Origin: Dioszegia crocea
Taxonomy: Eukaryota; Basidiomycota; Tremellomycetes; Tremellales; Bulleribasidiaceae
Assembly (NCBI GenBank): GCA_001600615.1
Contig: BCKK01000006.1
Location: 1,505,966 to 1,569,965 of the forward strand
Reading direction: 5' to 3'
DNA: 64,000 bases
The position numbers and the translations under genes were made by a program. The notes below the pieces were generated by a model. It worked only from the letters and a program-made list of their open reading frames with translations. It had not been told where the DNA came from and did not search any database. Numbering within the stretch: the first letter of the stretch is position 1; each line of letters starts with the position of its first letter. This document shows positions 1 to 64,000 of this stretch, piece by piece.

Positions 1-369
1 CGGCTGCCTACTTCCATGGAGAAGGTCACTCTTGTCCTTCCTAACCTTCCCTTAATCCAAGAGTCATGGGGGGTATACAGCGGGTTTGGCCAGTCGGCAG
101 ATGTCCTCGCACGTTTGGCCTTACCGCAAAGGGGCGGCGTACGAGCGATAGAGATAGTGGGGTTGGAAAGGGAGGTTTCCACGCGGCAATGGCATACGCT
201 GATGACGGCGTCTGACATGATCATGTCCTGCGTAGACGTCAACACCGGAGTGACATCGATGGACGGGGTACGGGGCCAGAGAGTAGGCACGGCGAAGAAT
301 GTGACGTTTGTGACCAGGGAAGAGTACGATAAGAGAGAGGCGGGCGGACGGTCGGTGGAAAGGGAGTGA
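1..369 (+). CDS. F-box family protein, C-terminal part (cut by window edge)
   Basis: The reading frame is open from base 1 (it reads LPTSMEKVTLVL before and through the ATG at 16), so the gene begins outside the window and that ATG is internal. What remains matches the end of the tandem family: the LPxTVEKLTLV strand, then IEIVGLE at about residue 44-50 of the ATG-counted frame, and a closing VTFVTREEYDKRE that corresponds to FxSRxEFDER in other members. The F-box and conserved middle are not visible. Stop is TGA at 367-369. It shows that the array continues to the left of the window. Confidence 0.75.
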   Translation, partial: RLPTSMEKVTLVLPNLPLIQESWGVYSGFGQSADVLARLALPQRGGVRAIEIVGLEREVSTRQWHTLMTASDMIMSCVDVNTGVTSMDGVRGQRVGTAKNVTFVTREEYDKREAGGRSVERE

Positions 370-752
370 AGGGAGAAGAGGAGGGTGACGCGTTGTCAGG
401 CTAGGGTGAGGCATGAGGTCGGGCGGAGTCGGGAGATAGGGAGATGTGGATGGGCCGGTCCAGTCGGCCGGGGCAATCTTGAAGTTCGAGCGATGTATGA
501 TTCTGGAGATCAAGAGATCCAGGTCATGATGCACGATACCTCCCAGCTGCTCTGACGCTGGTGAACTACCCGACTCTATAGCCAAACTGCCTGAATCTAT
601 AAGGACAATGCGAGCATGAAGCACATCAAGGCCCGTTCGGTAAAGAATTACCACATTCGGAAATTTTGCTCTCTTGCAAGTACCCGACCTCAAGCGACCC
701 ATACCTGTGTACATCACTCTCTCCTCCCCAATCTCAAGCCCAATCCTGCATC
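370..752. other. Intergenic, 383 bp
   Basis: This is the 3' flank of the partial gene and the 5' flank of the next. I see no gene, RNA or clear repeat. A long minus-strand frame across it (121-717) has Pro/Ser/His-rich composition and no family similarity, so I treat it as a shadow. Confidence 0.5.
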
Positions 753-1790
753 ATGTCCACTCCAAGCGGCAGGTCCTCCCCCGAATTCCCCCTCGAAATA
801 CTCGAAAGCATCGTCGGGTATGTGGAACGGTCTCCGGACCTCGCAGCCTGCGCCCGACTCTCAAAAGCTCTTCACAAAACCGCAATTCCCCTCCTCTACC
901 GTCGCCTCATCATACCCTACAGCGACCAGAAGCAGGGGATCCTCCAGATCCTTGATCCAGAAGCCATCGAGGCGAACGCGCGCTTCTTCGAGTACCGCCG
1001 TCGGGGTGAATCTCAGACGCATCCGACATCCCACCCCTCGGATACCGCCCGCATTACCCTCTTATCCCGATTCCAATATGTAACCCACCTCTCTATCGAA
1101 AGCCACTCTGTTGGGTTCTGTGCCGTCACATCTCCTATCATAATGTCAGCGCTCATCACCCTTCGGGTCTTGCCTGGTAGTAGGACGAGTACTCTATCCT
1201 TGTGCCTGCAAGACGAGGATGAGGACCGCGAGACTTGTCCGTTTGTCGAGCATCTTCGTCCTCGTCATCTCATCCTTGGTGGACCTCACGAGACCGGGTT
1301 TACTGGCCCCGCCACCGGTTTATGGTCCACCGAATCCTCATTCCCGCCACAGTGGATAAAATCCATCGTGCTCTACATCGGCTACTGGCCGGATGTCGAG
1401 TTTGAGACCAGTATCTGCAATCTCCCATCCACCTTGGAACGCTTCACTATGGTGTTTAAGCCAATTAACGGCGATAAGTGGGACAGGGAAGAGCCTTGGG
1501 CAAGCGAGGGATGGGTAGATCCCCAAGTGATGTTTGGACAAGTGGTGGGGTTGTGTGATGGGGATTGCGGAGTGGTGGAGGTTGTGGGTCTAGAAGGGAT
1601 AGACGAGACGTGGCGAGGGAACATGTCGGTGGAAGAAATGGAGAAAGCGATTCGGGTGGAGTTAGCGCAAAATCTAATGGACCGGGAGGACGAAGCGGAA
1701 GAGGTGGTGCGGAAATTGTTTGCCGTCAAGTTTTTGAGCAGGAATGAGTTTGCGCAGAGGGAGGCGAGAAGGGAGGTGCGGCTGCACTAG
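753..1790 (+). CDS. F-box family protein (group A)
   Basis: Intronless, 345 aa. The F-box-like domain lies at about residues 11-57 (FPLEILESI, then AACARLSKALHK, then IPLLYRRL). The conserved middle follows: THLSIESH at about 111, CPFVEHLRPRHLILGG at about 162-177, TGLW at 188, FPPQWIKSIVLYIG at about 197-210 and LPSTLERFTMV at about 224-234. The C-terminal block is VVEVVGLEGIDETW at about 280-293, ending FLSRNEFAQRE. The family resembles SCF substrate adaptors, so a role in choosing ubiquitin-ligase targets in cytoplasm or nucleus is inferred. The open frame extends upstream without a Met, so 753 is the first in-frame ATG. It is the most divergent group A member; the linker (about 60-105) is Glu/Arg-rich. 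Confidence 0.85.
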   Translation: MSTPSGRSSPEFPLEILESIVGYVERSPDLAACARLSKALHKTAIPLLYRRLIIPYSDQKQGILQILDPEAIEANARFFEYRRRGESQTHPTSHPSDTARITLLSRFQYVTHLSIESHSVGFCAVTSPIIMSALITLRVLPGSRTSTLSLCLQDEDEDRETCPFVEHLRPRHLILGGPHETGFTGPATGLWSTESSFPPQWIKSIVLYIGYWPDVEFETSICNLPSTLERFTMVFKPINGDKWDREEPWASEGWVDPQVMFGQVVGLCDGDCGVVEVVGLEGIDETWRGNMSVEEMEKAIRVELAQNLMDREDEAEEVVRKLFAVKFLSRNEFAQREARREVRLH

Positions 1791-2091
1791 GAATGTCAAT
1801 TCGCTTAGAGTGGGATCATTGGAGCTGGAGTATTCCGGCGGTGTGGACTAGGGAATTGGCGTTGAAGCGCTCTTGGTTGATCACGACAGTAAGCACTCTT
1901 CGCAAATCAAGGCCTAGTGTGTTTCCTCTGCTGACTATAATAGCGACTTCTCACTACATCCGGTCTGGCCATCTTGACTCGCACGACTGCGGAATCTTAC
2001 AGAACTTGCTGTTCGGACAATTCTCGAGGTCATTTCAGCAACCGAGGGTTGGCAAATACCCAGCCTTCCATTTCGCCCAGCGGCCCACGCC
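1791..2091. other. Intergenic, about 300 bp
   Basis: This is the 3' flank of the 753 gene and the probable former promoter of the relic that follows. No gene-like signal seen. Confidence 0.45.
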
Positions 2092-2345
2092 AACATACAT
2101 CATCTCACCACTGCCGCTTACCCCAGTCCTCGATCCTCAGACACACCGCTCACCTTCCCTATCAGACTCTTCCGCATCATTGTCCAGCATCTGGACCCAT
2201 CCGATCTCGTTCCCCGCTTGGTCATTTTGTGCTCTTTCTTCGTGTTCGCCATCCCCTTCATCTACACAACCCTCGCCCTCGATCAGTCTGGCCAGAACGC
2301 ATTCTGGGAAGTGTCGGAGACAATTGCACCGTCAGTCTTGACCTG
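2092..2345 (+). pseudogene. Relic N-terminal half of a group A F-box gene
   Basis: In one frame from about 2101 the sequence reads a recognisable family N-terminus: FPIRLFRIIVQHLDPSDLV, then a CSFFVFAIPFIYTTLALD segment and NAFWEVSE. This lines up with the intact neighbours at 2806 (FKELKRSDLISCL, FFYDLATFVIYKTLTID, AFSAMSE) and 4202 (NTFWAMSE). No ATG opens the frame; an ATA stands at 2095-2097 where the intact 2806 gene has its ATG in a similar CAACAT context, suggesting start-codon loss. Similarity stops near 2345, just after the F-box, and the middle and C-terminal blocks are absent. It is a dead, truncated copy. Confidence 0.7.
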
Positions 2346-2805
2346 TCAATCGCACCAACTTCCCACCCTCGCCTCGCTTCTGAATCTCGGAGGTTCTAGG
2401 AGTACATATCGCCAACCTTGACTTGGTAGGGGCGTCTCGGAGTCTGGCGGACGCGGAAGACACGAAGTCAAGAAAGGGATCCGCGATGGTCTTGGGAGAG
2501 CACAGGGAGACAAGAAGGGACTTCCCGTTCGAGGAGACTGATCGAGGAGGCATGTAGAACGTGATGAGACATGCAGTCTGTAGTATTTTGCTGGAAGTTC
2601 AGGTGTTCCTGGTGGGTGCCCAGGGGGCGACCGGAGACGGGTTCCGATACATACCCTGTTGCCTATTGCTCCTTAGTGTACCCCGCGTAATAGGTCTGGG
2701 GAAGATTGAGGAATGCTGTCGGATTACCAAAAGAGGCAAGACCACTGTCAGCAACTGTGTCAGCAAAAGATGACATTTCTGCCTCTCCTCCTTTGATCAC
2801 ACAAC
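2346..2805. other. Intergenic, 460 bp
   Basis: It should hold the rest of the relic copy, but I cannot see convincing family similarity. It also contains the promoter region of the 2806 gene. No RNA gene or repeat seen. Confidence 0.45.
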
Positions 2806-3933
2806 ATGTCCACGACTAATCCAGCCGGTACATCCCCGCCCGAAGGGACACCTCCCAATATACAGACTATCCTACCAACCGAGATCCTGCGTCTGATCTT
2901 CAAGGAGCTGAAGCGATCCGACCTTATTTCCTGCCTGACCGTTTCGTACTTCTTCTACGATCTAGCGACTTTCGTCATCTACAAAACTCTCACTATCGAT
3001 GCAGGCAAAAGCCACGCATTCTCGGCCATGTCGGAGAGAAACCGGTTCAATCGGCTCACCAGGGGCGGGAAGAGTGTCCCACCCTTCACCCTCATCCCTC
3101 CTTCCTCTACCACCCACTCAGCCAGCGTGAGCGGCGACATCGACCCACTCATGAGTCGCTTCTCTCACACTACCCACCTCACAATCTCAACCCACCTAGA
3201 CTGCTATGACGTCTCTCCGCCCCACATGCCAAACCTCCGCATTCTCCGTATACGCCCTCAGGCAGGTGCAGCAGCTTGCCTCAATCTTTGCTGGACATGG
3301 CCTCCCCAGCCTTGCACCTGCACCCTCCTTACCCACCTCCGTCCCCCAAAGGTCATCCTCGGTAGCAGGTATACAGGCGTCTTCGGATCGGCGTCGGGAT
3401 TATGGGGTGCCAATGGCCAATCATTTCCTCCTCCGTTCGTCAAAGAGCTCGTGCTCTACGTCGGTGCCCATCCCACCCAAGAAGAAACCACCTTCCTCTC
3501 CGTCCTCCCTGCCACGCTCGATCGCTTCACATTGGTCATTGAACCACCACTGCGACGGACATTCTTGCGCACACTCCCGGACGGTACACATACGTGGAAG
3601 AAGGAGGGACTGGGAAAGCAGATAAAGTGTGTTTATGAGCAGATGGCTTTGCCATGCAGCGGCGAGGCGAAAGTTGTGGAGGTTGTGGGAGTGGAAGGGA
3701 TCGATCCGGACTGGGGAGGAACTGGGGCGGCAGTGGAAGCTGCCAAGTGGGGAATCAGGGCTGATATCAAGAAGAAATTGTTGGGTCGTGGTGTGGACGA
3801 GGTGGAAGCAGGGATAAGGGCGAGTACAGTGAAGTTCAGCACGAGGAGAGAGTTCAATCGGAGGGAGATAGCGGAACAGCTTAGTCTTATGGGTATTCAA
3901 CCGGTCCACAATCCGTTTGGTTTTGCTCACTAG
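2806..3933 (+). CDS. F-box family protein (group A)
   Basis: Intronless, 375 aa, ATG in a good context (ACAACATGTC). The F-box-like domain is at about residues 22-66 (ILPTEILRLIFKEL, RSDLISCLTVSYFFYDLAT, VIYKTLTID). The middle has THLTISTH, MPNLRILRIRP, a Cys-containing stretch with CTCTLLTHLRP, a GSRYTG-FGSASGLW motif and FPPPFVKELVLYVG. The C-terminal block is VVEVVGVEGIDPDW and ends FSTRREFNRRE. It is closest to the next gene at 4202, with which it shares SDLxSCLTVSYxFYDLAT and the Cys-rich LDLCW/CTC stretch. A recent tandem duplication is inferred. Confidence 0.88.
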   Translation: MSTTNPAGTSPPEGTPPNIQTILPTEILRLIFKELKRSDLISCLTVSYFFYDLATFVIYKTLTIDAGKSHAFSAMSERNRFNRLTRGGKSVPPFTLIPPSSTTHSASVSGDIDPLMSRFSHTTHLTISTHLDCYDVSPPHMPNLRILRIRPQAGAAACLNLCWTWPPQPCTCTLLTHLRPPKVILGSRYTGVFGSASGLWGANGQSFPPPFVKELVLYVGAHPTQEETTFLSVLPATLDRFTLVIEPPLRRTFLRTLPDGTHTWKKEGLGKQIKCVYEQMALPCSGEAKVVEVVGVEGIDPDWGGTGAAVEAAKWGIRADIKKKLLGRGVDEVEAGIRASTVKFSTRREFNRREIAEQLSLMGIQPVHNPFGFAH

Positions 3934-4051
3934 TAGAGAGAATTGATGGCATGTACTTGTAACGTCTGTCTTCCTGGTATTATACTCAGTGCACGAGGTT
4001 ACTGACCTCACATTTGCCTCGCAGTAGGGGGCAGGATTGGGGCAGGAGCTG

Positions 4052-4087
4052 AGGAATGCTGCAAGGAATGCTGCAAGGAATGCTGCA
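4052..4087 (+). repeat. Three perfect 12-bp tandem repeats
   Basis: The unit AGGAATGCTGCA occurs three times head to tail, 4052-4063, 4064-4075 and 4076-4087. It lies about 115 bp before the ATG of the 4202 gene, so it is in the promoter or 5' UTR. Confidence 0.95.
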
Positions 4088-4201
4088 GATTCCCAAAGAA
4101 GCAATTCGCGTCGATTCACCAAGTCGCGTACATTGGCGAAACTTTCCAGTGACATCTCCATCCCCAGGCCCTGGGATAGATCCAGCACCTCAGCAGCCAT
4201 C

Positions 4202-5302
4202 ATGTCCACTCACGACCCCTCTATCCCCAACCGGCAACTCACCCTCCCCGCCGAAGTTCTGCACCTTATCGTCAAGCAGCTGGCGCGGTCGGACCTCGTA
4301 TCCTGCCTGACGGTCTCTTACGTCTTCTACGACCTCGCCACTTCCTTCATCTACAAAACGCTCGTTGTGGATGTTCACAACAACAACACATTCTGGGCGA
4401 TGTCGGAGAAGAACCGCATCGACAGGCTTGTCAAGGGCAAACTTAGACCGTTGAAAGTTGCGCCAAAGCCCCTTCCCCCTGTCCCTACCTCCCCTGCCAA
4501 CGACAACGCTACTCCTATCCCTAACCCCACACCACCCGTCGACGCTGACAGTGACGTCGATCCCCTCACAAGTCGTTTCTACCATACTACCCACCTCACC
4601 ATCGAGACCCACCCCGACTGCTTTGACCTCCCACCTGTCCACATGCCCAACCTACACACCCTCCGCGTGCGCCCTCAAGGCGGCAAGGCTGCTTGCCTTG
4701 ACCTCTGCTGGTCCAAGCGTCCCTGGCCTAGTAAGCCCTGCACATGTGCCATCCTCACCCACCTCCGTCCGACCAAACTCATCCTCGGCAGCGGTGCCAC
4801 AGGCCTTTACGGGACCGCTTCGGGCCTGTGGGGTGCGGGCGGTCAGGCCTTCCCCCCACCCTTCGTCAAAGAGATCGTACTCTACGTCGGCGGCGATCAA
4901 TGTAGAGAAGATCCGAAGTTCCTAGCCAATCTGCCCGACTCTCTCGATCGGCTCACGCTCGTCACCCAGGGGACACGGGTGGTTTGGGATGGAGGAGAGT
5001 GGTGGCGGCCGGGAGCCCAGGTCCGGGCAATCTTCAAGCAAATTGCCGTACCATGTGGAGGGAATGCAAAGATTGTAGAAGTGGCGGCGATGGAGCATCT
5101 GGTTGCGCCTCGGCTTCGTGACCAGAAGGGAGCGGGAATAGAGGAGGCTAGGCGGAGATTTAGGGATGAAATCAAAGCTGCTTTGGTGCATCGTGGTATG
5201 GAATCGGCGGAGGCGGCGAAGAAAACAGAGGACATTCAATTCATTAGCAGGGCGGAGTTCGCCGAGAGAGAACGTGGGGATGAGCTCCAGTATGGCAGGT
5301 AG
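4202..5302 (+). CDS. F-box family protein (group A)
   Basis: Intronless, 366 aa. The frame stays open upstream to 4037 with no other ATG, so 4202 (CATCATGTCC) is the start. The F-box-like domain is at about residues 14-58 (LTLPAEVLHLIVKQL, SDLVSCLTVSYVFYDLAT, FIYKTLVVDV). A Pro-rich linker follows. The middle holds THLTIETH, MPNLHTLRVRPQGG, a CTCAILTHLRPTKLILGSG segment, TGLYGTASGLWG and FPPPFVKEIVLYVGG. The C-terminal block is weaker (VEVAAMEHL) and ends FISRAEFAERE. It is the closest relative of the 2806 gene. Three 12-bp repeats lie just upstream. Confidence 0.88.
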   Translation: MSTHDPSIPNRQLTLPAEVLHLIVKQLARSDLVSCLTVSYVFYDLATSFIYKTLVVDVHNNNTFWAMSEKNRIDRLVKGKLRPLKVAPKPLPPVPTSPANDNATPIPNPTPPVDADSDVDPLTSRFYHTTHLTIETHPDCFDLPPVHMPNLHTLRVRPQGGKAACLDLCWSKRPWPSKPCTCAILTHLRPTKLILGSGATGLYGTASGLWGAGGQAFPPPFVKEIVLYVGGDQCREDPKFLANLPDSLDRLTLVTQGTRVVWDGGEWWRPGAQVRAIFKQIAVPCGGNAKIVEVAAMEHLVAPRLRDQKGAGIEEARRRFRDEIKAALVHRGMESAEAAKKTEDIQFISRAEFAERERGDELQYGR

Positions 5303-5836
5303 TTGGGGAAGCGATAGCAAATGTACGTCGAGAAATATGTTTACTGGCTCATATCTACAGGATGTACTGAGCAGGCCGAAATTACATACATCATCCGTAT
5401 TCACCCTTTCTTCCTTGCGATCTCTATCCTCATTACGGCCCGGGGCGGATTGAACGACACAAAGATGCAAACCTGCAGGTGGCAAGACTTGACAGTGCCC
5501 AGCGGACCGACATCGTATACATGGGAAAGCTGTTGCTGCTTGTGGTAATATCAGCTTGCGAGATCATGCTTCGTCCATGCCTCATCCAAAGCTGTTACTG
5601 GTCTGGTGATGGCCGAAGGAAGCCAGACTGTGCCGGAGCCACTTGCACCACCGCCACATGTGAGACATCTATTTTTAGATCTGAAACGTCATGATCCAAC
5701 AACAACTTTCAGTCCCCTCATCAACTAGTTACACCTCTATACCTCACCTCTACACCTCTCTCTCACAGCAGACAAGGGCTAGTCGTGCACCTCTCATACA
5801 ATACCTAGGCAGTAGCGATCGCTCCGACTGTCCAAC
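5303..5836. other. Intergenic, 534 bp
   Basis: This is the 3' flank of the last group A gene and the promoter of the Ca2+ exchanger. No gene, RNA or family relic recognised. Confidence 0.5.
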
Positions 5837-8239
5837 ATGTCCGAAAGTGAGTTTTCTATTTTTGGATCGGCCCAACTTTCGAGTACATACAATCATCAGA
5901 AGCTGACAAGCCAGCACTCAATCGCACCTCTTCACCTGAGAAGATACCTTCAGCAAACTCCGACCCATCAGCTACAGCCCGAAGACGCCCAGCGCGTCAA
6001 GTCACTTTACCTGGAAATGACTCATATGACCCATCCCGACGCCAGACTGGTGAAAGTCGCCGCTCGAGCAATCGACGAGGGGACAGTACGGCATCGCAGC
6101 CTCCGCAGGGCATACTGAGGCGGATGACTACTGGTCTTTTGACGCCAGAGAGGAAAGTGGGAAAGGCACCAACTTGGCTTGCGAGTTTCAGAGCGGCGAT
6201 TTTGAGCTCTTGGATGTGGGTCCTTTGGCTGTGCAGCCGTGGCGGTGTATGTTGGCTGACTTTTCTAGAAATGTCCTGCTGGTTTTTATTCCTATCGGTA
6301 CGTGTCTGCTTTGTCTGTCTGTACACTGGTGTACTTAAGCTGACTCAAAAGGATGGGCACTGCACTTTGTCAAAGATGCCGGAAATGCAAAGATCACCGA
6401 TACCGCCGTCTTCGTTACGACTTTCATCTCAATCATGCCTCTGGGTGAGTTCTCCCCTTGGAGCTATACACCATGGACGAGCTGATAATGAAGCTGGTCT
6501 ATTGGGATTCGCGACTGAAGAAGCCGCTCTGCGAATGGGTCAGACACTCGGCGGTTTGCTGAACGCAACCCTGGGCAATGCCGTCGAGTTGATCGTCGCG
6601 ATTCTAGCTTTGATCAAGGTGAGCTAGCTTTCTGATGGTAATGGCAGAAAAAGCTGACGGACTAGTGTGAACTTGCAGTCGTCCAGTCTTCACTTGTCGG
6701 ATCGATCCTATCCAACATTCTTCTGGTTCTAGGAATGTAAGCTCTGACCATTTTGCCGGAACAGTCCAGTCTGACAATACAGGTGCTTCTTCGCAGGCGG
6801 TATCCGATACTCTGAACAAACCATCAAATCCACCGCAGCACAACTTAACGCCTCCCTCCTCCTCATTGCCGTCATTGCCGTTCTCATTCCCTCCGCATTC
6901 CACTTTTCAATCAACACGACGGCGAATGGTAATATGCCAGTTATCTCGGATGCGAAGGAAGGGGAGGATTTGCTGGCGATGAGTCATGCGGTTGCTATTT
7001 TACTCTTGGTGCTGTATCTTGGATATCTGCTTTTCCAGATGTTTACACATGCGGTGGGTCTCTTTCACTCTCCAGGACTAGCAGCTTGGAAGGTTTACTA
7101 TTTTGCTCTGAATCTGCACTGACGGTTCAGTCCTTATACGAAGACGAGGAATTCACCAACTCCACTCGATATCCCGAAGCAGTAACCAACATGCCCGGCC
7201 GAATCGGCAACATGCCCGGTCGGATCAGACACTACCGCCGAAACAAGAAGAACGACGAGGAGATGTCATCCCCTACCATCGACTCGGACGGGACTACCAC
7301 CGAGGGACCCCAGACAGACGGTCACCCCATCAATGACGGTCCTATTCAGATGCCCGCTACGCACACTACGACTTCGAGTGATGATGAGGAGGAAGGCGAG
7401 GAAGAGCCTCAGATGAATATCTGGGCTACTTTGGTCGGTCCCCTCCAGACTTATGACAATAGTTCACCGCTGACAGATAGATCGTCCTCGTCATTGTCAC
7501 AGTCCTCGTCGGTGTTACTGCCGAGTTCTTGGTGTCTAGTATTGATGGGCTCGTGGCTGCCAATCCCGCGCTATCGGCCGAATGGGTCGGATTGATCTTG
7601 CTGCCAATTGTGAGCTGGGTCATCCTTACGCTTTTAAATGTCTAGCTCATACCGTCAGGTTGGAAATGCTGCAGAGCACTTCACTGCTGTCTCAGTATCA
7701 GTCAAGGATAAGCTTGATCTATCAATTTCGGTCGCTGTAAGTCTTGACCGTCGTCCAAGTCTGCCATTGCTGATAAGACAGGTCGGGTCATCAATCCAGA
7801 TCGCGCTCTTTGTCATTCCCGTAATCCAGCTTTTGGCATGGACAATTGGCAAGCCCATGACGTGAGCTGCTGATTCGTCCTCGCTCAAATGTGTACACCC
7901 AGCTGATGCCGATAGATTGCTTTTCGACCCATATGAGTCAATCGTCTTGTTCTTGTCCGTCTTGATTGTTAATCAGACACTTGCGGATGGTCGATCTAAG
8001 TAAGTCTCGTCTTCTCTATCTGTATACTCACCACACCCTCGGCTACGGCCAAGTGCTGACGTTCACAGCTGGATGGAAGGGTTAGTACTCATGATGCTAT
8101 ACCTCATCATCGCCGTTTCGTTCTGGTACTACCCCGTATGTCTTCAGCTTCCTGCCTCTCATTCTGCACAAGAGAGTCAAGCTGATGATGGCAGGGTAGC
8201 AACACCGCAACGCTGCTTGGCTGTATGAACAGTACCTAG
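5837..8239 (+). CDS. VCX1: Vacuolar Ca2+/H+ exchanger, CaCA/CAX family (14 exons)
   Basis: Spliced model, 561 aa: 5837-5846, 5915-6215, 6269-6297, 6352-6444, 6494-6618, 6666-6736, 6783-7053, 7131-7433, 7481-7609, 7659-7736, 7782-7861, 7916-7999, 8069-8135, 8195-8239. All junctions are GT-AG and the frame is continuous. The family moves Ca2+ into the vacuole in exchange for protons. The two signature alpha repeats are present: GNAVE at residues 172-176 and GNAAEH at 446-451, each in a hydrophobic segment. A Ser/Arg-rich cytosolic N-terminus of about 115 residues precedes the membrane part. The long loop between the two halves ends in a strongly acidic stretch ([13 protein letters not shown]), as in fungal CAX proteins. 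The 10-nt first exon is small but gives an unbroken frame. It is unrelated to the F-box array that flanks it on both sides. Confidence 0.93.
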
Positions 8240-8728
8240 GGCTAGAGGTGGATTGTTGGGTGTACCGCTCGCTCTTGCTCTTTGTTTGGATATCTAATGT
8301 GCTTCATGATAAGTCCAGCATGTATATATACACGATGTAATGTAGACATTCAGCATTCAGTCTGTACTTTAGAGGCTTGGCAATGTGGACAAGGCAGATC
8401 TGTGATGAGCAAAGCTGGTCGCGCCAAATTCTAGTCCTCTTTGCTTCATGTTGTCATTCCGCTTTCAACCCTACTTACATACAATTCCTTCTATCTATCC
8501 ATTGGGTTCTTGCGGCACATCTCAGCCGGACGCGCTCGAGCAGTCCATGGGCTATGATATCGTGAGACCTAAAGCTCCGGGGCGCGCTCGGACGGGAAGC
8601 GAATAAAGGTCGAGATCCCATAGGCGGTGCAAATTTATGACTCGCCCCCTATCCCTTTCACTTTCATCATACGCCCAATCTTTCATCTCAATCCCCGTCC
8701 AACCACGGTCGCAACATTGTACCTCGTC
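8240..8728. other. Intergenic with group B promoter box
   Basis: 489 bp. It holds the 3' end of VCX1 and, at 8594-8604, the recurring group B box (listed separately). Nothing else recognised. Confidence 0.5.
8594..8604 (+). promoter_or_regulatory. Group B upstream box (GGGAAGCGAAT)
   Basis: The sequence GGGAAGCGAAT lies 135 bp before the ATG at 8729. The same box, with at most a few changes, occurs at a similar distance before most group B genes. Its function is inferred from conservation between paralogues; it may also simply have been copied with them. Confidence 0.5.
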
Positions 8729-10009
8729 ATGTCACCCAGTACGCGCTTCCTCAAATCCCTCCGTGATCACATTGGGCCCAAACCAAACCCACCGCGCGAT
8801 CCAATCCCTACCGATATCCTCCTCGCCATCATCCCACATCTCGCCCCTGCCCAACTGGCCATCTGCGCCAGAGTCTCTCAGCTATTCTACCAAATCGTCA
8901 CTCCACTCCTCTACCAATCTATCTACATCAACCTGGACAAAGACATCAATGCGGTCTTCAGGCGACGAGTCTTGCCTTTCGCAAGGCATAGGCGGGTTAC
9001 GAAGGCGTTGGCGAAAGTGGGGATAGAGAAGGAAAGGATAACTGTCATTGATAAATTGAAGGAAGGAGAGGGACTTGGAATAGGTACCAAGTCTAAATTC
9101 AGATTCGCAAAGATTACGGTCCCTCTGCACCACCCTCTCGACCTCCCCATCGAACCTACTTCATACCACAGATTTCACTTCGTCACCAGCCTAACCATCA
9201 CGGCTCACCTTCGGACCCTATGCGAGACCCTTCGTCGGCCCGTCATGCCTTCCCTTGTAGACCTGCGGATTCGCCCAGGTCTACATCAAGTTCATTTCGA
9301 CCTCTGTCGATGCGAGCATTTTAGGGAGGACGAGATTATGCCAGGTTTTAACGGTCGGTGTACGGCAGCTCCTCCTTGCATCTGTCCCCTTCTATCTCAT
9401 CTCAGACCCCGCCGGTTGCTCATCGGAGATGACACCACCGGACTTTCAGGTTCTGGTATGGGCTTTAACCCTACTTTTCCACCCTTCGCCACTCATCTTC
9501 GAGAAATTGTCGTCTTCGTCGGCGCATGTACCGGCTGCGAATTTTTGGAGCAGGCTGCTCATCATTGGGTAGAGAGGATCTCATCATCCGTCGAAAAGCT
9601 CACAATGGTGATGCAACCTCGAGAGGAGGTGGAGGGCTGGATGAGGATGAAGAATCGGCATGAGTTTAGCCGGATGTTATATGTCCGAGAAGGGCTGTGG
9701 GAGTTCCCAAATGGACGATGGCGAATGATGAAAGACGAGTCGAGGGATGAAAGGCTGTATGGTCCAGAGCGGCTTTGGCGCGAATTGGGTTTGGCCATGA
9801 TTGGTAAAGCGGGGATTTTGGAGGTGGTGGGTCTCGAGACGGTCGATCGGGACTGGACCAAGATGTCAGTCAAGGAGGCAGAAGAAGAGTTGAGGGATTC
9901 ATTGAGGCGCTGGCTGGTGGTAGGTTATGACTGGGCAGAGGAGGCGGCGGAGGCTAGGGTACAGGCTATCAGATTTATGGATAGGAAGGAGTTTGACGCT
10001 CGTCAGTAG
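8729..10009 (+). CDS. F-box family protein (group B)
   Basis: Intronless, 426 aa; 8729 is the first ATG in a frame open from 8627. The F-box-like domain spans about residues 25-70 (PIPTDILLAIIPHL, LAICARVSQLFYQIVTPLLYQS). A basic linker (about 75-130) follows. The middle has SLTITAH at 154-160, MPSLVDLRIRPGLHQVHFDL at about 173-192, a Cys set at 193, 195, 211, 217 and 219 (CxC ... C ... CxCP), then LRPRRLLIGDDTTGLSGSGMGF and LREIVVFVGACTG. The end is EVVGLETVDRDW, then FMDRKEFDARQ. It is closest to the 10491 gene: linker, Cys set and end are collinear. The Cys arrangement could bind a metal, which is inference. Confidence 0.9.
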   Translation: MSPSTRFLKSLRDHIGPKPNPPRDPIPTDILLAIIPHLAPAQLAICARVSQLFYQIVTPLLYQSIYINLDKDINAVFRRRVLPFARHRRVTKALAKVGIEKERITVIDKLKEGEGLGIGTKSKFRFAKITVPLHHPLDLPIEPTSYHRFHFVTSLTITAHLRTLCETLRRPVMPSLVDLRIRPGLHQVHFDLCRCEHFREDEIMPGFNGRCTAAPPCICPLLSHLRPRRLLIGDDTTGLSGSGMGFNPTFPPFATHLREIVVFVGACTGCEFLEQAAHHWVERISSSVEKLTMVMQPREEVEGWMRMKNRHEFSRMLYVREGLWEFPNGRWRMMKDESRDERLYGPERLWRELGLAMIGKAGILEVVGLETVDRDWTKMSVKEAEEELRDSLRRWLVVGYDWAEEAAEARVQAIRFMDRKEFDARQ

Positions 10010-10490
10010 AGAAGGAGGTACATGAGATCAATGGGGGTGGGCTGGAATTCCGAGGGGAATGTGATTCACCATTAGATAGCTCGATAGGCTAGTATTAATT
10101 AAAGATAGCGGTAGGTCAGAGGATATAGGACATGACAGTCACACGTCTCAAAGACCCGTCAACAGTTGCCGGAAGAGGTAATGGTCAGACGATCATCATT
10201 GCCGCACAAGCGGCCGTAGATGTCAGTCTTTCAGCAATTTCACTCACGCACTACAGCTGCATCATGTCGACCAACCGCAGTCAATCGGTCGTCCTCTCGG
10301 CCAAAGCGCTCCGGAGAAACAAAGCGATGCGTAAAGCAGTGTATGGAAAGCGAAGAGTTCCGGAGTGACTCAGGCGGGAAGCGAACATGATCGGAACTGT
10401 AATCATCCCCTTGACCCTTTCACTCGTCCCATTTCAACCTCCTGACTTATTGTTCGTCTTCTCAAGAGTTCTACTCACATTCCATCCACC
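10010..10490. other. Intergenic with group B promoter box
   Basis: 481 bp. It contains the box at 10376-10386. A 78-codon + frame (10132-10368) has no family similarity or known domain, and I do not call it. Confidence 0.5.
10376..10386 (+). promoter_or_regulatory. Group B upstream box (GGGAAGCGAAC)
   Basis: This is a perfect copy of the box, 115 bp before the ATG at 10491. A related GGAAAGCGAAG is at 10345. Confidence 0.5.
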
Positions 10491-11768
10491 ATGCGACTGC
10501 TACAGGTCCCGGCAAAGTGGCGGATACGGAGGTCTGCCGATATAGTCAAACGCAATTCGGATTCAATCCCTACCGATATGCTTCTCGCCATCATCCCTTA
10601 CCTCGCTCTTGACGAGTTGGCCATCTGCGCTCGAGCCTCCTGGCTTCTCTACGAAATTGCCACTCCCCTCCTGTACCGATCTGTCTATGTCAACCTGGAC
10701 AGAAATGTCAATGCGCTGTTTAGGCGGCGCCTTTCGCCTTTCGCAAGGCATCCTAGAATGGCTCGGGCGCTGGGAATGATCGGGATGGGTCAAGAGAAGA
10801 TGTGGGCGCATGATGAAGTGAAGAATAAGGGAATGGGCCGAGCACTTGCAGGAAGAAGTAGAACTGCGGCGACACAATCGGACGGTTTCATTCACGTCAA
10901 ACTCCCCCTTACGCCCTACCGATTCCAATTCGTCGTCAGCCTCACCATCACCGCCCACACTGTCATCCTCTGCAGCAACCTCCCTCCCCTGGTTATGCCA
11001 TCCCTTAAAGATCTCCGGATTCGTCCAGGGCTACATCAAACCCACTTTGATTTATGTCAATGCGCCCACTTCTTCTTTGACTTCTTCAGCATGGCCGAAT
11101 GGAACGGTTGCTGCAGCAATATGGTCAATCCCTGTGTCTGCCCACTCGTATCCCTCCTTAAACCCCGCCGACTGCTCATCGGAGACGACACCACCGGGTT
11201 ATCTGGCTCAGGTATGGGTCTCGACCCCACCTCCCATCTCTTTAGTCCTGCGCTCAAAGAGATTGTCGTCTTTGGCGGCGCCTGTACCGGATTCGAAACT
11301 ATGCCTCAGGCGTATCATTCCTGGCTCGGTATGATCCCTGCCTCGATCGAAAAGCTTACGCTGGTCATGCAGCCTCGAGAAGTCTTGAGCGCCTGGGAAA
11401 GGGCTCAGCCGGAAGCCGATGATTTCAGCGTGATGCTAAACATACGGAGGCTACTGTGGGAGACGCCGAATGGGACATGGAGGTTCATAAATCATCAGGG
11501 GTCAGAAGGAAGGGTCTGTGGGCCACCTTACCTCTGGACAGTGTTGAGTAAAGGTCTGATTGGGAAGGCGGGGATGTTGGAGGTTGTCGGATTGGAGACG
11601 GTCGATAGGGACTGGACGGAAATGACGATAGAGGAGGCTGAGGCGAGATTAAGGGAGGTGTTTAGGGTCGAGTTGGTCGAGTATCAGGATTGGTCGGAAG
11701 AGGATGCGGAGGCTAGGTCGCAGGGGATCAAGTTCATGAGTAGGAGGGAGTTTGACGAGAGGCAATAG
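10491..11768 (+). CDS. F-box family protein (group B)
   Basis: Intronless, 425 aa, ATG directly after CCACC. The F-box-like domain is at about residues 25-70 (SIPTDMLLAIIPYLALDEL, AICARASWLLYEIATPLLYRS). The linker is basic. The middle has SLTITAH, MPSLKDLRIRPGLHQTHFDL, a Cys-rich run (DLCQCAHF ... GCCSN ... CVCPL), PRRLLIGDDTTGLSGSGMGL, LKEIVVFGGACTG and IEKLTLVMQPRE. The C-terminal block is EVVGLETVDRDWTEM and ends FMSRREFDERQ. It is the nearest relative of the gene at 8729, with near-collinear linker and end, so the pair arose by a recent tandem duplication. Confidence 0.9.
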   Translation: MRLLQVPAKWRIRRSADIVKRNSDSIPTDMLLAIIPYLALDELAICARASWLLYEIATPLLYRSVYVNLDRNVNALFRRRLSPFARHPRMARALGMIGMGQEKMWAHDEVKNKGMGRALAGRSRTAATQSDGFIHVKLPLTPYRFQFVVSLTITAHTVILCSNLPPLVMPSLKDLRIRPGLHQTHFDLCQCAHFFFDFFSMAEWNGCCSNMVNPCVCPLVSLLKPRRLLIGDDTTGLSGSGMGLDPTSHLFSPALKEIVVFGGACTGFETMPQAYHSWLGMIPASIEKLTLVMQPREVLSAWERAQPEADDFSVMLNIRRLLWETPNGTWRFINHQGSEGRVCGPPYLWTVLSKGLIGKAGMLEVVGLETVDRDWTEMTIEEAEARLREVFRVELVEYQDWSEEDAEARSQGIKFMSRREFDERQ

Positions 11769-12072
11769 TTGTAGGAAAGGCCGCATTCTCCTAATTGCTG
11801 GGTGCTGGTAGTTTAGTTGTTAGTTGTGGATAGATAATGTTGGCTGGTTCTGTCATAGCATCACTGTCGGCATGTCAACCTCAAGCTGCGAGAGGGCTCG
11901 TTGTCTAAACGGGAGGCATCGAGGCAAGGCCTGGCAAGGCACGATTCAGGAGAAGGAATTGCCCAAAGAGGTATCTGTTGCCAGCATAGCAAGAGCCTTT
12001 CAGCACTACGAAAATCCTTCATCCGCCTCTCTTTCTTACCATGGCCAATATCACTCGGCAGCGTCTAATCTG
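11769..12072. other. Intergenic, about 300 bp, possible 5' region of next gene
   Basis: It has GGCAAGG duplicated at about 11923-11939. The frame of the next gene is open across much of it, with an ATG at 11872, and a second, out-of-frame ATG at 12040 opens only 11 codons. No clear group B box. Confidence 0.4.
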
Positions 12073-13380
12073 ATGCCGTCAGAAGCCGACTGCTCGGAAG
12101 GAGATTATCCCACCAGAAGAAACCAAGAGTCCCGCCCAAAAGACCTCTTCCCGAGCGATATCACCTACTCGATTCTAGCCCTCCTCGCCCCTGCCCAACT
12201 AGCCGTCTGCGCCAGAACATCGCGACTGTTCTACGAGATCGTCACTCCACTTCTATACACGTCGACGCATATTGACTTTGACAAAAATGTTAATCAACTC
12301 TTCACGAAATCCAACTCGGCAAAGGCGGATGACCATTCTCGAGTAGGTCGGGTGATGGCGATGATTGGGATGCAGCGCGATGGGGTGACAGTTGTGGATA
12401 AGGTGAAGAAGAGGGGCTTATTTGGGAGGGCGAAAGTCTCCTCTCTCAGCAGAGCCAAACCGACAAAATTTGACCAAAGTCAATTCCTCATTCGCCCTAA
12501 CCCCCTTCGACCCAGATTCAGCTTCACCACCCACCTCACCCTAACCGCTCACTCGCACCCCATATGCGACAGCCTCATTCCCCTGTCTATGCCTCTACTA
12601 CATACTCTCCGCATCCGACCCGGGTTGCATCAAACCCACCTCGATTTCTGCACCTGTCGTCATTTCGATGACGATTACGGTCGATTCTCCTCCGCTGACA
12701 GAGGGCACTGCCCGAAATTCCCCGCATGTCTCTGCCCCCTCATCTCACGCCTGCGTCCCCGCCGAATACTTCTCGGCGACGATACCGCGGGGCTCACCGG
12801 ATCCGGTATGGGGCTCTACCCTCATCTTCCCCCTCTTGTCGAATGCATCCGAGAAATCGTCATCTTCGTCGGGGCGAATACAGGCCTGGAATTACGTCCC
12901 CAGGCGGACTACACTTGGCTCGACAATATCGGCTCCACAGTCGAGAGGTTGACTCTGATTATGCAGCCTCGAGAGGAATCAGAGTGGGACGGCGCAGATC
13001 CGGCAGATTATGGATTCAGCCCTAATCTGCGGATCCGAGAGGGGCTGTGGGAAACGTCGGATGGGAGATGGAGGATGAGGAGGCTGATGGGGTTTGATGA
13101 TCCCTATGCTGGGGCAGATCTGCTCTGGGATCAGCTAGCCATGGGGTTATCGGGCAAAGCGGGGGTGATGGAGGTTGTGGGGCTGGAGAGTGTTGATAGG
13201 GATTGGACGGGATTGACGGTGGCGCAGGAAGAGGAGGCGGTGAGAGTCGCGCTGCGGGCGATGTTGAGACGAGAGGGGTGGGAGGAGAAAGAAGTTGATA
13301 TCAGGGTGAGAGGCGTCAGGTTTGTGGCGAGGGTGGAGTACGATGCGCGACGTGAACTTCGGGTCCCGGGCAGAATTTGA
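12073..13380 (+). CDS. F-box family protein (group B)
   Basis: Intronless, 435 aa from the ATG at 12073. The frame is open further, and an ATG at 11872 would add 67 residues with no family similarity; I chose 12073 because it leaves about 24 residues before the F-box, as in relatives. The F-box-like domain (about 24-70) reads LFPSDITYSILALLAPAQLAVCARTSRLFYEIVTPLLYTS. The middle has THLTLTAH, MPLLHTLRIRPGLHQTHLDF, the Cys set FCTCRHF ... HCPKFPACLCPLI, RPRRILLGDDTAGLTGSGMGL and IREIVIFVGANTG. It ends VMEVVGLESVDRDWTGL and FVARVEYDARRE. An ATG at 12040 in a good context opens only a short frame, which suggests the ancestral start was lost to a small indel. Confidence 0.82.
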   Translation: MPSEADCSEGDYPTRRNQESRPKDLFPSDITYSILALLAPAQLAVCARTSRLFYEIVTPLLYTSTHIDFDKNVNQLFTKSNSAKADDHSRVGRVMAMIGMQRDGVTVVDKVKKRGLFGRAKVSSLSRAKPTKFDQSQFLIRPNPLRPRFSFTTHLTLTAHSHPICDSLIPLSMPLLHTLRIRPGLHQTHLDFCTCRHFDDDYGRFSSADRGHCPKFPACLCPLISRLRPRRILLGDDTAGLTGSGMGLYPHLPPLVECIREIVIFVGANTGLELRPQADYTWLDNIGSTVERLTLIMQPREESEWDGADPADYGFSPNLRIREGLWETSDGRWRMRRLMGFDDPYAGADLLWDQLAMGLSGKAGVMEVVGLESVDRDWTGLTVAQEEEAVRVALRAMLRREGWEEKEVDIRVRGVRFVARVEYDARRELRVPGRI

Positions 13381-13683
13381 TGATGAGGGACTAAGGTCAT
13401 TGGAGGACTTCCAGTATAACGTACGAACTGCTTGATGTAGTACCGATTCAGCCTTTGTACTCTCAGACAGGCCCAGACGGAGCCCATGCCGATCATAGGT
13501 GGGCCTGTCTACTCATACCATGACCAGCCGAAACATGAGCCTGTTTCAGACTAAAATTGCCTCTTTGAGAAATTCCCCGCTCCAGTCCACCTCACCCATC
13601 ATCAAACCTACATCAAACATCCCTTTCATCATGCTGTATACCTATCTTCCCTCTTTCTTGCCTAATCTCAACCCGCCTCCCAG
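13381..13683. other. Intergenic, about 300 bp
   Basis: No gene, repeat or group B box recognised. It holds the promoter of the 13684 gene. Confidence 0.45.
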
Positions 13684-14709
13684 ATGTCGGGTACATCACA
13701 GGCACAATCTGCCGCCAAGTCTCTCGAGACCAGCAGCGGGCATCACCTCCCAATCGAGCTGCACGCCTTGATCATAGAATACCTCCCTATTGCCTCGCTC
13801 GCTGTCTTTGCTCGCGTTTCAATCACATACCATCACCTAGCCACTTCTCTACTATACAGAGAACTCACAATCGACCTAAAGCACAAACGCCATCCCTTCT
13901 CATCACTGCCATTTGTCGATGACACGGATGAGAGACCGCTCCCCCTTCTTGCCCCAGAGCCTGACACCGATTTATCCCCTACGAAATCCTACATCCAGTC
14001 GTATAACCGCTTCGAACATACCACACATCTCAAAATCCTGGCGCACCGGTCGATACACTGCTGCTATCATGCACCAGTCATGCCAAACCTCACACATTTG
14101 CACTTACTCCACGATACACGCTTTTGCTCCGCTCCGTCTGGGGCAGAGCCCGAGCGGGTCTTCAGGGCATGTCGCCTCATTCAGAACCTCTGTCCTCGTC
14201 AGCTATCACTCGGTGATGCCTCCTCATCGTTCGCCTATACCGCCCCGGGCCTCTACTCCCCATTCCCACCTCCATGGCTGAAAGAACTTGTCATCTTCCT
14301 GGGCGACGGCTGTCTGACCACCAATGGATATACCAATACAAATTTGGACGATTTGTCAGGGTTGCTGGATAGGGTCTCCCTCGTCTTCCAACCAACGGGA
14401 AACGTATGGTCTCCACGACCCCGAGGTTATTCTATTTCTTATCTGATGAGTAGACCTGAACTCGTCGATCGTTTGGCGGTGATGAGTTCCGGCCGCGCAG
14501 GCAGGGTGGAGATTGTGGGGCTGGAGATGCTTAATGAGTATTGGTCAGAATGTTCGGCAGAATCCATGGAGCAGATGATCAAGGAGGTGATTGCGGGCCG
14601 GATGTGGTCTGTTCACGGGAGGAAGCAGGATGAAGTGCAGAGGAGGATCACGAAAGAGGTGGTTTTCATGAGTAGGACGGAATACGATCTCAGGGTCGCA
14701 AGGTCATAG
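13684..14709 (+). CDS. F-box family protein (group B, divergent, short)
   Basis: Intronless, 341 aa, about 80 residues shorter than its neighbours because the basic linker and the Cys-rich insert are both reduced. The F-box-like domain is at about residues 21-66 (LPIELHALIIEYL, LAVFARVSITYHHLATSLLYREL). The middle shows THLKILAHR, MPNLTHLHLLHDTRFC, IQNLCPRQLSLGDAS and FPPPWLKELVIFLGDG. The C-terminal block is VEIVGLEMLNEYW, ending FMSRTEYDLRVA. The CxC...CxC set seen in other group B members is missing. It is either a degenerating or a functionally shifted member; the intact frame favours the latter. Confidence 0.85.
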   Translation: MSGTSQAQSAAKSLETSSGHHLPIELHALIIEYLPIASLAVFARVSITYHHLATSLLYRELTIDLKHKRHPFSSLPFVDDTDERPLPLLAPEPDTDLSPTKSYIQSYNRFEHTTHLKILAHRSIHCCYHAPVMPNLTHLHLLHDTRFCSAPSGAEPERVFRACRLIQNLCPRQLSLGDASSSFAYTAPGLYSPFPPPWLKELVIFLGDGCLTTNGYTNTNLDDLSGLLDRVSLVFQPTGNVWSPRPRGYSISYLMSRPELVDRLAVMSSGRAGRVEIVGLEMLNEYWSECSAESMEQMIKEVIAGRMWSVHGRKQDEVQRRITKEVVFMSRTEYDLRVARS

Positions 14710-15074
14710 AAAGGCTTCATTATGGGAAGGGAGCTTTGCCCCCGGTTATTGGGGAATTTAGGTACGTCCGAAAACCTTAACCCAAGTCGATTTTCGTGAT
14801 TCAACCCTTTCCCCCTTCTCAATCTTCAATATTGGTGCTTCTTGGCGCGTCCGTCCTTTCTATATCTCTTCCTACTGTCCCTGCTCCGATGGCCTGGTCT
14901 ACAGGGGGGCGAGACTCGGAATGTGTATGGGGCTGTGCCGGAAGCGAGGCGAGGGCGGGCGAGGACGAGAAGCGAAGAGGAACCGAGCTTGGCTGTGCCT
15001 TCTTTGACTATAACATCCTTCATTTTCCATCTCTTCTACTTCATCTTTATTGACCTATATCGCTAACAACCAAG
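14710..15074. other. Intergenic with degenerate group B boxes
   Basis: 365 bp. The run at 14941-14984 contains GAAGCGAGGCGAG and GAGAAGCGAAGAGG, related to the GGGAAGCGAAC box and about 100-135 bp before the next ATG. Nothing else recognised. Confidence 0.45.
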
Positions 15075-16370
15075 ATGACTCTCCCAAATCCCCAACCTCA
15101 CATCCACTCATACGACATCACTCAGCGCTCCATCTCCACAGTGACCGAATCACCTCCCAAGCCCAAATCCAAACCCACATGCGAACCCATCCATATCGAC
15201 ATCCTCCACGCTATCATCTTCTACCTCTCCAATCATGATCTAGCCATATCTGCACGAGTCTCAAGGGTCTTCTATGATATCGCCACTCCCTTCCTCTACC
15301 GCTCTATCACCATCGACCTAGACGAGCGGGTCAACCCACTTTGGAACCGTCCCAAAACCGTGTATCCCGAGTCGCCTGCCCAACCAACCCGATCGAAGCT
15401 ATCTACGGCTTTTGCCAAGATGGGTCTAGGGCGTAAGAAGGAGGATCCGTATGGCGAGCAGGATGCGCCTGTACGAAAGCGCGACTTCTTTCGTCGAAAC
15501 AAGGCGTTACCCACCTCGTCGCACGAGCCTTTTATCGCTTATCTACCCTCACCATCTCTTTCGGTCCCTATTCTTCCCAATCCCAATCCTCTCTCGAACC
15601 TTTTCGAATATACTACCCACCTCACCATCACTGCTCACCGTCATACCAACTGCGCCGACATCCCCCCTCTGATCATGCCCCATCTGCAATCATTACGCAT
15701 TCGTCCCGTCAACCACACCAATCACCTCGATTTCTGCCACGAACCGCTCTACACTGAGCAGTACAATCACTCCCCTGAATCCGTTACCCGCCTCTGCCCC
15801 CTCATTGCCCACCTCCGCCCCTCCCGCCTTCTCATCGGAGATGGCTTCTCTGGTCTGTCCGGCTCTGCCCTCGGTCTAACCGATACGGATTCCCCCTTCC
15901 CTCCACCATCAATCAAAGAGCTCGTAATCTTTGCAGGATGGAGTACAGGAATCGAATATGAGCCCGAGGGAAAACATTTCTGGCTGGACAAGATACCCTC
16001 CACTGTCGAACGATTGACAATTGTCATCCAGCCAGCTGAGGTGCCATGGGATATGGACGGGAGGTGTCGCATGAGGCGGATTCCGGGGTTTGAGGATTGC
16101 TTCGAGGCACCTTTACTGTGGAATAGGCTCGGAATGGCGTTATCGGGCGAAGCAGCGGTGATGGAGGTTGTTGGGGTCGAATGCGTTGATAGGGAATGGA
16201 CGGGGATTAGTGTACAGGCGGAAGAGGAGGAGATTAGGAGGGCGCTGGGGAAGAAGCTGGGGGAGAAGGGGAGGGGTGGGATGGAGGTGCAAAATACGGT
16301 GAGGGGGCTTAGGTTTATGAGTCGGAGGGAGTTTGATGAGCGGGAATCGAGGAGGGCAGGCGGTATTTAG
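15075..16370 (+). CDS. F-box family protein (group B)
   Basis: Intronless, 431 aa. The F-box-like domain is at about residues 38-82 (PIHIDILHAIIFYL, LAISARVSRVFYDIATPFLYRSITIDL). A basic linker with KMGLGRKKE follows. The middle has THLTITAHRHTNC, MPHLQSLRIRPVNHTNHLDFCH, CPLIAHLRPSRLLIGDG, SGLSGSALGL, FPPPSIKELVIFAGWSTG and WLDKIPSTVERLTIVIQP. The C-terminal block is VMEVVGVECVDREW, ending FMSRREFDERE. Unlike the 16846 and 18683 genes, the Cys set is reduced to FCH ... LCPL. Degenerate copies of the upstream box lie about 100-135 bp before the start. Confidence 0.9.
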   Translation: MTLPNPQPHIHSYDITQRSISTVTESPPKPKSKPTCEPIHIDILHAIIFYLSNHDLAISARVSRVFYDIATPFLYRSITIDLDERVNPLWNRPKTVYPESPAQPTRSKLSTAFAKMGLGRKKEDPYGEQDAPVRKRDFFRRNKALPTSSHEPFIAYLPSPSLSVPILPNPNPLSNLFEYTTHLTITAHRHTNCADIPPLIMPHLQSLRIRPVNHTNHLDFCHEPLYTEQYNHSPESVTRLCPLIAHLRPSRLLIGDGFSGLSGSALGLTDTDSPFPPPSIKELVIFAGWSTGIEYEPEGKHFWLDKIPSTVERLTIVIQPAEVPWDMDGRCRMRRIPGFEDCFEAPLLWNRLGMALSGEAAVMEVVGVECVDREWTGISVQAEEEEIRRALGKKLGEKGRGGMEVQNTVRGLRFMSRREFDERESRRAGGI

Positions 16371-16845
16371 GGGTGGACTACATCTTAGACTGGAGTGCGG
16401 ATAGATTAGACTAGTCTGCTCGTGGTATACTTATGGTCCAAGATAGACTACAGTACCTCTTGGTAGATGTGGGCCATAACGATAGTAGAATTCCCCGATG
16501 TGGCAATTTCCCCTATTTACCTACTCTGTTGAGCACATGATCGACACCATACATTTCATCTTCACAATCTAGCCATACCGTCTGTAGGCGTCAGATTTCC
16601 AGGGCTTCCCGAGATGCCATACTCAGAGTCTATACACACGGTGTCTCCGCTGCGCGAGTGTGTGATATGACGAGCTGTGCCTATTTGGGGAAGCGAGATA
16701 TGTGCGAAAGGGATACGGTCGGGAAGCGAACAAGAGGGAAGCGAGCTGTGTTCATCGCCTTCGCATATGACTATAGTGTCAGTCCTTGGGCCTTGCACTC
16801 TATCTCTATTACCTGTTATCATACCAAGCTGAGATTAGCACAGAG
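16371..16845. other. Intergenic with three group B boxes
   Basis: 475 bp. It holds three close copies of the box between 16687 and 16745 (listed separately) and no gene. Confidence 0.5.
16687..16745 (+). promoter_or_regulatory. Cluster of three group B upstream boxes
   Basis: GGGGAAGCGAG at about 16687, GGGAAGCGAAC at 16721 and GGGAAGCGAG at 16736 all lie within 60 bp, 100-160 bp before the ATG at 16846. The tight repetition of one motif favours a real binding site over chance. Confidence 0.5.
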
Positions 16846-18072
16846 ATGTCATCCACATCATTCCCCAATTCCAATCCACCCCCCTATACTCTAATCAATT
16901 TCCCTCACCCCCGACCCCACCCCCCACCAAAAGCTACGCGCTCTCTCATTCCAAATGAGATCCTCATCCTCATCATCTCCAAACTTGCCAAACCTCAATT
17001 GGCCCTCTGCGCTCGCACCTCACGGTTAATCTACGCTATTGCCACTCCGCTCTTATACCACACTACCATCGTTGATTTCTTCGATGATATCAATCCTTTA
17101 TTCACACGTGTCGTTGTGGAAAATAGGCCTTCTTGGCTAGGGGGACCAAAGGTGAAGATTTTGGTCACTGGTGGTGGTGGGGCGAAGGGGAAGGCTGAGC
17201 AGCCTTTTGTGGAGCCTAAATTCACAATCGACGAACCGACACTACCCACTTTCGACCAACTTACCCTATCCCCATCAATCACACATATTCCCGATCGATT
17301 CAGCTTCGTAACCTACCTCACTCTCCCCACACACGATTATAAAGACTGCTCCGTCCTCCCTCCGCTCCGCATGCCCCTCCTTTGGGAACTCCGTATCCAA
17401 CACACTAGCTGGCAGCACAATCTCGATTTCTGCCAATGCCGACATGTCGCACCAGACACTGCACACTGTACCAAATCCCCTACCTGCATCTGTCCCCTCA
17501 TCTCCCAACTTCGCCCTCGCCGTCTAGTCGTCGGCGGCGGAATGACCGGTCTGACCGGATCCGCCCTCGGTCTGACAAAGACAGGCTTCCCTTTCCCTCC
17601 TCCTTGGGTGAAAGAACTCGTCGTCTTTGCTGGAGCATGTACGGGGATCGAGATGGGTCCAGAGGCGGATTACTGCTGGCTGGCCAAGATCCCGCCTACT
17701 GTCCAGAAGTTGTCGATAGTCATGCAGCCGCGAGACTCGTATGATCAGCCCAGATGGAACTTTAGGCGTGTGGCGGCGTTTGAAGGTCGGATTGATCCGG
17801 ACTTTCTGTGGAGGAGACTGGGGCAGGCATTATCGGGGAGTGCAGTCGCGGTGGAGATGGTTGGGATTGAGAAGATTGATAGGGATTGGTCGGAGTTGCC
17901 AGTCAAGCTAGAAGAGGAGGCGGTGACGAGGGCGCTGAGGAAGGTGTTGGTGGCTAAAGGGTGGAAAGGGTCGGATGCTGAGGCGCGAGCGAGAGGATTG
18001 GGGTTTGTGAGTCGGGAGAAGTTTGACGGGAGGCGGTCGGTACAAGGAAAGACGGGGAAGCCGAAGAGGTGA
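16846..18072 (+). CDS. F-box family protein (group B)
   Basis: Intronless, 408 aa; 16846 is the first ATG in a frame open from 16786. A Pro-rich N-terminus is followed by an F-box-like domain at about residues 34-79 (LIPNEILILIISKLAKPQLALCARTSRLIYAIATPLLYHT). The middle has YLTLPTH, MPLLWELRIQHTSWQHNLDF, the Cys set FCQCRHV ... HCTKSPTCICPLI, LRPRRLVVGGGMTGLTGSALGL, FPPPWVKELVVFAGACTG and IPPTVQKLSIVMQPRD. It ends EMVGIEKIDRDWSELPV and FVSREKFDGRRSVQGK. The last two signatures are shared almost word for word with the 18683 gene, its closest relative. A 16-unit heptamer array begins 66 bp after the stop. Confidence 0.9.
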   Translation: MSSTSFPNSNPPPYTLINFPHPRPHPPPKATRSLIPNEILILIISKLAKPQLALCARTSRLIYAIATPLLYHTTIVDFFDDINPLFTRVVVENRPSWLGGPKVKILVTGGGGAKGKAEQPFVEPKFTIDEPTLPTFDQLTLSPSITHIPDRFSFVTYLTLPTHDYKDCSVLPPLRMPLLWELRIQHTSWQHNLDFCQCRHVAPDTAHCTKSPTCICPLISQLRPRRLVVGGGMTGLTGSALGLTKTGFPFPPPWVKELVVFAGACTGIEMGPEADYCWLAKIPPTVQKLSIVMQPRDSYDQPRWNFRRVAAFEGRIDPDFLWRRLGQALSGSAVAVEMVGIEKIDRDWSELPVKLEEEAVTRALRKVLVAKGWKGSDAEARARGLGFVSREKFDGRRSVQGKTGKPKR

Positions 18073-18138
18073 ATGGTGGGGTATAGTGTAGATATGGTGT
18101 ATGTAGCGCAGTGGTGGATGTAGATAGCTGGGATCTTG

Positions 18139-18250
18139 CTTCTGCCTTTTGCCTTCTGCCTTTTGCCTTCTGCCTTCTGCCTTCTGCCTTCTGCCTTCTG
18201 CCTTCTGCCTTCTGCCTTCTGCCTTCTGCCTTCTGCCTTCTGCCTTCTGC
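18139..18250 (+). repeat. Heptanucleotide tandem array, (CTTCTGC)16
   Basis: There are sixteen head-to-tail 7-bp units; units 2 and 4 are CTTTTGC and the rest CTTCTGC. Because 7 is not a multiple of 3, the array is open in several frames and creates artificial reading frames (EGRRQKA-type repeats on the minus strand). It sits between the 16846 and 18683 genes. Confidence 0.97.
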
Positions 18251-18682
18251 CTTCTAGGGCAAGGGTTGATCGGGAACCCGGAGGCGGTAAGCGACTGTAC
18301 TGCACTGGCATTCCTTGTTTCAGGCACGCACCAAACAGTTTCCCGAAGCGGCAAATTTTTATAATTGGCTCCGAAATCAAGTTCCTGCGCGTACTCGAGT
18401 ACAGATTAGACTAAGCTCTCTTATCTATATACCCCGCCTTCGCCAGGACAAAGGGTTAGCACGCGCCTTGATTGATCCCTTCGTGCTGTGTCGATAAAGG
18501 GCATTCATCATGTGAGGACGTCCACGTCTGTCCGCATCTGATATAGGCTCGAGTTCGGACGAGGGAAGCGAACAAGAAAAGCGAACAAAGGCGGTGCGGC
18601 CAGAAGCCCCTTTCTTATATATCTTTTCACTCTCCCACTTGCCTATCGCCCACAACTGTTCCTTACTACGATACTGCTCACC
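18251..18682. other. Intergenic with group B boxes and a dispersed repeat
   Basis: It holds a CTGGCATTCCTTGTTTCAG element at 18305-18323 shared with 21625-21643, the upstream boxes at 18563-18586, and a TATA-like CTTATATAT near 18604-18612. No gene seen. Confidence 0.5.
18563..18586 (+). promoter_or_regulatory. Two adjacent group B upstream boxes
   Basis: GGGAAGCGAAC at 18563-18573 is followed by AAAAGCGAAC at 18577-18586, 97-120 bp before the ATG at 18683. A TATA-like stretch lies a short way downstream. Confidence 0.5.
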
Positions 18683-19966
18683 ATGCCTTTCAAGACATCC
18701 ACACACTTCGGTCCTCGTCCCAACCCCAAATCCCATTCCCCCGCCTCCTCGACCCGCCCCAAGCGCATCATCTCCATCCCCAACGAACTCCTCATCCCCA
18801 TCCTCGGCAAGCTTACTAATCCCACACTTGCCATCTGCGCACGTACCTCTCGAGTCCTCCACGCGATAGCCACTCCACTGCTATACCACACTCTCGAAAT
18901 TGACTTCAACAAGGATATCAATCCCGTCTTTACGCGGACGGGACCGTCTGATCGGACACCTTGGTCCGCGGCTAGCAAGGCGGCGAAGCTTGAGGCGGAG
19001 CGTGAGGGTGTGGCAGCGTACTGTACGGGAGAGGAGCCAGATCAAGGGTTTGTCAATAGGATGATTGATCTTGGCGATGACCTCCCCAATGTCGGTCAAC
19101 TCACCCTTTCATCCCCCCAATACCAACCTCAATCCCAATCCCACAGTCCTACCCTCGCCCCGCTTCCAGACCGATTCAGCTTCGTCACTTACCTCACAAT
19201 CACCAGCCATACCCATGACACATGCGCCAACCTCCCCCCTCTCATCATGCCTCTCTTACACGAATTGCGCATCAGGGCAATCTGGCAACAGAACTACCTT
19301 GACTTCTGCGAGTGCCAGCATATCAACGATAGCAGAGGACGATGTCCTAAAAGACCTGCATGTCTCTGTCCCCTCATCTCGGAACTCCGTCCTCGCCGCC
19401 TCGTCATCGGGGGCCGAACTACTGGTCTTACCGGGTCTGCTATCGGCCTCTCGAAACGTAACTTCCCTTATCCTCCGTCGTGGATCCGAGAACTCGTGGT
19501 CTTTGCGGGCGTCTGTACGGGTATCGAAATCGGGCCTGAGGCAGGTGCGATATGGCTTGACAAGGTCCCTCCTACTGTCCAGAAGCTATCCATCATCATG
19601 GAGCCTGAAGACTGGGCGGATGAACCACGATGGAATTTCAGGCGGGTGGCGGGGTTTGAAGGGAGGATCGATCCCGGGCGTCTCTGGAAGAGGCTTGGCC
19701 AGGCGTTATCGGGCGGAGCAGTGGTTATTGAGATGGTGGGGATTGAGAAGATTGATAGGGATTGGTCAGAGTTGCCGATCAAGGCGGAGGAGGATGAAGT
19801 GCGGAGGGCGTTGAAGGCTGCGCTGGTTGGTAAAGGGTGGAAGGTCAAGGATGCTGAAGAACGGGCGAGCGAGTTAGGGTTTGTGAGCAGGGAGACTTTT
19901 GATGAGCGGCGGTCTGTGCAGGGTAGGAGGGGGAGGCGACCTTTGCCCAAGTTGCCGGGGTGTTGA
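18683..19966 (+). CDS. F-box family protein (group B)
   Basis: Intronless, 427 aa, ATG in a CACCATG context. The F-box-like domain is at about residues 31-75 (SIPNELLIPILGKLTNPTLAICARTSRVLHAIATPLLYHT). The middle has YLTITSH, MPLLHELRIRAIWQQNYLDF, the Cys set FCECQHI ... RCPKRPACLCPLI, LRPRRLVIGGRTTGLTGSAIGL, WIRELVVFAGVCTG and PPTVQKLSIIMEPED. The C-terminal block is EMVGIEKIDRDWSELPI, ending FVSRETFDERRSVQGR. Clearly the sister of the 16846 gene, including the unusual RRSVQG(K/R) ending, so it is a recent duplicate. Confidence 0.9.
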   Translation: MPFKTSTHFGPRPNPKSHSPASSTRPKRIISIPNELLIPILGKLTNPTLAICARTSRVLHAIATPLLYHTLEIDFNKDINPVFTRTGPSDRTPWSAASKAAKLEAEREGVAAYCTGEEPDQGFVNRMIDLGDDLPNVGQLTLSSPQYQPQSQSHSPTLAPLPDRFSFVTYLTITSHTHDTCANLPPLIMPLLHELRIRAIWQQNYLDFCECQHINDSRGRCPKRPACLCPLISELRPRRLVIGGRTTGLTGSAIGLSKRNFPYPPSWIRELVVFAGVCTGIEIGPEAGAIWLDKVPPTVQKLSIIMEPEDWADEPRWNFRRVAGFEGRIDPGRLWKRLGQALSGGAVVIEMVGIEKIDRDWSELPIKAEEDEVRRALKAALVGKGWKVKDAEERASELGFVSRETFDERRSVQGRRGRRPLPKLPGC

Positions 19967-20662
19967 TTGGGGTTGGTGGGTCCGAGAAGGTCAACGGAGG
20001 GCGTTGGGCGATTGAGGTCTGTCAGGCATGTCGATAGGATTGGGGATGGAAGAAATGGGTGTCGAGAGTGTGTTATAAGAGGGACTGGACGGGGATGATC
20101 ATTGTGCTAGAAGAAGAATTGCTGGTCGTGCCCATCATGACTGGATCGGGAGAATGGGAAGAATGGGCCTCTCCAACGCTGGAATAAACGGGAAATATGC
20201 CTAATGTAAACTGACGGTAGCCTCCTTTATCTTAATCATCCTATCGATATCACTGATGCGCCTGTATGTAGCTGACCTCGACACATTGACGCGATGGGAC
20301 CGAGTAAGTGTCCTAATCTGGCTACAGACAGTCAAGATGCGATGGCTATCACTTACTTCCACCAGCCATATTTCTGCTACCTCGCCAAGTATACTTCCGA
20401 GCCGGCACAGGTCACGGCTTACTCATGCTGGTGGTATCCTTTGTCACTTCGAGGGACGCGCCTGTAAGGAAGTCGCTTGCGCTACAGTTTCAGGACAACG
20501 AGCCGGGACAAGAGCCCCTTTTCAGTGCGAATCCCCCTCGACTTTTCCTTGCATCGTTCTGCACCCTTTCCCCAATTCGCCACTTGACCTTACAACTCAC
20601 AGTCTCACATCGCTCGACCGCTATCTCACACAGGTCATCCGAGCCGTACCCAATCAATCTCG
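19967..20662. other. Intergenic containing a family relic
   Basis: 696 bp. Apart from the C-terminal relic at about 20030-20135 (listed separately), I see nothing. The last part is the promoter of the 20663 gene. Confidence 0.5.
20030..20135 (+). pseudogene. Short relic of a group B C-terminal block
   Basis: The stretch beginning GGGGATGGAAGAAATGGG lines up base by base with the C-terminal VMEVVGVExVDRxWTGI block of intact group B genes, especially 15075 and 12073: it reads MEEMGVESV, then hits a TAA where DRDW should be, and continues with a shifted GGACTGGACGGGGAT and an acidic run coding EEEL. It carries both a frameshift and a stop, so it is not a gene. It is the second family remnant in group B to keep only the 3' end. 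Confidence 0.55.
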
Positions 20663-21646
20663 ATGGCATCCCAAGATTCCCAACCCGACGTCACACCTGA
20701 ATGCGCGGAATACGACTTCGCAACCATTATGGTGACCAGCGACTGTCTCCTTGTCCATGGTGCTCTTGATCAGGCCGACGCCACAAGCCCCATCACTGAT
20801 CATTCCAACTTGACATACGCTCGTCACATCTTCGACATCAAGCCAAATTCGACCGAGAACTTCCTCCAACACATCGTCCGCACTCCCGCTGCTTTGCGTA
20901 CCTTCGACTACGCGAATCTCTTTCAAATGTACCAGCCGCCGACCTTCTCTCGGGAGCAACGCTCCCTTCTGAACTCCGCTCAAGACTACTCTGTGACCTT
21001 GCGCTCCAATTCCACGCAGGACGAGACGCATGCGAGCCGCCTGAGGCTCGTCGGCAGTGCCGCGGACCTGCTGACTGCACAGTTCCGGGCGTCCGATCAA
21101 TTGTAAGTGAATTCACTCTGCCCTGCTGGTGTTTGGTCTATGCGCTGATACTTGAAGCCAAGGTGTCACTTCTGTATCTGAAATGGTCAAAGCGAAAGCG
21201 ATCATTCAAGCCAAGGCTGAAGAGTTCGCCTATCATTTCACGAAGATGATGTCGGAAGTTCCTCATCAGACGTGGAGTGAGTGGGGCTCGGGGATTTTCG
21301 GAGCCATCATGGAACGCCTGGTTTAGCCTTACCTTTTTATTCCGTATGTGGTCTATCTATTATGTACCTGTGCAATATCTTGACACCTGCTTTCCAACTC
21401 AGGTCTGAGGAGACCTACTTCTTGCGATCTGAATCGAGAGCAGGCTACCCCAGTGCCCATGTACCGGAGATTGCATTGTATACGACAAGCCTGTTTGATT
21501 CCATATCACCTCTCTGTAATCTCTGTAGGGCTTACACTGTAGACTACGAGCCGCACCCTGGCTGCTACCACCTCCTGGTTCAGGCTGCCGCACCACATAA
21601 AGCATCTGTCACGCTGGGCTCCAGCTGGCATTCCTTGTTTCAGTGA
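20663..21646 (+). CDS. Hypothetical protein, spliced
   Basis: I do not recognise this protein. Exon 1 (20663-21105) encodes an acidic soluble N-terminus beginning MASQDSQPDVTPECAEYDF. Removing a GT-AG intron (21106-21157) joins it in frame to QGVTSVSEMVKAK ... FHFTKMMSEVPHQTW in exon 2 (21158-21273). The next donor (GTGAGT at 21274) is good, but the acceptor is uncertain. Using the AG at 21402 gives a 3' exon ending at 21646 whose last residues run into the CTGGCATTCC repeat, so the true C-terminus may be elsewhere. It is not related to the F-box family on either side and has no membrane segment or signal peptide. Confidence 0.5.
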
Positions 21647-21665
21647 ATATTTCCCGAAACGGTAA
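21625..21665 (+). repeat. Dispersed intergenic element, copy 2
   Basis: CTGGCATTCCTTGTTTCAG is identical at 18305-18323 and 21625-21643, and both are followed within 10-20 bp by TTTCCCGAA(G/A)CGG(C/T)AA. The copies lie about 360 and 290 bp upstream of the group B genes 18683 and 21934, so it is probably a piece of duplicated 5' flank. Confidence 0.6.
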
Positions 21666-21833
21666 TTTCTCACTCCAGCCCTACAGCGCCTGCCAAGCGC
21701 CTGCATTGGTCAAAAGTACCGTACATAGCGCACCTATAGTGATCTCTGACTCTACTATGCCGGAAGGTAGAGCTCGATATACCAGAATGCGGCCGGGTCA
21801 GCCCGAGCTAGAACCTCGGTCGAGGCTTCAAAG

Positions 21834-21845
21834 GGGGAAGCGAAG
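21834..21845 (+). promoter_or_regulatory. Group B upstream box (GGGGAAGCGAAG)
   Basis: This copy lies about 90-100 bp before the ATG at 21934, followed at once by a second GGAAGCGACC. Confidence 0.45.
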
Positions 21846-21933
21846 AGGAAGCGACCGAGCGGTGCCCTCCCCACTCCAACCATCTTCACCTCCCATCATC
21901 TTCATCTCGCTCGACTGAAGTCCAGTAGTCATA

Positions 21934-23178
21934 ATGCTCCCACTAGAATCCTCTCAGCCTGCCCCTTATACATTTGGCGCTCAACTCGAAAGCAATCCCA
22001 CTTCTGCGAATGATAGCTCCGAGCGCGATCCCATCCCTGGCGAAATCCTATTGGCTATCGTTGATCTACTCGCCCTACCCCAGCTCGCACTTTGCGCTCG
22101 TGTATCACGGTCATTCTACATTATCGTCACTCCCTTGCTCTACAAAACCGTCATTGTCGATTTGGCGGAAGATGTCAATCCTGTCGTTAACCGATCAAGG
22201 CTGTCAGTCAGCGCCAGGCAAGGGCGGGCTTCGAGCTTGGGCGCGAAGTTGAACCTGATGATAAGTCGCATGGGGCTAGCGAAGGCCAAAGGGAAAGATG
22301 TTGAGAAGGAGGGGGAAAAGGAAAAGGGCAAGAAGAACAAGGGACAGGCGCAAACCAATCCAACCGACTCATTCACCATTCCCCCTCCAACCACTCCCCT
22401 TCCCCTGCCGGACAGGTTCAGCTCTACCACACACCTCACTATCGTCGCTCATGATCACAACGACTGCCAAGGCCTCCCTCCTCTCATTATTCCCCATCTA
22501 CGTGACCTCCGTATCCTCCCAGGCAGTCAAGACCATCTGGACTTCTGCAAATGTCGCCATTTCACCCCGAAACTCGGTCGATGTACCCAACCAACCCCTT
22601 GCGTCTGTCCCCTCATATCCCAACTCCGTCCTCATCGCTTACTCATCGGGAGCGAGACTACCGGGCTCTCCGGCTCTGCTCTCGGTTTAACCAACCTCAC
22701 CTCCCCCTTCCCTCAACCCTGGATCAAAGAGCTCGTGATCTTTGCGGGCTTCTGTACAGGTATCGAGATCGACCCCCAGGCGGAATTCTTCTGGCTGGAT
22801 AACATCCCTGGTACGGTCGAAAAGCTCTCTATTATTCTTCAGCCAGTAGAGGGCATATGGGCGATAGATGGGAAATGGCGATTTAGGGAGGTGGCGGGAT
22901 TTGGGGATTGTTCTTTCCCAGCTCAGCTCCTGTGGGATAGATTGGGGTTGGCGCTGTCGGGGAATGCAGGGATGATGGAGGTTCTAGGGCTGGAGAGCGT
23001 CGATACGGACTGGACGGAGTTGTCGGTGCAGCTTGAAGAAGAGGAGATACGGAAGGCTGTCAAGGCGAAGTTGGTCGACAAGGGGTGGAAGGACGGAGAT
23101 GCGGCGGAGAGAGCTAAGGCGGTACGCTTTCTCAGCAGGGCAGAGTTCGATGAGCGGCAATTGAAGGGGAAAGAGTAG
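21934..23178 (+). CDS. F-box family protein (group B)
   Basis: Intronless, 414 aa. The F-box-like domain is at about residues 32-77 (PIPGEILLAIVDLLALPQLALCARVSRSFYIIVTPLLYKTVIVDL). The linker (about 100-150) is a lysine/glutamate run (AKAKGKDVEKEGEKEKGKK) not seen in other members and may act as a nuclear signal. The middle has THLTIVAH, IPHLRDLRILPGSQDHLDF, the Cys set FCKCRHF ... RCTQPTPCVCPLI, RPHRLLIGSETTGLSGSALGL, WIKELVIFAGFCTG and IPGTVEKLSIILQP. It ends MMEVLGLESVDTDWTEL and FLSRAEFDERQ. Confidence 0.9.
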   Translation: MLPLESSQPAPYTFGAQLESNPTSANDSSERDPIPGEILLAIVDLLALPQLALCARVSRSFYIIVTPLLYKTVIVDLAEDVNPVVNRSRLSVSARQGRASSLGAKLNLMISRMGLAKAKGKDVEKEGEKEKGKKNKGQAQTNPTDSFTIPPPTTPLPLPDRFSSTTHLTIVAHDHNDCQGLPPLIIPHLRDLRILPGSQDHLDFCKCRHFTPKLGRCTQPTPCVCPLISQLRPHRLLIGSETTGLSGSALGLTNLTSPFPQPWIKELVIFAGFCTGIEIDPQAEFFWLDNIPGTVEKLSIILQPVEGIWAIDGKWRFREVAGFGDCSFPAQLLWDRLGLALSGNAGMMEVLGLESVDTDWTELSVQLEEEEIRKAVKAKLVDKGWKDGDAAERAKAVRFLSRAEFDERQLKGKE

Positions 23179-23520
23179 AGCTATAGGAGGTGTGATAAAT
23201 GCGGATCGGTACGGGGGCTGGTTGGACACAGCACAAATCAAAGCATGTACATAGTAGCCATAGAGCTATACCTGCAGGAGGCACCGCCTTATCTAAAGCA
23301 AGTATACATGAAGGGTCAACAGACACACCCCATGAGTACCCCATGAGTGTTCCATGTGTGGGTTCCCCGTCGGCCGCGAAAATCAAATCGTTACTTCAGC
23401 CCATGATTTCTCCGCATGCTTTCGACCTCATCTTGACATCTATTCCCACATCAGCGCGCCGCTCTCCAGTGCTTAAGCAAGCCATAACTCCACCAGTCTC
23501 TCTCACGCATAGCCAAAGCG
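23179..23520. other. Intergenic, 342 bp
   Basis: This is the 3' flank of the 21934 gene. No gene or repeat recognised. Confidence 0.45.
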
Positions 23521-23889
23521 ATGCAGTGTCACTGTCAACGCCCAACACAGCCGCGGCGAAATCCAGCCGCAAAGCCGGGAAGCGAACAGGTAGCGAAGGA
23601 AGCAGTGGCGGGTGGGGAGGAGAGTGCAGGTGATGCTAAGCTCGTATGGCACAAATCGGGGATGGCGCTTTCGGGGGATGCGGGGTTGGTGGAGGTTGTG
23701 GGGCTCGAGACGGTCGATAGGGACGGGACGGGGACGACATTGGGGATGCAGGAGGCGGAGGTTAGGAAGGCTATGAAGGGTCAGCTGGTCAGTAAGGGTT
23801 GGGCGGAGAAGGATGCGGCGGGGAGAGTGAAAGAGTTGAGGATTCTGACGAGGAGGGAGTTTGATGAGCGTCAGCCGGTCAAAGAATGA
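23521..23889 (+). pseudogene. Truncated group B F-box gene: promoter box joined to C-terminal block
   Basis: A 122-codon frame starts at an ATG at 23521, but family similarity begins only near 23636 with LVWHKSGMALSGDAG, matching LLWxRLGxALSGxAG, and then runs intact through GLVEVVGLETVDRDGTG to LTRREFDERQPVKE. The F-box and the whole conserved middle are missing. A perfect group B upstream box (GGGAAGCGAAC, 23577-23587) sits inside the frame just before the homology, so a deletion seems to have fused the promoter region to the last third of the gene. The invariant Trp of DRDW is Gly. A short product could still be made, but I regard it as a relic. Confidence 0.7.
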
Positions 23890-24063
23890 GGAGCCTTTGG
23901 ACTGATATGATAGTGACCAATCTACTATCTCGAGCTGCATGGATGATCACTGATATGTACACTGTAATAATGTGTGTAGCGATTAATCTCATACCGGAGG
24001 TCTGGTCTCAAACGGGATCATACCTCCCTCTTCCCACTCCCGACACACCATGATACCTCTCGC

Positions 24064-24789
24064 CTAAATCCAACACGACTTTCCCACTGAAACCTCTTCC
24101 AATGTCTTCTTGGTCCTGAACATGGTATCGTATAACAACTCCTCCTCCAGCGTTGGGCACACTCCTTGCGTGATCCATCCCTGGCCACTCACTGTCCCCC
24201 GCTTTCTTCTGGTAACCCAATCCTCAGGTTCCATTGGAAAGAATTTGGTATTCTTGTCGTAGGTCAGGACCCACTGCTTGCTGGACTCGACATGCGGCCA
24301 ATCAATCGTATCCTGAGTGCCATTGTATGGATCGAAGTGTAAGGGGTTTTTCTCTTTGTCATGCCGATCCAAGAGGCGGTATAGCTGATCCAGATGGTTG
24401 AATGACGCCAAATCAAAGGCCAGTGCACAGGAGTCGTCCACAATGATGGTACGCAATGAGAAGGTGTCTCCAACGAGGTGGGCATGAACCGATCTGTTCT
24501 TGGCGCAGGTCTTCCTGTGTTCACTGAAGTCCTTGTGTGCAGCGCGCAAACGAAAGGAATCAGGGTGTTCTTGTGCCAGCTGTAGATCTTGGGGCGAGTA
24601 GGCGGTCGATCGAGCGGGTGCTAGCAATGTGTGCGAAGCTGGACCGGCGTTGCTCTCGTGCTCTACAGTGGGATATGAAGGGAGAGGCGCAGAGTAAGGC
24701 GAAATATAGGTAGGAGGTTCTGGAAACATGGTCTTTTCGGCTTGCCGACGCTCGTTGGCAGAAGGATAGTTCGCATAGGGGTTGCTCAT
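24064..24789 (-). CDS. Hypothetical protein
   Basis: 241 aa, not recognised. It begins MSNPYANYPSANERRQ with a Pro/Tyr-rich, probably disordered first 60 residues (TYISPYSAPLPSYP), followed by a charged part (FRLRAAHKDFSEHRK) and a globular-looking C-terminal half with aromatic residues (TIDWPHVESSKQWVLTYD). No signal peptide or membrane segment. The frame also has an ATG at 24807, but bases 24790-24865 look like a 5' UTR intron (GTGAGC donor, CTGAC branch, AG directly before the ATG), which supports 24789. It stands alone and convergent to the array. Short C-terminal KSCWI has a Cys near the end but is not a standard CaaX box. Confidence 0.65.
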   Translation of the reverse strand: MSNPYANYPSANERRQAEKTMFPEPPTYISPYSAPLPSYPTVEHESNAGPASHTLLAPARSTAYSPQDLQLAQEHPDSFRLRAAHKDFSEHRKTCAKNRSVHAHLVGDTFSLRTIIVDDSCALAFDLASFNHLDQLYRLLDRHDKEKNPLHFDPYNGTQDTIDWPHVESSKQWVLTYDKNTKFFPMEPEDWVTRRKRGTVSGQGWITQGVCPTLEEELLYDTMFRTKKTLEEVSVGKSCWI

Positions 24790-24865
24790 CTTCGATAAGT
24801 CCTTCATTGAGGTCAGAAGTGAGTGGAAATCTCCGGACGTCAGGGTTTGGGCTGATGTGGCTCAC

Positions 24866-26214
24866 CTTTTGGAGGGGGAGCAGTGAATCAGCTGAGCGAG
24901 GAGGGGCCGAGCGTAGCGCGTACGTAAAAGCTGGTGAGTCGGTCGGTCAAGCTCAAGAGCTCGAGATTTACGATGTAGATAAGATCTTAGCAGAGGAACG
25001 CGTATGATGCGGTGAGGGGAGGAAATGGGTAAGCGACGCAGGTGTTGGGAAGAATGGTATGAGCAAGGTCAGTGGCGATTTGGCGACGATCTGTGGAAAA
25101 TACAGTTGATTGCGAGTTGTTGGTCAGAAGGGATAAATGAGTAGACCCAGCGTCAGAGCGGGGATCCGATTGATAGAGGAATGGAGGATTATGTATGGAG
25201 CCAGAATGTACTAGCTAGGCGGATTCGAGCTCTGTAGGGGGTAGCAAGGACACGGTGAGCGGCTGAGTCGAGCTGAGTTTCTGAAATAGGGACATAATAT
25301 GAAAGGAATGGAGCTTACACGTGTACCGTTCACCCTGAAGCGTTCACCCCTTGGCTTATCGCACAGCGGAGTATCCTTTGCCGAATCATGGCGTCTCGGC
25401 GGCGGGAGGGAGTGGGACGGCCACGCAGGCGGATGTACTCTGCGGGTGATACTATACTACCGATAAGAGCGCAGTGTACATCAGCTGTATCGCACCACTG
25501 CTTTGTACTGGCACAAGCAATGATGAATGGTGTGAGAATGTGAGCCTCGAGATGGTTGGCCAGCTATAAGAAGCAGAATCTGGATTGAAAACGGGAGGCT
25601 ACACTTCCAAATATCCAACTCGACACAGGAATCTAAACATCCTGTCGACCTCCGCCATAACCGTCACTGAGTGGGTCGGTGATACCGTGATTCCGTCAAA
25701 GTTAAGCAGTCAGTTTCAGGGTCTCCGGATAGATGGTTCAGTAAGTTTGCAGTAACTTAGCTCAAGGCAGGGATGGCAGAGCGGATCCCAGAACTCGCAT
25801 TTGCCCCTCAACGTTCCATTCGGCGAAGCTGACCTCGCCCCTGAAAATGCCGTGGCCATAGTGGCATGACATCGGGTATCTTGCACAGTGTTGGGGTAGA
25901 CGTAGGGATTGTGGGTGTTGAGATGAGATCTACCAAACTCTGAGAAGTCAGTGCTTCATCCTGAATAGGCAGAGATGGCTAGAAAACTCACAGATACGCC
26001 CCGTTCGGATGCTTGATTTATCCTCTGAAGTGGATACCCGCCCAGCTATCACCCCACGGATGCACTGCACAACACTAGCCCTACAGGTAGAGCATATTAT
26101 ACATTCGGGTCATCTAAGTGGCTACCGCCCAGCCAAGCTAGAGCTTCTCTGCCTGACAGGCCTAAACTTCATCAGCTTAAGCAAAATGCAGGCGACAAGG
26201 CTTAAGCACGTACC
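24866..26214. other. Long intergenic region, about 1.35 kb
   Basis: No conserved frame, family relic or RNA gene can be supported on either strand. A stretch at about 25650-25760 superficially recalls a 5S rRNA phrase (AAGTTAAGCAG) but lacks the rest. It probably holds the promoter of the minus-strand gene at 24789 and the 3' flank of the BTB gene. Confidence 0.45.
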
Positions 26215-26968
26215 TCATCTCGTCAGATTAGCCATAAAAGCTCCCACCACATCTCGCCAGTAGTGCGGCTTCGCATATCGTTTCCCACTCTTATCATCAG
26301 GAGCAGGCCGATGCGCGCATTCCGTAAACGCCAGAGTCAAAGCCCACACCCAGGACGACCGCACTTGAGCCGCATCGACAGCCTTCCATGGCCGCTGACC
26401 ACTCCCCGGAGCGAGTGATGGTTGGTCGGGTCGAGGATCTGCCTGATACCACCGGTACCCTTGAGCGATGATACGGCAACCAGTGATCAAGTCGTCCAAT
26501 TGAGAGGCAAGGACGAAAGCTTTGAATAAGTCTTCCGCTTCAAGCTCCTCCGCCACGTGATACAGTAATCGCTTGGCCGCGTCGACGCACTCATACTTCA
26601 AAAGAAGATGGTAGGCTGCCTCGGCAAGGTCCAAGTCGAGAGGTGTAGGCCATATGTTACCGCGTATGTTGACGAGGAAGAGGGCGAGATCATGGCTGGA
26701 CGCGTCGGGGATATAAACCTCTTTTGGACCGGAATCGGATGAAGATAACATGTCTCGGAAGACAGGACTGCTCCTAGTCAGCACCATATCAGGTCCGACT
26801 TGACACAAAGACGCATGAAGATGAAGTAGTGAGAACTTGCCTAGCATGACCCAAAACTGCCGAACTGATTTTGAAGGCACAATTGTCGCCGAGGATGGCA
26901 AAGTCGCCTACTTTGTAATGTCCAGGAACCACGTAGTGCTTCCCTTCGGCGTCGATATACTGACTCAT
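26215..26968 (-). CDS. BTB/POZ domain protein
   Basis: Spliced, 228 aa: exon 1 is 26968-26841 and exon 2 is 26773-26215 (minus strand). Exon 1 ends in GHAR and exon 2 continues SSPVFRDML, which restores the typical BTB core: GDFAILGDNCAFKISSAVL, SSPVFRDML, VYIPDASSHDLALFLVNI and the AAYHLLLKYECVDAAKRLL helix (about residues 20-115). The C-terminal half is helical and lacks Kelch or MATH repeats. The intron has a GC donor (GCAAGT) and a CTGAC-TAG end, so it is GC-AG. BTB proteins often dimerise or serve as Cullin-3 adaptors; the family is large in basidiomycetes and the target here is unknown. It lies between the F-box groups B and C but faces the other way. Confidence 0.8.
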
Positions 26969-27363
26969 CTTAGCGAGTGATACGTATGCAGAGGCGCCTT
27001 CCTGTGAGATCTGAAGAGATGAACGAACGTTGATGGGAAATTTACTATAGCGTTGAGTCTGGCTTCCAGCGGAAAGCCGGACGCAAATCAAAACGCCACG
27101 TGGCCGCAACACATTCCTCGCTTGGCCTACCATATCTCCTCGCGTTCCTTGCGATTCAGATTGCTTACTCAAATACCTACGAGCGTAATACTCCATATGA
27201 ACATGAGATGCGGTGGGGAAAGTGAAGGAGACCGGAGAAAGTACTATCTACCTATCCGATAGGTGCAGACCTTGTCGACCGGTGTCTGCCCAGGGAGATG
27301 GTTTAGGAGGGTTAAGGTCTAAAGACATCTCAATCATTCACGCAGTCCGTACAAATATTCTTC
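26969..27363. other. Intergenic, 395 bp
   Basis: This lies between the 5' end of the BTB gene and the 3' end of pyridoxal kinase. No gene seen. Confidence 0.45.
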
Positions 27364-28409
27364 CTACAGTTCAAGCTGCTTACCCGGCCACTCATGAGTT
27401 GCCACTATATGGGGCTGCTCCTGCACCAATCTCAACTCCCTAGACCGCATATCCTCCCCACACGTCTCACTAGTCTTCAACAGCAACATCTGCACCACAT
27501 GCAGCGCCCGAGCGACAGCGCGGTGAAAGTTTTCCGGTTTCGCCTGGTCGTAAAAGGCCAGAACAAGGGCTGAGAATAGATCGCCGACGCCTGAGAAGTA
27601 GCCTTCTATTGTGGGTAGTGCGAAGGCGTATATCGCTCCGCATTTGGTGCTGGCGAAACAGACTAGGGTGTCATCGCTGGCGGTGGCAGTAGAAGAGGAT
27701 GAGGGATAGGTAGATGGAAGCGAAGGTAATTCGGGTAAGATGGAATTGGGGAGGATGATTGATGATACGGCGATATGTTGTAGATTGTGCTTATCGTGCA
27801 GTGTAGATAGGGCGGTAGTGAGGTTTTTGAGACTGTTGATCTTGACGTCTGATAGAAGTCTGATTGTATCAGCCACGACCAAGGTTCTCGAGGCTTTGAA
27901 GCTACCTCAACTCACTCTAGTTCGAAATGATTTGGGGTTATGATAGTAGCTTCAGAGAGCATACTTTGATATACCGGTATAACGTCCGGCGAGACATACA
28001 GCCCAGTCCCTATATCACCCATTACAGCTGACCATCAGTTTCATCCAAGAGCACAACTCACGATCTAGGAGATACACCTCAGGTTTTAGCCTTTGGATAT
28101 GCGCCCGCACAACCCGTAAGGCGTCCGCACCAGGTATATAACCCGTCAAGATCCTGTCATACGTATCTATCCCATTCACCTGCAGACCCTCAAAGACAGC
28201 CTCGAGCTGATCCGGCGTCGTCTTATTGCCTTTGAACTGAGGATAGCCTTATCAGTGCCTATCGCAATTGTCGGCTTACCTGTGTGATTTGAGAATTGGG
28301 TCGTGTTGATCGCGTCAACATCGTGCCCCAGGAGTTGGAGAGGGAAAGTGGCAGCTCGGTTGCCTACGTAGCCTGATACGACGTGAGATTGGATTGATAG
28401 GATACGCAT
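27364..28409 (-). CDS. BUD16: Pyridoxal kinase
   Basis: Spliced, 307 aa: 28409-28280, 28247-28062, 28027-27916, 27859-27364 (minus strand). It phosphorylates pyridoxal, pyridoxine and pyridoxamine with ATP in the vitamin B6 salvage pathway. The N-terminus [17 protein letters not shown] is the family signature, followed by [25 protein letters not shown] at 105-110, ITPNHFE at about 134-140 and [12 protein letters not shown] from 233, where the Asp of GVGD (236) is the expected catalytic base. The second intron, 28028-28061, must be 34 nt: only that splice restores DPVMGD. The first, 28248-28279, is 32 nt and restores NHTGYPQFKG. Both are unusually short. It faces the 28678 F-box gene divergently. 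Confidence 0.92.
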
Positions 28410-28677
28410 GGCTGTATAGATGATTTGAACGCAGAGGATAGATGTAAGGTTTGGGTGAAATTTGGAGTCGTGTTTCATTCCCCCTCCTTTGCCCCGAGGG
28501 ATGCCGTAAGGCTGTGCCTGTGGCGGTTAACCATTAGCCGCACCTTCGCTCCATCCCTTGTCTCGCAGCTCCACCTCGAGCGCCAGAATCTGAAGAGCAC
28601 AGACCGTCTCACTCTCTTCCTATCTCTGACAAAGCAATAAATTTCACCCCCAAAATCTGCCGAAAAAATGCCCCAGA
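28410..28677. promoter_or_regulatory. Divergent promoter region between pyridoxal kinase and an F-box gene
   Basis: 268 bp separate the two start codons, so the region must serve both directions or hold two core promoters. An ATG at 28668, in a different frame, precedes the F-box start by 10 bp. Confidence 0.5.
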
Positions 28678-29934
28678 ATGACCTCCCCCTCCAATTCCCA
28701 CGAGATCCTCCCCGTCGAAATCCTCGAACTCATCTATAGATACCTCGACAAGGTATCTCTAGGACGATGTACGACCATCTCGAGACAATCACATACTCTC
28801 GCTATTCCCCATCTATACCATACCGTCGTCATCGATTTCGAGAAAGACATCAATCCTCTCTTTCACCGGGGCGTACCCCTTTTCGCGATGCCGGGGAAGG
28901 ATGGGTCAGGTGCAGCCGAGGCGGGTACTGAGAGCGTGATGGAGCAGGTATCACAAGAGGAGATCAGCTCCATGTCTCATTCTGGGACCAGTGGTCTACG
29001 ACAGCTCTTCCGCCGCTTACTGCGGGGCGCGACCCATCGGACCCGAACACCCATCCCCCCGCCATCCCATATCCCTCCCGCTCAGCGCCCTCATACTACC
29101 CCCGCTACCGCTTCACCCAAATCTAAAGCCGCTGCTGGTATTCCATGGGTATCTGGTCTCCCGGACCGATTCTCATTCACCCGCCATCTCACGGTTAGCT
29201 CCCACAACTCGGTCCCCTACGAGCAACTCCCACATCTCCTCATGCCCCACCTCGACACCCTTCGAGTCATCCAACTCCGCAGAAATTCGAAACCTGGCAG
29301 GTATTCAAACCCTGATGGCATCGAAAACTCGCAGCACACCTCTACTCCGTGCCCCCTCTTCACTCACCTTCGTCCCCGTCGCTTGGTACTAGGCGGGACC
29401 GGTACAAGGTTAGACGAAAACGGCGAAGACATCTGGGACGGACCCGGGCCATTCCCCCCACCTTTCGTCAAGGAGCTCTTCGTCTTCCTGGGTAAAAGAT
29501 GCCTAGATGCCCCGCCCCTATACTGCACTTCGGGCCGCTTCCTAGGCCATATACCCGCTACCATCGAGCGATTGACACTCGTCGATATACTCTATCCTCC
29601 ACCCGCTACCGTAACCGGCGGCCTCCCTGGCATCCCTAGCACGGGTGTCATAGAGAGGTCACAGGTGTTGGCGTGGGGTTGCATGGGAGCGGCCCAAAGA
29701 ATCGAGGTTGTAGGCCTGCCCAGTGCGGACTTGGACATCTTCTATCATCTTTGCTCCCTTTATTCAATGCGCAGAGGCGGAAGCGAAGACAAAAGGCGTG
29801 CGCCCATCAATTTTACGTCGAAGGAGGAGTATGATCAGCGGGAGGGAGTCGAAACTCATCCGAGGGAGCCGGCGTTTATTTGGGAGAGGCCGAATCATCT
29901 CAGGCCGTTATCGGCGGATCGGGTGGCCGTGTGA
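28678..29934 (+). CDS. F-box family protein (group C, lone member)
   Basis: Intronless, 418 aa. The F-box-like domain is at about residues 9-54 (EILPVEILELIYRYL, LGRCTTISRQSHTLAIPHLYHTVVIDF). A long Ser/Pro/Arg-rich linker (about 70-155) contains RQLFRRLLRGATHRTRTP. The middle has RHLTVSSH, MPHLDTLRVIQL, TPCPLFTHLRPRRLVLGG, a poorly kept GxTGLxG motif, FPPPFVKELFVFLG and IPATIERLTLV. The C-terminal block is shortened (IEVVGLPSADLD) and ends FTSKEEYDQRE. An ATG at 28668 opens a different frame that overlaps the true start and could lower translation. No close relative in the window; it stands alone between unrelated genes and group D. Confidence 0.85.
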   Translation: MTSPSNSHEILPVEILELIYRYLDKVSLGRCTTISRQSHTLAIPHLYHTVVIDFEKDINPLFHRGVPLFAMPGKDGSGAAEAGTESVMEQVSQEEISSMSHSGTSGLRQLFRRLLRGATHRTRTPIPPPSHIPPAQRPHTTPATASPKSKAAAGIPWVSGLPDRFSFTRHLTVSSHNSVPYEQLPHLLMPHLDTLRVIQLRRNSKPGRYSNPDGIENSQHTSTPCPLFTHLRPRRLVLGGTGTRLDENGEDIWDGPGPFPPPFVKELFVFLGKRCLDAPPLYCTSGRFLGHIPATIERLTLVDILYPPPATVTGGLPGIPSTGVIERSQVLAWGCMGAAQRIEVVGLPSADLDIFYHLCSLYSMRRGGSEDKRRAPINFTSKEEYDQREGVETHPREPAFIWERPNHLRPLSADRVAV

Positions 29935-31262
29935 GGTAGTCTGACATCTTGTCGCTTGGACAGGGACAAAGTAGCCATAGTCAGTAGGTTGTTCTGATTC
30001 TACAGTATATCATCTGTTGTAAGTTGTATCATCAATGATGAATTGTTTACGGTTTCCTCCTTCAGCTGACTTTCGTTGCTTATGCCTGGAAACACCGAGA
30101 GAATTACTAACACACCTGAACACTCGTGATACTGATCAACCAGGACAATCATTCCTCCAGCACATGCACCCTGAATTCTGAACAAATCACACATTCGCCA
30201 CCCGGTGGCGACTTTCACTTTCCGCCACATTTTCTCAAATCCGAATCGCCGACAGTCGCGCTCCCGGAAGTCGTCAGTATGTGCCACCGGACTGTATACT
30301 CAGCAAGTGCAAAACGAACTCCAACGTTATTGAATGATTCTCTTGGGAGATGATGTCATATGTCAGAGCAGCGATACCCTTGTAGTCATCAGGGATCTAT
30401 GGCAACATAGGTCCTCAGCGGGGTACAGCATATGTTCGGAGGTTGGCATCCTGCCGAGGCGGGGTGTTGGTCTTTTTGCTAGTGGAGCGACGTGGGGTGA
30501 TCTGTCAGTGAAGCTCGCACAATGGTGTGGTGGGTAAAAGGTATCCAACGTGTACAGTGGAGACTCTGTACTGGGCCTATCCTCAGCCTTGTTTTCTCAA
30601 ATCCCTTTGAGACAGTGGAAATTAATCATTTCATATCAGACTTGAGTCCCATTATCAATATAGTGACACTCGGCGGGTGAAGTCCCTGTGGGTGTCTCCT
30701 CAGGATGATCAGGTCAGGCCGGTCAGGGCTGGGTCAAAGGAATGTGTTGTCGCCACTTTACGGCACCGCCAAACTCAAATCTTCCCCTGTCGACCTCCCT
30801 TTTCTCTCCCTCGCTTTCCCAACAACACATCAATTCGCATCAATGACCGCTATCCAAAACATACAGCTCTGATCTATCCCTACGCGCTGTTTAGCCACTT
30901 TTACCGGATGGAGAAAACTTCTAGATTGGACAATCCCGGCGGTGTCGCGTGGAGGCCCGGGGGCGCGGAAACCTAGTCACATGGGGTCAGACAGGTATGA
31001 CTCTCTCCATTGGTGCGCTGTGTGCGTGACCGCAGCTTATATCTACGAGATCAAAGCTGACCTCATTACAGCTAGGTGCAGATTGAAGCCGAGACCGGAT
31101 GGGGGAGGGAAGGAGAAGGGTTCAGCAATCATGAGGCGTGTGTGTGGGGACGCGCACGAAAGAGGGTTCAGGCCCTGCTTCTTATATTTGACTTCACCCG
31201 TAATCGCCCTTCATCCTCAACTCAACTCTCACTCCCTTATTCATCCGCACATCATCCTCGCC
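29935..31262. other. Long intergenic region, 1.3 kb
   Basis: No gene is supported. Near the end, 30992-31070 has a GT donor, CTGAC branch and ATTACAG acceptor and may be a 5' UTR intron of the next gene. In-frame ATGs at 30981 and 31128 precede the chosen start but add no family sequence. Confidence 0.45.
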
Positions 31263-32612
31263 ATGTCGGATCCAGCGCACAGATCCATTCATTCCGCTCG
31301 AATCAATCCCCGCGCCATCAAACTATGGCGCAAGCTCGCATCCATCATCCTTCGCTCATCCAAGCCGCATGGGCGCACCCTCGGTGGCAATGAAGTCCCT
31401 ACAGAAGTCTACCTGCAGATCTTTTCCACCCTATCCCGCCCAGATCTCCTCACCCTGCTACAGCTCTCTCGATCTACCCGTCGCATCCTCACCCCTGCCG
31501 TCAATGCCACCCTAGACCTATCTGTCGATGTCACAGCCCATGTACAGCTGGCCACCCGAGGCATACCCCTACCCATTCCAACTCCTCTCCTACAGCCAAC
31601 TGGCTCATCCCATAAAAGGCATCTCAACCGGATCGGCGGATCATTCAACCTACCCACTATCATTCTCACTACACCCACTCCCAATGTTTTCGCCTTCACC
31701 GCACACCTCATTCTATCCCAACACGATCGTGACATGTGCGATAACGTCTCTCCCCTCATCATGCCAAACCTTATATCTTTGCGCATCCGGCCTGAACCAC
31801 TCGATAACCAGCTTAAACTCTGCGCGGGCTACACCTCCTCCAACACCTGCTGTCCCCTCATCGCCCATCTCCGTCCGCGCCAACTTATCATCGGCGGCTG
31901 TGCCACTGGTCTCAGTTGTCCAGCTGATGGTCTGTGGCCTGCGGAGTCATCCCAATTCCCTCCGCCTTTCGTCCAGCACCTCGTCGTCCTCGTCGGTATG
32001 CTCAGTGCTGAGGCATCGTGGCAGAGTGACGATGTACCTGTTTTATTCAATCTGCCCAGTTCGCTCAAGAAGGTGTCATTTGTGATCTCACTTGCTGAGA
32101 GGGGATGGGAGCAGATGGCGCGGGTGGAGGAGTTCCCACTAGATGACGAATATCACTTGTGGGGGGCACGTCAAAGTCTCGCGGCTCGTGTGATTCAGGC
32201 GGCCGGCGTTGATGTGCAGCTCGTCGAGATCGTGGGGTCTGACGAGACGCAGAGGCTCATCATCGAGAGCCATTCGCCATCGATCAATCTGAAGGCTGCT
32301 ATGCGCTGCAAGATGGAGGAGCAGCTGTTGAGAAAGGGAAGGTCGATGGAGCTGGCGAAGGCAACGGCGGAGGCGATCACATTCGTCGATGAGGATAGCT
32401 TCCGGCAGAGGGAAGAGTGGTATGGCGAGGGATTAGATCCGCTGGATCCGGAGGAAGCGGGGGACCTGTCGGATCAGAGGCGAAAAGTGGTTAAAAACTA
32501 CGCGTGGAATAGGTGTGATACTCTGGAGGCCACAGATCGGTGCCTCATCTGCTGCAGGGAGAACGACCCATCGTGCTTCTTCTGCGCCTGGTTCTGCGAT
32601 GACTATGACTAA
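31263..32612 (+). CDS. F-box family protein (group D)
   Basis: 449 aa from the ATG at 31263 (GCCATGTCG), no intron within. The frame is open upstream, but only this start gives a family-like N-terminus. The F-box-like domain is at about residues 44-88 (EVPTEVYLQIFSTLSRPDLLTLLQLSRSTRRILTP). The middle has AHLILSQHDRDMC, MPNLISLRIRPEPLDNQLKLC, NTCCPLIAHLRPRQLIIGGCATGL, FPPPFVQHLVVLVG and LPSSLKKVSFVISLAERGW. The C-terminal block is VEIVGSDETQ, then ITFVDEDSFRQREEWYGEG. The tail ends in a Cys-rich acidic motif (DRCLICCREND, CFFCAWFCDDYD), eight Cys in about 30 residues. That tail may bind metal, an inference from spacing only. Confidence 0.85.
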   Translation: MSDPAHRSIHSARINPRAIKLWRKLASIILRSSKPHGRTLGGNEVPTEVYLQIFSTLSRPDLLTLLQLSRSTRRILTPAVNATLDLSVDVTAHVQLATRGIPLPIPTPLLQPTGSSHKRHLNRIGGSFNLPTIILTTPTPNVFAFTAHLILSQHDRDMCDNVSPLIMPNLISLRIRPEPLDNQLKLCAGYTSSNTCCPLIAHLRPRQLIIGGCATGLSCPADGLWPAESSQFPPPFVQHLVVLVGMLSAEASWQSDDVPVLFNLPSSLKKVSFVISLAERGWEQMARVEEFPLDDEYHLWGARQSLAARVIQAAGVDVQLVEIVGSDETQRLIIESHSPSINLKAAMRCKMEEQLLRKGRSMELAKATAEAITFVDEDSFRQREEWYGEGLDPLDPEEAGDLSDQRRKVVKNYAWNRCDTLEATDRCLICCRENDPSCFFCAWFCDDYD

Positions 32613-33522
32613 TGGGAGTCGGACTAGTCGATGGGACTTGCAGGATGGCTGGGTCAAGCAGGGCGGGGGTCCAATAACGTCCTAGGGGCGGGAGGCGGGG
32701 CAGCAGGGTCAATTAAGTGCTTGTGCGAGTTTCATTAGTACGAGTCTGTACAGTTTTATTCGTAGAAAGTAACGATGTGTATAATGGTGGTACAATCTAG
32801 GCGCGAAATGCCCTCTTCCCTAATGCGCTTAGGCCTCCACATTACTGACTGCGAGGGGCTGGTCACCCCGGGCCCCAGGTGTCCCCAAGGCAAAACTGCC
32901 ACGCTCGCTTAGCTCGCCAAATTTCTTCTACTCCTCATTCCTTGCCTGAGCCTCAGTGCTCGCACCCTCTTCCTCTCCCAATCTCGCTTGCGCCTTCAAT
33001 GACACCCCTCAGCGCAGGAACTGCATCGCGCAGGGGCAAGTCTCTTCTGACGAGAGCTCAAAGTGGAAGAACAAAATTCTGCCCCAGACCGCCTGATGCG
33101 ACACAAAGCCAGAATGGCCCGAAGCTTTGAGGCAATTTTGGCAGGTACAGGTTCGTCTTCGTCTGTCTCATCCCATCTATTCACCCCGCTACGGAACTGT
33201 TTAATACTGGCATGCCGCAGCTGATCATCTTCAGTTCGTCGACAAGTCCTAACCTCGGCAGCAAAAGCTCGAAGAAGCGAACTATAAAAGCCTAATCATG
33301 GGGTAGCATCTCTCGTGCTTCTCCAGGCTTCTTCGCCTTTCAACCATCAGTTACATACCCTCCCGCATCTCCCCTCGGCTCTCAGGTCTACATCACCTTC
33401 CCACATCATCGCAGCGACAGAATCCCATATCCTCACGACTATCCTGCCCTTGATACCTCCCATACCCGTCCCCGGCTCCCGTGGTCATACCGCACACGAT
33501 CACTATCGCTCATTCTACCGCC
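32613..33522. other. Intergenic, 910 bp, with group D upstream repeat
   Basis: It contains copy 1 of the group D upstream block at about 32897-32950 and a TATTCACCCCGCTAC match at 33178-33192 to the next intergenic region. GAAGAAGCGAACTATAAAAG near 33270 combines a group B-like box with a TATA-like stretch. No gene. Confidence 0.5.
32897..32950 (+). repeat. Group D upstream block, copy 1
   Basis: CTCGCTTAGCTCGCCAAA followed by CTCCTCATTCCTTGC; shared with the blocks near 35296, 39244 and 41446. It lies about 600 bp before the ATG of 33523. Confidence 0.75.
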
Positions 33523-35112
33523 ATGCCAATCCCTATCACCCTCACGTACCCCGCCGACCAGGTGCAGCTTAATATTCCAGCTACATCTATCACGCGTTCT
33601 GAACCCCCATCTCCAACTCCAGTCGTCATTCCCGCGACACCTACCCTTCTGCCCAAAGCTGCCCGTCAGCCAACCCTCCGAAATTCGAATGGGTATTCAA
33701 TCCCCAATGAGATCTACCTCCAGATCATCACCGCCGCCCTTCTCCCCACATCCGATCTCGTTACACTCCTCCGAGTATCCCGCTTCTTCCGCTTTATCAC
33801 CTGCCCTATCCTATACCCTCTCATCTACACCTCCGTCGAGGCATACGTGAATTGGACCTTCAACCTCCAATTCGCGCAGGGAGTTCGACTCACCCTTCGC
33901 ACACCTCCCACTCCCGTACTCTCTCGCGTGCTCCAACGCACTATCGACCGGAACGGTATCCAGAAGGAGACCCGAGAAGTCATCTTCAAAGCACCTCTCC
34001 CCAATTGCTTCGAATACACCACCCACCTCACACTCGGCGAGCATACCCACTCCGGATGCCTATCCCTTACCCCTTTTATCATGCCCAATATCCTCACACT
34101 AAACATTCGGCCTGCTACCCCTGGCAGTCAACTATCCCTCTGTCAGAGCGAATCAGGCGATAATTGCTGTCCCCTCATCGCCAACCTACGACCTCGTCAG
34201 CTCATCGTTGGCGGTGCCTCTACCGGATTCACGGGATTCACCAGCGGTCTCTGGGCGAATTCCGCATCCTGCTTTCCTCCCCCTTTTGTTAAGCATCTCG
34301 TTCTGATCCTCGGCATCTATGCCGGCGCCAACTACGAGGAAGACATTGCTATGTCTCTGCTAGAGACCCTTCCCAGCACATTGGAAAAGGTTTCCTTTGT
34401 CGTATCGCCTGCCGAGAGGGGTCGGTGGGCAATATGTTGGACAATGAGGAAGCTCGAGTCTGGATCGAATACCCTCTCGGAGTGGGAAGATCGGAAGCTG
34501 GAGGCGAGTATCATGACGGGGGCGGCGTTGAGCAAAGTGAAGGCTGTAGAGATTGTGGGGTTGGAGGCAGTGGAGAACGCAGCGATTCGGAGTGATTACA
34601 TCGACGGGGTGGACCTGAGGGGCGACATGGTCTCCGGGGTGAAGGCGGCGATGCTGGCTAGGGGCCATGATCAGTCTGAGGCAAATGCGAGAGCGCACTC
34701 TATCACCTTCACCCGTGAGGAAGATTTCCTGCCGTACAACTCGATCGATGAGAGTGGGGCGCAGTGGGAGGAGTGGAATCAGGAGCTGGATGAGTTCGTT
34801 GGGGAAATGGTGGTAGCGCTTGAGATGGCGGAGGCGGGTAAGAAAGCGGGCATAGAGGCATCAGTAGCGGAGATGAAAGCGGATATTATGAAGGAACAGG
34901 CGTTGAAGGACGAGAGGGAGAGGGAGGACACCGGCGCCGAGGACAACTGCAGCTGTTGCGGTATCGATCGCCAGGACTGTATCGACCACCATCCTACCAA
35001 CCGCGGCAACGATAGCGATGACGGTTACTACGACCAGTATGGTGAGGCGAGTCGTATGGGGAAGAAGGGAGGGGTTTGTAGTAAGGTTCGGCGGTTATTT
35101 GGGAGGCGATGA
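33523..35112 (+). CDS. F-box family protein (group D, longest member)
   Basis: Intronless, 529 aa; the upstream frame has no ATG. A Pro/Thr-rich N-terminus precedes the F-box-like domain at about residues 59-105 (SIPNEIYLQIITAALLPTSDLVTLLRVSRFFRFITCPILYPLIY). The middle has THLTLGEHTHSGC, MPNILTLNIRPATPGSQLSLC, NCCPLIANLRPRQLIVGGASTGFTG, FPPPFVKHLVLILG and LPSTLEKVSFVVSPAERG. The C-terminal block is VEIVGLEAVENAA and ITFTREEDF. After it comes an extra helical, Glu/Ala/Lys-rich segment of about 80 residues (likely coiled coil), then DNCSCCGIDRQDCIDHH, and a basic end. The Cys/His motif parallels the tails of the 31263, 37545 and 41986 genes. Confidence 0.88.
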   Translation: MPIPITLTYPADQVQLNIPATSITRSEPPSPTPVVIPATPTLLPKAARQPTLRNSNGYSIPNEIYLQIITAALLPTSDLVTLLRVSRFFRFITCPILYPLIYTSVEAYVNWTFNLQFAQGVRLTLRTPPTPVLSRVLQRTIDRNGIQKETREVIFKAPLPNCFEYTTHLTLGEHTHSGCLSLTPFIMPNILTLNIRPATPGSQLSLCQSESGDNCCPLIANLRPRQLIVGGASTGFTGFTSGLWANSASCFPPPFVKHLVLILGIYAGANYEEDIAMSLLETLPSTLEKVSFVVSPAERGRWAICWTMRKLESGSNTLSEWEDRKLEASIMTGAALSKVKAVEIVGLEAVENAAIRSDYIDGVDLRGDMVSGVKAAMLARGHDQSEANARAHSITFTREEDFLPYNSIDESGAQWEEWNQELDEFVGEMVVALEMAEAGKKAGIEASVAEMKADIMKEQALKDEREREDTGAEDNCSCCGIDRQDCIDHHPTNRGNDSDDGYYDQYGEASRMGKKGGVCSKVRRLFGRR

Positions 35113-35969
35113 GCGTGGGCCGGTGGAATGGGGGAGTGCGGATCTAGGGACTTATCTGTTTACGTTTATTACGCTTCAGCTTAGCTTTATCACGACTGCT
35201 TATAGTGCATATATGATCCAGCCATCATTGTAGGATCTCTCAGAGATCCGCAAGGCAAGGTCTGCCCGCTGGCGGCTCAAAGAATTGGTCACTTTGCCAC
35301 ACTCGCTTAACTCGCCAAAAGATCAAACTCCTCATTCCTTGCTGCCCTATAGATCTTGCTTGTCCACCTACAATACCGCCTTCACACACAGCGTAGTGCA
35401 AGATTAGCATATCCTACCGCTCAGTAACTGGAGCAGGACTCCAAAATTTATTCACCCCGCTCCCCATAGGCAAAGCGCGCGAATAGTGGGATTGGAAGGC
35501 GAGATGAAAAAGCGGGAAGGGTAACAATCTAGGGCGATTGTGCGGGCTGGGTGAGTACATTCCCCGTGCTCGCTCTTCCTTGGTATCTCTCACACCACCA
35601 TGCTGACTGGACTCAGATCATCATACTTTGAGGCCTGAAAACAGCCCGGCATAAGCGAAACCGAAAACCCTAAATATGGGCCGAATTGTTGACTGTGGTT
35701 GACAGGACGACAAACTAGTCTTGATGTCACTTCACCCCGACTTATCACTCATTCCCTCCTCAATCCATACATCATCCCTATCATATCTGGTGTAGGCTTT
35801 TAGGCCCCATATCCTTTGTCGAATAACCCCGCAATTGGCTATATCCTGGCCGTAGTCTCCTTCACCATCCACACCCTCCTTTCAACACTTGTCGAGTTAC
35901 CCCGTCAGTCTCATCACCAACACTTATCTCATTCATAAGCCAAATATATCACCACATTCACTCCTCGCG
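35113..35969. other. Intergenic, 857 bp, with group D upstream repeat
   Basis: Copy 2 of the upstream block is at about 35296-35380, with TTATTCACCCCGCTCC downstream at about 35447. No gene seen. Confidence 0.5.
35296..35380 (+). repeat. Group D upstream block, copy 2
   Basis: CCACACTCGCTTAACTCGCC, then AAACTCCTCATTCCTTGC and GATCTTGCTTGTCCACCTA. It matches copy 3 (39244-39330) over about 85 bp and lies about 590-670 bp before the ATG of 35970. Confidence 0.75.
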
Positions 35970-37172
35970 ATGCCGCCACAAACCGACGGCGAATACATCC
36001 CGCTTGAAGTATACCTCATGATCATCAATCCCACTCTCTTACCCAACTCCGACCTCATCACTTTGCTCCGAGTATCCAGATCTATCCACTTCATTACCGC
36101 CCCCATAATCTTCCCCCTCCTGTACACCAACCTCGATGTCGATCTCTCATTAGCCTTTAATCCTCTCGCCATCAACGGTATTCCCATCCCTCTCCCTCCC
36201 AAACCCTATTCGGTCACCTACGAGATTGTTTTTGGGGACACTATTGACCCGAGCGGTCTCCCACCTATCACTCACCGTACCACTTCTCTCATTCCCTTGC
36301 CAAACCGCTTTGAGCACATCATCCACCTTACCCTCACCCAACATAATTCCGCCCATTGCTCTCTCCTCCTTCCGCTCGAATTACCCAATCTCGTCTCCTT
36401 ACGTATTCGGCCGAACGGCTCAGACCATCACCTGAACCTCTGCCGGGGTCACACTTCCGAAAACACATGCTGTCCCCCCATCTCCAAACTTCGGCCCAAG
36501 ACACTCATCGTCGGTGGCTTATCCACCGGTCTTACTGGAAGGCTTGCTGGTCTTTTGCCTATGCTCGGCCTCTCATCTGGCCCTCCCTCCGTCAAACACC
36601 TCGTCGTCCTCGTTGGGATATTCGCCGGATATGAAAAGGGTCCGGAAGCATCAGCAGACCTACTGCCGGGTCTGGGTGGTTTGCTCGACAAGGTGTCCTT
36701 CGTGGTCTCATGTGGCCAGAAAGGTCGGCGGTACGCTCAGCGCAGGAAGATGATCATCAAAGATGTCTTTGAGCCTTGGGAATACCTCACCGTTGCATTG
36801 AGAAGTGTGGTCAAGGCGGGGAAGGGGGAAGCTCAGAATCTGGAGGTTGTGGGGATAGAGTCTATGGTCTCGCATTCGTACTCCATTGAAATGCTTGAGG
36901 CATTTATTGAGAGGCAACTAGAGCCAGACTATGATGAGGACAACGCGGAGATGGACGATGATGGAATGCAGACGTGGGCAGAGATGATGGCCGTCTTCAC
37001 TACCGACGAAGAGTTTGAAAAGAAGGAAGGATGGTTCAAGGCCCAACAATCGGAGATGGAATCGGAGATAGCGTTATTGAGGAAGGTTCTGGAGGTGGCG
37101 AGGGCTAGGAATAAGGGGACGCCGGTACTACCCCAACCTACTCAACGGAAGCGAAGACGACAACGAGATTGA
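35970..37172 (+). CDS. F-box family protein (group D)
   Basis: Intronless, 400 aa; 35970 is the first ATG in a frame open from 35889. It has the shortest N-terminus of its group: the F-box-like domain starts at residue 9 (YIPLEVYLMIINPTLLPNSDLITLLRVSRSIHFITAPIIFPLLYTNLDVDL). The middle has IHLTLTQHNSAHC, LPNLVSLRIRPNGSDHHLNLC, NTCCPPISKLRPKTLIVGGLSTGLTG, SVKHLVVLVGIFAG and LLDKVSFVVSCGQKG. The C-terminal block is LEVVGIESM and VFTTDEEFEKKEGWFKA, followed by a short helical segment and a basic end (RKRRRQRD), possibly a nuclear signal. The Cys/His tail of sister genes is absent. Confidence 0.88.
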   Translation: MPPQTDGEYIPLEVYLMIINPTLLPNSDLITLLRVSRSIHFITAPIIFPLLYTNLDVDLSLAFNPLAINGIPIPLPPKPYSVTYEIVFGDTIDPSGLPPITHRTTSLIPLPNRFEHIIHLTLTQHNSAHCSLLLPLELPNLVSLRIRPNGSDHHLNLCRGHTSENTCCPPISKLRPKTLIVGGLSTGLTGRLAGLLPMLGLSSGPPSVKHLVVLVGIFAGYEKGPEASADLLPGLGGLLDKVSFVVSCGQKGRRYAQRRKMIIKDVFEPWEYLTVALRSVVKAGKGEAQNLEVVGIESMVSHSYSIEMLEAFIERQLEPDYDEDNAEMDDDGMQTWAEMMAVFTTDEEFEKKEGWFKAQQSEMESEIALLRKVLEVARARNKGTPVLPQPTQRKRRRQRD

Positions 37173-37544
37173 TCATGCCAACTGGGTAGATCATACAGGC
37201 AGGAGATGGGCTTGGAGAGGGGAAGGCGTCGATGCGCTCATCGGCAGGGGCTGTATCGGGGGAAAGTGGGGAATCCGAAGGGCCGCGGGGTCTATTTTGT
37301 ATGTTTTTTGAGCTTTTCCGCCTTCCGAGCTGATTAAAAGAGTCAAAGCGTCTAACTCAATTACCTCCGTCTCGACACTTTCCTTCATTCGCACTCCACT
37401 CTTTCATATCACGGGTTCTGATACCGACACCTCTACTCGCATCCTTTTCGCCTCGGCCACCTTCAACCCCTCAGCCATACCGGACGCTGCACTCCCTACA
37501 CAGCCCACTCAACACCCATAATCACTCGCTCCGGTCCGCCCACC
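37173..37544. other. Intergenic, 372 bp
   Basis: Promoter region of the 37545 gene. The group D upstream block is not found here, unlike at the sister genes. Confidence 0.45.
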
Positions 37545-38945
37545 ATGCTCGCCCTCTCTCAGCATATGGCAGGGGTAAAGCGCTTATCCTCCCCAATCCT
37601 CAGCATTCGTTCCGATCTCCAAACTCTAACGGCCGCCGTCCCACGATCGGACACGGAGCGCCTGCCCACACCCTCCCTTCGGCCCAAACCCAAAGCCGGC
37701 CGCTCCATCCCAGTGGAAACATACCTCCTTATTCTATCCTTCCTGGAGAAGCCCGAGCTCATGCGACTGCTACGAACATCCCGCTTCTTCCACCACATCA
37801 CCGCGCCTATCGTTTACCCACTCCTATACGCTTTCACCGAATTCGGCCTCCCGGGGACCGTCAATCCCCTCTCGGTCAGAGTGATGGACATCCCACCCCA
37901 CAAACCCATCCCTCAACCGCTTACAATTATCCTCGCGGACACGATAGACCAGAGCGGTAGTCTTTCCGATATCCCGGAAGTCATCTACAAACACCCCCTC
38001 GCCACCTTCTCCGATTTCATCACCCATCTCACTCTTCCTCAGCACAATCATTCCGTCTGCGCCAACTTCCTTCCTCTCGACCTACCTGCCCTCCAAAGTC
38101 TACGAATCCGGACCAATGGTGTTGATGATGGGATCTCTTTCTGCGACGGTCCCTCGGACACCGGCTGTCCCCTCATTGTCAACCTACGTCCACGCCAGCT
38201 CATCGTGGGGGGCGGCACCACCGGCCTGACTGGGTCATACATCGGACTATGGTCCGACGCCTCGACTTCCTTTCCGCCCTCTTTCGTTAAGCACCTGGTC
38301 GTCCTCGTCGGGATGTGGACGGGCTACGAGAGCGATCGGGATGACGGCATGACCGTGCTGAAGAGGATACCTGACACCGTGGGGAGGTTGTCTTTCGTGA
38401 TGTTGACAGGAGAGAGAGCATGGTGGGATATTGAGAGTGGATTATCCGATCCAAGTGATTCGGCTCTCCTGGATGCACTTGAGTGCCTGGAGACCCACGG
38501 AATGGCCGCGGAGAGTGCGATGCGGGCGGCAGTGGGACAAGCACAGGTCATCGAGGTTGTGGGGTCGGAAGTGGTAGAAGACTTCATGGACGAAGGACCG
38601 CTCGGCCCCAGGAACCTGAAGACAATCATGAGGGCGGAGTTGAATGGGCGCCTTTACGCCAAGGGGTGCAGTACCGAGGAGGCGGCGAGACGATCAGATG
38701 CGATTCGGTTTACACATGAGGAGACATTCGGACAGCAGGAAGTATGGTATGCTGCCGAGCAGGCCGAATCAAGGGAGGCGACTGTTGAGAAGGTGCGAAT
38801 GAAGGCATGTGTCATGCTGCAAGCGGTGGAAGACGCGACAGAGCTGGCGAGACAGGTGTCAGAGGATATTTGCGAGGATCACAATCAGGGTCGTCATTGC
38901 TCGGATTTCACTCATTACCACAATTCTCACCATGGGGAGGCGTAG
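37545..38945 (+). CDS. F-box family protein (group D)
   Basis: Intronless, 466 aa, start in CACCATG. The F-box-like domain is at about residues 54-97 (SIPVETYLLILSFLEKPELMRLLRTSRFFHHITAPIVYPLLY). The middle has THLTLPQHNHSVC, LPALQSLRIRTNGVDDGISFC, GCPLIVNLRPRQLIVGGGTTGLTG, FPPSFVKHLVVLVGMWTG and IPDTVGRLSFVMLTGERAW. The C-terminal block is IEVVGSEVVEDF, then IRFTHEETFGQQEVWYAAEQAESREATVEKV. It ends with a His/Cys-rich tail (EDHNQGRHCSDFTHYHNSHH). Its WYAAEQAESRE stretch is the intact counterpart of the site where the 41986 gene has a stop codon. Confidence 0.88.
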   Translation: MLALSQHMAGVKRLSSPILSIRSDLQTLTAAVPRSDTERLPTPSLRPKPKAGRSIPVETYLLILSFLEKPELMRLLRTSRFFHHITAPIVYPLLYAFTEFGLPGTVNPLSVRVMDIPPHKPIPQPLTIILADTIDQSGSLSDIPEVIYKHPLATFSDFITHLTLPQHNHSVCANFLPLDLPALQSLRIRTNGVDDGISFCDGPSDTGCPLIVNLRPRQLIVGGGTTGLTGSYIGLWSDASTSFPPSFVKHLVVLVGMWTGYESDRDDGMTVLKRIPDTVGRLSFVMLTGERAWWDIESGLSDPSDSALLDALECLETHGMAAESAMRAAVGQAQVIEVVGSEVVEDFMDEGPLGPRNLKTIMRAELNGRLYAKGCSTEEAARRSDAIRFTHEETFGQQEVWYAAEQAESREATVEKVRMKACVMLQAVEDATELARQVSEDICEDHNQGRHCSDFTHYHNSHHGEA

Positions 38946-39817
38946 AGCGCCGGCGATGCAGGCAATGGGTGGGGAGATCTTTCATGAGGGGGTTCACCGG
39001 GCTGAGCGAGCATAAGGGGAATGAGCGAGTCAGGTTCCAGAGACACACTGTAAAGCAGCCACAAATCAGGTCTGTAGATATCTCCAAGTATGAGTTTGAT
39101 AGCGCTAGATGTGAATGTAGGTGGCTTCAGATACATCTCTGTCCGTTCTGCAGGGCATATCGTATCCGAAATCAAAGTAAGTGGACCGTATGATCAAGCT
39201 GTGAGACCCAGGATATACCCAGTAACCCAGGAGACAGGATTGCGACTCTCGGCTAATTCGCCAAAAGATTCTCAAACTCCTCATTCCGTGCCGCCTCAAA
39301 GATGTTGTTTGTTCACCTATAACTGCCCTTCCCTGCTAAAGCTAGGGCGGAAATAGCCGCTTCATCTCGCGCAATGCCCCAAGGATCCTCAGCGCGGGTG
39401 ATGGCGAGGGGAATCAGCTATACTCGCCTCGAAATGCGCGACGAATGCGAAAATTCGAATTCGGATTTCGATTCGATTCGACCTCGAATAATGCTTCAGC
39501 TAGAGGTTCGTTGGTGCACTCTCTGCCCATCTATGACCTGATAGGCTCAAATTCTGGATCTGAGTGGCTCTCACTGATCAATCAGGAAGTAGAAGGCATC
39601 CGCCCTGAGGTCTGGTCTAAGGGTCATGGCGCAATTGTCAGCATGGCTGGTCGAGGCACGAGATCCTTGTCGTGCCATCTTTGACCAGTGGCTTGGGGAT
39701 GCGGACTTGGACTCTCAGGCTTAACATGCGACTTCCTACGGCCGTACACCCGCACTCCTACAACAATCCCTTCACTTTTATCGCTAAGCTACTTCCCATT
39801 CACGCCTCATCCATATT
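38946..39817. other. Intergenic, 872 bp, with group D upstream repeat
   Basis: Copy 3 of the block is at 39244-39330. A TTCGATTCGATTCGA run lies near 39467-39481. No gene recognised. Confidence 0.5.
39244..39330 (+). repeat. Group D upstream block, copy 3
   Basis: GACTCTCGGCTAATTCGCC, then CAAACTCCTCATTCCGTGCC and GATGTTGTTTGTTCACCTA. It matches copy 2 over about 85 bp and is about 490-575 bp before the ATG of 39818. Confidence 0.75.
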
Positions 39818-41167
39818 ATGCCGAAGTCTGAGACGTCGCCCAGTAGACCTCGTCGACTGGCGTCTCGCTCAGCGAATCTATGGTGCAAAGCCCTTGGGGC
39901 GATCAAAGCTCTCTTCTCGTCCCCAACCTCCACCCCGTCCACCTCCCGTTCCCCCTCCCCGCCCGTCCCCCGACCGCGCACTCTGATCGGCGACTCCATC
40001 CCAGTCGAGATCTATCTCAAGATAATCACTCCCCTCCTCGCCACTAGGGACCTCATCACTCTTCTCCGAGTATCTCGGTTCATCCACATCATCACTGCCC
40101 CCACCCTCTACCCGCGCCTGTACACTACGGTCGACATCACCCTCCTCGGCCCTACCGGACCTTTATCCATCCACAATATCCTAAACCCCTCCCGCATTCT
40201 TCCCACTGTCATCTTCAGCACTGTGCTCGAGAGCTCACTAACTCGAGACGGGATCCAAACGGATATACGGCGAATTATCTTCAAAGCTCCCCTCCCTAAT
40301 CAATTCGAACATACCATCCACCTCACCCTCACGCAGCACAGCCACGGTGCCTGTACCCTCCCTACTCCTCTTCACATGCCGCAACTCCAAACCCTCCGTA
40401 TTCGCCCAAGCGGGATAAACGACGATCTCAATCTTTGCTCAGACCAGCCCAATTCTCCCTGCTGCCCCCTCATCGCGAATCTCCATCCTCGACAACTCAT
40501 CATCGGTGGCTACTCCACAGGCCTATTCGGGAATGCGTCGGGTCTTTGGCCTAAAGATCCACCCTCCTTCCCTCCGCCTTTTGTCAAACACCTTGTCGTC
40601 CTCGTCGGGATATACGGCGGATTTGAGCAGGGGTCGGAATCAGGTGCAGCCCTCCTGCAGAATCTACCGAGCACCTTGGAGAAGGTCTCATTTGTCATTT
40701 CAAGCAGAGAGAAGTGTTGGACGGAATGGAAAGAGCAGTGGGGCACGCCAATGGTGTTTGCGCTCATTCCATTCCCGAATTGGAGGTCAATGACGATGGG
40801 CGTAATGAAGACATTGATGGGTGATGCGAAGGAGGTGGAGATTGTGGGTTCGGAGTTTGCGACACGGTTCTGGCCAGTGACAACAACGAGGCAGGATGGG
40901 ATTGAAAGCTATATGCGGAATCAGTTCATGATGTCGATGTTGACGCTGGGGAAGGGTGTGGAAGAGTCGAGAGAAAAGGCGAAGAAGGTTAAATTCCTTG
41001 ATGAGGAAGCTTTTGAGCTAAGGGAGGGATGGTTTGGCGCTGCACGGGACGAGTCGACGGCGCTGCTGGCGCAGAAGCTGATGCGGATTGAGAGGGAGAA
41101 AAGAGCCGCGGAAACCTGTCGTTTGGCTCAAGCGCAAGAGAGGGTGAAGTTGGTCGTTAAGCGCTAG
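39818..41167 (+). CDS. F-box family protein (group D)
   Basis: Intronless, 449 aa. A basic, Ser/Pro-rich N-terminus precedes the F-box-like domain at about residues 60-107 (SIPVEIYLKIITPLLATRDLITLLRVSRFIHIITAPTLYPRLYTTVDI). The middle has IHLTLTQHSHGAC, MPQLQTLRIRPSGINDDLNLC, CCPLIANLHPRQLIIGGYSTGLFG, FPPPFVKHLVVLVGIYGG and LPSTLEKVSFVISSREKCW. The C-terminal block is VEIVGSEFATRFW and VKFLDEEAFELREGWFGAARDES, followed by a helical basic end (LMRIEREKRAAE). No Cys/His tail. Close to the 35970 and 33523 genes. Confidence 0.88.
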   Translation: MPKSETSPSRPRRLASRSANLWCKALGAIKALFSSPTSTPSTSRSPSPPVPRPRTLIGDSIPVEIYLKIITPLLATRDLITLLRVSRFIHIITAPTLYPRLYTTVDITLLGPTGPLSIHNILNPSRILPTVIFSTVLESSLTRDGIQTDIRRIIFKAPLPNQFEHTIHLTLTQHSHGACTLPTPLHMPQLQTLRIRPSGINDDLNLCSDQPNSPCCPLIANLHPRQLIIGGYSTGLFGNASGLWPKDPPSFPPPFVKHLVVLVGIYGGFEQGSESGAALLQNLPSTLEKVSFVISSREKCWTEWKEQWGTPMVFALIPFPNWRSMTMGVMKTLMGDAKEVEIVGSEFATRFWPVTTTRQDGIESYMRNQFMMSMLTLGKGVEESREKAKKVKFLDEEAFELREGWFGAARDESTALLAQKLMRIEREKRAAETCRLAQAQERVKLVVKR

Positions 41168-41985
41168 GTTTTGCTTCTGTAAGGAGGGGATCAGGAGGGT
41201 GACTTCCTCAGTAGCGATGCGTCAGTCAGCGGCACAATGTGGAAAGTAGCTTCTTCAGACGAGGGAAGGGTTCGCTTGCGAGATTGCCCATTTCGGGTCA
41301 GCCATACTATAAGAGATGGCACTGTATTACAAGGTACAAGGGGCATCTTCGCATCGGAAGTGACTTGAAGTCTTGAACCTGCCGGGGAGTCATAGCGAGC
41401 AAGGAGACACTATACAGCGCTGGACTGACCGTCCAAGCTCCATCCGCCACACTCGCTTAGCTCGCCAAAATCCTCACACCCGCCCAACAATCGAGCAACT
41501 TTCCGGATTGGCTTTACATCACTCGCGCACTCGCACAATATCGCCAAAGCGATGGCAATCTGCTATGAGATCTACAGCCTGGACGAGGAATGACCGGATG
41601 ACGCTTGGAAAATCACCCGCATGAGGCACCGACGTGACGATGAATCGGCAAACATGACTCGATCATCGATTTCTCAGGGCGAAGCCTTTGTTTCCCGCAT
41701 CGCTCTTGATATTCACTATGCTCTCAAGAGAGTCTTCAGCTGATCAGATCTGAAATGTGATTTTTAGCTTACAATGCCGGTTGGGCGGAGCTTGAGTTAG
41801 GAGTGGGGACCAGAGTCGAGGGGAGGGCTCAATGGCGTGTGGATGCGGACAGGTGGGGGACAAAAGGGACAATAAAGCTTCTCTACTTCTCAGCGCTTCG
41901 ACTTCACCCATCAAATCACCCTTCATCCCCCTGGACGTCTACATCCTTCACCATTCACCCTTCATACTTCATTCTCGTCGTCAAT
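41168..41985. other. Intergenic, 818 bp, with group D upstream repeat
   Basis: Copy 4 of the block is at about 41446-41485. A GGTGGGGGACAAAAGGG element near 41852, about 130 bp before the next ATG, resembles the group F G-rich block. No gene. Confidence 0.5.
41446..41485 (+). repeat. Group D upstream block, copy 4
   Basis: CCACACTCGCTTAGCTCGCC then AAAATCCTCAC; only the first 35-40 bp are conserved. It lies about 500-540 bp before the ATG of 41986. Confidence 0.7.
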
Positions 41986-43734
41986 ATGTCAGAGCAAACC
42001 AGCGAAACTACCCAAACTGTCCCAACCTCAATCTGGGACAGGATCACTACCCTCTTCTTCTTGCCCAAGATCGTCCAAGCCACCCCTTCACTCGGGCCGT
42101 CTATCCCGTCAGCCACCATCATCACATCCCTAGCTCTAAGCGGGGCTATCACTCCCGAACAGCCGGCGGTCCCGTCAGCTCACTCCGGTACCGTCGTTCC
42201 AATCACCATCACTGAGTTGATTGATACCATCGTGCTTGTAAGTATCGTCTCATCAGCCATTTGGCAAAGCTTACAGTACAGCCCACTCCGACTGCTCCTA
42301 CCCTTCGCATCTTGACGGTTCCCTCCAAGCCAGATGCTCAAATCAAGCTCGTCCACCTCGCCAATACCATCATCCTCATCCGCGCCATCCCTCCTAATTC
42401 ACTCGTCCTCCGATCAAAACCCGTCGTCGAACCCAAACCTGCCGTTCAGGCACAGTCCGCTCGACGGCTCACTCCCCCGAACAAGAATGGCTACTCCATC
42501 CCAGTCGAAATCTACCTCCTCATCCTCCCCACAGCTTGTCCGGATGCTCCGGGTGTCTCGCTTCTTCCACTTCCTCCTCGCTCCATCACTCTATCGTACC
42601 CTCTACTCCATCGTCGACATTGCCCTTCCCAACACAATTTCCCCACTCTCCATCAGGCGAATCCCTATCCCATCACGCGAAGTGATCGCTCTCACCGCTC
42701 AACGCGTTCTGACGAGCTCGATAGATTCGAGCGGAATCCAGATGGACCTCAGGCAAATCATCATCAAACTCCCCCTTCCCAACCCCCTCGAATACGTCAC
42801 TCACCTCACCCTACCCCAGCACAAACGCACCGTCTGCTCTTCCTCCGTCGCCCTAGTCATGCCGCATATCAAAACGTTGCGCATCCGGCCCAACGGATCC
42901 GACGACGGTATCTCCCTCTGCCTCGGCTTTCACGATACCACCTGCCCCCTCATTGCCAAGCTCCAGCCTTCACAACTCATCATTGGCGGCGGCAGCACTG
43001 GCCTCAGCGGGTCTTTCGCCGGTCTCTGGTCCACTGGCCCACTGCCCTTCCCACCTCCTTTCGTCACCCACCTCGTCGTCCTCGTCGGGTTGTTCACTTT
43101 GTTTGACCTGGGCGAGGACAAGGCTGCAGCTATCTTTCGCCAGATGCCCGGCACGGTGGAGAAAATCTCATTCGTGCTCTCGTGCGCGGAGCTAGCCTGG
43201 GACAATCTGTCCGACGTTGGCAATCCTGCGATTGACGATCAATTGGATGAGATGGTGGAGGCCGAAGTGATTGGGCGGACGGCGATGCGAGCCTCGGTCG
43301 GACAGGCGGGTGCTATCGAGGTAGTGGGGGCAGGTGAAGAGATTAGGGCGCAGATGCCAGCGGAGCTGGAGAGGTGCCTCATCAAGATGGGACATAGCCT
43401 CACAGTGGCGGACAAAAGGTTCAAGGCGGTGGTGTTCATCACGGATGAGACGTTTGAGGAGCGAGAGGGATGGTTTGCGGCGTAGAGGGCAGAGTCGAAG
43501 GAGGTCCTAGTCGAGAAGGTGTTGGGACTGGCAAGGGCTGTGGCGGGGGCTAGGCAGGCAGCGGCGCTACAGCATGCGAGCATGGAGCAGGCGAGGTTGG
43601 AACAAGTGCGGCAAGATGAAGAGGACGATTGCATGGACTACGACAAGCACGGCATGTGCGACAATCCAGACCACGATCACCGAACCTGCGATGATTTCGA
43701 CTACGATGACAACTATGACTGGGATGGCTACTGA
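41986..43734 (+). pseudogene. Group D F-box gene with frameshift in the F-box and a premature stop
   Basis: Three unusual things occur. First, the N-terminus (41986-42237, MSEQTSETTQTV) is joined in frame by a 44-nt GT-AG intron (42238-42281) to PTPTAPTLRIL and on to NKNGYSIPVEIYLLI; other members lack introns. Second, at about 42530 the F-box breaks: about five codons are missing relative to sisters and the frame moves by one, after which LVRMLRVSRFFHFLLAPSLY continues. Third, a TAG at 43483 follows EGWFAA, yet the same frame stays open to 43734, reading RAESKEVLVEKV and a Cys/Asp/His-rich tail (DYDKHGMCDNPDHDHRTCDD) that matches the 37545 gene after WYAAEQAESRE. The middle (THLTLPQH, MPHIKTLRIRP, TCPLIAKLQPSQLIIGGGSTGLSG) is intact. 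I judge it recently inactivated. Confidence 0.75.
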
Positions 43735-44054
43735 GCAGTCATGGTCTGGCGTCAGTGGGTAAGGAGGCGGCGGTGGTATGAGGAAGAGGAAAGGGCGGGA
43801 GAGAAGACTGAGATACCCGGGAAGTGAGCCTTAAACTCTTATTTGTAGATATATCGAAAGTGGCTTCAGCAGCGTGGGTCGGTAGATGTTTATAGCTATG
43901 TATGAGACTTGAGGTGACTACTATAGTCTCCGGTCGATTGGATCATTACAGGTGATCTCTCCGGGAATGGTACTGAAGAGTCCAAACCTGCCCAGTATGA
44001 ACAAACGTGCTGACATTCATAGCCTCACTTCTCATCTCGACGATCTACCCTCAA

Positions 44055-44075
44055 GCCTCAGGCCTCAGGCCTCAG
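44055..44075 (+). repeat. Heptamer array, (GCCTCAG)3
   Basis: Three perfect 7-bp units with a partial unit before them. Confidence 0.9.
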
Positions 44076-44269
44076 GCTTTGACCAAGCTACGCATACTGC
44101 ACAGCCTCCCATACACATACCTCTGGCTCCAGACCCAGCAGACCGGGTGCCACACTCCGAAAAGCCCGAGAATGGTATGCTTGGCAATTACGGCACCAGC
44201 CTTATCAGATAGCAATCCTCGGACCCGACTTCGGCCGACTGACTATACTTTTCCTCCCGAGCCTCCGCC

Positions 44270-44297
44270 CTTGCGTCTTGCGCCTTGCGCCTTGCGC
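44270..44297 (+). repeat. Heptamer array, (CTTGCGC)4
   Basis: Four 7-bp units, the first with one change (CTTGCGT). It is the third heptamer array in the window. Confidence 0.9.
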
Positions 44298-44580
44298 CCA
44301 TTGTTCAGGTACATTCTCCGAAGTCCGAGCGCCGCCAAGTCTTCAAAGAAATTCTGCCTGTCGTGTCCGAGCAAAGAAGGCGGGAGCCGTGCCTGTCTGA
44401 GATGGAAATGGGTGATTGGTCGGCCGATAAGCGGGTGAGGGTGGACTTTTTGGATTTCTGGGCAAGGGGTATATAAGGTGAGGCTGACTTGAGGTTTTCC
44501 TCATCCTTCTTACTCCCCCTCTTACACTCCAGACTTACAGCACTTCCCTTGCCTATCCTCAATCTTCATCCCGTTAAAAG

Positions 44581-45348
44581 ATGAGACTCTCCCTCCTCTT
44601 TGCTTCGGCTGTGTCTATGGCTTCGGTCGCACAAGCGTGAGTCTCCATTGCTTTCATCTACTGCGTCGCTCCCAGTGATCCTTGAGATTTGAGCTGACCC
44701 ACCAGATACACTGCGTGTATGTTGGACTGCATGAGCAAAGCTGTTGGCCCCGCCGGATGCTCTGGCACAAACTACAACACCACTGCTTGTCTTTGTCTCA
44801 ATGCTCAATTCACATCCTTGACTAGGACATGCTTCTACACGTAAGTCTTCCTGTCACCCCCTTCCACGTTTTCCTCAACCGGTCTGCCCACCTGCGCTCA
44901 ACTCCCTCATGACCCCATTCCATCAAGCCATCATGCCTGGATTCCGAGCTAACATCCCAGCGCATGCGTAGACGACATTTACCCCTGGTACAACCTCCGC
45001 GAAGCCGAATGCGGTTCCCTCTCTTCGGACCTCACATCTCCCCAATTCGTCCCCAGCAACGGTAACTCCACCTACGACAAAGCTGTCGCTGCCGGCAGCT
45101 CCGCCATCTCCGTCTCTTCGGTCGCCGTCGCTCGGTCTTCTGGATCCGCCTCTGCCACTGGCTCAGCTACCGCCTCGGCATCAGCCACTTCATCCCCTGC
45201 CGCCTCTGTCGCTTCGAGCGCTGCTGCTGCTGCGTCCTCATCCAGGGCCGCTGGGGCCTTGAGCGTCAGTCTCGGGGCCAGGGAGGTCGTCCTGGCTCTT
45301 GGGCTTGGTTTGGGCGGTGCGGTCGTTGGCGGTCTGCTTGTTCTTTAA
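44581..45348 (+). CDS. CFEM-domain, GPI-anchored secreted protein
   Basis: Spliced, 192 aa: 44581-44636, 44706-44840, 44961-45348, with GT-AG introns. A signal peptide (residues 1-19, MRLSLLFASAVSMASVAQA) is followed by a CFEM domain with exactly eight Cys at 23, 27, 37, 47, 49, 61, 66 and 81, including the CLC pair. A Ser/Ala/Thr-rich low-complexity stalk (about 100-165) and a hydrophobic C-terminus (VVLALGLGLGGAVVGGLLVL) indicate a GPI anchor, so the protein should sit on the plasma membrane or cell wall. Fungal CFEM proteins are known for haem binding and iron uptake, or wall roles. An Asp at the usual haem position is plausible (LDC at 25-27) but not proven. It is unrelated to the F-box array. 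Confidence 0.92.
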
Positions 45349-45893
45349 GTGGAATGGCTGAGTGGTGATGGTGGAGAGTGGTAAGGATGGCTGGCGTCGA
45401 TGAGGTCGATCGGCTGTAGCTGATCTCGAGGTGAAGAGGGATAGATCGAGGGTAGTTTAGGTCTATAAGTCTAGAATGTGATGATATGATATTTTCAGTA
45501 AATGTGTTATTGAGCCGATAATACTTGTACATCTGCAAGGCCATATATCACCAGCTACCACAGGTCATGTCAACAGAGACTCACAACTCAGTCTGTTATG
45601 GGCCCGTGGCTTATCGAAATGCCCCTTGGTTGGGCTCATACCCGCCCTCCCATCAGATTATGAAGATTTTTGTGTCTCTTCTGATGGAACAACCAGCTAC
45701 TCAGCTAGCCATCTGGCGGAGCAGGCTACTACGAAAAGCTATCATTAAGTCAATCAAACGAGCCTGAAGCAACACAGCCACAGGTCGCAGCCACCTTTAA
45801 GCGTGCTTACGTCATCTGATGCCGATCTTTTTGGCTGACACTGAACAGACATCTTCGCGTTGAACTGTTCATTATCATTCAGCATCACTTGGA
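45349..45893. other. Intergenic, 545 bp
   Basis: No gene, relic or repeat recognised. It holds the promoter of the 45894 gene. Confidence 0.45.
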
Positions 45894-47090
45894 ATGGCTA
45901 CGACTGTATCTCCTATCGTCCTGCTACATACTCGCGATGAACTCCCAGTCGAAATCTGCGAGCACATCATTTCGTTCATCCCCAATAGAACCATACAGGA
46001 CCTTGCGCGGCTTATGCGGGTATCGCTTCGACTCTACCTCATCGCCTGCCAACTACTCTATGCTCGGCTAGACATCGACCTCTCACGAGATCATCATCCA
46101 CTATCTCATCCTATCCGTTCTGTAGATCCGAAATCCGGACGTCTCGTCCCCGATCTCGAACCATCTGCCCACTCGCCAAGCGAAGCTTTCAAAGAAATCC
46201 AATTCCAAACCCCACGTTGTTCCTACGCTACAACTTTGACATTACACTCACACGCCGACACACAGTGTACGCTCTATCCTCCTCTCCAATTGCCTCTCCT
46301 CAGGTCTCTGCGTATCCGACCCGGAAATTCCTGGGACAATCACCTCAATCTGTGCCGCGACTGTAATGCCAGAACGACGAGAAAATGCTCCTCGGACAGT
46401 CCCGCAGCACACTGCGCGTTGATCAGAGATCTGAAGCCATTGCAAATCATTCTTGGAGGGTGGGAATGTGGTCTCGATAAGCCTAAAGTCACGCTCTGGC
46501 CCATCCGAGCGGAATTTGTCGAAGAAGTTGCGGTCGTCGTCGGTCGGAATATCGATTATAGGGGCGATGACCGTACTTGGCTCAACAAATTACCAGCTAC
46601 TGTCAAACGGCTCACATTCGTCATGTGGACTTGGGATGGTAAGATACCAATCGACGATACCGACCCAGTGTACCCTACCGAGGTCGATAATCCCGAGTGG
46701 GGATACACTACAGGGCAGCCGAAAATCTCCCATGCCGATGACTTTGATTACGACGTGTTACTTGATGTGATGTCTGATGTGTTTGGAAGTGCGGCGGAGA
46801 TTGTGGAGGTTGTGGGGTTCGAGACGTGTATTGCGGGTTGGCCAGATCGGGAGGTTGAGGAGGCGATTGGCGTTTTGAGGGGGGAGGTGGAGGTGCGCTT
46901 GGGAAAGTCTATGGGCGATACGGAGAGGGCCAAGAAGCGGGCGGAGGGTATTCGGTTTATCAGAGGGGAAGACTTCGTGGGCAAAGCGGGGATGGGGGAG
47001 ATTGAGGAGGTGAGGAGATTATGGGAGTCCAGGGAGGAGATTCGGAGGGCTGTAATACAGGAGAGACAGGGATATTATGGGAAAACATGA
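45894..47090 (+). CDS. F-box family protein (group E)
   Basis: Intronless, 398 aa. The F-box-like domain is at about residues 16-63 (ELPVEICEHIISFIPNRTIQDLARLMRVSLRLYLIACQLLYARLDIDL), with the MRVS core typical of this group. The middle has TLTLHSHADTQC, LPLLRSLRIRPGNSWDNHLNLC, a Cys-containing insert (CRDCNARTTRKCSSD), HCALIRDLKPLQIILGGWECGLD, FVEEVAVVVG and LPATVKRLTFVMWTWD. The C-terminal block is IVEVVGFETCIAGW and IRFIRGEDFVGKAGMGEIEEVRRLWESREEIRRAVIQER. The last part, a long amphipathic helix, is specific to group E. Closest to the broken 49015 gene. Confidence 0.88.
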   Translation: MATTVSPIVLLHTRDELPVEICEHIISFIPNRTIQDLARLMRVSLRLYLIACQLLYARLDIDLSRDHHPLSHPIRSVDPKSGRLVPDLEPSAHSPSEAFKEIQFQTPRCSYATTLTLHSHADTQCTLYPPLQLPLLRSLRIRPGNSWDNHLNLCRDCNARTTRKCSSDSPAAHCALIRDLKPLQIILGGWECGLDKPKVTLWPIRAEFVEEVAVVVGRNIDYRGDDRTWLNKLPATVKRLTFVMWTWDGKIPIDDTDPVYPTEVDNPEWGYTTGQPKISHADDFDYDVLLDVMSDVFGSAAEIVEVVGFETCIAGWPDREVEEAIGVLRGEVEVRLGKSMGDTERAKKRAEGIRFIRGEDFVGKAGMGEIEEVRRLWESREEIRRAVIQERQGYYGKT

Positions 47091-47494
47091 GCCGAATGAT
47101 GGGAGAGATTCATGCTGTACGACGCACATGATCTACGCTGAGTTTGCGTGGGGCTAGAACGATGGGCGAACAAGTGGAGAGGCTGGGGAGGGAGATTGCA
47201 GATGTGGATCTTCGGGGATGGCCCATAGGTGGACAATCTTGAATGGAAAGGGATGGTGGGGAATGTGAGGAGTCCACTGTCAAGCTGTATAGTGAGTCGT
47301 CCGTCCTTCTATTCTTTCCTCTTCTGGTTGACCTTCATGGGCTGCCCAACGGCGGAAGAGTGGGGAAGAGGGGGAGTGGACCTAAACCCGACCGTCTCGG
47401 ACGAGACAACCAAAGGAGGGTTCTGGCAATTTTACCCTCTTCTACCGTCTTCTTTCATCCACCTCTCTCTTTCCTGCATACATCAACCGGCAAG
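47091..47494. other. Intergenic with group F G-rich block
   Basis: 404 bp. The segment at about 47353-47435 (AGAGTGGGGAAGAGGGGGAG, then GACGAGACAACCAAAGGAGG) resembles the flanks of the 51933 and 54028 genes. No gene. Confidence 0.5.
47353..47435 (+). promoter_or_regulatory. Group F upstream G-rich block, copy 1
   Basis: A G-rich run, then GGACGAGAC and AAAGGAGGGTTCTGGCAATT about 65 bp before the ATG at 47495. The copy before 54028 has AAAGGAGGGGTCTCGCAATT at the same relative place. Confidence 0.5.
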
Positions 47495-48633
47495 ATGTCT
47501 GCTAATACCACCTCAGCTACGCAACCAGCTTGTTCCGCCACTCCCAAACTACCCAATCCCATCCCCGTCGAAATCCTCAGTCGCATCATCAGCCAACTTT
47601 CCACTCCTGAGCTCGGTCGTTCTGCCCGTGCTAGTCGACTGTTCTACCTCATCGCTACTCCTATACTGTACCGGACAGTCTATATCGATATCTCCCTCTC
47701 TATCAATCCCCTCTTTATTAATGGTGTCCCTATCCCCAACTTCTCTTGGGAGACGACCAAACCCACATCCAACAGTCCACTTCCCATCAGCCAAGCCATC
47801 AATGACCTGGTCGACCCCCTATCCCTCGAACCTTCCCTTCCTCCGCTCCTCCCCATCCGCGACAGATTCCTCTACACCACCCACCTCACTATACGCGCTC
47901 ATCGTCGAGACCAGTGCAGCCTGGTACTCCCTCGTATCCTAGTCATGCCCTGCTTGTGCGCGTCGAGCCCAATGCGGACGATCATTATCTCGATCTCTGT
48001 ACCGCATTGCGTTGCCCTCTCATGCGAGGTCTTCATCCCCGTAAAGTCACCCTCGGCGGAAGGACTACCGGGCTCTCGGGCAGCGCCATGGGTTTATCCT
48101 CGGAACCTCCTTCTCGATCGCCCTCCGACCCCATACTCCCTAATCTGAAATTCTCATTCCCTCCTCCTCACGTCAAAGAGCTTGTCATTCGTGTGGGCGT
48201 TCCGCGCGAACCCGGGCAACCCCATGTCCGTCTTGGACGTAACGTACCCACCGCGCTCTTCCTGAAGGATCTTCCTAAATCTCTCACTAGAGTGACTTTT
48301 GATCTGTGGATGGTCCAAGTAAGGTTCCTGTTAGCTGAGCTACCTGACGGATTCGACCAGGACTACTTGGCCAATGTCATAAAGGGCAATCTAGGAGAGG
48401 CGTGTTCGGGTGATGCGCAAGTGGTGGAAATAGCGGATTACGAGTCAGTGGAGGCGGGCTGGAACAGAAACAATGACACCCCTTTCAAGGTCTCTATGAG
48501 GGGAGACGTTGAGTTCTACCTGAAACAGAAGGGCTGGATGGACGAGGCGGCTGTGAAAAGAGCAGATGAGGTGAAATTTGTTGGAAGGGCGGAATGGCGG
48601 GCGAGATCGGCTGTAGCTGCCATCGGAGGTTAA
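47495..48633 (+). pseudogene. Group F F-box gene with a single frameshift
   Basis: From the ATG at 47495 the frame reads a good N-terminus and F-box-like domain (about residues 21-66: NPIPVEILSRIISQLSTPELGRSARASRLFYLIATPILYRT), then THLTIRAHRRDQCSLVLPRILVMP. Right after VMP, near 47951, the family sequence jumps to another frame: LLVRVEPNADDHYLDLC, CPLMRGLHPRKVTLGGRTTGLSG, FPPPHVKELVIRVG, VVEIADYESVEAGW and VKFVGRAEWRARS to the stop at 48633. Sister genes have a few more residues between the two parts, so a small deletion is likely. No usable intron signals bridge it. Everything else is intact, so the lesion is recent or a sequence error. Confidence 0.75.
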
Positions 48634-49014
48634 GATGGGAGAAAGAGGGAACTTGGCGTAACACTTGCACGGAGAGTGAAGAAGATACGGCAATATGTGG
48701 TATGAGGCTGGCGATTGAGAGGTGCGAGATGAGTGCAGGAAATCGTCTGGAGTTGGAGTGGAATGAGGGGGTGTCAATATCTTTCAGGATGGACCTGTCT
48801 GGTAGAGGTTCCGTAATAGTCTCACACTACATATAGGATCTGCTAGTATCCAATCAGCGTGGTGAGCCAAGGATACCTACCTTTAGGCTGAAGCATGATG
48901 TAGGTCCAGCATACCTCAAATCCTGCACGTGGCAGCGGGAACCCATAAGGCGCTTTCCCTTCCGCTGCGACCATCGATATCATCTCTTCATCTATCCTCG
49001 AAATACAGCTCACC
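48634..49014. other. Intergenic, 381 bp
   Basis: Promoter region of the 49015 gene; nothing else recognised. Confidence 0.45.
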
Positions 49015-50225
49015 ATGACTTCCAACACCCCTCCGACGCCCTCCTCTGGTCAGAGAGACCAACTCCCATTTGAGTTGATCGTACAAATCGTATCACACGT
49101 ACCCACCAAAGCGGATCTCTCGCGCCTCATGCGGGTTTCATCCGAGCTCTACCTTCTCGCCTGCCCCGTCCTATACGACACAATCGAGGTTGATCTCTCA
49201 CTTCCTCGTCATCCTCTATCCTCTCTAAATTCTTCACCTCGCACTTCCACCACCACTGGAACCCTCCATTCCCTCCCCTCTCGCTTCTCCTACACCACAT
49301 CCCTAACGATAAACTCCCACTTCAAGGACGCATGCCAAGGAATGGCCCCACTCAATATGCCCTCCCTCCGCACTCTCCGGTCTCGCCCTACGAAAGACAC
49401 CAATGACTCTCTTAAATTATGCTGTACACGCGGGTCAGCATATCTGAACTCAATGAGCTCGAAACCTACCCCATCTCGATGTTGTCCCCTCATCGCCAAT
49501 TTGCGTCCCCGGCAGATCATCCTTGGCGGAAGGGAATCTGGATTCGATGTAATCGATACCATCTTATGGCCAATCACGACTCACGGCTCTCAACCGGCGT
49601 TCAACGACTCTTTGCCCAACTTCATAGAGGAGGTCGCAATCATTGTTGGGAGTGGCATTCAGTTATCTCGCGCCAATAATGATTGGCTTATGAATGTGCC
49701 GAGCTCAGTCAAGAGGTTGACTTGTGTCATGTGCACCTGGGACACGGAAGCTGGAGAGAAGCAAAAGAGAGCTGTGAAGGATGAGGTCGGACAAGGTGAC
49801 GAGTCAGGATTCGGAGATGATGATGAGAATGAAGAGGAAATGGACTGGGAATACAGAGGGGAAACCTTGGATTCTGACTCGGTACTGGGGAAACTGGCAG
49901 ATGTTCTCAGTGGTGAAGCCAGATGACTGAGGTGGTGGGGTATGAAACGGTCAATGATGCAGTGGCCGGCGATGACGAACTGAAGGAAGAACTAGCGTCG
50001 CATATGGAGGAAATGAATGATGATGAGGAAGATGTCAAGAAGAGGATTGACTCATTACGGTTCTTCAAGGGAGATGAGTTCTTGAGGGAGAGTATGGGTG
50101 ATGCGGAATTGTGGAAGAGCCGAGAGCAGATTAGGAGGGCGGTGGTTTTGGAGGGGAGGATGGTTCTGGGGTTGTCGGGTTGGGTGGACTTGCCTAGGCT
50201 GTGCGTGTGGAGTGGGAGTTTTTGA
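49015..50225 (+). pseudogene. Group E F-box gene split by a one-base frameshift (ATGA overlap)
   Basis: The first frame (49015-49926, 303 aa) carries the F-box-like domain (about 16-62: QLPFELIVQIVSHVPTKADLSRLMRVSSELYLLACPVLYDT), NMPSLRTLRSRP, CCPLIANLRPRQIILGGRESGFD, FIEEVAIIVG and VPSSVKRLTCVMCTWD. It then has an acidic stretch and stops after VLSGEAR. The second frame starts at an ATG at 49923 whose ATGA overlaps that stop, and supplies the missing end: TEVVGYETVNDAV, LRFFKGDEF and ESMGDAELWKSREQIRRAVVLEGR. In the sister at 45894 these parts are one protein. A single lost base (AGAATG to AGATG) explains it. Either the gene is dead or the two parts are translated by reinitiation. Confidence 0.75.
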
Positions 50226-50842
50226 GCTCGGGAAGCTGGGGAGGAAAGAGGGGTGGGGCTGTGTGAGATGGGTTAAGGTGGTCAGGTTGATGGGGAGGGC
50301 TATACGGCGGGACCTGAGCTGGAATCAGGGGCAGTTTGGGGTAAAGATGGAATAAAAAGGATAGTGAGACCGCGTAAGTCGTCTGCTTTGATCAGCTTTG
50401 GGCCCGATCTTCTCAAAGTCCGAGCGGCGTCAGTGGTGAAGGTGGGTGAAGTGGGCGACTCATATCCTGGGGCCGTGCGCTGGACGGGTCAAAGCACAAT
50501 CTCGCTTCTTTCCTCCCATTCCGCACAGATCATTCTCTGCATCAATTACCTATGACCTCGCTGACTTTTCAGCTCCAACATTGATACCTCTACCTCTGGA
50601 AACCGCCGCAATCTGCTATCCCGTGACACCCAACTCTCATCATAGTCGCACAGACGACCTCGCAGGCTCGATTCATATCTGTCTCATCAATCGTACAGCC
50701 ATACACCGCCATTGGCTAGATAAAACGCGTGAGCTCAGCACCCTTTCCTTGAGGTTTGAGGCAAGAATCCAGCTGACCTTTGTTAGTCTTCTTGCGGACG
50801 ACTTTACCTAACTTGACCGATTCGGCGCCTCATGCTTTCATC
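50226..50842. other. Intergenic with a likely 5' UTR intron
   Basis: 617 bp. GTGAGC at 50729 to TTGTTAG at about 50786 is a good 58-nt intron with a CTGAC branch point. No ATG precedes it in a frame that reaches the next gene, so it is probably in the 5' UTR of 50843. Confidence 0.45.
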
Positions 50843-51647
50843 ATGCCACCCTCTACGGCCCCGCCTATTCTCACCATCGGGGAATACAGGACAAAGTTCC
50901 CAACATCCGCCGAGAACCTGTACTTCCCGGGTAACCCACAACCCGCGAAACCCAAATTCGGAGCCATCAACCTCTCTCCCCTCCCCGACGACTGCATCAG
51001 CATACGACACCATATCTGCCGCACACCTCGTCAGGCGGCTTATACGCGCTTTACCAAGAGCGGCAACAGTCGCCATTTCCCCATATCCCATCACTCCACT
51101 CCGCGGCGCAGCAGCGCGTGATTCCCGAACTCATCGCAACAAAGCGGGAGACGAACAATTTTGCTTCCCCTTATCGGAATTCATAGTCTGGCCGCTTGGC
51201 AATCGGAAGCTCCGCCTTGGACTGATGGAATCCCTTTTCAAGGCGGACGGAGTGACATCAAAGCGGGACAGGCGACATTATTGGGTTGCAGGCCTAATGA
51301 CTAGATCACAAGGTGTAGGGAAAGACCTGATCATTTTTGATGATTCGGCTGAGAAGATAATTGCGGCGAGAGAAGCGGAGGGGGTCAAGGTGGTTATGAC
51401 GGATTTGTTACGCGGTCAGACGGAGATCAGGAAGTTTCTGAAAGAATATCATAAGCCTACAGTGCAGGAGACGTGGTGGGGTGGAAGTAGGACGGATGTG
51501 GGGCTTGGGGATGAAGAAGGGGATATGAATGTAGAAGCTAGTCTTCGGTTTATTGAGCGGTTCAGTGAGGAGGTGGAGGCGAATGCGGGGGTGGTGACGC
51601 CTGAAATGATGAGTGCTTGGGGTATGAGGCGGATGGAGTGGCGTTGA
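50843..51647 (+). CDS. Hypothetical protein, two-frame model
   Basis: I do not recognise it. From the ATG at 50843 the first part reads MPPSTAPPILTIGEYRTKF and continues to about 51068. The second part, in another frame from about 51115, reads RDSRTHRNKAGDEQFCF, LGLMESLFKADGV, KDLIIFDDSAEKIIAAREAEGVKVVMTDLL, TVQETWWGGSRTDVGLGDEEGDMN and ends MMSAWGMRRMEWR at 51647. A 46-nt intron with a weak donor (GTCGCC, 51070-51115, ending GCAGCAG) joins them in frame; the alternative is a frameshift. The C-terminal half is acidic with helical segments. No signal peptide or membrane helix. It lies inside the F-box array but shows no similarity to the family. Confidence 0.45.
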
Positions 51648-51932
51648 GCAGGGAGGAAAGGTGAAGAGCGCAGGGCGGGGACAGGTGGCGTGGGAGATGA
51701 TGGGTGCATAATAGAGCCCAGTGAGTTGGCTTGAATTTGTGTCTATCTGTGGTCGTGGAGGCACCTCGAAGTTCGAGTGGGGGAAAAGTGGGGGACTCAG
51801 CTTCCGGGCGTATCGGACGAGCAAAGCTTAAAAGAGGGTTAAGACGAATTTCGCTTCTTTCCCTCTCATCCCTTATATATATCGCCCCTCCCATCAATCC
51901 CCCTTGCTCTCTTGCATTTCATCCTTTCTACA
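51648..51932 (+). promoter_or_regulatory. Group F upstream region with G-rich block, copy 2
   Basis: GAGTGGGGGAAAAGTGGGGGAC at about 51774-51795 is followed by TATCGGACGAGC, then AAAAGAGGGTT and a TATA-like TTATATATAT at about 51871. The order matches the flank of 54028 (AGTGGGGCAAAGTGGGGGAC). Confidence 0.5.
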
Positions 51933-53174
51933 ATGGTTGCTGATCAATCCCCAGCTACCCCGTCCGATGGCCTCTCCTCCACTCACGATCCCATCCCCGT
52001 CGAGATCCTCAGTCAAATCGTTCATCAACTCTCTACCCCAGAGCTTGCGCGCTGTGCCAAAGCCAGTCGAACTTTTTACCTCCTCGTCACTCCCCTACTT
52101 TACAAATCGGTCACTATTGACCTGTCCCTCCCCGTCAATCCTCTCTGCATAAGGGTCGTACCCATCCCTCATTCGTCGTACCCCCTTCTTAAGCTCACAA
52201 GCCCAACCGAGGACGACGTCATCACCACTATCCCTCTCGAAGACATCCCGTGCCCTCTGCCCCTTCCCATCCCTCATCGGTTCTCCTTCACCACCTACCT
52301 CGTCATCCACGCACACAACGTCGAGCAGTGCGTATGCTTACGCTCTTGCATGGGGAACTGCAACGCGGTTTCGATGCCAAACCTTAAAACCCTCCGTATT
52401 CTTCCCAATCCCCTCGACGCTCGATTAGACCTCTGCACTCATCATCTCTCCGCCAACGGTCCCCTTCCTCCAATCCTCCCCTGCTGCCCCCTCGTTCGCC
52501 ACCTTCGCCCTGCCCGCATCAACATGGGCGGGCTGACAACCAGCCTCTCTGGTAGCGCCCGGGGACTCTACTCGCCCCAAACTCCCCTACTTCCCTACAG
52601 CCCCGGCTCCCACCTCAACCCCTATTTCTTCTCTTCTTTCGTCAAAGAGCTCGTCATCCACGTCGGAATGCTCAGCGGAGTCCAATGGGGCGTTGGCGCC
52701 GAAGCCAGCGCATTCTTTCTGGCGCACCTCCCCGCGACGGTCGACAAGGTCACCTTTATCCTGTCCACTGCTCAGAATGGATGGTCGGCGTTCAAGGAGA
52801 GCGAGGAATGCTATGACGATTACAATGTCCGGTACACGGCCGACAGCCTCGTCGAGGCGTGCTTGGGGAGTTCGGCAATGATCGAGGTGGTGGATCACGA
52901 GACTACGGGAAGTTGCTGGACGGAGGACGGGCATGAGGATGACACCGGCCTGCCATTTGATTCGTATATCAAGTGGGGTGTTGTTACGAAGCTGTGCGAG
53001 AAGGCTTGGAGCGAGGAGAAGGTCTTGAATCGGGTTTGTTCAATCAGATTCGTGGGCGGGGCGGAGTGGGCGGAGAGGGTGGCGGCGGATCCCGATTTGA
53101 GGGCGGAGACTCCGGAAGACTGGGACAAGGCGGAGCTGGCGAAACATCTCAAGACGATGATATTCCAGACTTAA
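51933..53174 (+). CDS. F-box family protein (group F)
   Basis: Intronless, 413 aa; the first ATG in its frame. The F-box-like domain is at about residues 20-63 (PIPVEILSQIVHQLSTPELARCAKASRTFYLLVTPLLYKSVTIDL). The middle has TYLVIHAHNVEQCVC, a Cys-containing insert (LRSCMGNCNAV), MPNLKTLRILPNPLDARLDLC, LPCCPLVRHLRPARINMGGLTTSLSG, FVKELVIHVGMLSG and LPATVDKVTFILSTAQNGW. The C-terminal block is IEVVDHETTGSCW and IRFVGGAEWAERVAADPD. The IxxHVGM...G and STxQNGW motifs are shared with the 54028 gene, its closest relative. Confidence 0.9.
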   Translation: MVADQSPATPSDGLSSTHDPIPVEILSQIVHQLSTPELARCAKASRTFYLLVTPLLYKSVTIDLSLPVNPLCIRVVPIPHSSYPLLKLTSPTEDDVITTIPLEDIPCPLPLPIPHRFSFTTYLVIHAHNVEQCVCLRSCMGNCNAVSMPNLKTLRILPNPLDARLDLCTHHLSANGPLPPILPCCPLVRHLRPARINMGGLTTSLSGSARGLYSPQTPLLPYSPGSHLNPYFFSSFVKELVIHVGMLSGVQWGVGAEASAFFLAHLPATVDKVTFILSTAQNGWSAFKESEECYDDYNVRYTADSLVEACLGSSAMIEVVDHETTGSCWTEDGHEDDTGLPFDSYIKWGVVTKLCEKAWSEEKVLNRVCSIRFVGGAEWAERVAADPDLRAETPEDWDKAELAKHLKTMIFQT

Positions 53175-53505
53175 GGGAGAGCGATTGAGAGGGAGTCTGA
53201 ACTTGAGGAGTAGGGCGGGGTGGGTGGAGGTGGGCGGTGAACTGACTCTTTGTTAGATTCGCTCGTAGCTTCCATTCAGTCTTTTCTTTGTTCATATATG
53301 GTATGAGTGATAGTTCTACAGTAGGCTATGGAGCATTGGAGAGACCCGGTGGCCTTGCGCTGAAATATGGAGCATATCATGTCTTGGGGGCAAGCCAACA
53401 ATACACGTGACCACTAGTAGGCAGTCGGATCAAGATGTGGATCAAGAGGACACCTCTATTGCCTTTCAACATCACTTCCACCCTAGGTTTCTTCGAAAGC
53501 TCGCT

Positions 53506-53640
53506 ATGGCCACCAGAATCTATCTCTATCACCGTTACCAGCGCGGCGAGATGCCTGTAGAGGTATGCAAAGCAAATATTTTCGCATTTGAATCGGCAAA
53601 GCAAATTCGATCATCGAGTTCGAGCTTCATCTCACTTCGA
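53506..53640 (+). pseudogene. Relic N-terminus of a group E F-box gene
   Basis: The frame from the ATG at 53506 reads MATRIYLYHRYQRGEMPVEVC, then a decayed IFAFESAK. This aligns with the start of the intact 45894 gene (MATTVSPIVLLHTRDELPVEICEHIISFIP). Similarity fades within about 45 codons and no later part of the gene follows. The match is short, but Met-Ala-Thr, the spacing to (E/D)(M/L)PVE(V/I)C and the location in the group E/F block all agree. Confidence 0.5.
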
Positions 53641-53916
53641 CATTATCCCTGATCCCCTGAGAAGACTTGATGGACAGGAAGTATGCTGCGTACGTGGCGG
53701 GCCATCTCAGGAATTGCGGTAGCGAGGAGAAAGATGTGGCGTAATTGTTGATAAGAGGGTCACTCACTCATCATGGTGGGGAGATCGGTGATGCGCTGAG
53801 AACGACTCGCTAGGACTGATATGGACACCGTGAGCTACAGTCTCGGCAAGTGATCAACAGCCTAGTGAGTTGTTTACGCGTACGATAGCATACCAAGGCC
53901 GGAATGGAGCCCTGGG

Positions 53917-53975
53917 AGTGGGGCAAAGTGGGGGACAGGCAGAGAGGACCGAGCGCAAAGGAGGGGTCTCGCAAT
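53917..53975 (+). promoter_or_regulatory. Group F upstream G-rich block, copy 3
   Basis: AGTGGGGCAAAGTGGGGGAC then GACCGAGCGCAAAGGAGGGG, about 55-110 bp before the ATG at 54028. The order and spacing match the flanks of 47495 and 51933. Confidence 0.5.
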
Positions 53976-54027
53976 TCCCACTTTCTTTCCTCCCAATCCT
54001 TTTCCCTTTTGCCTTTCATCCATCATA

Positions 54028-55275
54028 ATGTCGTCCACTAACAACACTTCAGCTATCCACCCTCAGAACCCCGTCGATCCTCCCACATCCCAAGCCCCCC
54101 TACCGGTCGAAATTCTCACTCAAATCATCATCCAACTATCCCCTCAAGAGCTCGGTCGGACTGCTCTCGCCAGTAGGCTTCTCTACCTCGTCGCTACTCC
54201 CCTACTGTACAAATCGGTCCATGTTGACCTTGACCACTCCGTCAATCCGCTCTTCATTGACGGTGTTGCCATTCCCTATCCGTCAGGGACACCCGAGCCC
54301 ATCATTCCCCCCCACATCGACAACCCCGCCGATGACCCCATCAGCACTCCTTCACTCGCTCCTAATCGTCCTACCTCTCTCATCCCGCTTCACAATCGAT
54401 TCAACTTTACCACTCACCTTACTCTCCGAGCCCACAACCGTAAACAATGTCTTTTACTGCCAGTCGCCACGCTCGAGATGCCCCTTCTACAAAGCGTACG
54501 CATCCTCCCCAATCCGGACAACGATCGGCTCGACCTCTGTGGCCGACCGCACGAGCACGTAACCCCTATCGACTCTGCGGTTTGCTGCCCGATCATGCGC
54601 GGCCTAACCCCTTCCAAATTCACCCTCGGCGGCTTACTTACCGGTTTATCCGGTGGTGCCTGCGGGCTAGGCTCGAGAATCCCAACTACTCCCTGGATTC
54701 ATTCCACTTCCACACTCCAAACCCCCTCTTTCCCCGCTTCACATGTCAAAGAACTCGTTATACACGTCGGTATGCCCAATGGCATATGCCAAGGCATCGA
54801 TGCCGAAGGAATCGCCCCATTCCTCGTTCAATTACCCGATTCAGTTGAGAAGTTGACCCTGGTCATGTCAACTTCTCAGAATGGATGGGATGCACTGGCT
54901 TCTGAGGGCGAAGGAGGCTGTTACGGCTACTACTGTGTCAGGGAGCTGCTGTCGAGCATGGCGGCGGCATGTGTGGGCAAAGCGAGGATCATCGAACTGG
55001 CGGATTACGAATCAACGGAGGAATGCTTGGACGGGAATCACTTGGATCACGGCGGTTTTCAGGACTTCATCAAGGAGGCAGTTGAAGAGCAACTGGATAT
55101 CCAGGGATGGGACGGGGTGGAAGCGAAGGCCAGGGCTGGAGCGATCAAATTTATCGACGGGGCGGAGTGGGAACAGAGGATTAAGGATGACGATCAGGCG
55201 GAGGCGGAGGTGGTAGATGATTGGGATGATAAGGCGGTGCTGAGGCAGCACTTTTATCTGCCGATTCGGGGCTAG
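54028..55275 (+). CDS. F-box family protein (group F)
   Basis: Intronless, 415 aa. The F-box-like domain is at about residues 24-68 (PLPVEILTQIIIQLSPQELGRTALASRLLYLVATPLLYKSVHVDL). A Pro-rich linker follows. The middle has THLTLRAHNRKQC, MPLLQSVRILPNPDNDRLDLC, VCCPIMRGLTPSKFTLGGLLTGLSG, HVKELVIHVGMPNG and LPDSVEKLTLVMSTSQNGW. The C-terminal block is IIELADYESTEECL and IKFIDGAEWEQRI, and the tail is acidic. In its middle it resembles both the 51933 gene and the broken 47495 gene (ADYES), so these three form one recent lineage. Confidence 0.9.
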   Translation: MSSTNNTSAIHPQNPVDPPTSQAPLPVEILTQIIIQLSPQELGRTALASRLLYLVATPLLYKSVHVDLDHSVNPLFIDGVAIPYPSGTPEPIIPPHIDNPADDPISTPSLAPNRPTSLIPLHNRFNFTTHLTLRAHNRKQCLLLPVATLEMPLLQSVRILPNPDNDRLDLCGRPHEHVTPIDSAVCCPIMRGLTPSKFTLGGLLTGLSGGACGLGSRIPTTPWIHSTSTLQTPSFPASHVKELVIHVGMPNGICQGIDAEGIAPFLVQLPDSVEKLTLVMSTSQNGWDALASEGEGGCYGYYCVRELLSSMAAACVGKARIIELADYESTEECLDGNHLDHGGFQDFIKEAVEEQLDIQGWDGVEAKARAGAIKFIDGAEWEQRIKDDDQAEAEVVDDWDDKAVLRQHFYLPIRG

Positions 55276-55624
55276 CTTCAGTCGTGATTGGGGCTGAGAT
55301 GAAGAAGCGGTGGACGTCAGGCGGTGGGAAGCGGGAAGAGGGGTCGATATGGGTAGGGGTATAGGGGTCGTGCTTCGTAAATTAGGTAACCAGTGTGTAA
55401 TTTCATTCATAGGTCAGGGAATGTTTCTGTAAGTTGTATATATGATCTGGGTAGTGGTTTCCAGGCAGGGCTCAGCCCTCGATTGGGGATGGCATAGACA
55501 TACCCCCGCCCCGCGTTCAATCAGGTTCAATCTTCAGGAACGAGGAATGTGCACGTGGCTGTCAACCAGTCCTATATCGAATCGTCCTCGTATCATCTCT
55601 TCGCAACCTCTCTCATCCGCAGCT
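55276..55624. other. Intergenic, 349 bp
   Basis: This is the 3' flank of the 54028 gene. Nothing recognised. Confidence 0.45.
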
Positions 55625-56280
55625 ATGCCTCTATTGGAGGAGCCTACCAGTGACCGCTATGTCTCGCTCACTTCGCGGCCGGTGGAGGTATATCTCTCAA
55701 CACTCCTCTTCGCTACCAGGCGGACCTCGCGCGGGTCATGCGAACATCTTCCGAATTCTACCGTATCGCCTGTTCTTTCCTATACTGCCGGCTAGATTCC
55801 GATCCAGCTCAACGACCCAGTCGATGCTCGATCAATCCTGAAGCTGCTGACTTGATCACTCTCAGGCAGGCAGACGACAGGTCAATCTTATTTCGACTCG
55901 ATCTCGGTCTAATACCAAATCGACCTCATCCCACTGCGATCCTACCATTCTCAATCCTCCTCCTCCCAACTTGCCTCCGTCCGACCTCTTAAATTTCCTA
56001 CCGGACCGATTTGGCTATACGGAATACCTCCCCCTCGACGCACACTAACCCGAGGCATGCTGGAATCTATCATCTATCGATCTGCCCAAATCTCGTCACA
56101 CTGAGAATACGTCCTCATCGATACGATTCAACCCGCCGGGGCCCTCTCGACAAGATGTTATCAGCGTGTAGGCGTACTGTCGATCCCTCGTATTCACCGT
56201 TATCCTGCTCGATTCTGCCTTGTGGACGAAAATTTACTCTGGTCGCTGCAAAATGTCATCTAAGGGCGGCGAAGGAATGA
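55625..56280 (+). pseudogene. Heavily decayed F-box gene (group E)
   Basis: Pieces of one family member lie in order but in different frames. MPLLEEPTSDRY leads to PVEVYLSTLLF at about 55685 (F-box start), then RTSSEFYRIACSFLYCRLDSD at about 55740-55800 (matching MRVSLRLYLIACQLLYARLDID of 45894), DRFGYTEYL at about 56005, and CPNLVTLRIRPHRYDS near 56085-56130 (the MPNLxxLRIRP motif). At least three frame changes and stops interrupt it. No GG-TGLxG motif or C-terminal block is seen after 56280. It is an old pseudogene, more decayed than the single-lesion copies nearby. Confidence 0.7.
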
Positions 56281-56925
56281 GCTGGGTCTATCAGGTTTCA
56301 CCAGAGGAGGGGAATGCGTCATAGGGCGTGGTGGGAGGGAGGAGGGAGGGTACTGGGAAGAGGGAGAGTCTTGGGGTATTATCAGGGATGCTGTAGTGGA
56401 GGATCAGGGTAGGGACATTGGGAGACGGGGCGGTTGATGCGGAGGATGAGAGTAGTCAAGAGGGTCATTGTGGGGATGGCATGAGGTGGGCTTGACCGTC
56501 AGTCAGTGTGCTGTCTGTTCGATGTGAGGCGTCAGACTTGTGAGTACTACCACTTCATTTGTCCACCCTGGATCTGAAGGACCATGTCTATCATCATCAA
56601 GAAGGGGCAGCCGGACGACTGGGGGGCTCAGGCATCAATATCCAATCATCAGACCTTATCGTGTATCCCGCTCCCATATCAGCTATTGAACGGAGTAAGC
56701 TGATTCCATCAGGCGCGGTTCCGTACGCGCTGTCTATCCATCTATCGTTTCTCAGGCATTCATATACCCCACTATGGCCAACAGACACACCCCATGCTAG
56801 GGTCCCAACACCGAAGGCACACACAACACGTGTCATGGCCGATAACAGGCTCGAAATTTCCCCCCTCCCTTTGCTCAATCGCACTTCATTCTGCCATCAC
56901 ACTTTTTGCGACGTCCAGTACCACC
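56281..56925. other. Intergenic, 645 bp
   Basis: It probably holds the unrecognisable end of the 55625 pseudogene and the promoter of the next gene. No gene is supported. Confidence 0.45.
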
Positions 56926-58142
56926 ATGACACCCCCTCCCCTTCCCGCCGACCCCACCCCGACCGAAAAGCCAACCGGCCGACTCCCCGTTGAACTCTAC
57001 AGCTCCATCATCGCTTTCCTCCCCCGTCCAAACCTCCCATCAGCCATGCGCGTCAACTCGGCATTCTACACCTCAGCCGCCCAGCATCTCTACTCCCATC
57101 TTAACGTCGACCTCGATGATCCCAAATGCCCGTTCATCCCTATACCCAAAATCATCCTCCGCCAAACTACCGTCACTTTCCCTCTCGTCAGCCACCCCTC
57201 GACCTCTCCCCCACCATATGGTGTCCTTGCCTGCTCCCTTCTCGATTCTCATACACTACTCACCTCTCTATCGTCAAACACCACTCGCGAGCGTGCGCCA
57301 AACTCCCTATCCTGTCTATGCCTAATCTCGTCTCCCTCTGGATCCGTCCGAAAACCGTACCGGGTTATCAAACACTTTGCCACTGCCTCAAGTCCGGTCG
57401 AGGAGCAATCAATCCTTGCAAGAAGCATACTACTTGCCATTGCCCCCTCCTTTCGAACCTCCGTCCATCCCAACTCATTCTAGGTACTATCGAGTACGGG
57501 CTCACCGGGACCGCCTTCGTCTGGCCAACGTCAGCCACCTCCATACCCCCTTTCGTCGAGCACCTTGTCATTGACTTGTGGCACCACACCCAATTGACCG
57601 AATGTCAACCTTTCTTGGCTGCCATCCCCTCTACCGTCAAGCGTTTGACGCTAGTCGTGCAGCGCTTCAAACCGCGTGACCAAATCCGACCGGAAGGAAT
57701 CGAAGAGGCGGATGATGACGATGACGGGGAATTGATTTATGACGACGATGATTCCTTTACGTTCTCCAGGAAGATACTGAATTACTTGGAGAGGGTGGGA
57801 CCGGGAACGAAGATGGTGGGGGGGTTATGGAACCACATTATGGGGTCATCCATCGGGAGCGGGGCGATAGAGATGGAGAGGGAGATAGTGGGGTATGATG
57901 GGCTGTTCAAAAGGGCTTCGGAGAAAGAGGTAGAGGCGCAAGTTGAGCAAGTGAGGGTGTCGGTCAAAGGACACCTGGTGGGGCGGTTTGGGGACGAAAA
58001 GGAGGCGGAAGAAAGGGCGGGGGCGGTCAAATTCTGGACGGGCGAGGAATATCTGAAGGAGATGGATGGCGAGGGGATGCAGGTGGTCAGGGACCTGGTT
58101 AAGGAGGCGGTGATTGAGGGTCGCAATCAGACACACATCTGA
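56926..58142 (+). pseudogene. Group E F-box gene with a frameshift after the F-box
   Basis: The frame from the ATG at 56926 gives the F-box-like domain at about residues 18-64 (GRLPVELYSSIIAFLPRPNLPSAMRVNSAFYTSAAQHLYSHLNVDL) and runs on to about 57230. The rest lies in another frame: LPSRFSYTTHLSIVKHHSRAC, MPNLVSLWIRP, a Cys-rich run (LCHCLKSG ... CKKHTTCHCPLL), LRPSQLILGTIEYGLTG, PPFVEHLVIDLW, IPSTVKRLTLVVQ, an acidic stretch, IVGYDGLF and VKFWTGEEYL, ending at 58142. The break is somewhere at 57150-57235, where no credible intron exists. An ATG at 56794 would add 44 unlike residues. The CxC ... CxC set here recalls group B. Disabled or an assembly error. Confidence 0.7.
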
Positions 58143-58594
58143 CCTAGACCTAAAAAGTCCGTGTGTACATGACCCATACCAAATATTGAACAGTGTCCAT
58201 TGTCCAGTTCCGTCATTGTACCCGGCCATCCTCCACCTCCAGCAGACGCCTTATCCAAGTGAACCCTTCTTCCCCTCTTCCAAGAATCTTCATTCCCCTG
58301 AATGTCAGCTTAGTACACTGCTGATAAAGCTCGAGTCAGACGTACCAATACACTCTATCTCCTAATATAAGCTTTAAAGAATGTGCCACAACGGTCAATG
58401 TCCTATAAGCTGTCAGCGCGATTCTTCTAGGCGCAGCTGCGAAATGCTCACCTTAAAACCTGAAATTTCCGATGCGCTCTCCAGCGGCCACAATGAAAAT
58501 CTCCATGTCTTGTAAAGTCAGCAACGATCTGTGCCGGATACGCAAGCAAGGCATACCTGATCTAGTGACGTCTCTTACTCGTTCCTGCGATAAC
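58143..58594. other. Intergenic, 452 bp
   Basis: Convergent 3' flanks of the last array gene and the minus-strand secreted protein. Nothing recognised. Confidence 0.45.
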
Positions 58595-59221
58595 CTAGAC
58601 GTACTCCACCACGACGGGATAGCTAGCTTGAGTACTGGGATCGACGAAGGTCAGAGGTGCTGGAATGGTTCCAAGATTGATACCGACAGTGCGGGCTGGC
58701 TGGGCGGAATCGGTGCAGACGAGAATTAAGTCGGCGTTGACGGAACATGACAAGGGAGGTCCGCCATCAAAAGGGCCCGAAACCGGTGGAACGAACCTGA
58801 CCGGGTTATTGACCATCGGTCGCTCGTCTGCATATCCCTCCAGCGAGGGGTTAGATGCAGGTTGGAATACCCCGGTCGATGATATTTGGTAGATGGTCGC
58901 CTCTTCAGCGTTGGTATTCGAGGTAAAGGTACCCTGATATACGGTATCACCTCTGAAGTACACGCCAGCAAGGTAGCCCAACCCAGAGTCCTCGGGGACG
59001 CGAAGGCGGAAAGGACGGAGGACGAAGGGGACTGCAGCCACAGCCGAGGGGTTTTGGCGGCGGACGGAAGAGCCACGCGTACGGCGTCTTTGCGCGATTT
59101 CGGCCCGCGTGATTTGTTTGGCTTTGTAAGGGCTGATTGAGGGAGATGTGGGTGATGGGATAGCGAGGACGGATAGGACGGCTAGGGATAGGCAGAGGAG
59201 GAAGGTAGTGACGCGAAGCAT
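58595..59221 (-). CDS. Secreted hypothetical protein with possible Kex2 sites
   Basis: 208 aa, intronless. A clear signal peptide (MLRVTTFLLCLSLAVLSVLA, residues 1-20) is followed by a basic region (about 33-56) with RRR and VRRQN that looks like a Kex2-type processing site, giving a mature protein from about residue 56. The rest is Pro/Gly/Val-rich and probably beta-sheet (YLAGVYFRGDTVYQGTF, LILVCTD, INLGTIPAPLTFVDP) with only two Cys, which could form one disulphide. No known domain recognised and no GPI signal, so it is probably released or wall-bound. The first single-copy gene to the right of the F-box array. Confidence 0.8.
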   Translation of the reverse strand: MLRVTTFLLCLSLAVLSVLAIPSPTSPSISPYKAKQITRAEIAQRRRTRGSSVRRQNPSAVAAVPFVLRPFRLRVPEDSGLGYLAGVYFRGDTVYQGTFTSNTNAEEATIYQISSTGVFQPASNPSLEGYADERPMVNNPVRFVPPVSGPFDGGPPLSCSVNADLILVCTDSAQPARTVGINLGTIPAPLTFVDPSTQASYPVVVEYV

Positions 59222-59760
59222 GGTGGGTGATTGTAGGGAGTGAAGAGGTGGATGAGATTAGGAGAGGGCGGTCCGAGATGAGGAGGATGATGAAGGAGTT
59301 GGCGGGCAATTGAAATTCGACTCGTCTGTTGACACTGACAGATTGTCAGCACTTTGTCCAATGTCAGCAGTCATGCCTCGGAGAGTGATCGTACAGTGTG
59401 GTCGAGGTTGGCTCCACGGTTAGGACATATCACAATTGTTGCTGTTCGGATGAGGATCTCATGAGTTGGACGGTTGAGGCATGTCATAAAGGCTTCTGCT
59501 CGGTTCCTTGAATAGGCACACAGCATGCCGTAACTTCCCGTAATGGCTCGCATGCTTTGCTTAACTTATTACCGGTATCTCGGAGGGTAGGATTGTGTAT
59601 GGTATCTATCATTCAGTCATTGACAGGATCTGAAAGTAAGCTCAAGGCAGTCATGAATCAACCGACTGAGTTTGGGACATAGCAGCAGATAATATATTCA
59701 TCCAGATCTCAATACTTCTAATCGCCACTCGAGCCCACAATCCAAGCTGAATCCTAGGGC
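59222..59760. other. Intergenic, 539 bp
   Basis: Promoter of the secreted protein and 3' flank of pirin, both minus strand. Nothing recognised. Confidence 0.45.
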
Positions 59761-60943
59761 TTAGGCGTCAATTTCAAACATGACCAACTCCCCAACCCCC
59801 TTCCCAGTATTCTCAACAGTAAACACATCCCCCTCTTTAACACCTCGCACAAACACACCATCACCTTCGCCCAGTGTCGCCTCCTTATCGCCAAGGCTGA
59901 CCTTCACTTTAGCCTGACCAATCGCAGCGCCCTTGTTGTAGCCTGATGACTGAACAAGTTGGGCGTAGAATAACTTTCCGGGGTCGGTCGTGTTGAGTGA
60001 GGTCTTGGTGCGGGGGCGGAGAGTGTGGGTGAGGGGTGTGGAGGGGGAGAGGAGGGTGGTTAGGAAGTGCAGGTTGGCGTGGACCTGGGGGAGTTAGCTT
60101 GGGTGAAGGTGGGAGGTGTGGGTAGGATGGGGTCATTGAGATTTGAGCTGGGACGGGGATATATGAAGTGAGGATAAAAGCTCAAGAGAGGATGAACCCC
60201 TCGAGGATGGGCTAGAAAAGGAAGAACATACAGGTGTAGGACCATCACCTTCTCGAGTATCCTGAACGCCCTCAAATCCAACCGGAGCAACAATCTCCAC
60301 AATCTTATCCTTCTTCTGCTCGTCGGTATAGTGGCTGAGGGCATCAGCGAGACTCGTGCCAGTCGCACCCAGAAAGACTTACCGAGCATAATACTTGGGT
60401 GTCAACCCCCTTTGATTAGGCATAGCCCAAATCTGCAAGAAATGACATTCTTCACTGAGACAAATCAGCTACATCCTACGGCATACTTCTGGCGGTCGAA
60501 TAGCTCACGATTTATGATCATTATACTCTGAGTGAGAAATCCCAGTCCCACCCGATGTCATTTGCACATCACCCCTCTTCATCGTTTCCACATTTCCCAT
60601 ACTGTCCTTGTGCGATAATTCGCCCGAGAGGATGTATGAGAAGATCTCAGCTTCGGCGTGTCGATGTGTGGGGAAACCTGTGCGAGGCTAGAGTGTCAGT
60701 TTGAGATTAGCTGGGATGAGGGAAGGGGGGGCATACGGCAACTCGGTCTTCGTTGATCACGCGCAAGGAGCCGAAGCTTTCGTATTTGGGGTCATAGTAG
60801 CTTGCGAAGGAGAAGGTGTGGAAGGTCTGGGGGTAAGCAACTGAAAAAAATATGATAATGAAGACTGGACTGACCTTAAGCCATCCATGGTCTGCACCAC
60901 CCCTCTCTTGAGACGGACGGAATTGGAAAGAGACTTTACTCAT
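59761..60943 (-). CDS. Pirin family protein (cupin metal-binding)
   Basis: Spliced, 278 aa, six exons: 60943-60875, 60826-60737, 60687-60509, 60454-60383, 60334-60232, 60084-59761 (minus strand). All GT-AG; five introns of 48, 49, 54, 48 and 147 nt. Pirins are bicupin proteins that bind one metal ion (often Fe) and act as transcription cofactors or quercetin dioxygenases. The N-terminal [11 protein letters not shown] signature, [16 protein letters not shown] and [12 protein letters not shown] are present; the expected metal ligands are His61, His63, His105 and Glu107. The second cupin (VHANLHFL to FEIDA) is complete. No ATG lies upstream in frame, so no targeting peptide is predicted. Confidence 0.93.
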
Positions 60944-61546
60944 TTCGCGAATTGGTGATCGAGTGGCGGTAGTAGTAGCGGAGCGCGAAGTGAGATAACG
61001 AGCAGGAAGACTGAGAAGAGGCGTACATTTGTATAGGAAAGAAATGATGAGTAGTATCAATGATAAGATGAATAGGCGAAGGCTGGTCAGCCGGGGTTGA
61101 TGGTTGTTGGGTGGAATATTGGGCTCTTTGGTTGAAAGATGTTGGGAAAGACGAAAGATGGGTATTTGGGGCGGCTTATATATCTCTTCTGAGGGGTGCT
61201 GTGGGTTGTTCTAGAAGGTTGGTGGCTGAGTAAGATGCTTATTGATGGTGATGTATGATCTTGAGTGGGAGAGTGAAGGGTCGCTGACTACTGGACTGGT
61301 AAACCCGGTTAAACTGGTTTACGTACATGCTTTCCGACGGAAACTTGGCCGGAGCTTGGTCAGGCCATATGGCTGAGGCAGAGCGCAGGCCCCAGGGCAA
61401 CAGGAGCTGCTGGGGTGTGCTAGAGCGCAGAAGCATCAGAGTAGAAGGATCTAGAAGACTACCATTCCAGAAGTACTGAACGAGAATATAACCACAACAG
61501 CCGCCGACACTAACTAATACCCAGCCACCCCGGCATTCCTCGCCAC
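60944..61546. other. Intergenic, 603 bp
   Basis: Promoter of pirin and 3' flank of the GH43 gene. No gene recognised. Confidence 0.45.
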
Positions 61547-62578
61547 CTACTCCTTCGGCTTCTCCGTCACTATCGCCCCTTCCTTATCATACCAAATCTC
61601 CTTCACCTTCACACTCCTCAAATGACTAACCCCCTTGCTCATCTCACAATCGTGATAGAACAAGTACCACCTCCCCTTATGCTCCACGACCGAATGGTGC
61701 GTCGTCCACCCTACCACCGGCTCCAGTATCCTGCCCCTGTATGTGAATGGACCGTACGGTGACGACCCCGTGGCATACACAATAAAGTGTGAGTCGCCAG
61801 TGGAGTAGGAGAAGTAGTAGACCCCATCCCGCTTATGCAGCCATGATGCCTCGAAGAACCGTCGATCGTGGTCGTCGGCCTGTAAGGGTTTGCCATCCGT
61901 ATCGACGATTTGGATCTCGCGGACGGGTTCGGCAAAGGACATATAGTCGTCAGAGAGCTTTGCGACTCGAGGACAGAGTGCAGGGACGCCAGCTCCGGAG
62001 GGTTCGTGAGGACCATCTTGGGAGGGATCGAAGGTATCGCCCGTAGGGGTATTGTAGCATTGGAGTTGACCGCCCCATATCCCGCCAAAGTAGACGTAGA
62101 CCGATCCATCTTCGTCTGAGAAGGTGGCAGGGTCGATGGAGAAGCTTTTGGGGATGTAGGAGGGTTGGGGAATGAAGGGTCCTTCGGGTTTGGAGGATGA
62201 GGCGAGACCGAGACGAAAGATGCCTATCATAAGCAATAGCCAAAGGAGAAACGTACCTTCTTGATCTCTAGCAGGGAAGCAGAGGTAGTATTTCCCGTCT
62301 TGTCCCTTGAATGCATCTGGAGCCCAGAGCTGCTTACTCGCCCATTTCACATCTTCAACTTTCAGCGCCACGCCGTGATCCGTGACATTCCCGCCGACAT
62401 CGTCCATTGACAAGACGTGGTAGTCTACCATATCGTACTGATCACCTTTATCGTTGAATTTGATGGGCGTCTCGCGGTCGTGAGAGGGGTAGACGTAGAG
62501 ACGGCCATTGAAGCTGTGGGCTGAGGGGTCGGCGGTGTAAATGTCAGTGACGAGGGGTGAATTCGTAGATGAGGACAT
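61547..62578 (-). CDS. Glycoside hydrolase family 43 protein
   Basis: 332 aa after splicing a 33-nt intron (62224-62256): exons 62578-62257 and 62223-61547 (minus strand). GH43 enzymes are inverting arabinosidases, xylosidases or arabinanases with a five-bladed propeller. The expected catalytic residues are visible: Asp17 in ADPSAH (base), Asp138 in SIDPATF (pKa modulator) and Glu232 in FFEASW (acid), with WAPDAF at 85-90. No signal peptide, so it should act in the cytosol on imported oligosaccharides. Splicing turns EGTFLLWLLLMIGIFRLG into EGIFRLG, the usual family form. Because 33 is divisible by three, an unspliced transcript would insert 11 hydrophobic residues without a frameshift. Confidence 0.9.
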   Translation of the reverse strand: MSSSTNSPLVTDIYTADPSAHSFNGRLYVYPSHDRETPIKFNDKGDQYDMVDYHVLSMDDVGGNVTDHGVALKVEDVKWASKQLWAPDAFKGQDGKYYLCFPARDQEGTFLLWLLLMIGIFRLGLASSSKPEGPFIPQPSYIPKSFSIDPATFSDEDGSVYVYFGGIWGGQLQCYNTPTGDTFDPSQDGPHEPSGAGVPALCPRVAKLSDDYMSFAEPVREIQIVDTDGKPLQADDHDRRFFEASWLHKRDGVYYFSYSTGDSHFIVYATGSSPYGPFTYRGRILEPVVGWTTHHSVVEHKGRWYLFYHDCEMSKGVSHLRSVKVKEIWYDKEGAIVTEKPKE

Positions 62579-63034
62579 GATTGGTTCAAGATGATGGGGG
62601 TCGTGCTGATTAGACGTTGGGAGGTTGGAGCCGAGTATGGAGTGGGTCTACATGATGGGCCCGTAGAGTGCGCTGGCTATATATGGTGTAGGGATCAGAT
62701 GGGTACCGGCGAGATGGTCCGCTTTTCACCGGCCGCCCCGACAATCCTCCGCTAAGCCCCGTAAATCCACCGAGGGTGCTTCTGAGCCTCAGCATGGTCC
62801 CTATGGCCAATGTACATCTATGCATACCTCTGCCTATGGCCAGGTAGCAGTTGCAGTACCTGATCTACCCCTGATGGTGGACTGTGCATGATTTGTCTTA
62901 AGCCCAGGCGGGATAAACATATGGCCGGGTCACTCCGGCTACTCCACCCGCCCGGTCTAACCCGGACATTCGACATCTCTTACCCTCTTACTATCCATCA
63001 CCCTGTATCTATCTATTGTGTATACTCCAACAAG
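62579..63034. other. Divergent intergenic region, 456 bp
   Basis: Shared promoter space of GH43 (minus) and the DUF1275 gene (plus). No gene recognised. Confidence 0.5.
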
Positions 63035-63864
63035 ATGGTCAATACCGCTCCATCATCAGAGATTGGCGAATCCCTCTCACACAAGAAATCATGGCGAACA
63101 TACTTCTCCGAAGAAGTCACGCGAGAATGGACAGACCTCATCTTGCTCATTGGATGCTTCGCGACTGGTCTCCTAGACGCAGCAGTATTCAACATGTGGT
63201 CTTGTTTCGTCTCGATGCAAACAGGTATGTCTTCTTCCCCACCAATAGCTGACGGAAAGGCAACACAGTCTATGTCGGTCTAGGCATGACGCAACAGCCC
63301 GCATCCCAGCCATTCCGATGGGTGAAATCAGGCACTTCAATCTTATCCTTCATTATCGGCTCATACCTCTTTTCCCGCCTTTCACGATTTTTAGGCCCCA
63401 TGCGTCGCTCTACCTTAATAACCACTTCAACCCTCCAAGCACTCCTTATCCTCCTTTCGGCACTATTATCAACACTCGACATCGTACCTTCAAACGCAGG
63501 CGATCTGGTTCCTGAAAACCTCATCGTCCTCCTCCCTCTCTCCCTCCTTGCTGCGGCCGCAGGCGGGCAGTGCGTGCTATCAAGGGTATTGGGGTATGGC
63601 GAGATACCAACTGTGGTTCTCACGTCAGCATACTGTGATCTTGCAATGGACGAAAAGGTGTTTAAAGGCTTTGAAGGGAATGGGAAGAGGAATAGAAGAG
63701 TGGCTAGTGCTTTGCTGCTCATTGCTGGGGCGGCGCTAGGTGGGGTTATGACGAAGGATGGAGGGATCGCAGGGGCGCTGTGGATTGTTGGAGGGGTGAA
63801 GATGGGGATGGCGCTTATTTGGGTTGGGTGGAAAGCGGATGAAGGGGCGGTGAGGCTTGAGTGA
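63035..63864 (+). CDS. DUF1275 (YoaK-like) membrane protein
   Basis: 264 aa, two exons: 63035-63224 and 63260-63864, with a 35-nt GT-AG intron (branch CTGAC). Splicing joins FVSMQTG to NTVYVGLGM, the conserved DUF1275 core (LDAAVFNMWSCFVSMQTGN). About six hydrophobic segments are present (residues about 30-50, 90-108, 117-140, 150-168, 213-232, 238-255). A 28-residue polar N-terminus faces the cytosol. The family is widespread in bacteria and fungi; its transport role is unproven. A frame open upstream to 62888 also contains ATGs, but 63035 (CAAGATGG) gives the expected short N-terminus. Confidence 0.88.
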
Positions 63865-64000
63865 GGGATGATTTGCGCGGAGGCGAAAGTGAATGGGTGG
63901 GGACTTACTCTTCTGGAGAGGAGGATTTTTGTTCAGGTACTGTATATCATTACAAAGTGGAAGTGTTGCATCTGTATACTAAACGCTCAGGCTGATCGTT
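63865..64000. other. 3' flank at window end
   Basis: 136 bp after the DUF1275 stop; nothing recognised. Confidence 0.4.

Follow-up and report, generated by a model that had tools for sequence, protein, structure and literature searches.

An array of old, conserved F-box genes on one strand of the Dioszegia crocea genome, probably encoding separate SCF substrate receptors

Results

Gene content and layout of the array

The window, that is, the whole 64,000-nucleotide stretch of contig BCKK01000006.1 analysed here, carries a series of related F-box genes whose spans cover 34,135 of 58,142 bp (58.7%). A profile HMM of the family, derived from 22 of its ORFs and searched against all window ORFs of at least 20 aa, returned 31 family ORFs at E ≤ 4e-6 and four weaker ones (E 0.048–0.69); every one of the 35 is on the + strand, in agreement with the original prediction of a same-strand array. 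Reversed sequences, used as decoys in the same search, gave one match (E 0.8). Reading of the ORFs yielded 20 intact genes, four damaged or split genes and four fragments, close to the 23 members and five relics first counted. The array measures about 60 kb in a genome of 20.6 Mb.

All intact genes (designated by their start positions; all on the + strand) were recovered by the profile HMM and placed in the family tree, and the F-box scan additionally supported 2806, 4202, 8729, 21934, 28678, 31263, 51933 and 54028. At the left end, gene 753 (753–1787), which belongs to neither sub-block, is followed by the sister genes 2806 (2806–3930) and 4202 (4202–5299). Sub-block A comprises the sisters 8729 (8729–10006) and 10491 (10491–11765), 12073 (12073–13377), 15075 (15075–16367; modelled at full length), the sisters 16846 (16846–18069) and 18683 (18683–19963), and 21934 (21934–23175; C-terminal domain modelled alone), while gene 13684 (13684–14706) sits inside the sub-block by position and outside its clade in the tree. 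Beyond 28678 (28678–29931), again outside the sub-blocks, sub-block B contains the intact genes 31263–32609, 33523–35109, 35970–37169, 37545–38942 and 39818–41164 together with the damaged gene 42334. The remaining intact genes are 45894 (45894–47087), which groups with 49015, and the sisters 51933 (51933–53171) and 54028 (54028–55272).

Damaged or split genes occur at 42.3, 47.5, 49.0 and 56.7–58.1 kb on the + strand. Gene 42334 (42334–43482; profile HMM, tree) has no F-box start in its own frame, and a weak F-box-start match was found in another frame (E 0.69). Two genes are split between two frames, namely 47495–48630 (ORFs 47243–48145 and 47806–48630) and 56704–58139 (ORFs 56704–57480 and 57120–58139), and the C-terminal end of 49015–50222 lies in another frame (ORFs 48949–49923 and 49917–50222). 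The profile HMM also detected, on the same strand, an F-box-end fragment (1978–2418), a C-terminal fragment (23488–23886) and fragments in three frames at 55654–56277, the first strong (E 4e-6) and the others at 0.05–0.08. The fragment at 1–366 is the C-terminal end of a split member starting further upstream; thus, the array begins before the window. One more split member lies upstream at C6:1503802–1504898, and the 5.8 kb before it contained no family match. In an ad hoc intron scan of 12 split members, five had overlapping frames, which left nothing to scan; among the other seven, a candidate was found in five (all four C10 copies and C6:1503802) and none in two.

Unrelated genes between and after the members occupy both strands, as had been noted. 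They include weak matches to Na/Ca exchangers (+) and a weak BTB match (−), all three below the Pfam cut-offs; beyond the array lie pirin and GH43 genes (−) and a DUF1275 gene (+). No tRNA was found in the window with a bacterial code setting, and no Rfam family reached its gathering score there.

Domain architecture and predicted fold

The intact genes, with open frames of 341–529 codons and a median identity of 28%, encode proteins in which a variable linker joins an F-box region to a conserved C-terminal domain roughly 250 residues long. The N-terminal F-box originally proposed was borne out by profile: PF12937 matched 20 of 22 members at E ≤ 0.1 and left two without a match, and of ten members scanned singly, seven passed the cut-off for this family and three fell below it. 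Scores were modest (20.4–31.5 bits in the ten members). Invariant or nearly invariant columns of the alignment are located in the F-box.

Modelled alone, the C-terminal domain of 21934 is foldable (pLDDT 88.9). Foldseek against the PDB gave nothing at E ≤ 0.001 for either the full-length model or the C-terminal domain, the best E for the latter being 0.25 and the top six rows being enzymes, not leucine-rich-repeat (LRR) proteins. Against a viral library, the domain likewise gave nothing at E ≤ 0.001; the best row was an LRR protein at E 0.017. On a second look with VIA-align, the majority of 50 rows were LRR proteins, including the F-box receptors D3, MAX2, TIR1, COI1 and SKP2, with Z below 8 throughout. 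The C-terminal domain probably adopts an irregular LRR fold. With the FBXL receptors (SKP2, TIR1, COI1, D3/MAX2) the proteins share an F-box, and the model of the domain behind it aligns with the LRR parts of those receptors.

Duplication history and selection

All four pairs of neighbours predicted to be close relatives (2806/4202, 8729/10491, 16846/18683 and 51933/54028) are sisters in the family tree with UFBoot 100, and relatives are grouped in blocks along the array, such as sub-blocks A and B. Moreover, genomic distance tracks tree distance (Mantel rho 0.37 in bp, with 0 of 5000 permutations as high; 0.32 by rank, with 4 of 5000 as high). Sister pairs and correlation together support duplication side by side, and tree and Mantel test thereby reveal the tandem origin expected of a nematode-type F-box expansion. 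An ancestral gene may have multiplied by unequal crossing-over.

Pairwise GY94 estimates by region were made for nine pairs, picked as sisters or near relatives. Omega was below 1 in all nine, for the whole gene and for every region. Seven pairs had usable dS (1.6–3.2; saturated in the other two) and omega values of 0.16–0.34, and in four of these seven the C-terminal domain was not looser than the F-box. For the four sister pairs, dS was 1.6–1.7 and omega 0.18–0.34; these copies look old and conserved, contrary to the idea of a rapidly diversifying family. Site-class mixtures were fitted to gap-free codons (356 codons in seven genes for A; 331 codons in six genes for B) with 20 null simulations for each sub-block, and detected no positive selection in either, with weak power if few sites are affected. 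In sub-block A, 2dlnL was 0.85, a value attained by 2 of the 20 null simulations, and the class above 1 took 2.2% of the weight; in sub-block B, 2dlnL was 0.01. Simulated for A, 3–5% of sites at omega 3 were missed in 7 and 8 of 12 runs. The diversifying selection postulated for the array was therefore found neither in the nine pairs nor, within that limited power, in the site test. These old paralogues evolve under purifying selection.

Upstream element of sub-block A

A common upstream element precedes six of the seven sub-block A genes, 12073 being the one without it, and none of the 17 other family starts. On the + strand, it lies at 8594–8603 (gene 8729), 10376–10385 (10491), 14967–14976 (15075, with one mismatch), 16721–16730 (16846, with one-mismatch copies at 16688 and 16736), 18563–18572 (18683) and 21835–21844 (21934). 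In a word test of four groups of family starts at three word lengths (12 tests, 200 nulls each), A was the sole outstanding group (0.005, 0, 0). An 8-mer signal in the group 45894/47495/49015/51933/54028 (0.04) was not claimed in view of the 12 tests made. The six genes would be co-regulated through this element.

Relatives and other F-box genes

Three outside searches gave one clear relative, P0002, among the matches listed. The full-length and C-terminal profile searches scored about 8000 candidates sharing most words, and the C-terminal profile found P0002 at E 2.5e-80; P0001, found by the full-length profile at E 1.2e-3, was not counted. The search with a single member gave no outside relative among the matches listed. 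P0002 is 74% identical to 10491, compared with 56% for the paralogue 8729, and is likely, by sequence identity, the orthologue of 10491. Bearing on the lineage-specific expansion of the original prediction, with which one-to-one orthologues across distant fungi would conflict, this likely orthologue of one member was the one clear relative among the matches listed.

Across the genome, a six-frame count, which is of domains and not of genes, gave at least 105 F-box-like matches; 18 clusters, each with two or more, take in 72 of these. Five ORFs of the cluster at C3:131.5–150 kb (a sixth F-box ORF, L046 6344–8389, was left out of the comparison) show an alignment with the window family that is limited to the F-box, so that this cluster looks like a separate F-box family. 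The genome has one Skp1 locus, which is not expanded, and several cullin loci, three of them above the cut-off.

Discussion

In a genome that has a single Skp1 locus alongside several cullin loci, the SCF-adaptor role proposed at the outset is still the likeliest reading of the sequences: each family protein probably serves as an adaptor in marking other proteins for destruction. The F-box would dock on the one Skp1 and the C-terminal domain would hold a substrate, making each protein a separate SCF substrate receptor. We consider it very unlikely that the F-box has been retained for a different role, in Skp1-independent proteins or structural scaffolds. The modest F-box scores point that way, as does the single, unexpanded Skp1, unlike nematodes and plants, which have many Skp1 copies; however, F-box omega is 0.10–0.35 in the seven pairs with usable dS, and (nearly) invariant columns fall within the F-box itself.

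The history of the copies could be read in other ways. The many divergent copies, the damaged genes, the fragments, high dS, the small class above 1 in sub-block A and the frequency with which sites at omega 3 were missed would all suit an arms-race-like, nematode-like adaptor set with substrate-binding domains under diversifying selection, as first proposed. This reading appears improbable, given the omega values below 1 across all regions of the nine pairs, 2dlnL values that null simulations reach (A) or that are near zero (B), and C-terminal domains no looser than the F-box in four of seven pairs. It is equally doubtful that the copies are largely redundant, come and go by chance and have barely specialised in function: the damaged members and fragments among intact genes, and the other same-strand F-box clusters in the genome, are consistent with such birth and death, but 20 frames still open at so low an identity, and the omega values of the seven pairs, would be unexpected for redundant copies. 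Collectively, we regard as fairly likely a tandem array in which the members of one F-box family, old and kept by purifying selection, stand head to tail and act as separate SCF substrate receptors. The copies would be kept because their substrates or their expression differ.

In the Caenorhabditis study (PMC8665587), an F-box is joined to FBA2 or FTH, with a C-terminal domain of about 300 residues, in clusters formed by tandem duplication, and almost all paralogue pairs have an overall dN/dS below 1. The present family is alike in its N-terminal F-box with a family-specific C-terminal domain, its tandem clustering and its low overall ratio, and differs in that FBA2 and FTH are both absent from the Pfam listing of its members. 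The same study reports that turnover is species-specific and that 73 of 95 C. elegans pairs have C-terminal windows where dN/dS exceeds 1.5; here, by contrast, no region of nine pairs exceeds 1 (whole regions, not the sliding windows used there) and one member has a likely orthologue. Two fungal papers (PMC9781138, PMC7991009) read F-box proteins with assorted C-terminal domains as SCF substrate receptors, a reading and an architecture shared by the array, and count 20 in Cryptococcus neoformans, 16 in Ustilago maydis, 17 in Puccinia graminis and 95 in Laccaria bicolor, against at least 105 six-frame matches, 72 of them clustered, in this genome, where domains and not genes were counted.

In open-licence full-text literature, a scope that mostly leaves subscription papers outside, no description of an array of this kind in a yeast-like fungus came to our attention. 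Plants and nematodes supply the best-known large F-box expansions, for which fast turnover is a frequent explanation. Old, constrained copies arrayed in this way, partly tied to a common upstream element, would be a counter-case and open to testing the question of why a single Skp1 should serve so many retained receptors. It is conceivable, if a long shot, that the array represents a non-redundant set of receptors, maintained since ancient times, with a C-terminal recognition domain of a new kind and co-regulated sub-blocks under their own promoter elements, through which a small eukaryotic genome with one Skp1 would keep many different, perhaps foreign, proteins under surveillance.

F-box array and its probable SCF setting

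All window ORFs of 20 aa or longer, from either strand, were searched with a profile HMM made from 22 family ORFs: 31 matched at E ≤ 4e-6 and another four more weakly (E 0.048–0.69), while reversed decoys gave a single match (E 0.8). The original prediction was right in describing an array, and likewise in assigning the family to the F-box proteins; 35 of 35 matched ORFs lie on the + strand. From the matched ORFs we count 20 genes that are intact, four that are damaged or split, and four fragments; family spans take up 34,135 bp of positions 1–58,142. The array extends upstream of the window, where the front part of the member with its tail at 1–366 and one further split member (from C6:1503802) are located; the 5.8 kb before the latter contained no family match. 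The window spans C6:1505966–1569965 of a 20.57-Mb, 17-contig assembly. Downstream of the array on contig C6 (1,688,665 bases), no family match was among those listed in a single-protein search.

In the aligned C-terminal domains, H17 and C69 (numbering of 22402–23175) are invariant, and C22 and C49 are nearly so, both missing in 28678 (members are named by start position); as a guess, these residues might form a metal site or paired cysteines. A gene within the array on the − strand (26218–27247) has a weak BTB match below the cut-off (E 0.031); BTB proteins are adaptors of a different cullin ligase.

The genome contains one detected Skp1 locus with two exons, three cullin loci above the cut-off (two on C12, one on C4) and a fourth, weak cullin match on C1. 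Among 150 of 172 candidates scored, at least 105 F-box-like matches were found (104 over the cut-off), 72 grouped into 18 clusters with at least two matches each and 33 at single places. This is a domain count, whereas the published figures, 20 for C. neoformans (PMC9781138) and 95 for L. bicolor (PMC7991009), are protein counts. An SCF role is the likeliest inference for the family members. The profile of a second, apparently separate tandem F-box family (C3:131.5–150 kb) matches the window family over the F-box only.

Duplication history

Neighbouring members tended to cluster when 34 family sequences were placed in a maximum-likelihood tree. UFBoot was 100 each for sub-block A (seven genes, 8729 to 21934), for sub-block B (six genes, 31263 to 42334) and for the pairs 2806/4202, 45894/49015 and 51933/54028. 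Outside these blocks fell 753, 28678 and 13684, the last lying physically among the sub-block A genes. Four copies at C6:1.377–1.383 Mb (UFBoot 100) and those at C9:973–982 kb (UFBoot 99) formed their own clades. Genomic and tree distance were correlated (rho 0.37; 0 of 5000 permutations), and 10 of the 22 genes had the adjacent member as their nearest relative, where 2.0 would be expected (as many in 4 of 5000 permutations). We explain the blocks and the single strand by head-to-tail duplication. Genome-wide, of the 54 neighbour pairs of F-box-like matches ≤12 kb apart, 50 share a strand and 18 belong to this array; one copy in the C9 cluster lies on the opposite strand, and the same-strand rule is therefore not absolute.

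In the C9 cluster, an 832-aa single open frame (C9:976963–979458; 3963–6458 of locus L042) contains two complete consecutive family units (profile 27–413 and 29–407), resembling a fused tandem duplicate. A further array of the family (C10:368.5–382 kb) consists, as far as found, of − strand copies whose F-box and C-terminal parts occupy different frames; each of the four junctions scanned has a candidate intron. The intact window copies are single ORFs. Between 16846 and 18683 lies a 7-base repeat, CTTCTGC (18139–18255, 16.7 copies).

An element upstream of sub-block A genes

Allowing at most one mismatch, the window has 17 copies of GGGAAGCGAA, of which 16 are on the + strand; 4.2 would be expected, and none of 100 shuffles gave as many as 17. 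In every sub-block A gene except 12073 (six of seven), its best copy lies 99–135 bp before the ATG, and none was found within 220 bp of the 17 other family starts examined. Upstream of those six genes the core AAGCGA is present in 13 copies, always on +; a single copy also precedes 753, and 51933 and 57126 each have one upstream on the opposite strand. When the six upstream regions were aligned, the best ten columns averaged 0.95 majority identity versus a median of 0.40. Genome-wide, GGGAAGCGAAC has 14 copies, below its reversed control (26), four of them within 10376–23587 of the window. Because the sub-block A genes are so diverged, we infer that the element is probably a kept cis-element rather than a product of shared descent.

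Age and constraint

Family identity in the window is 60% for the closest pair and 28% for the median pair. Whole-gene omega was below 1 in 9 of 9 paralogue pairs; the seven with usable dS gave omega 0.16–0.34 at dS 1.6–3.2, the other two having saturated dS, and the loosest region was the linker in six of nine. Site-class mixtures detected no positive selection in sub-block A (2ΔlnL 0.85, reached by 2 of 20 null simulations) or in sub-block B (2ΔlnL 0.01). In simulations of power for sub-block A, sites at omega 3 were detected in 11 of 12 runs at 10% of sites, 4 of 12 at 5% and 5 of 12 at 3%, and given this power for few sites a small set of selected sites may exist. Moreover, P0002, a database protein and likely orthologue of 10491, grouped with 10491 without 8729 (UFBoot 100) and is 74% identical to it, versus 56% for 8729; from this sequence comparison, the 8729/10491 duplication seems older than the P0002–10491 split. 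Paralogue divergence, low omega, the site tests and the P0002 grouping together speak against the proposed rapidly diversifying family, and the predicted diversifying selection is unsupported within what could be tested. The array is notable for its age and constraint, and the kind of system is already known.
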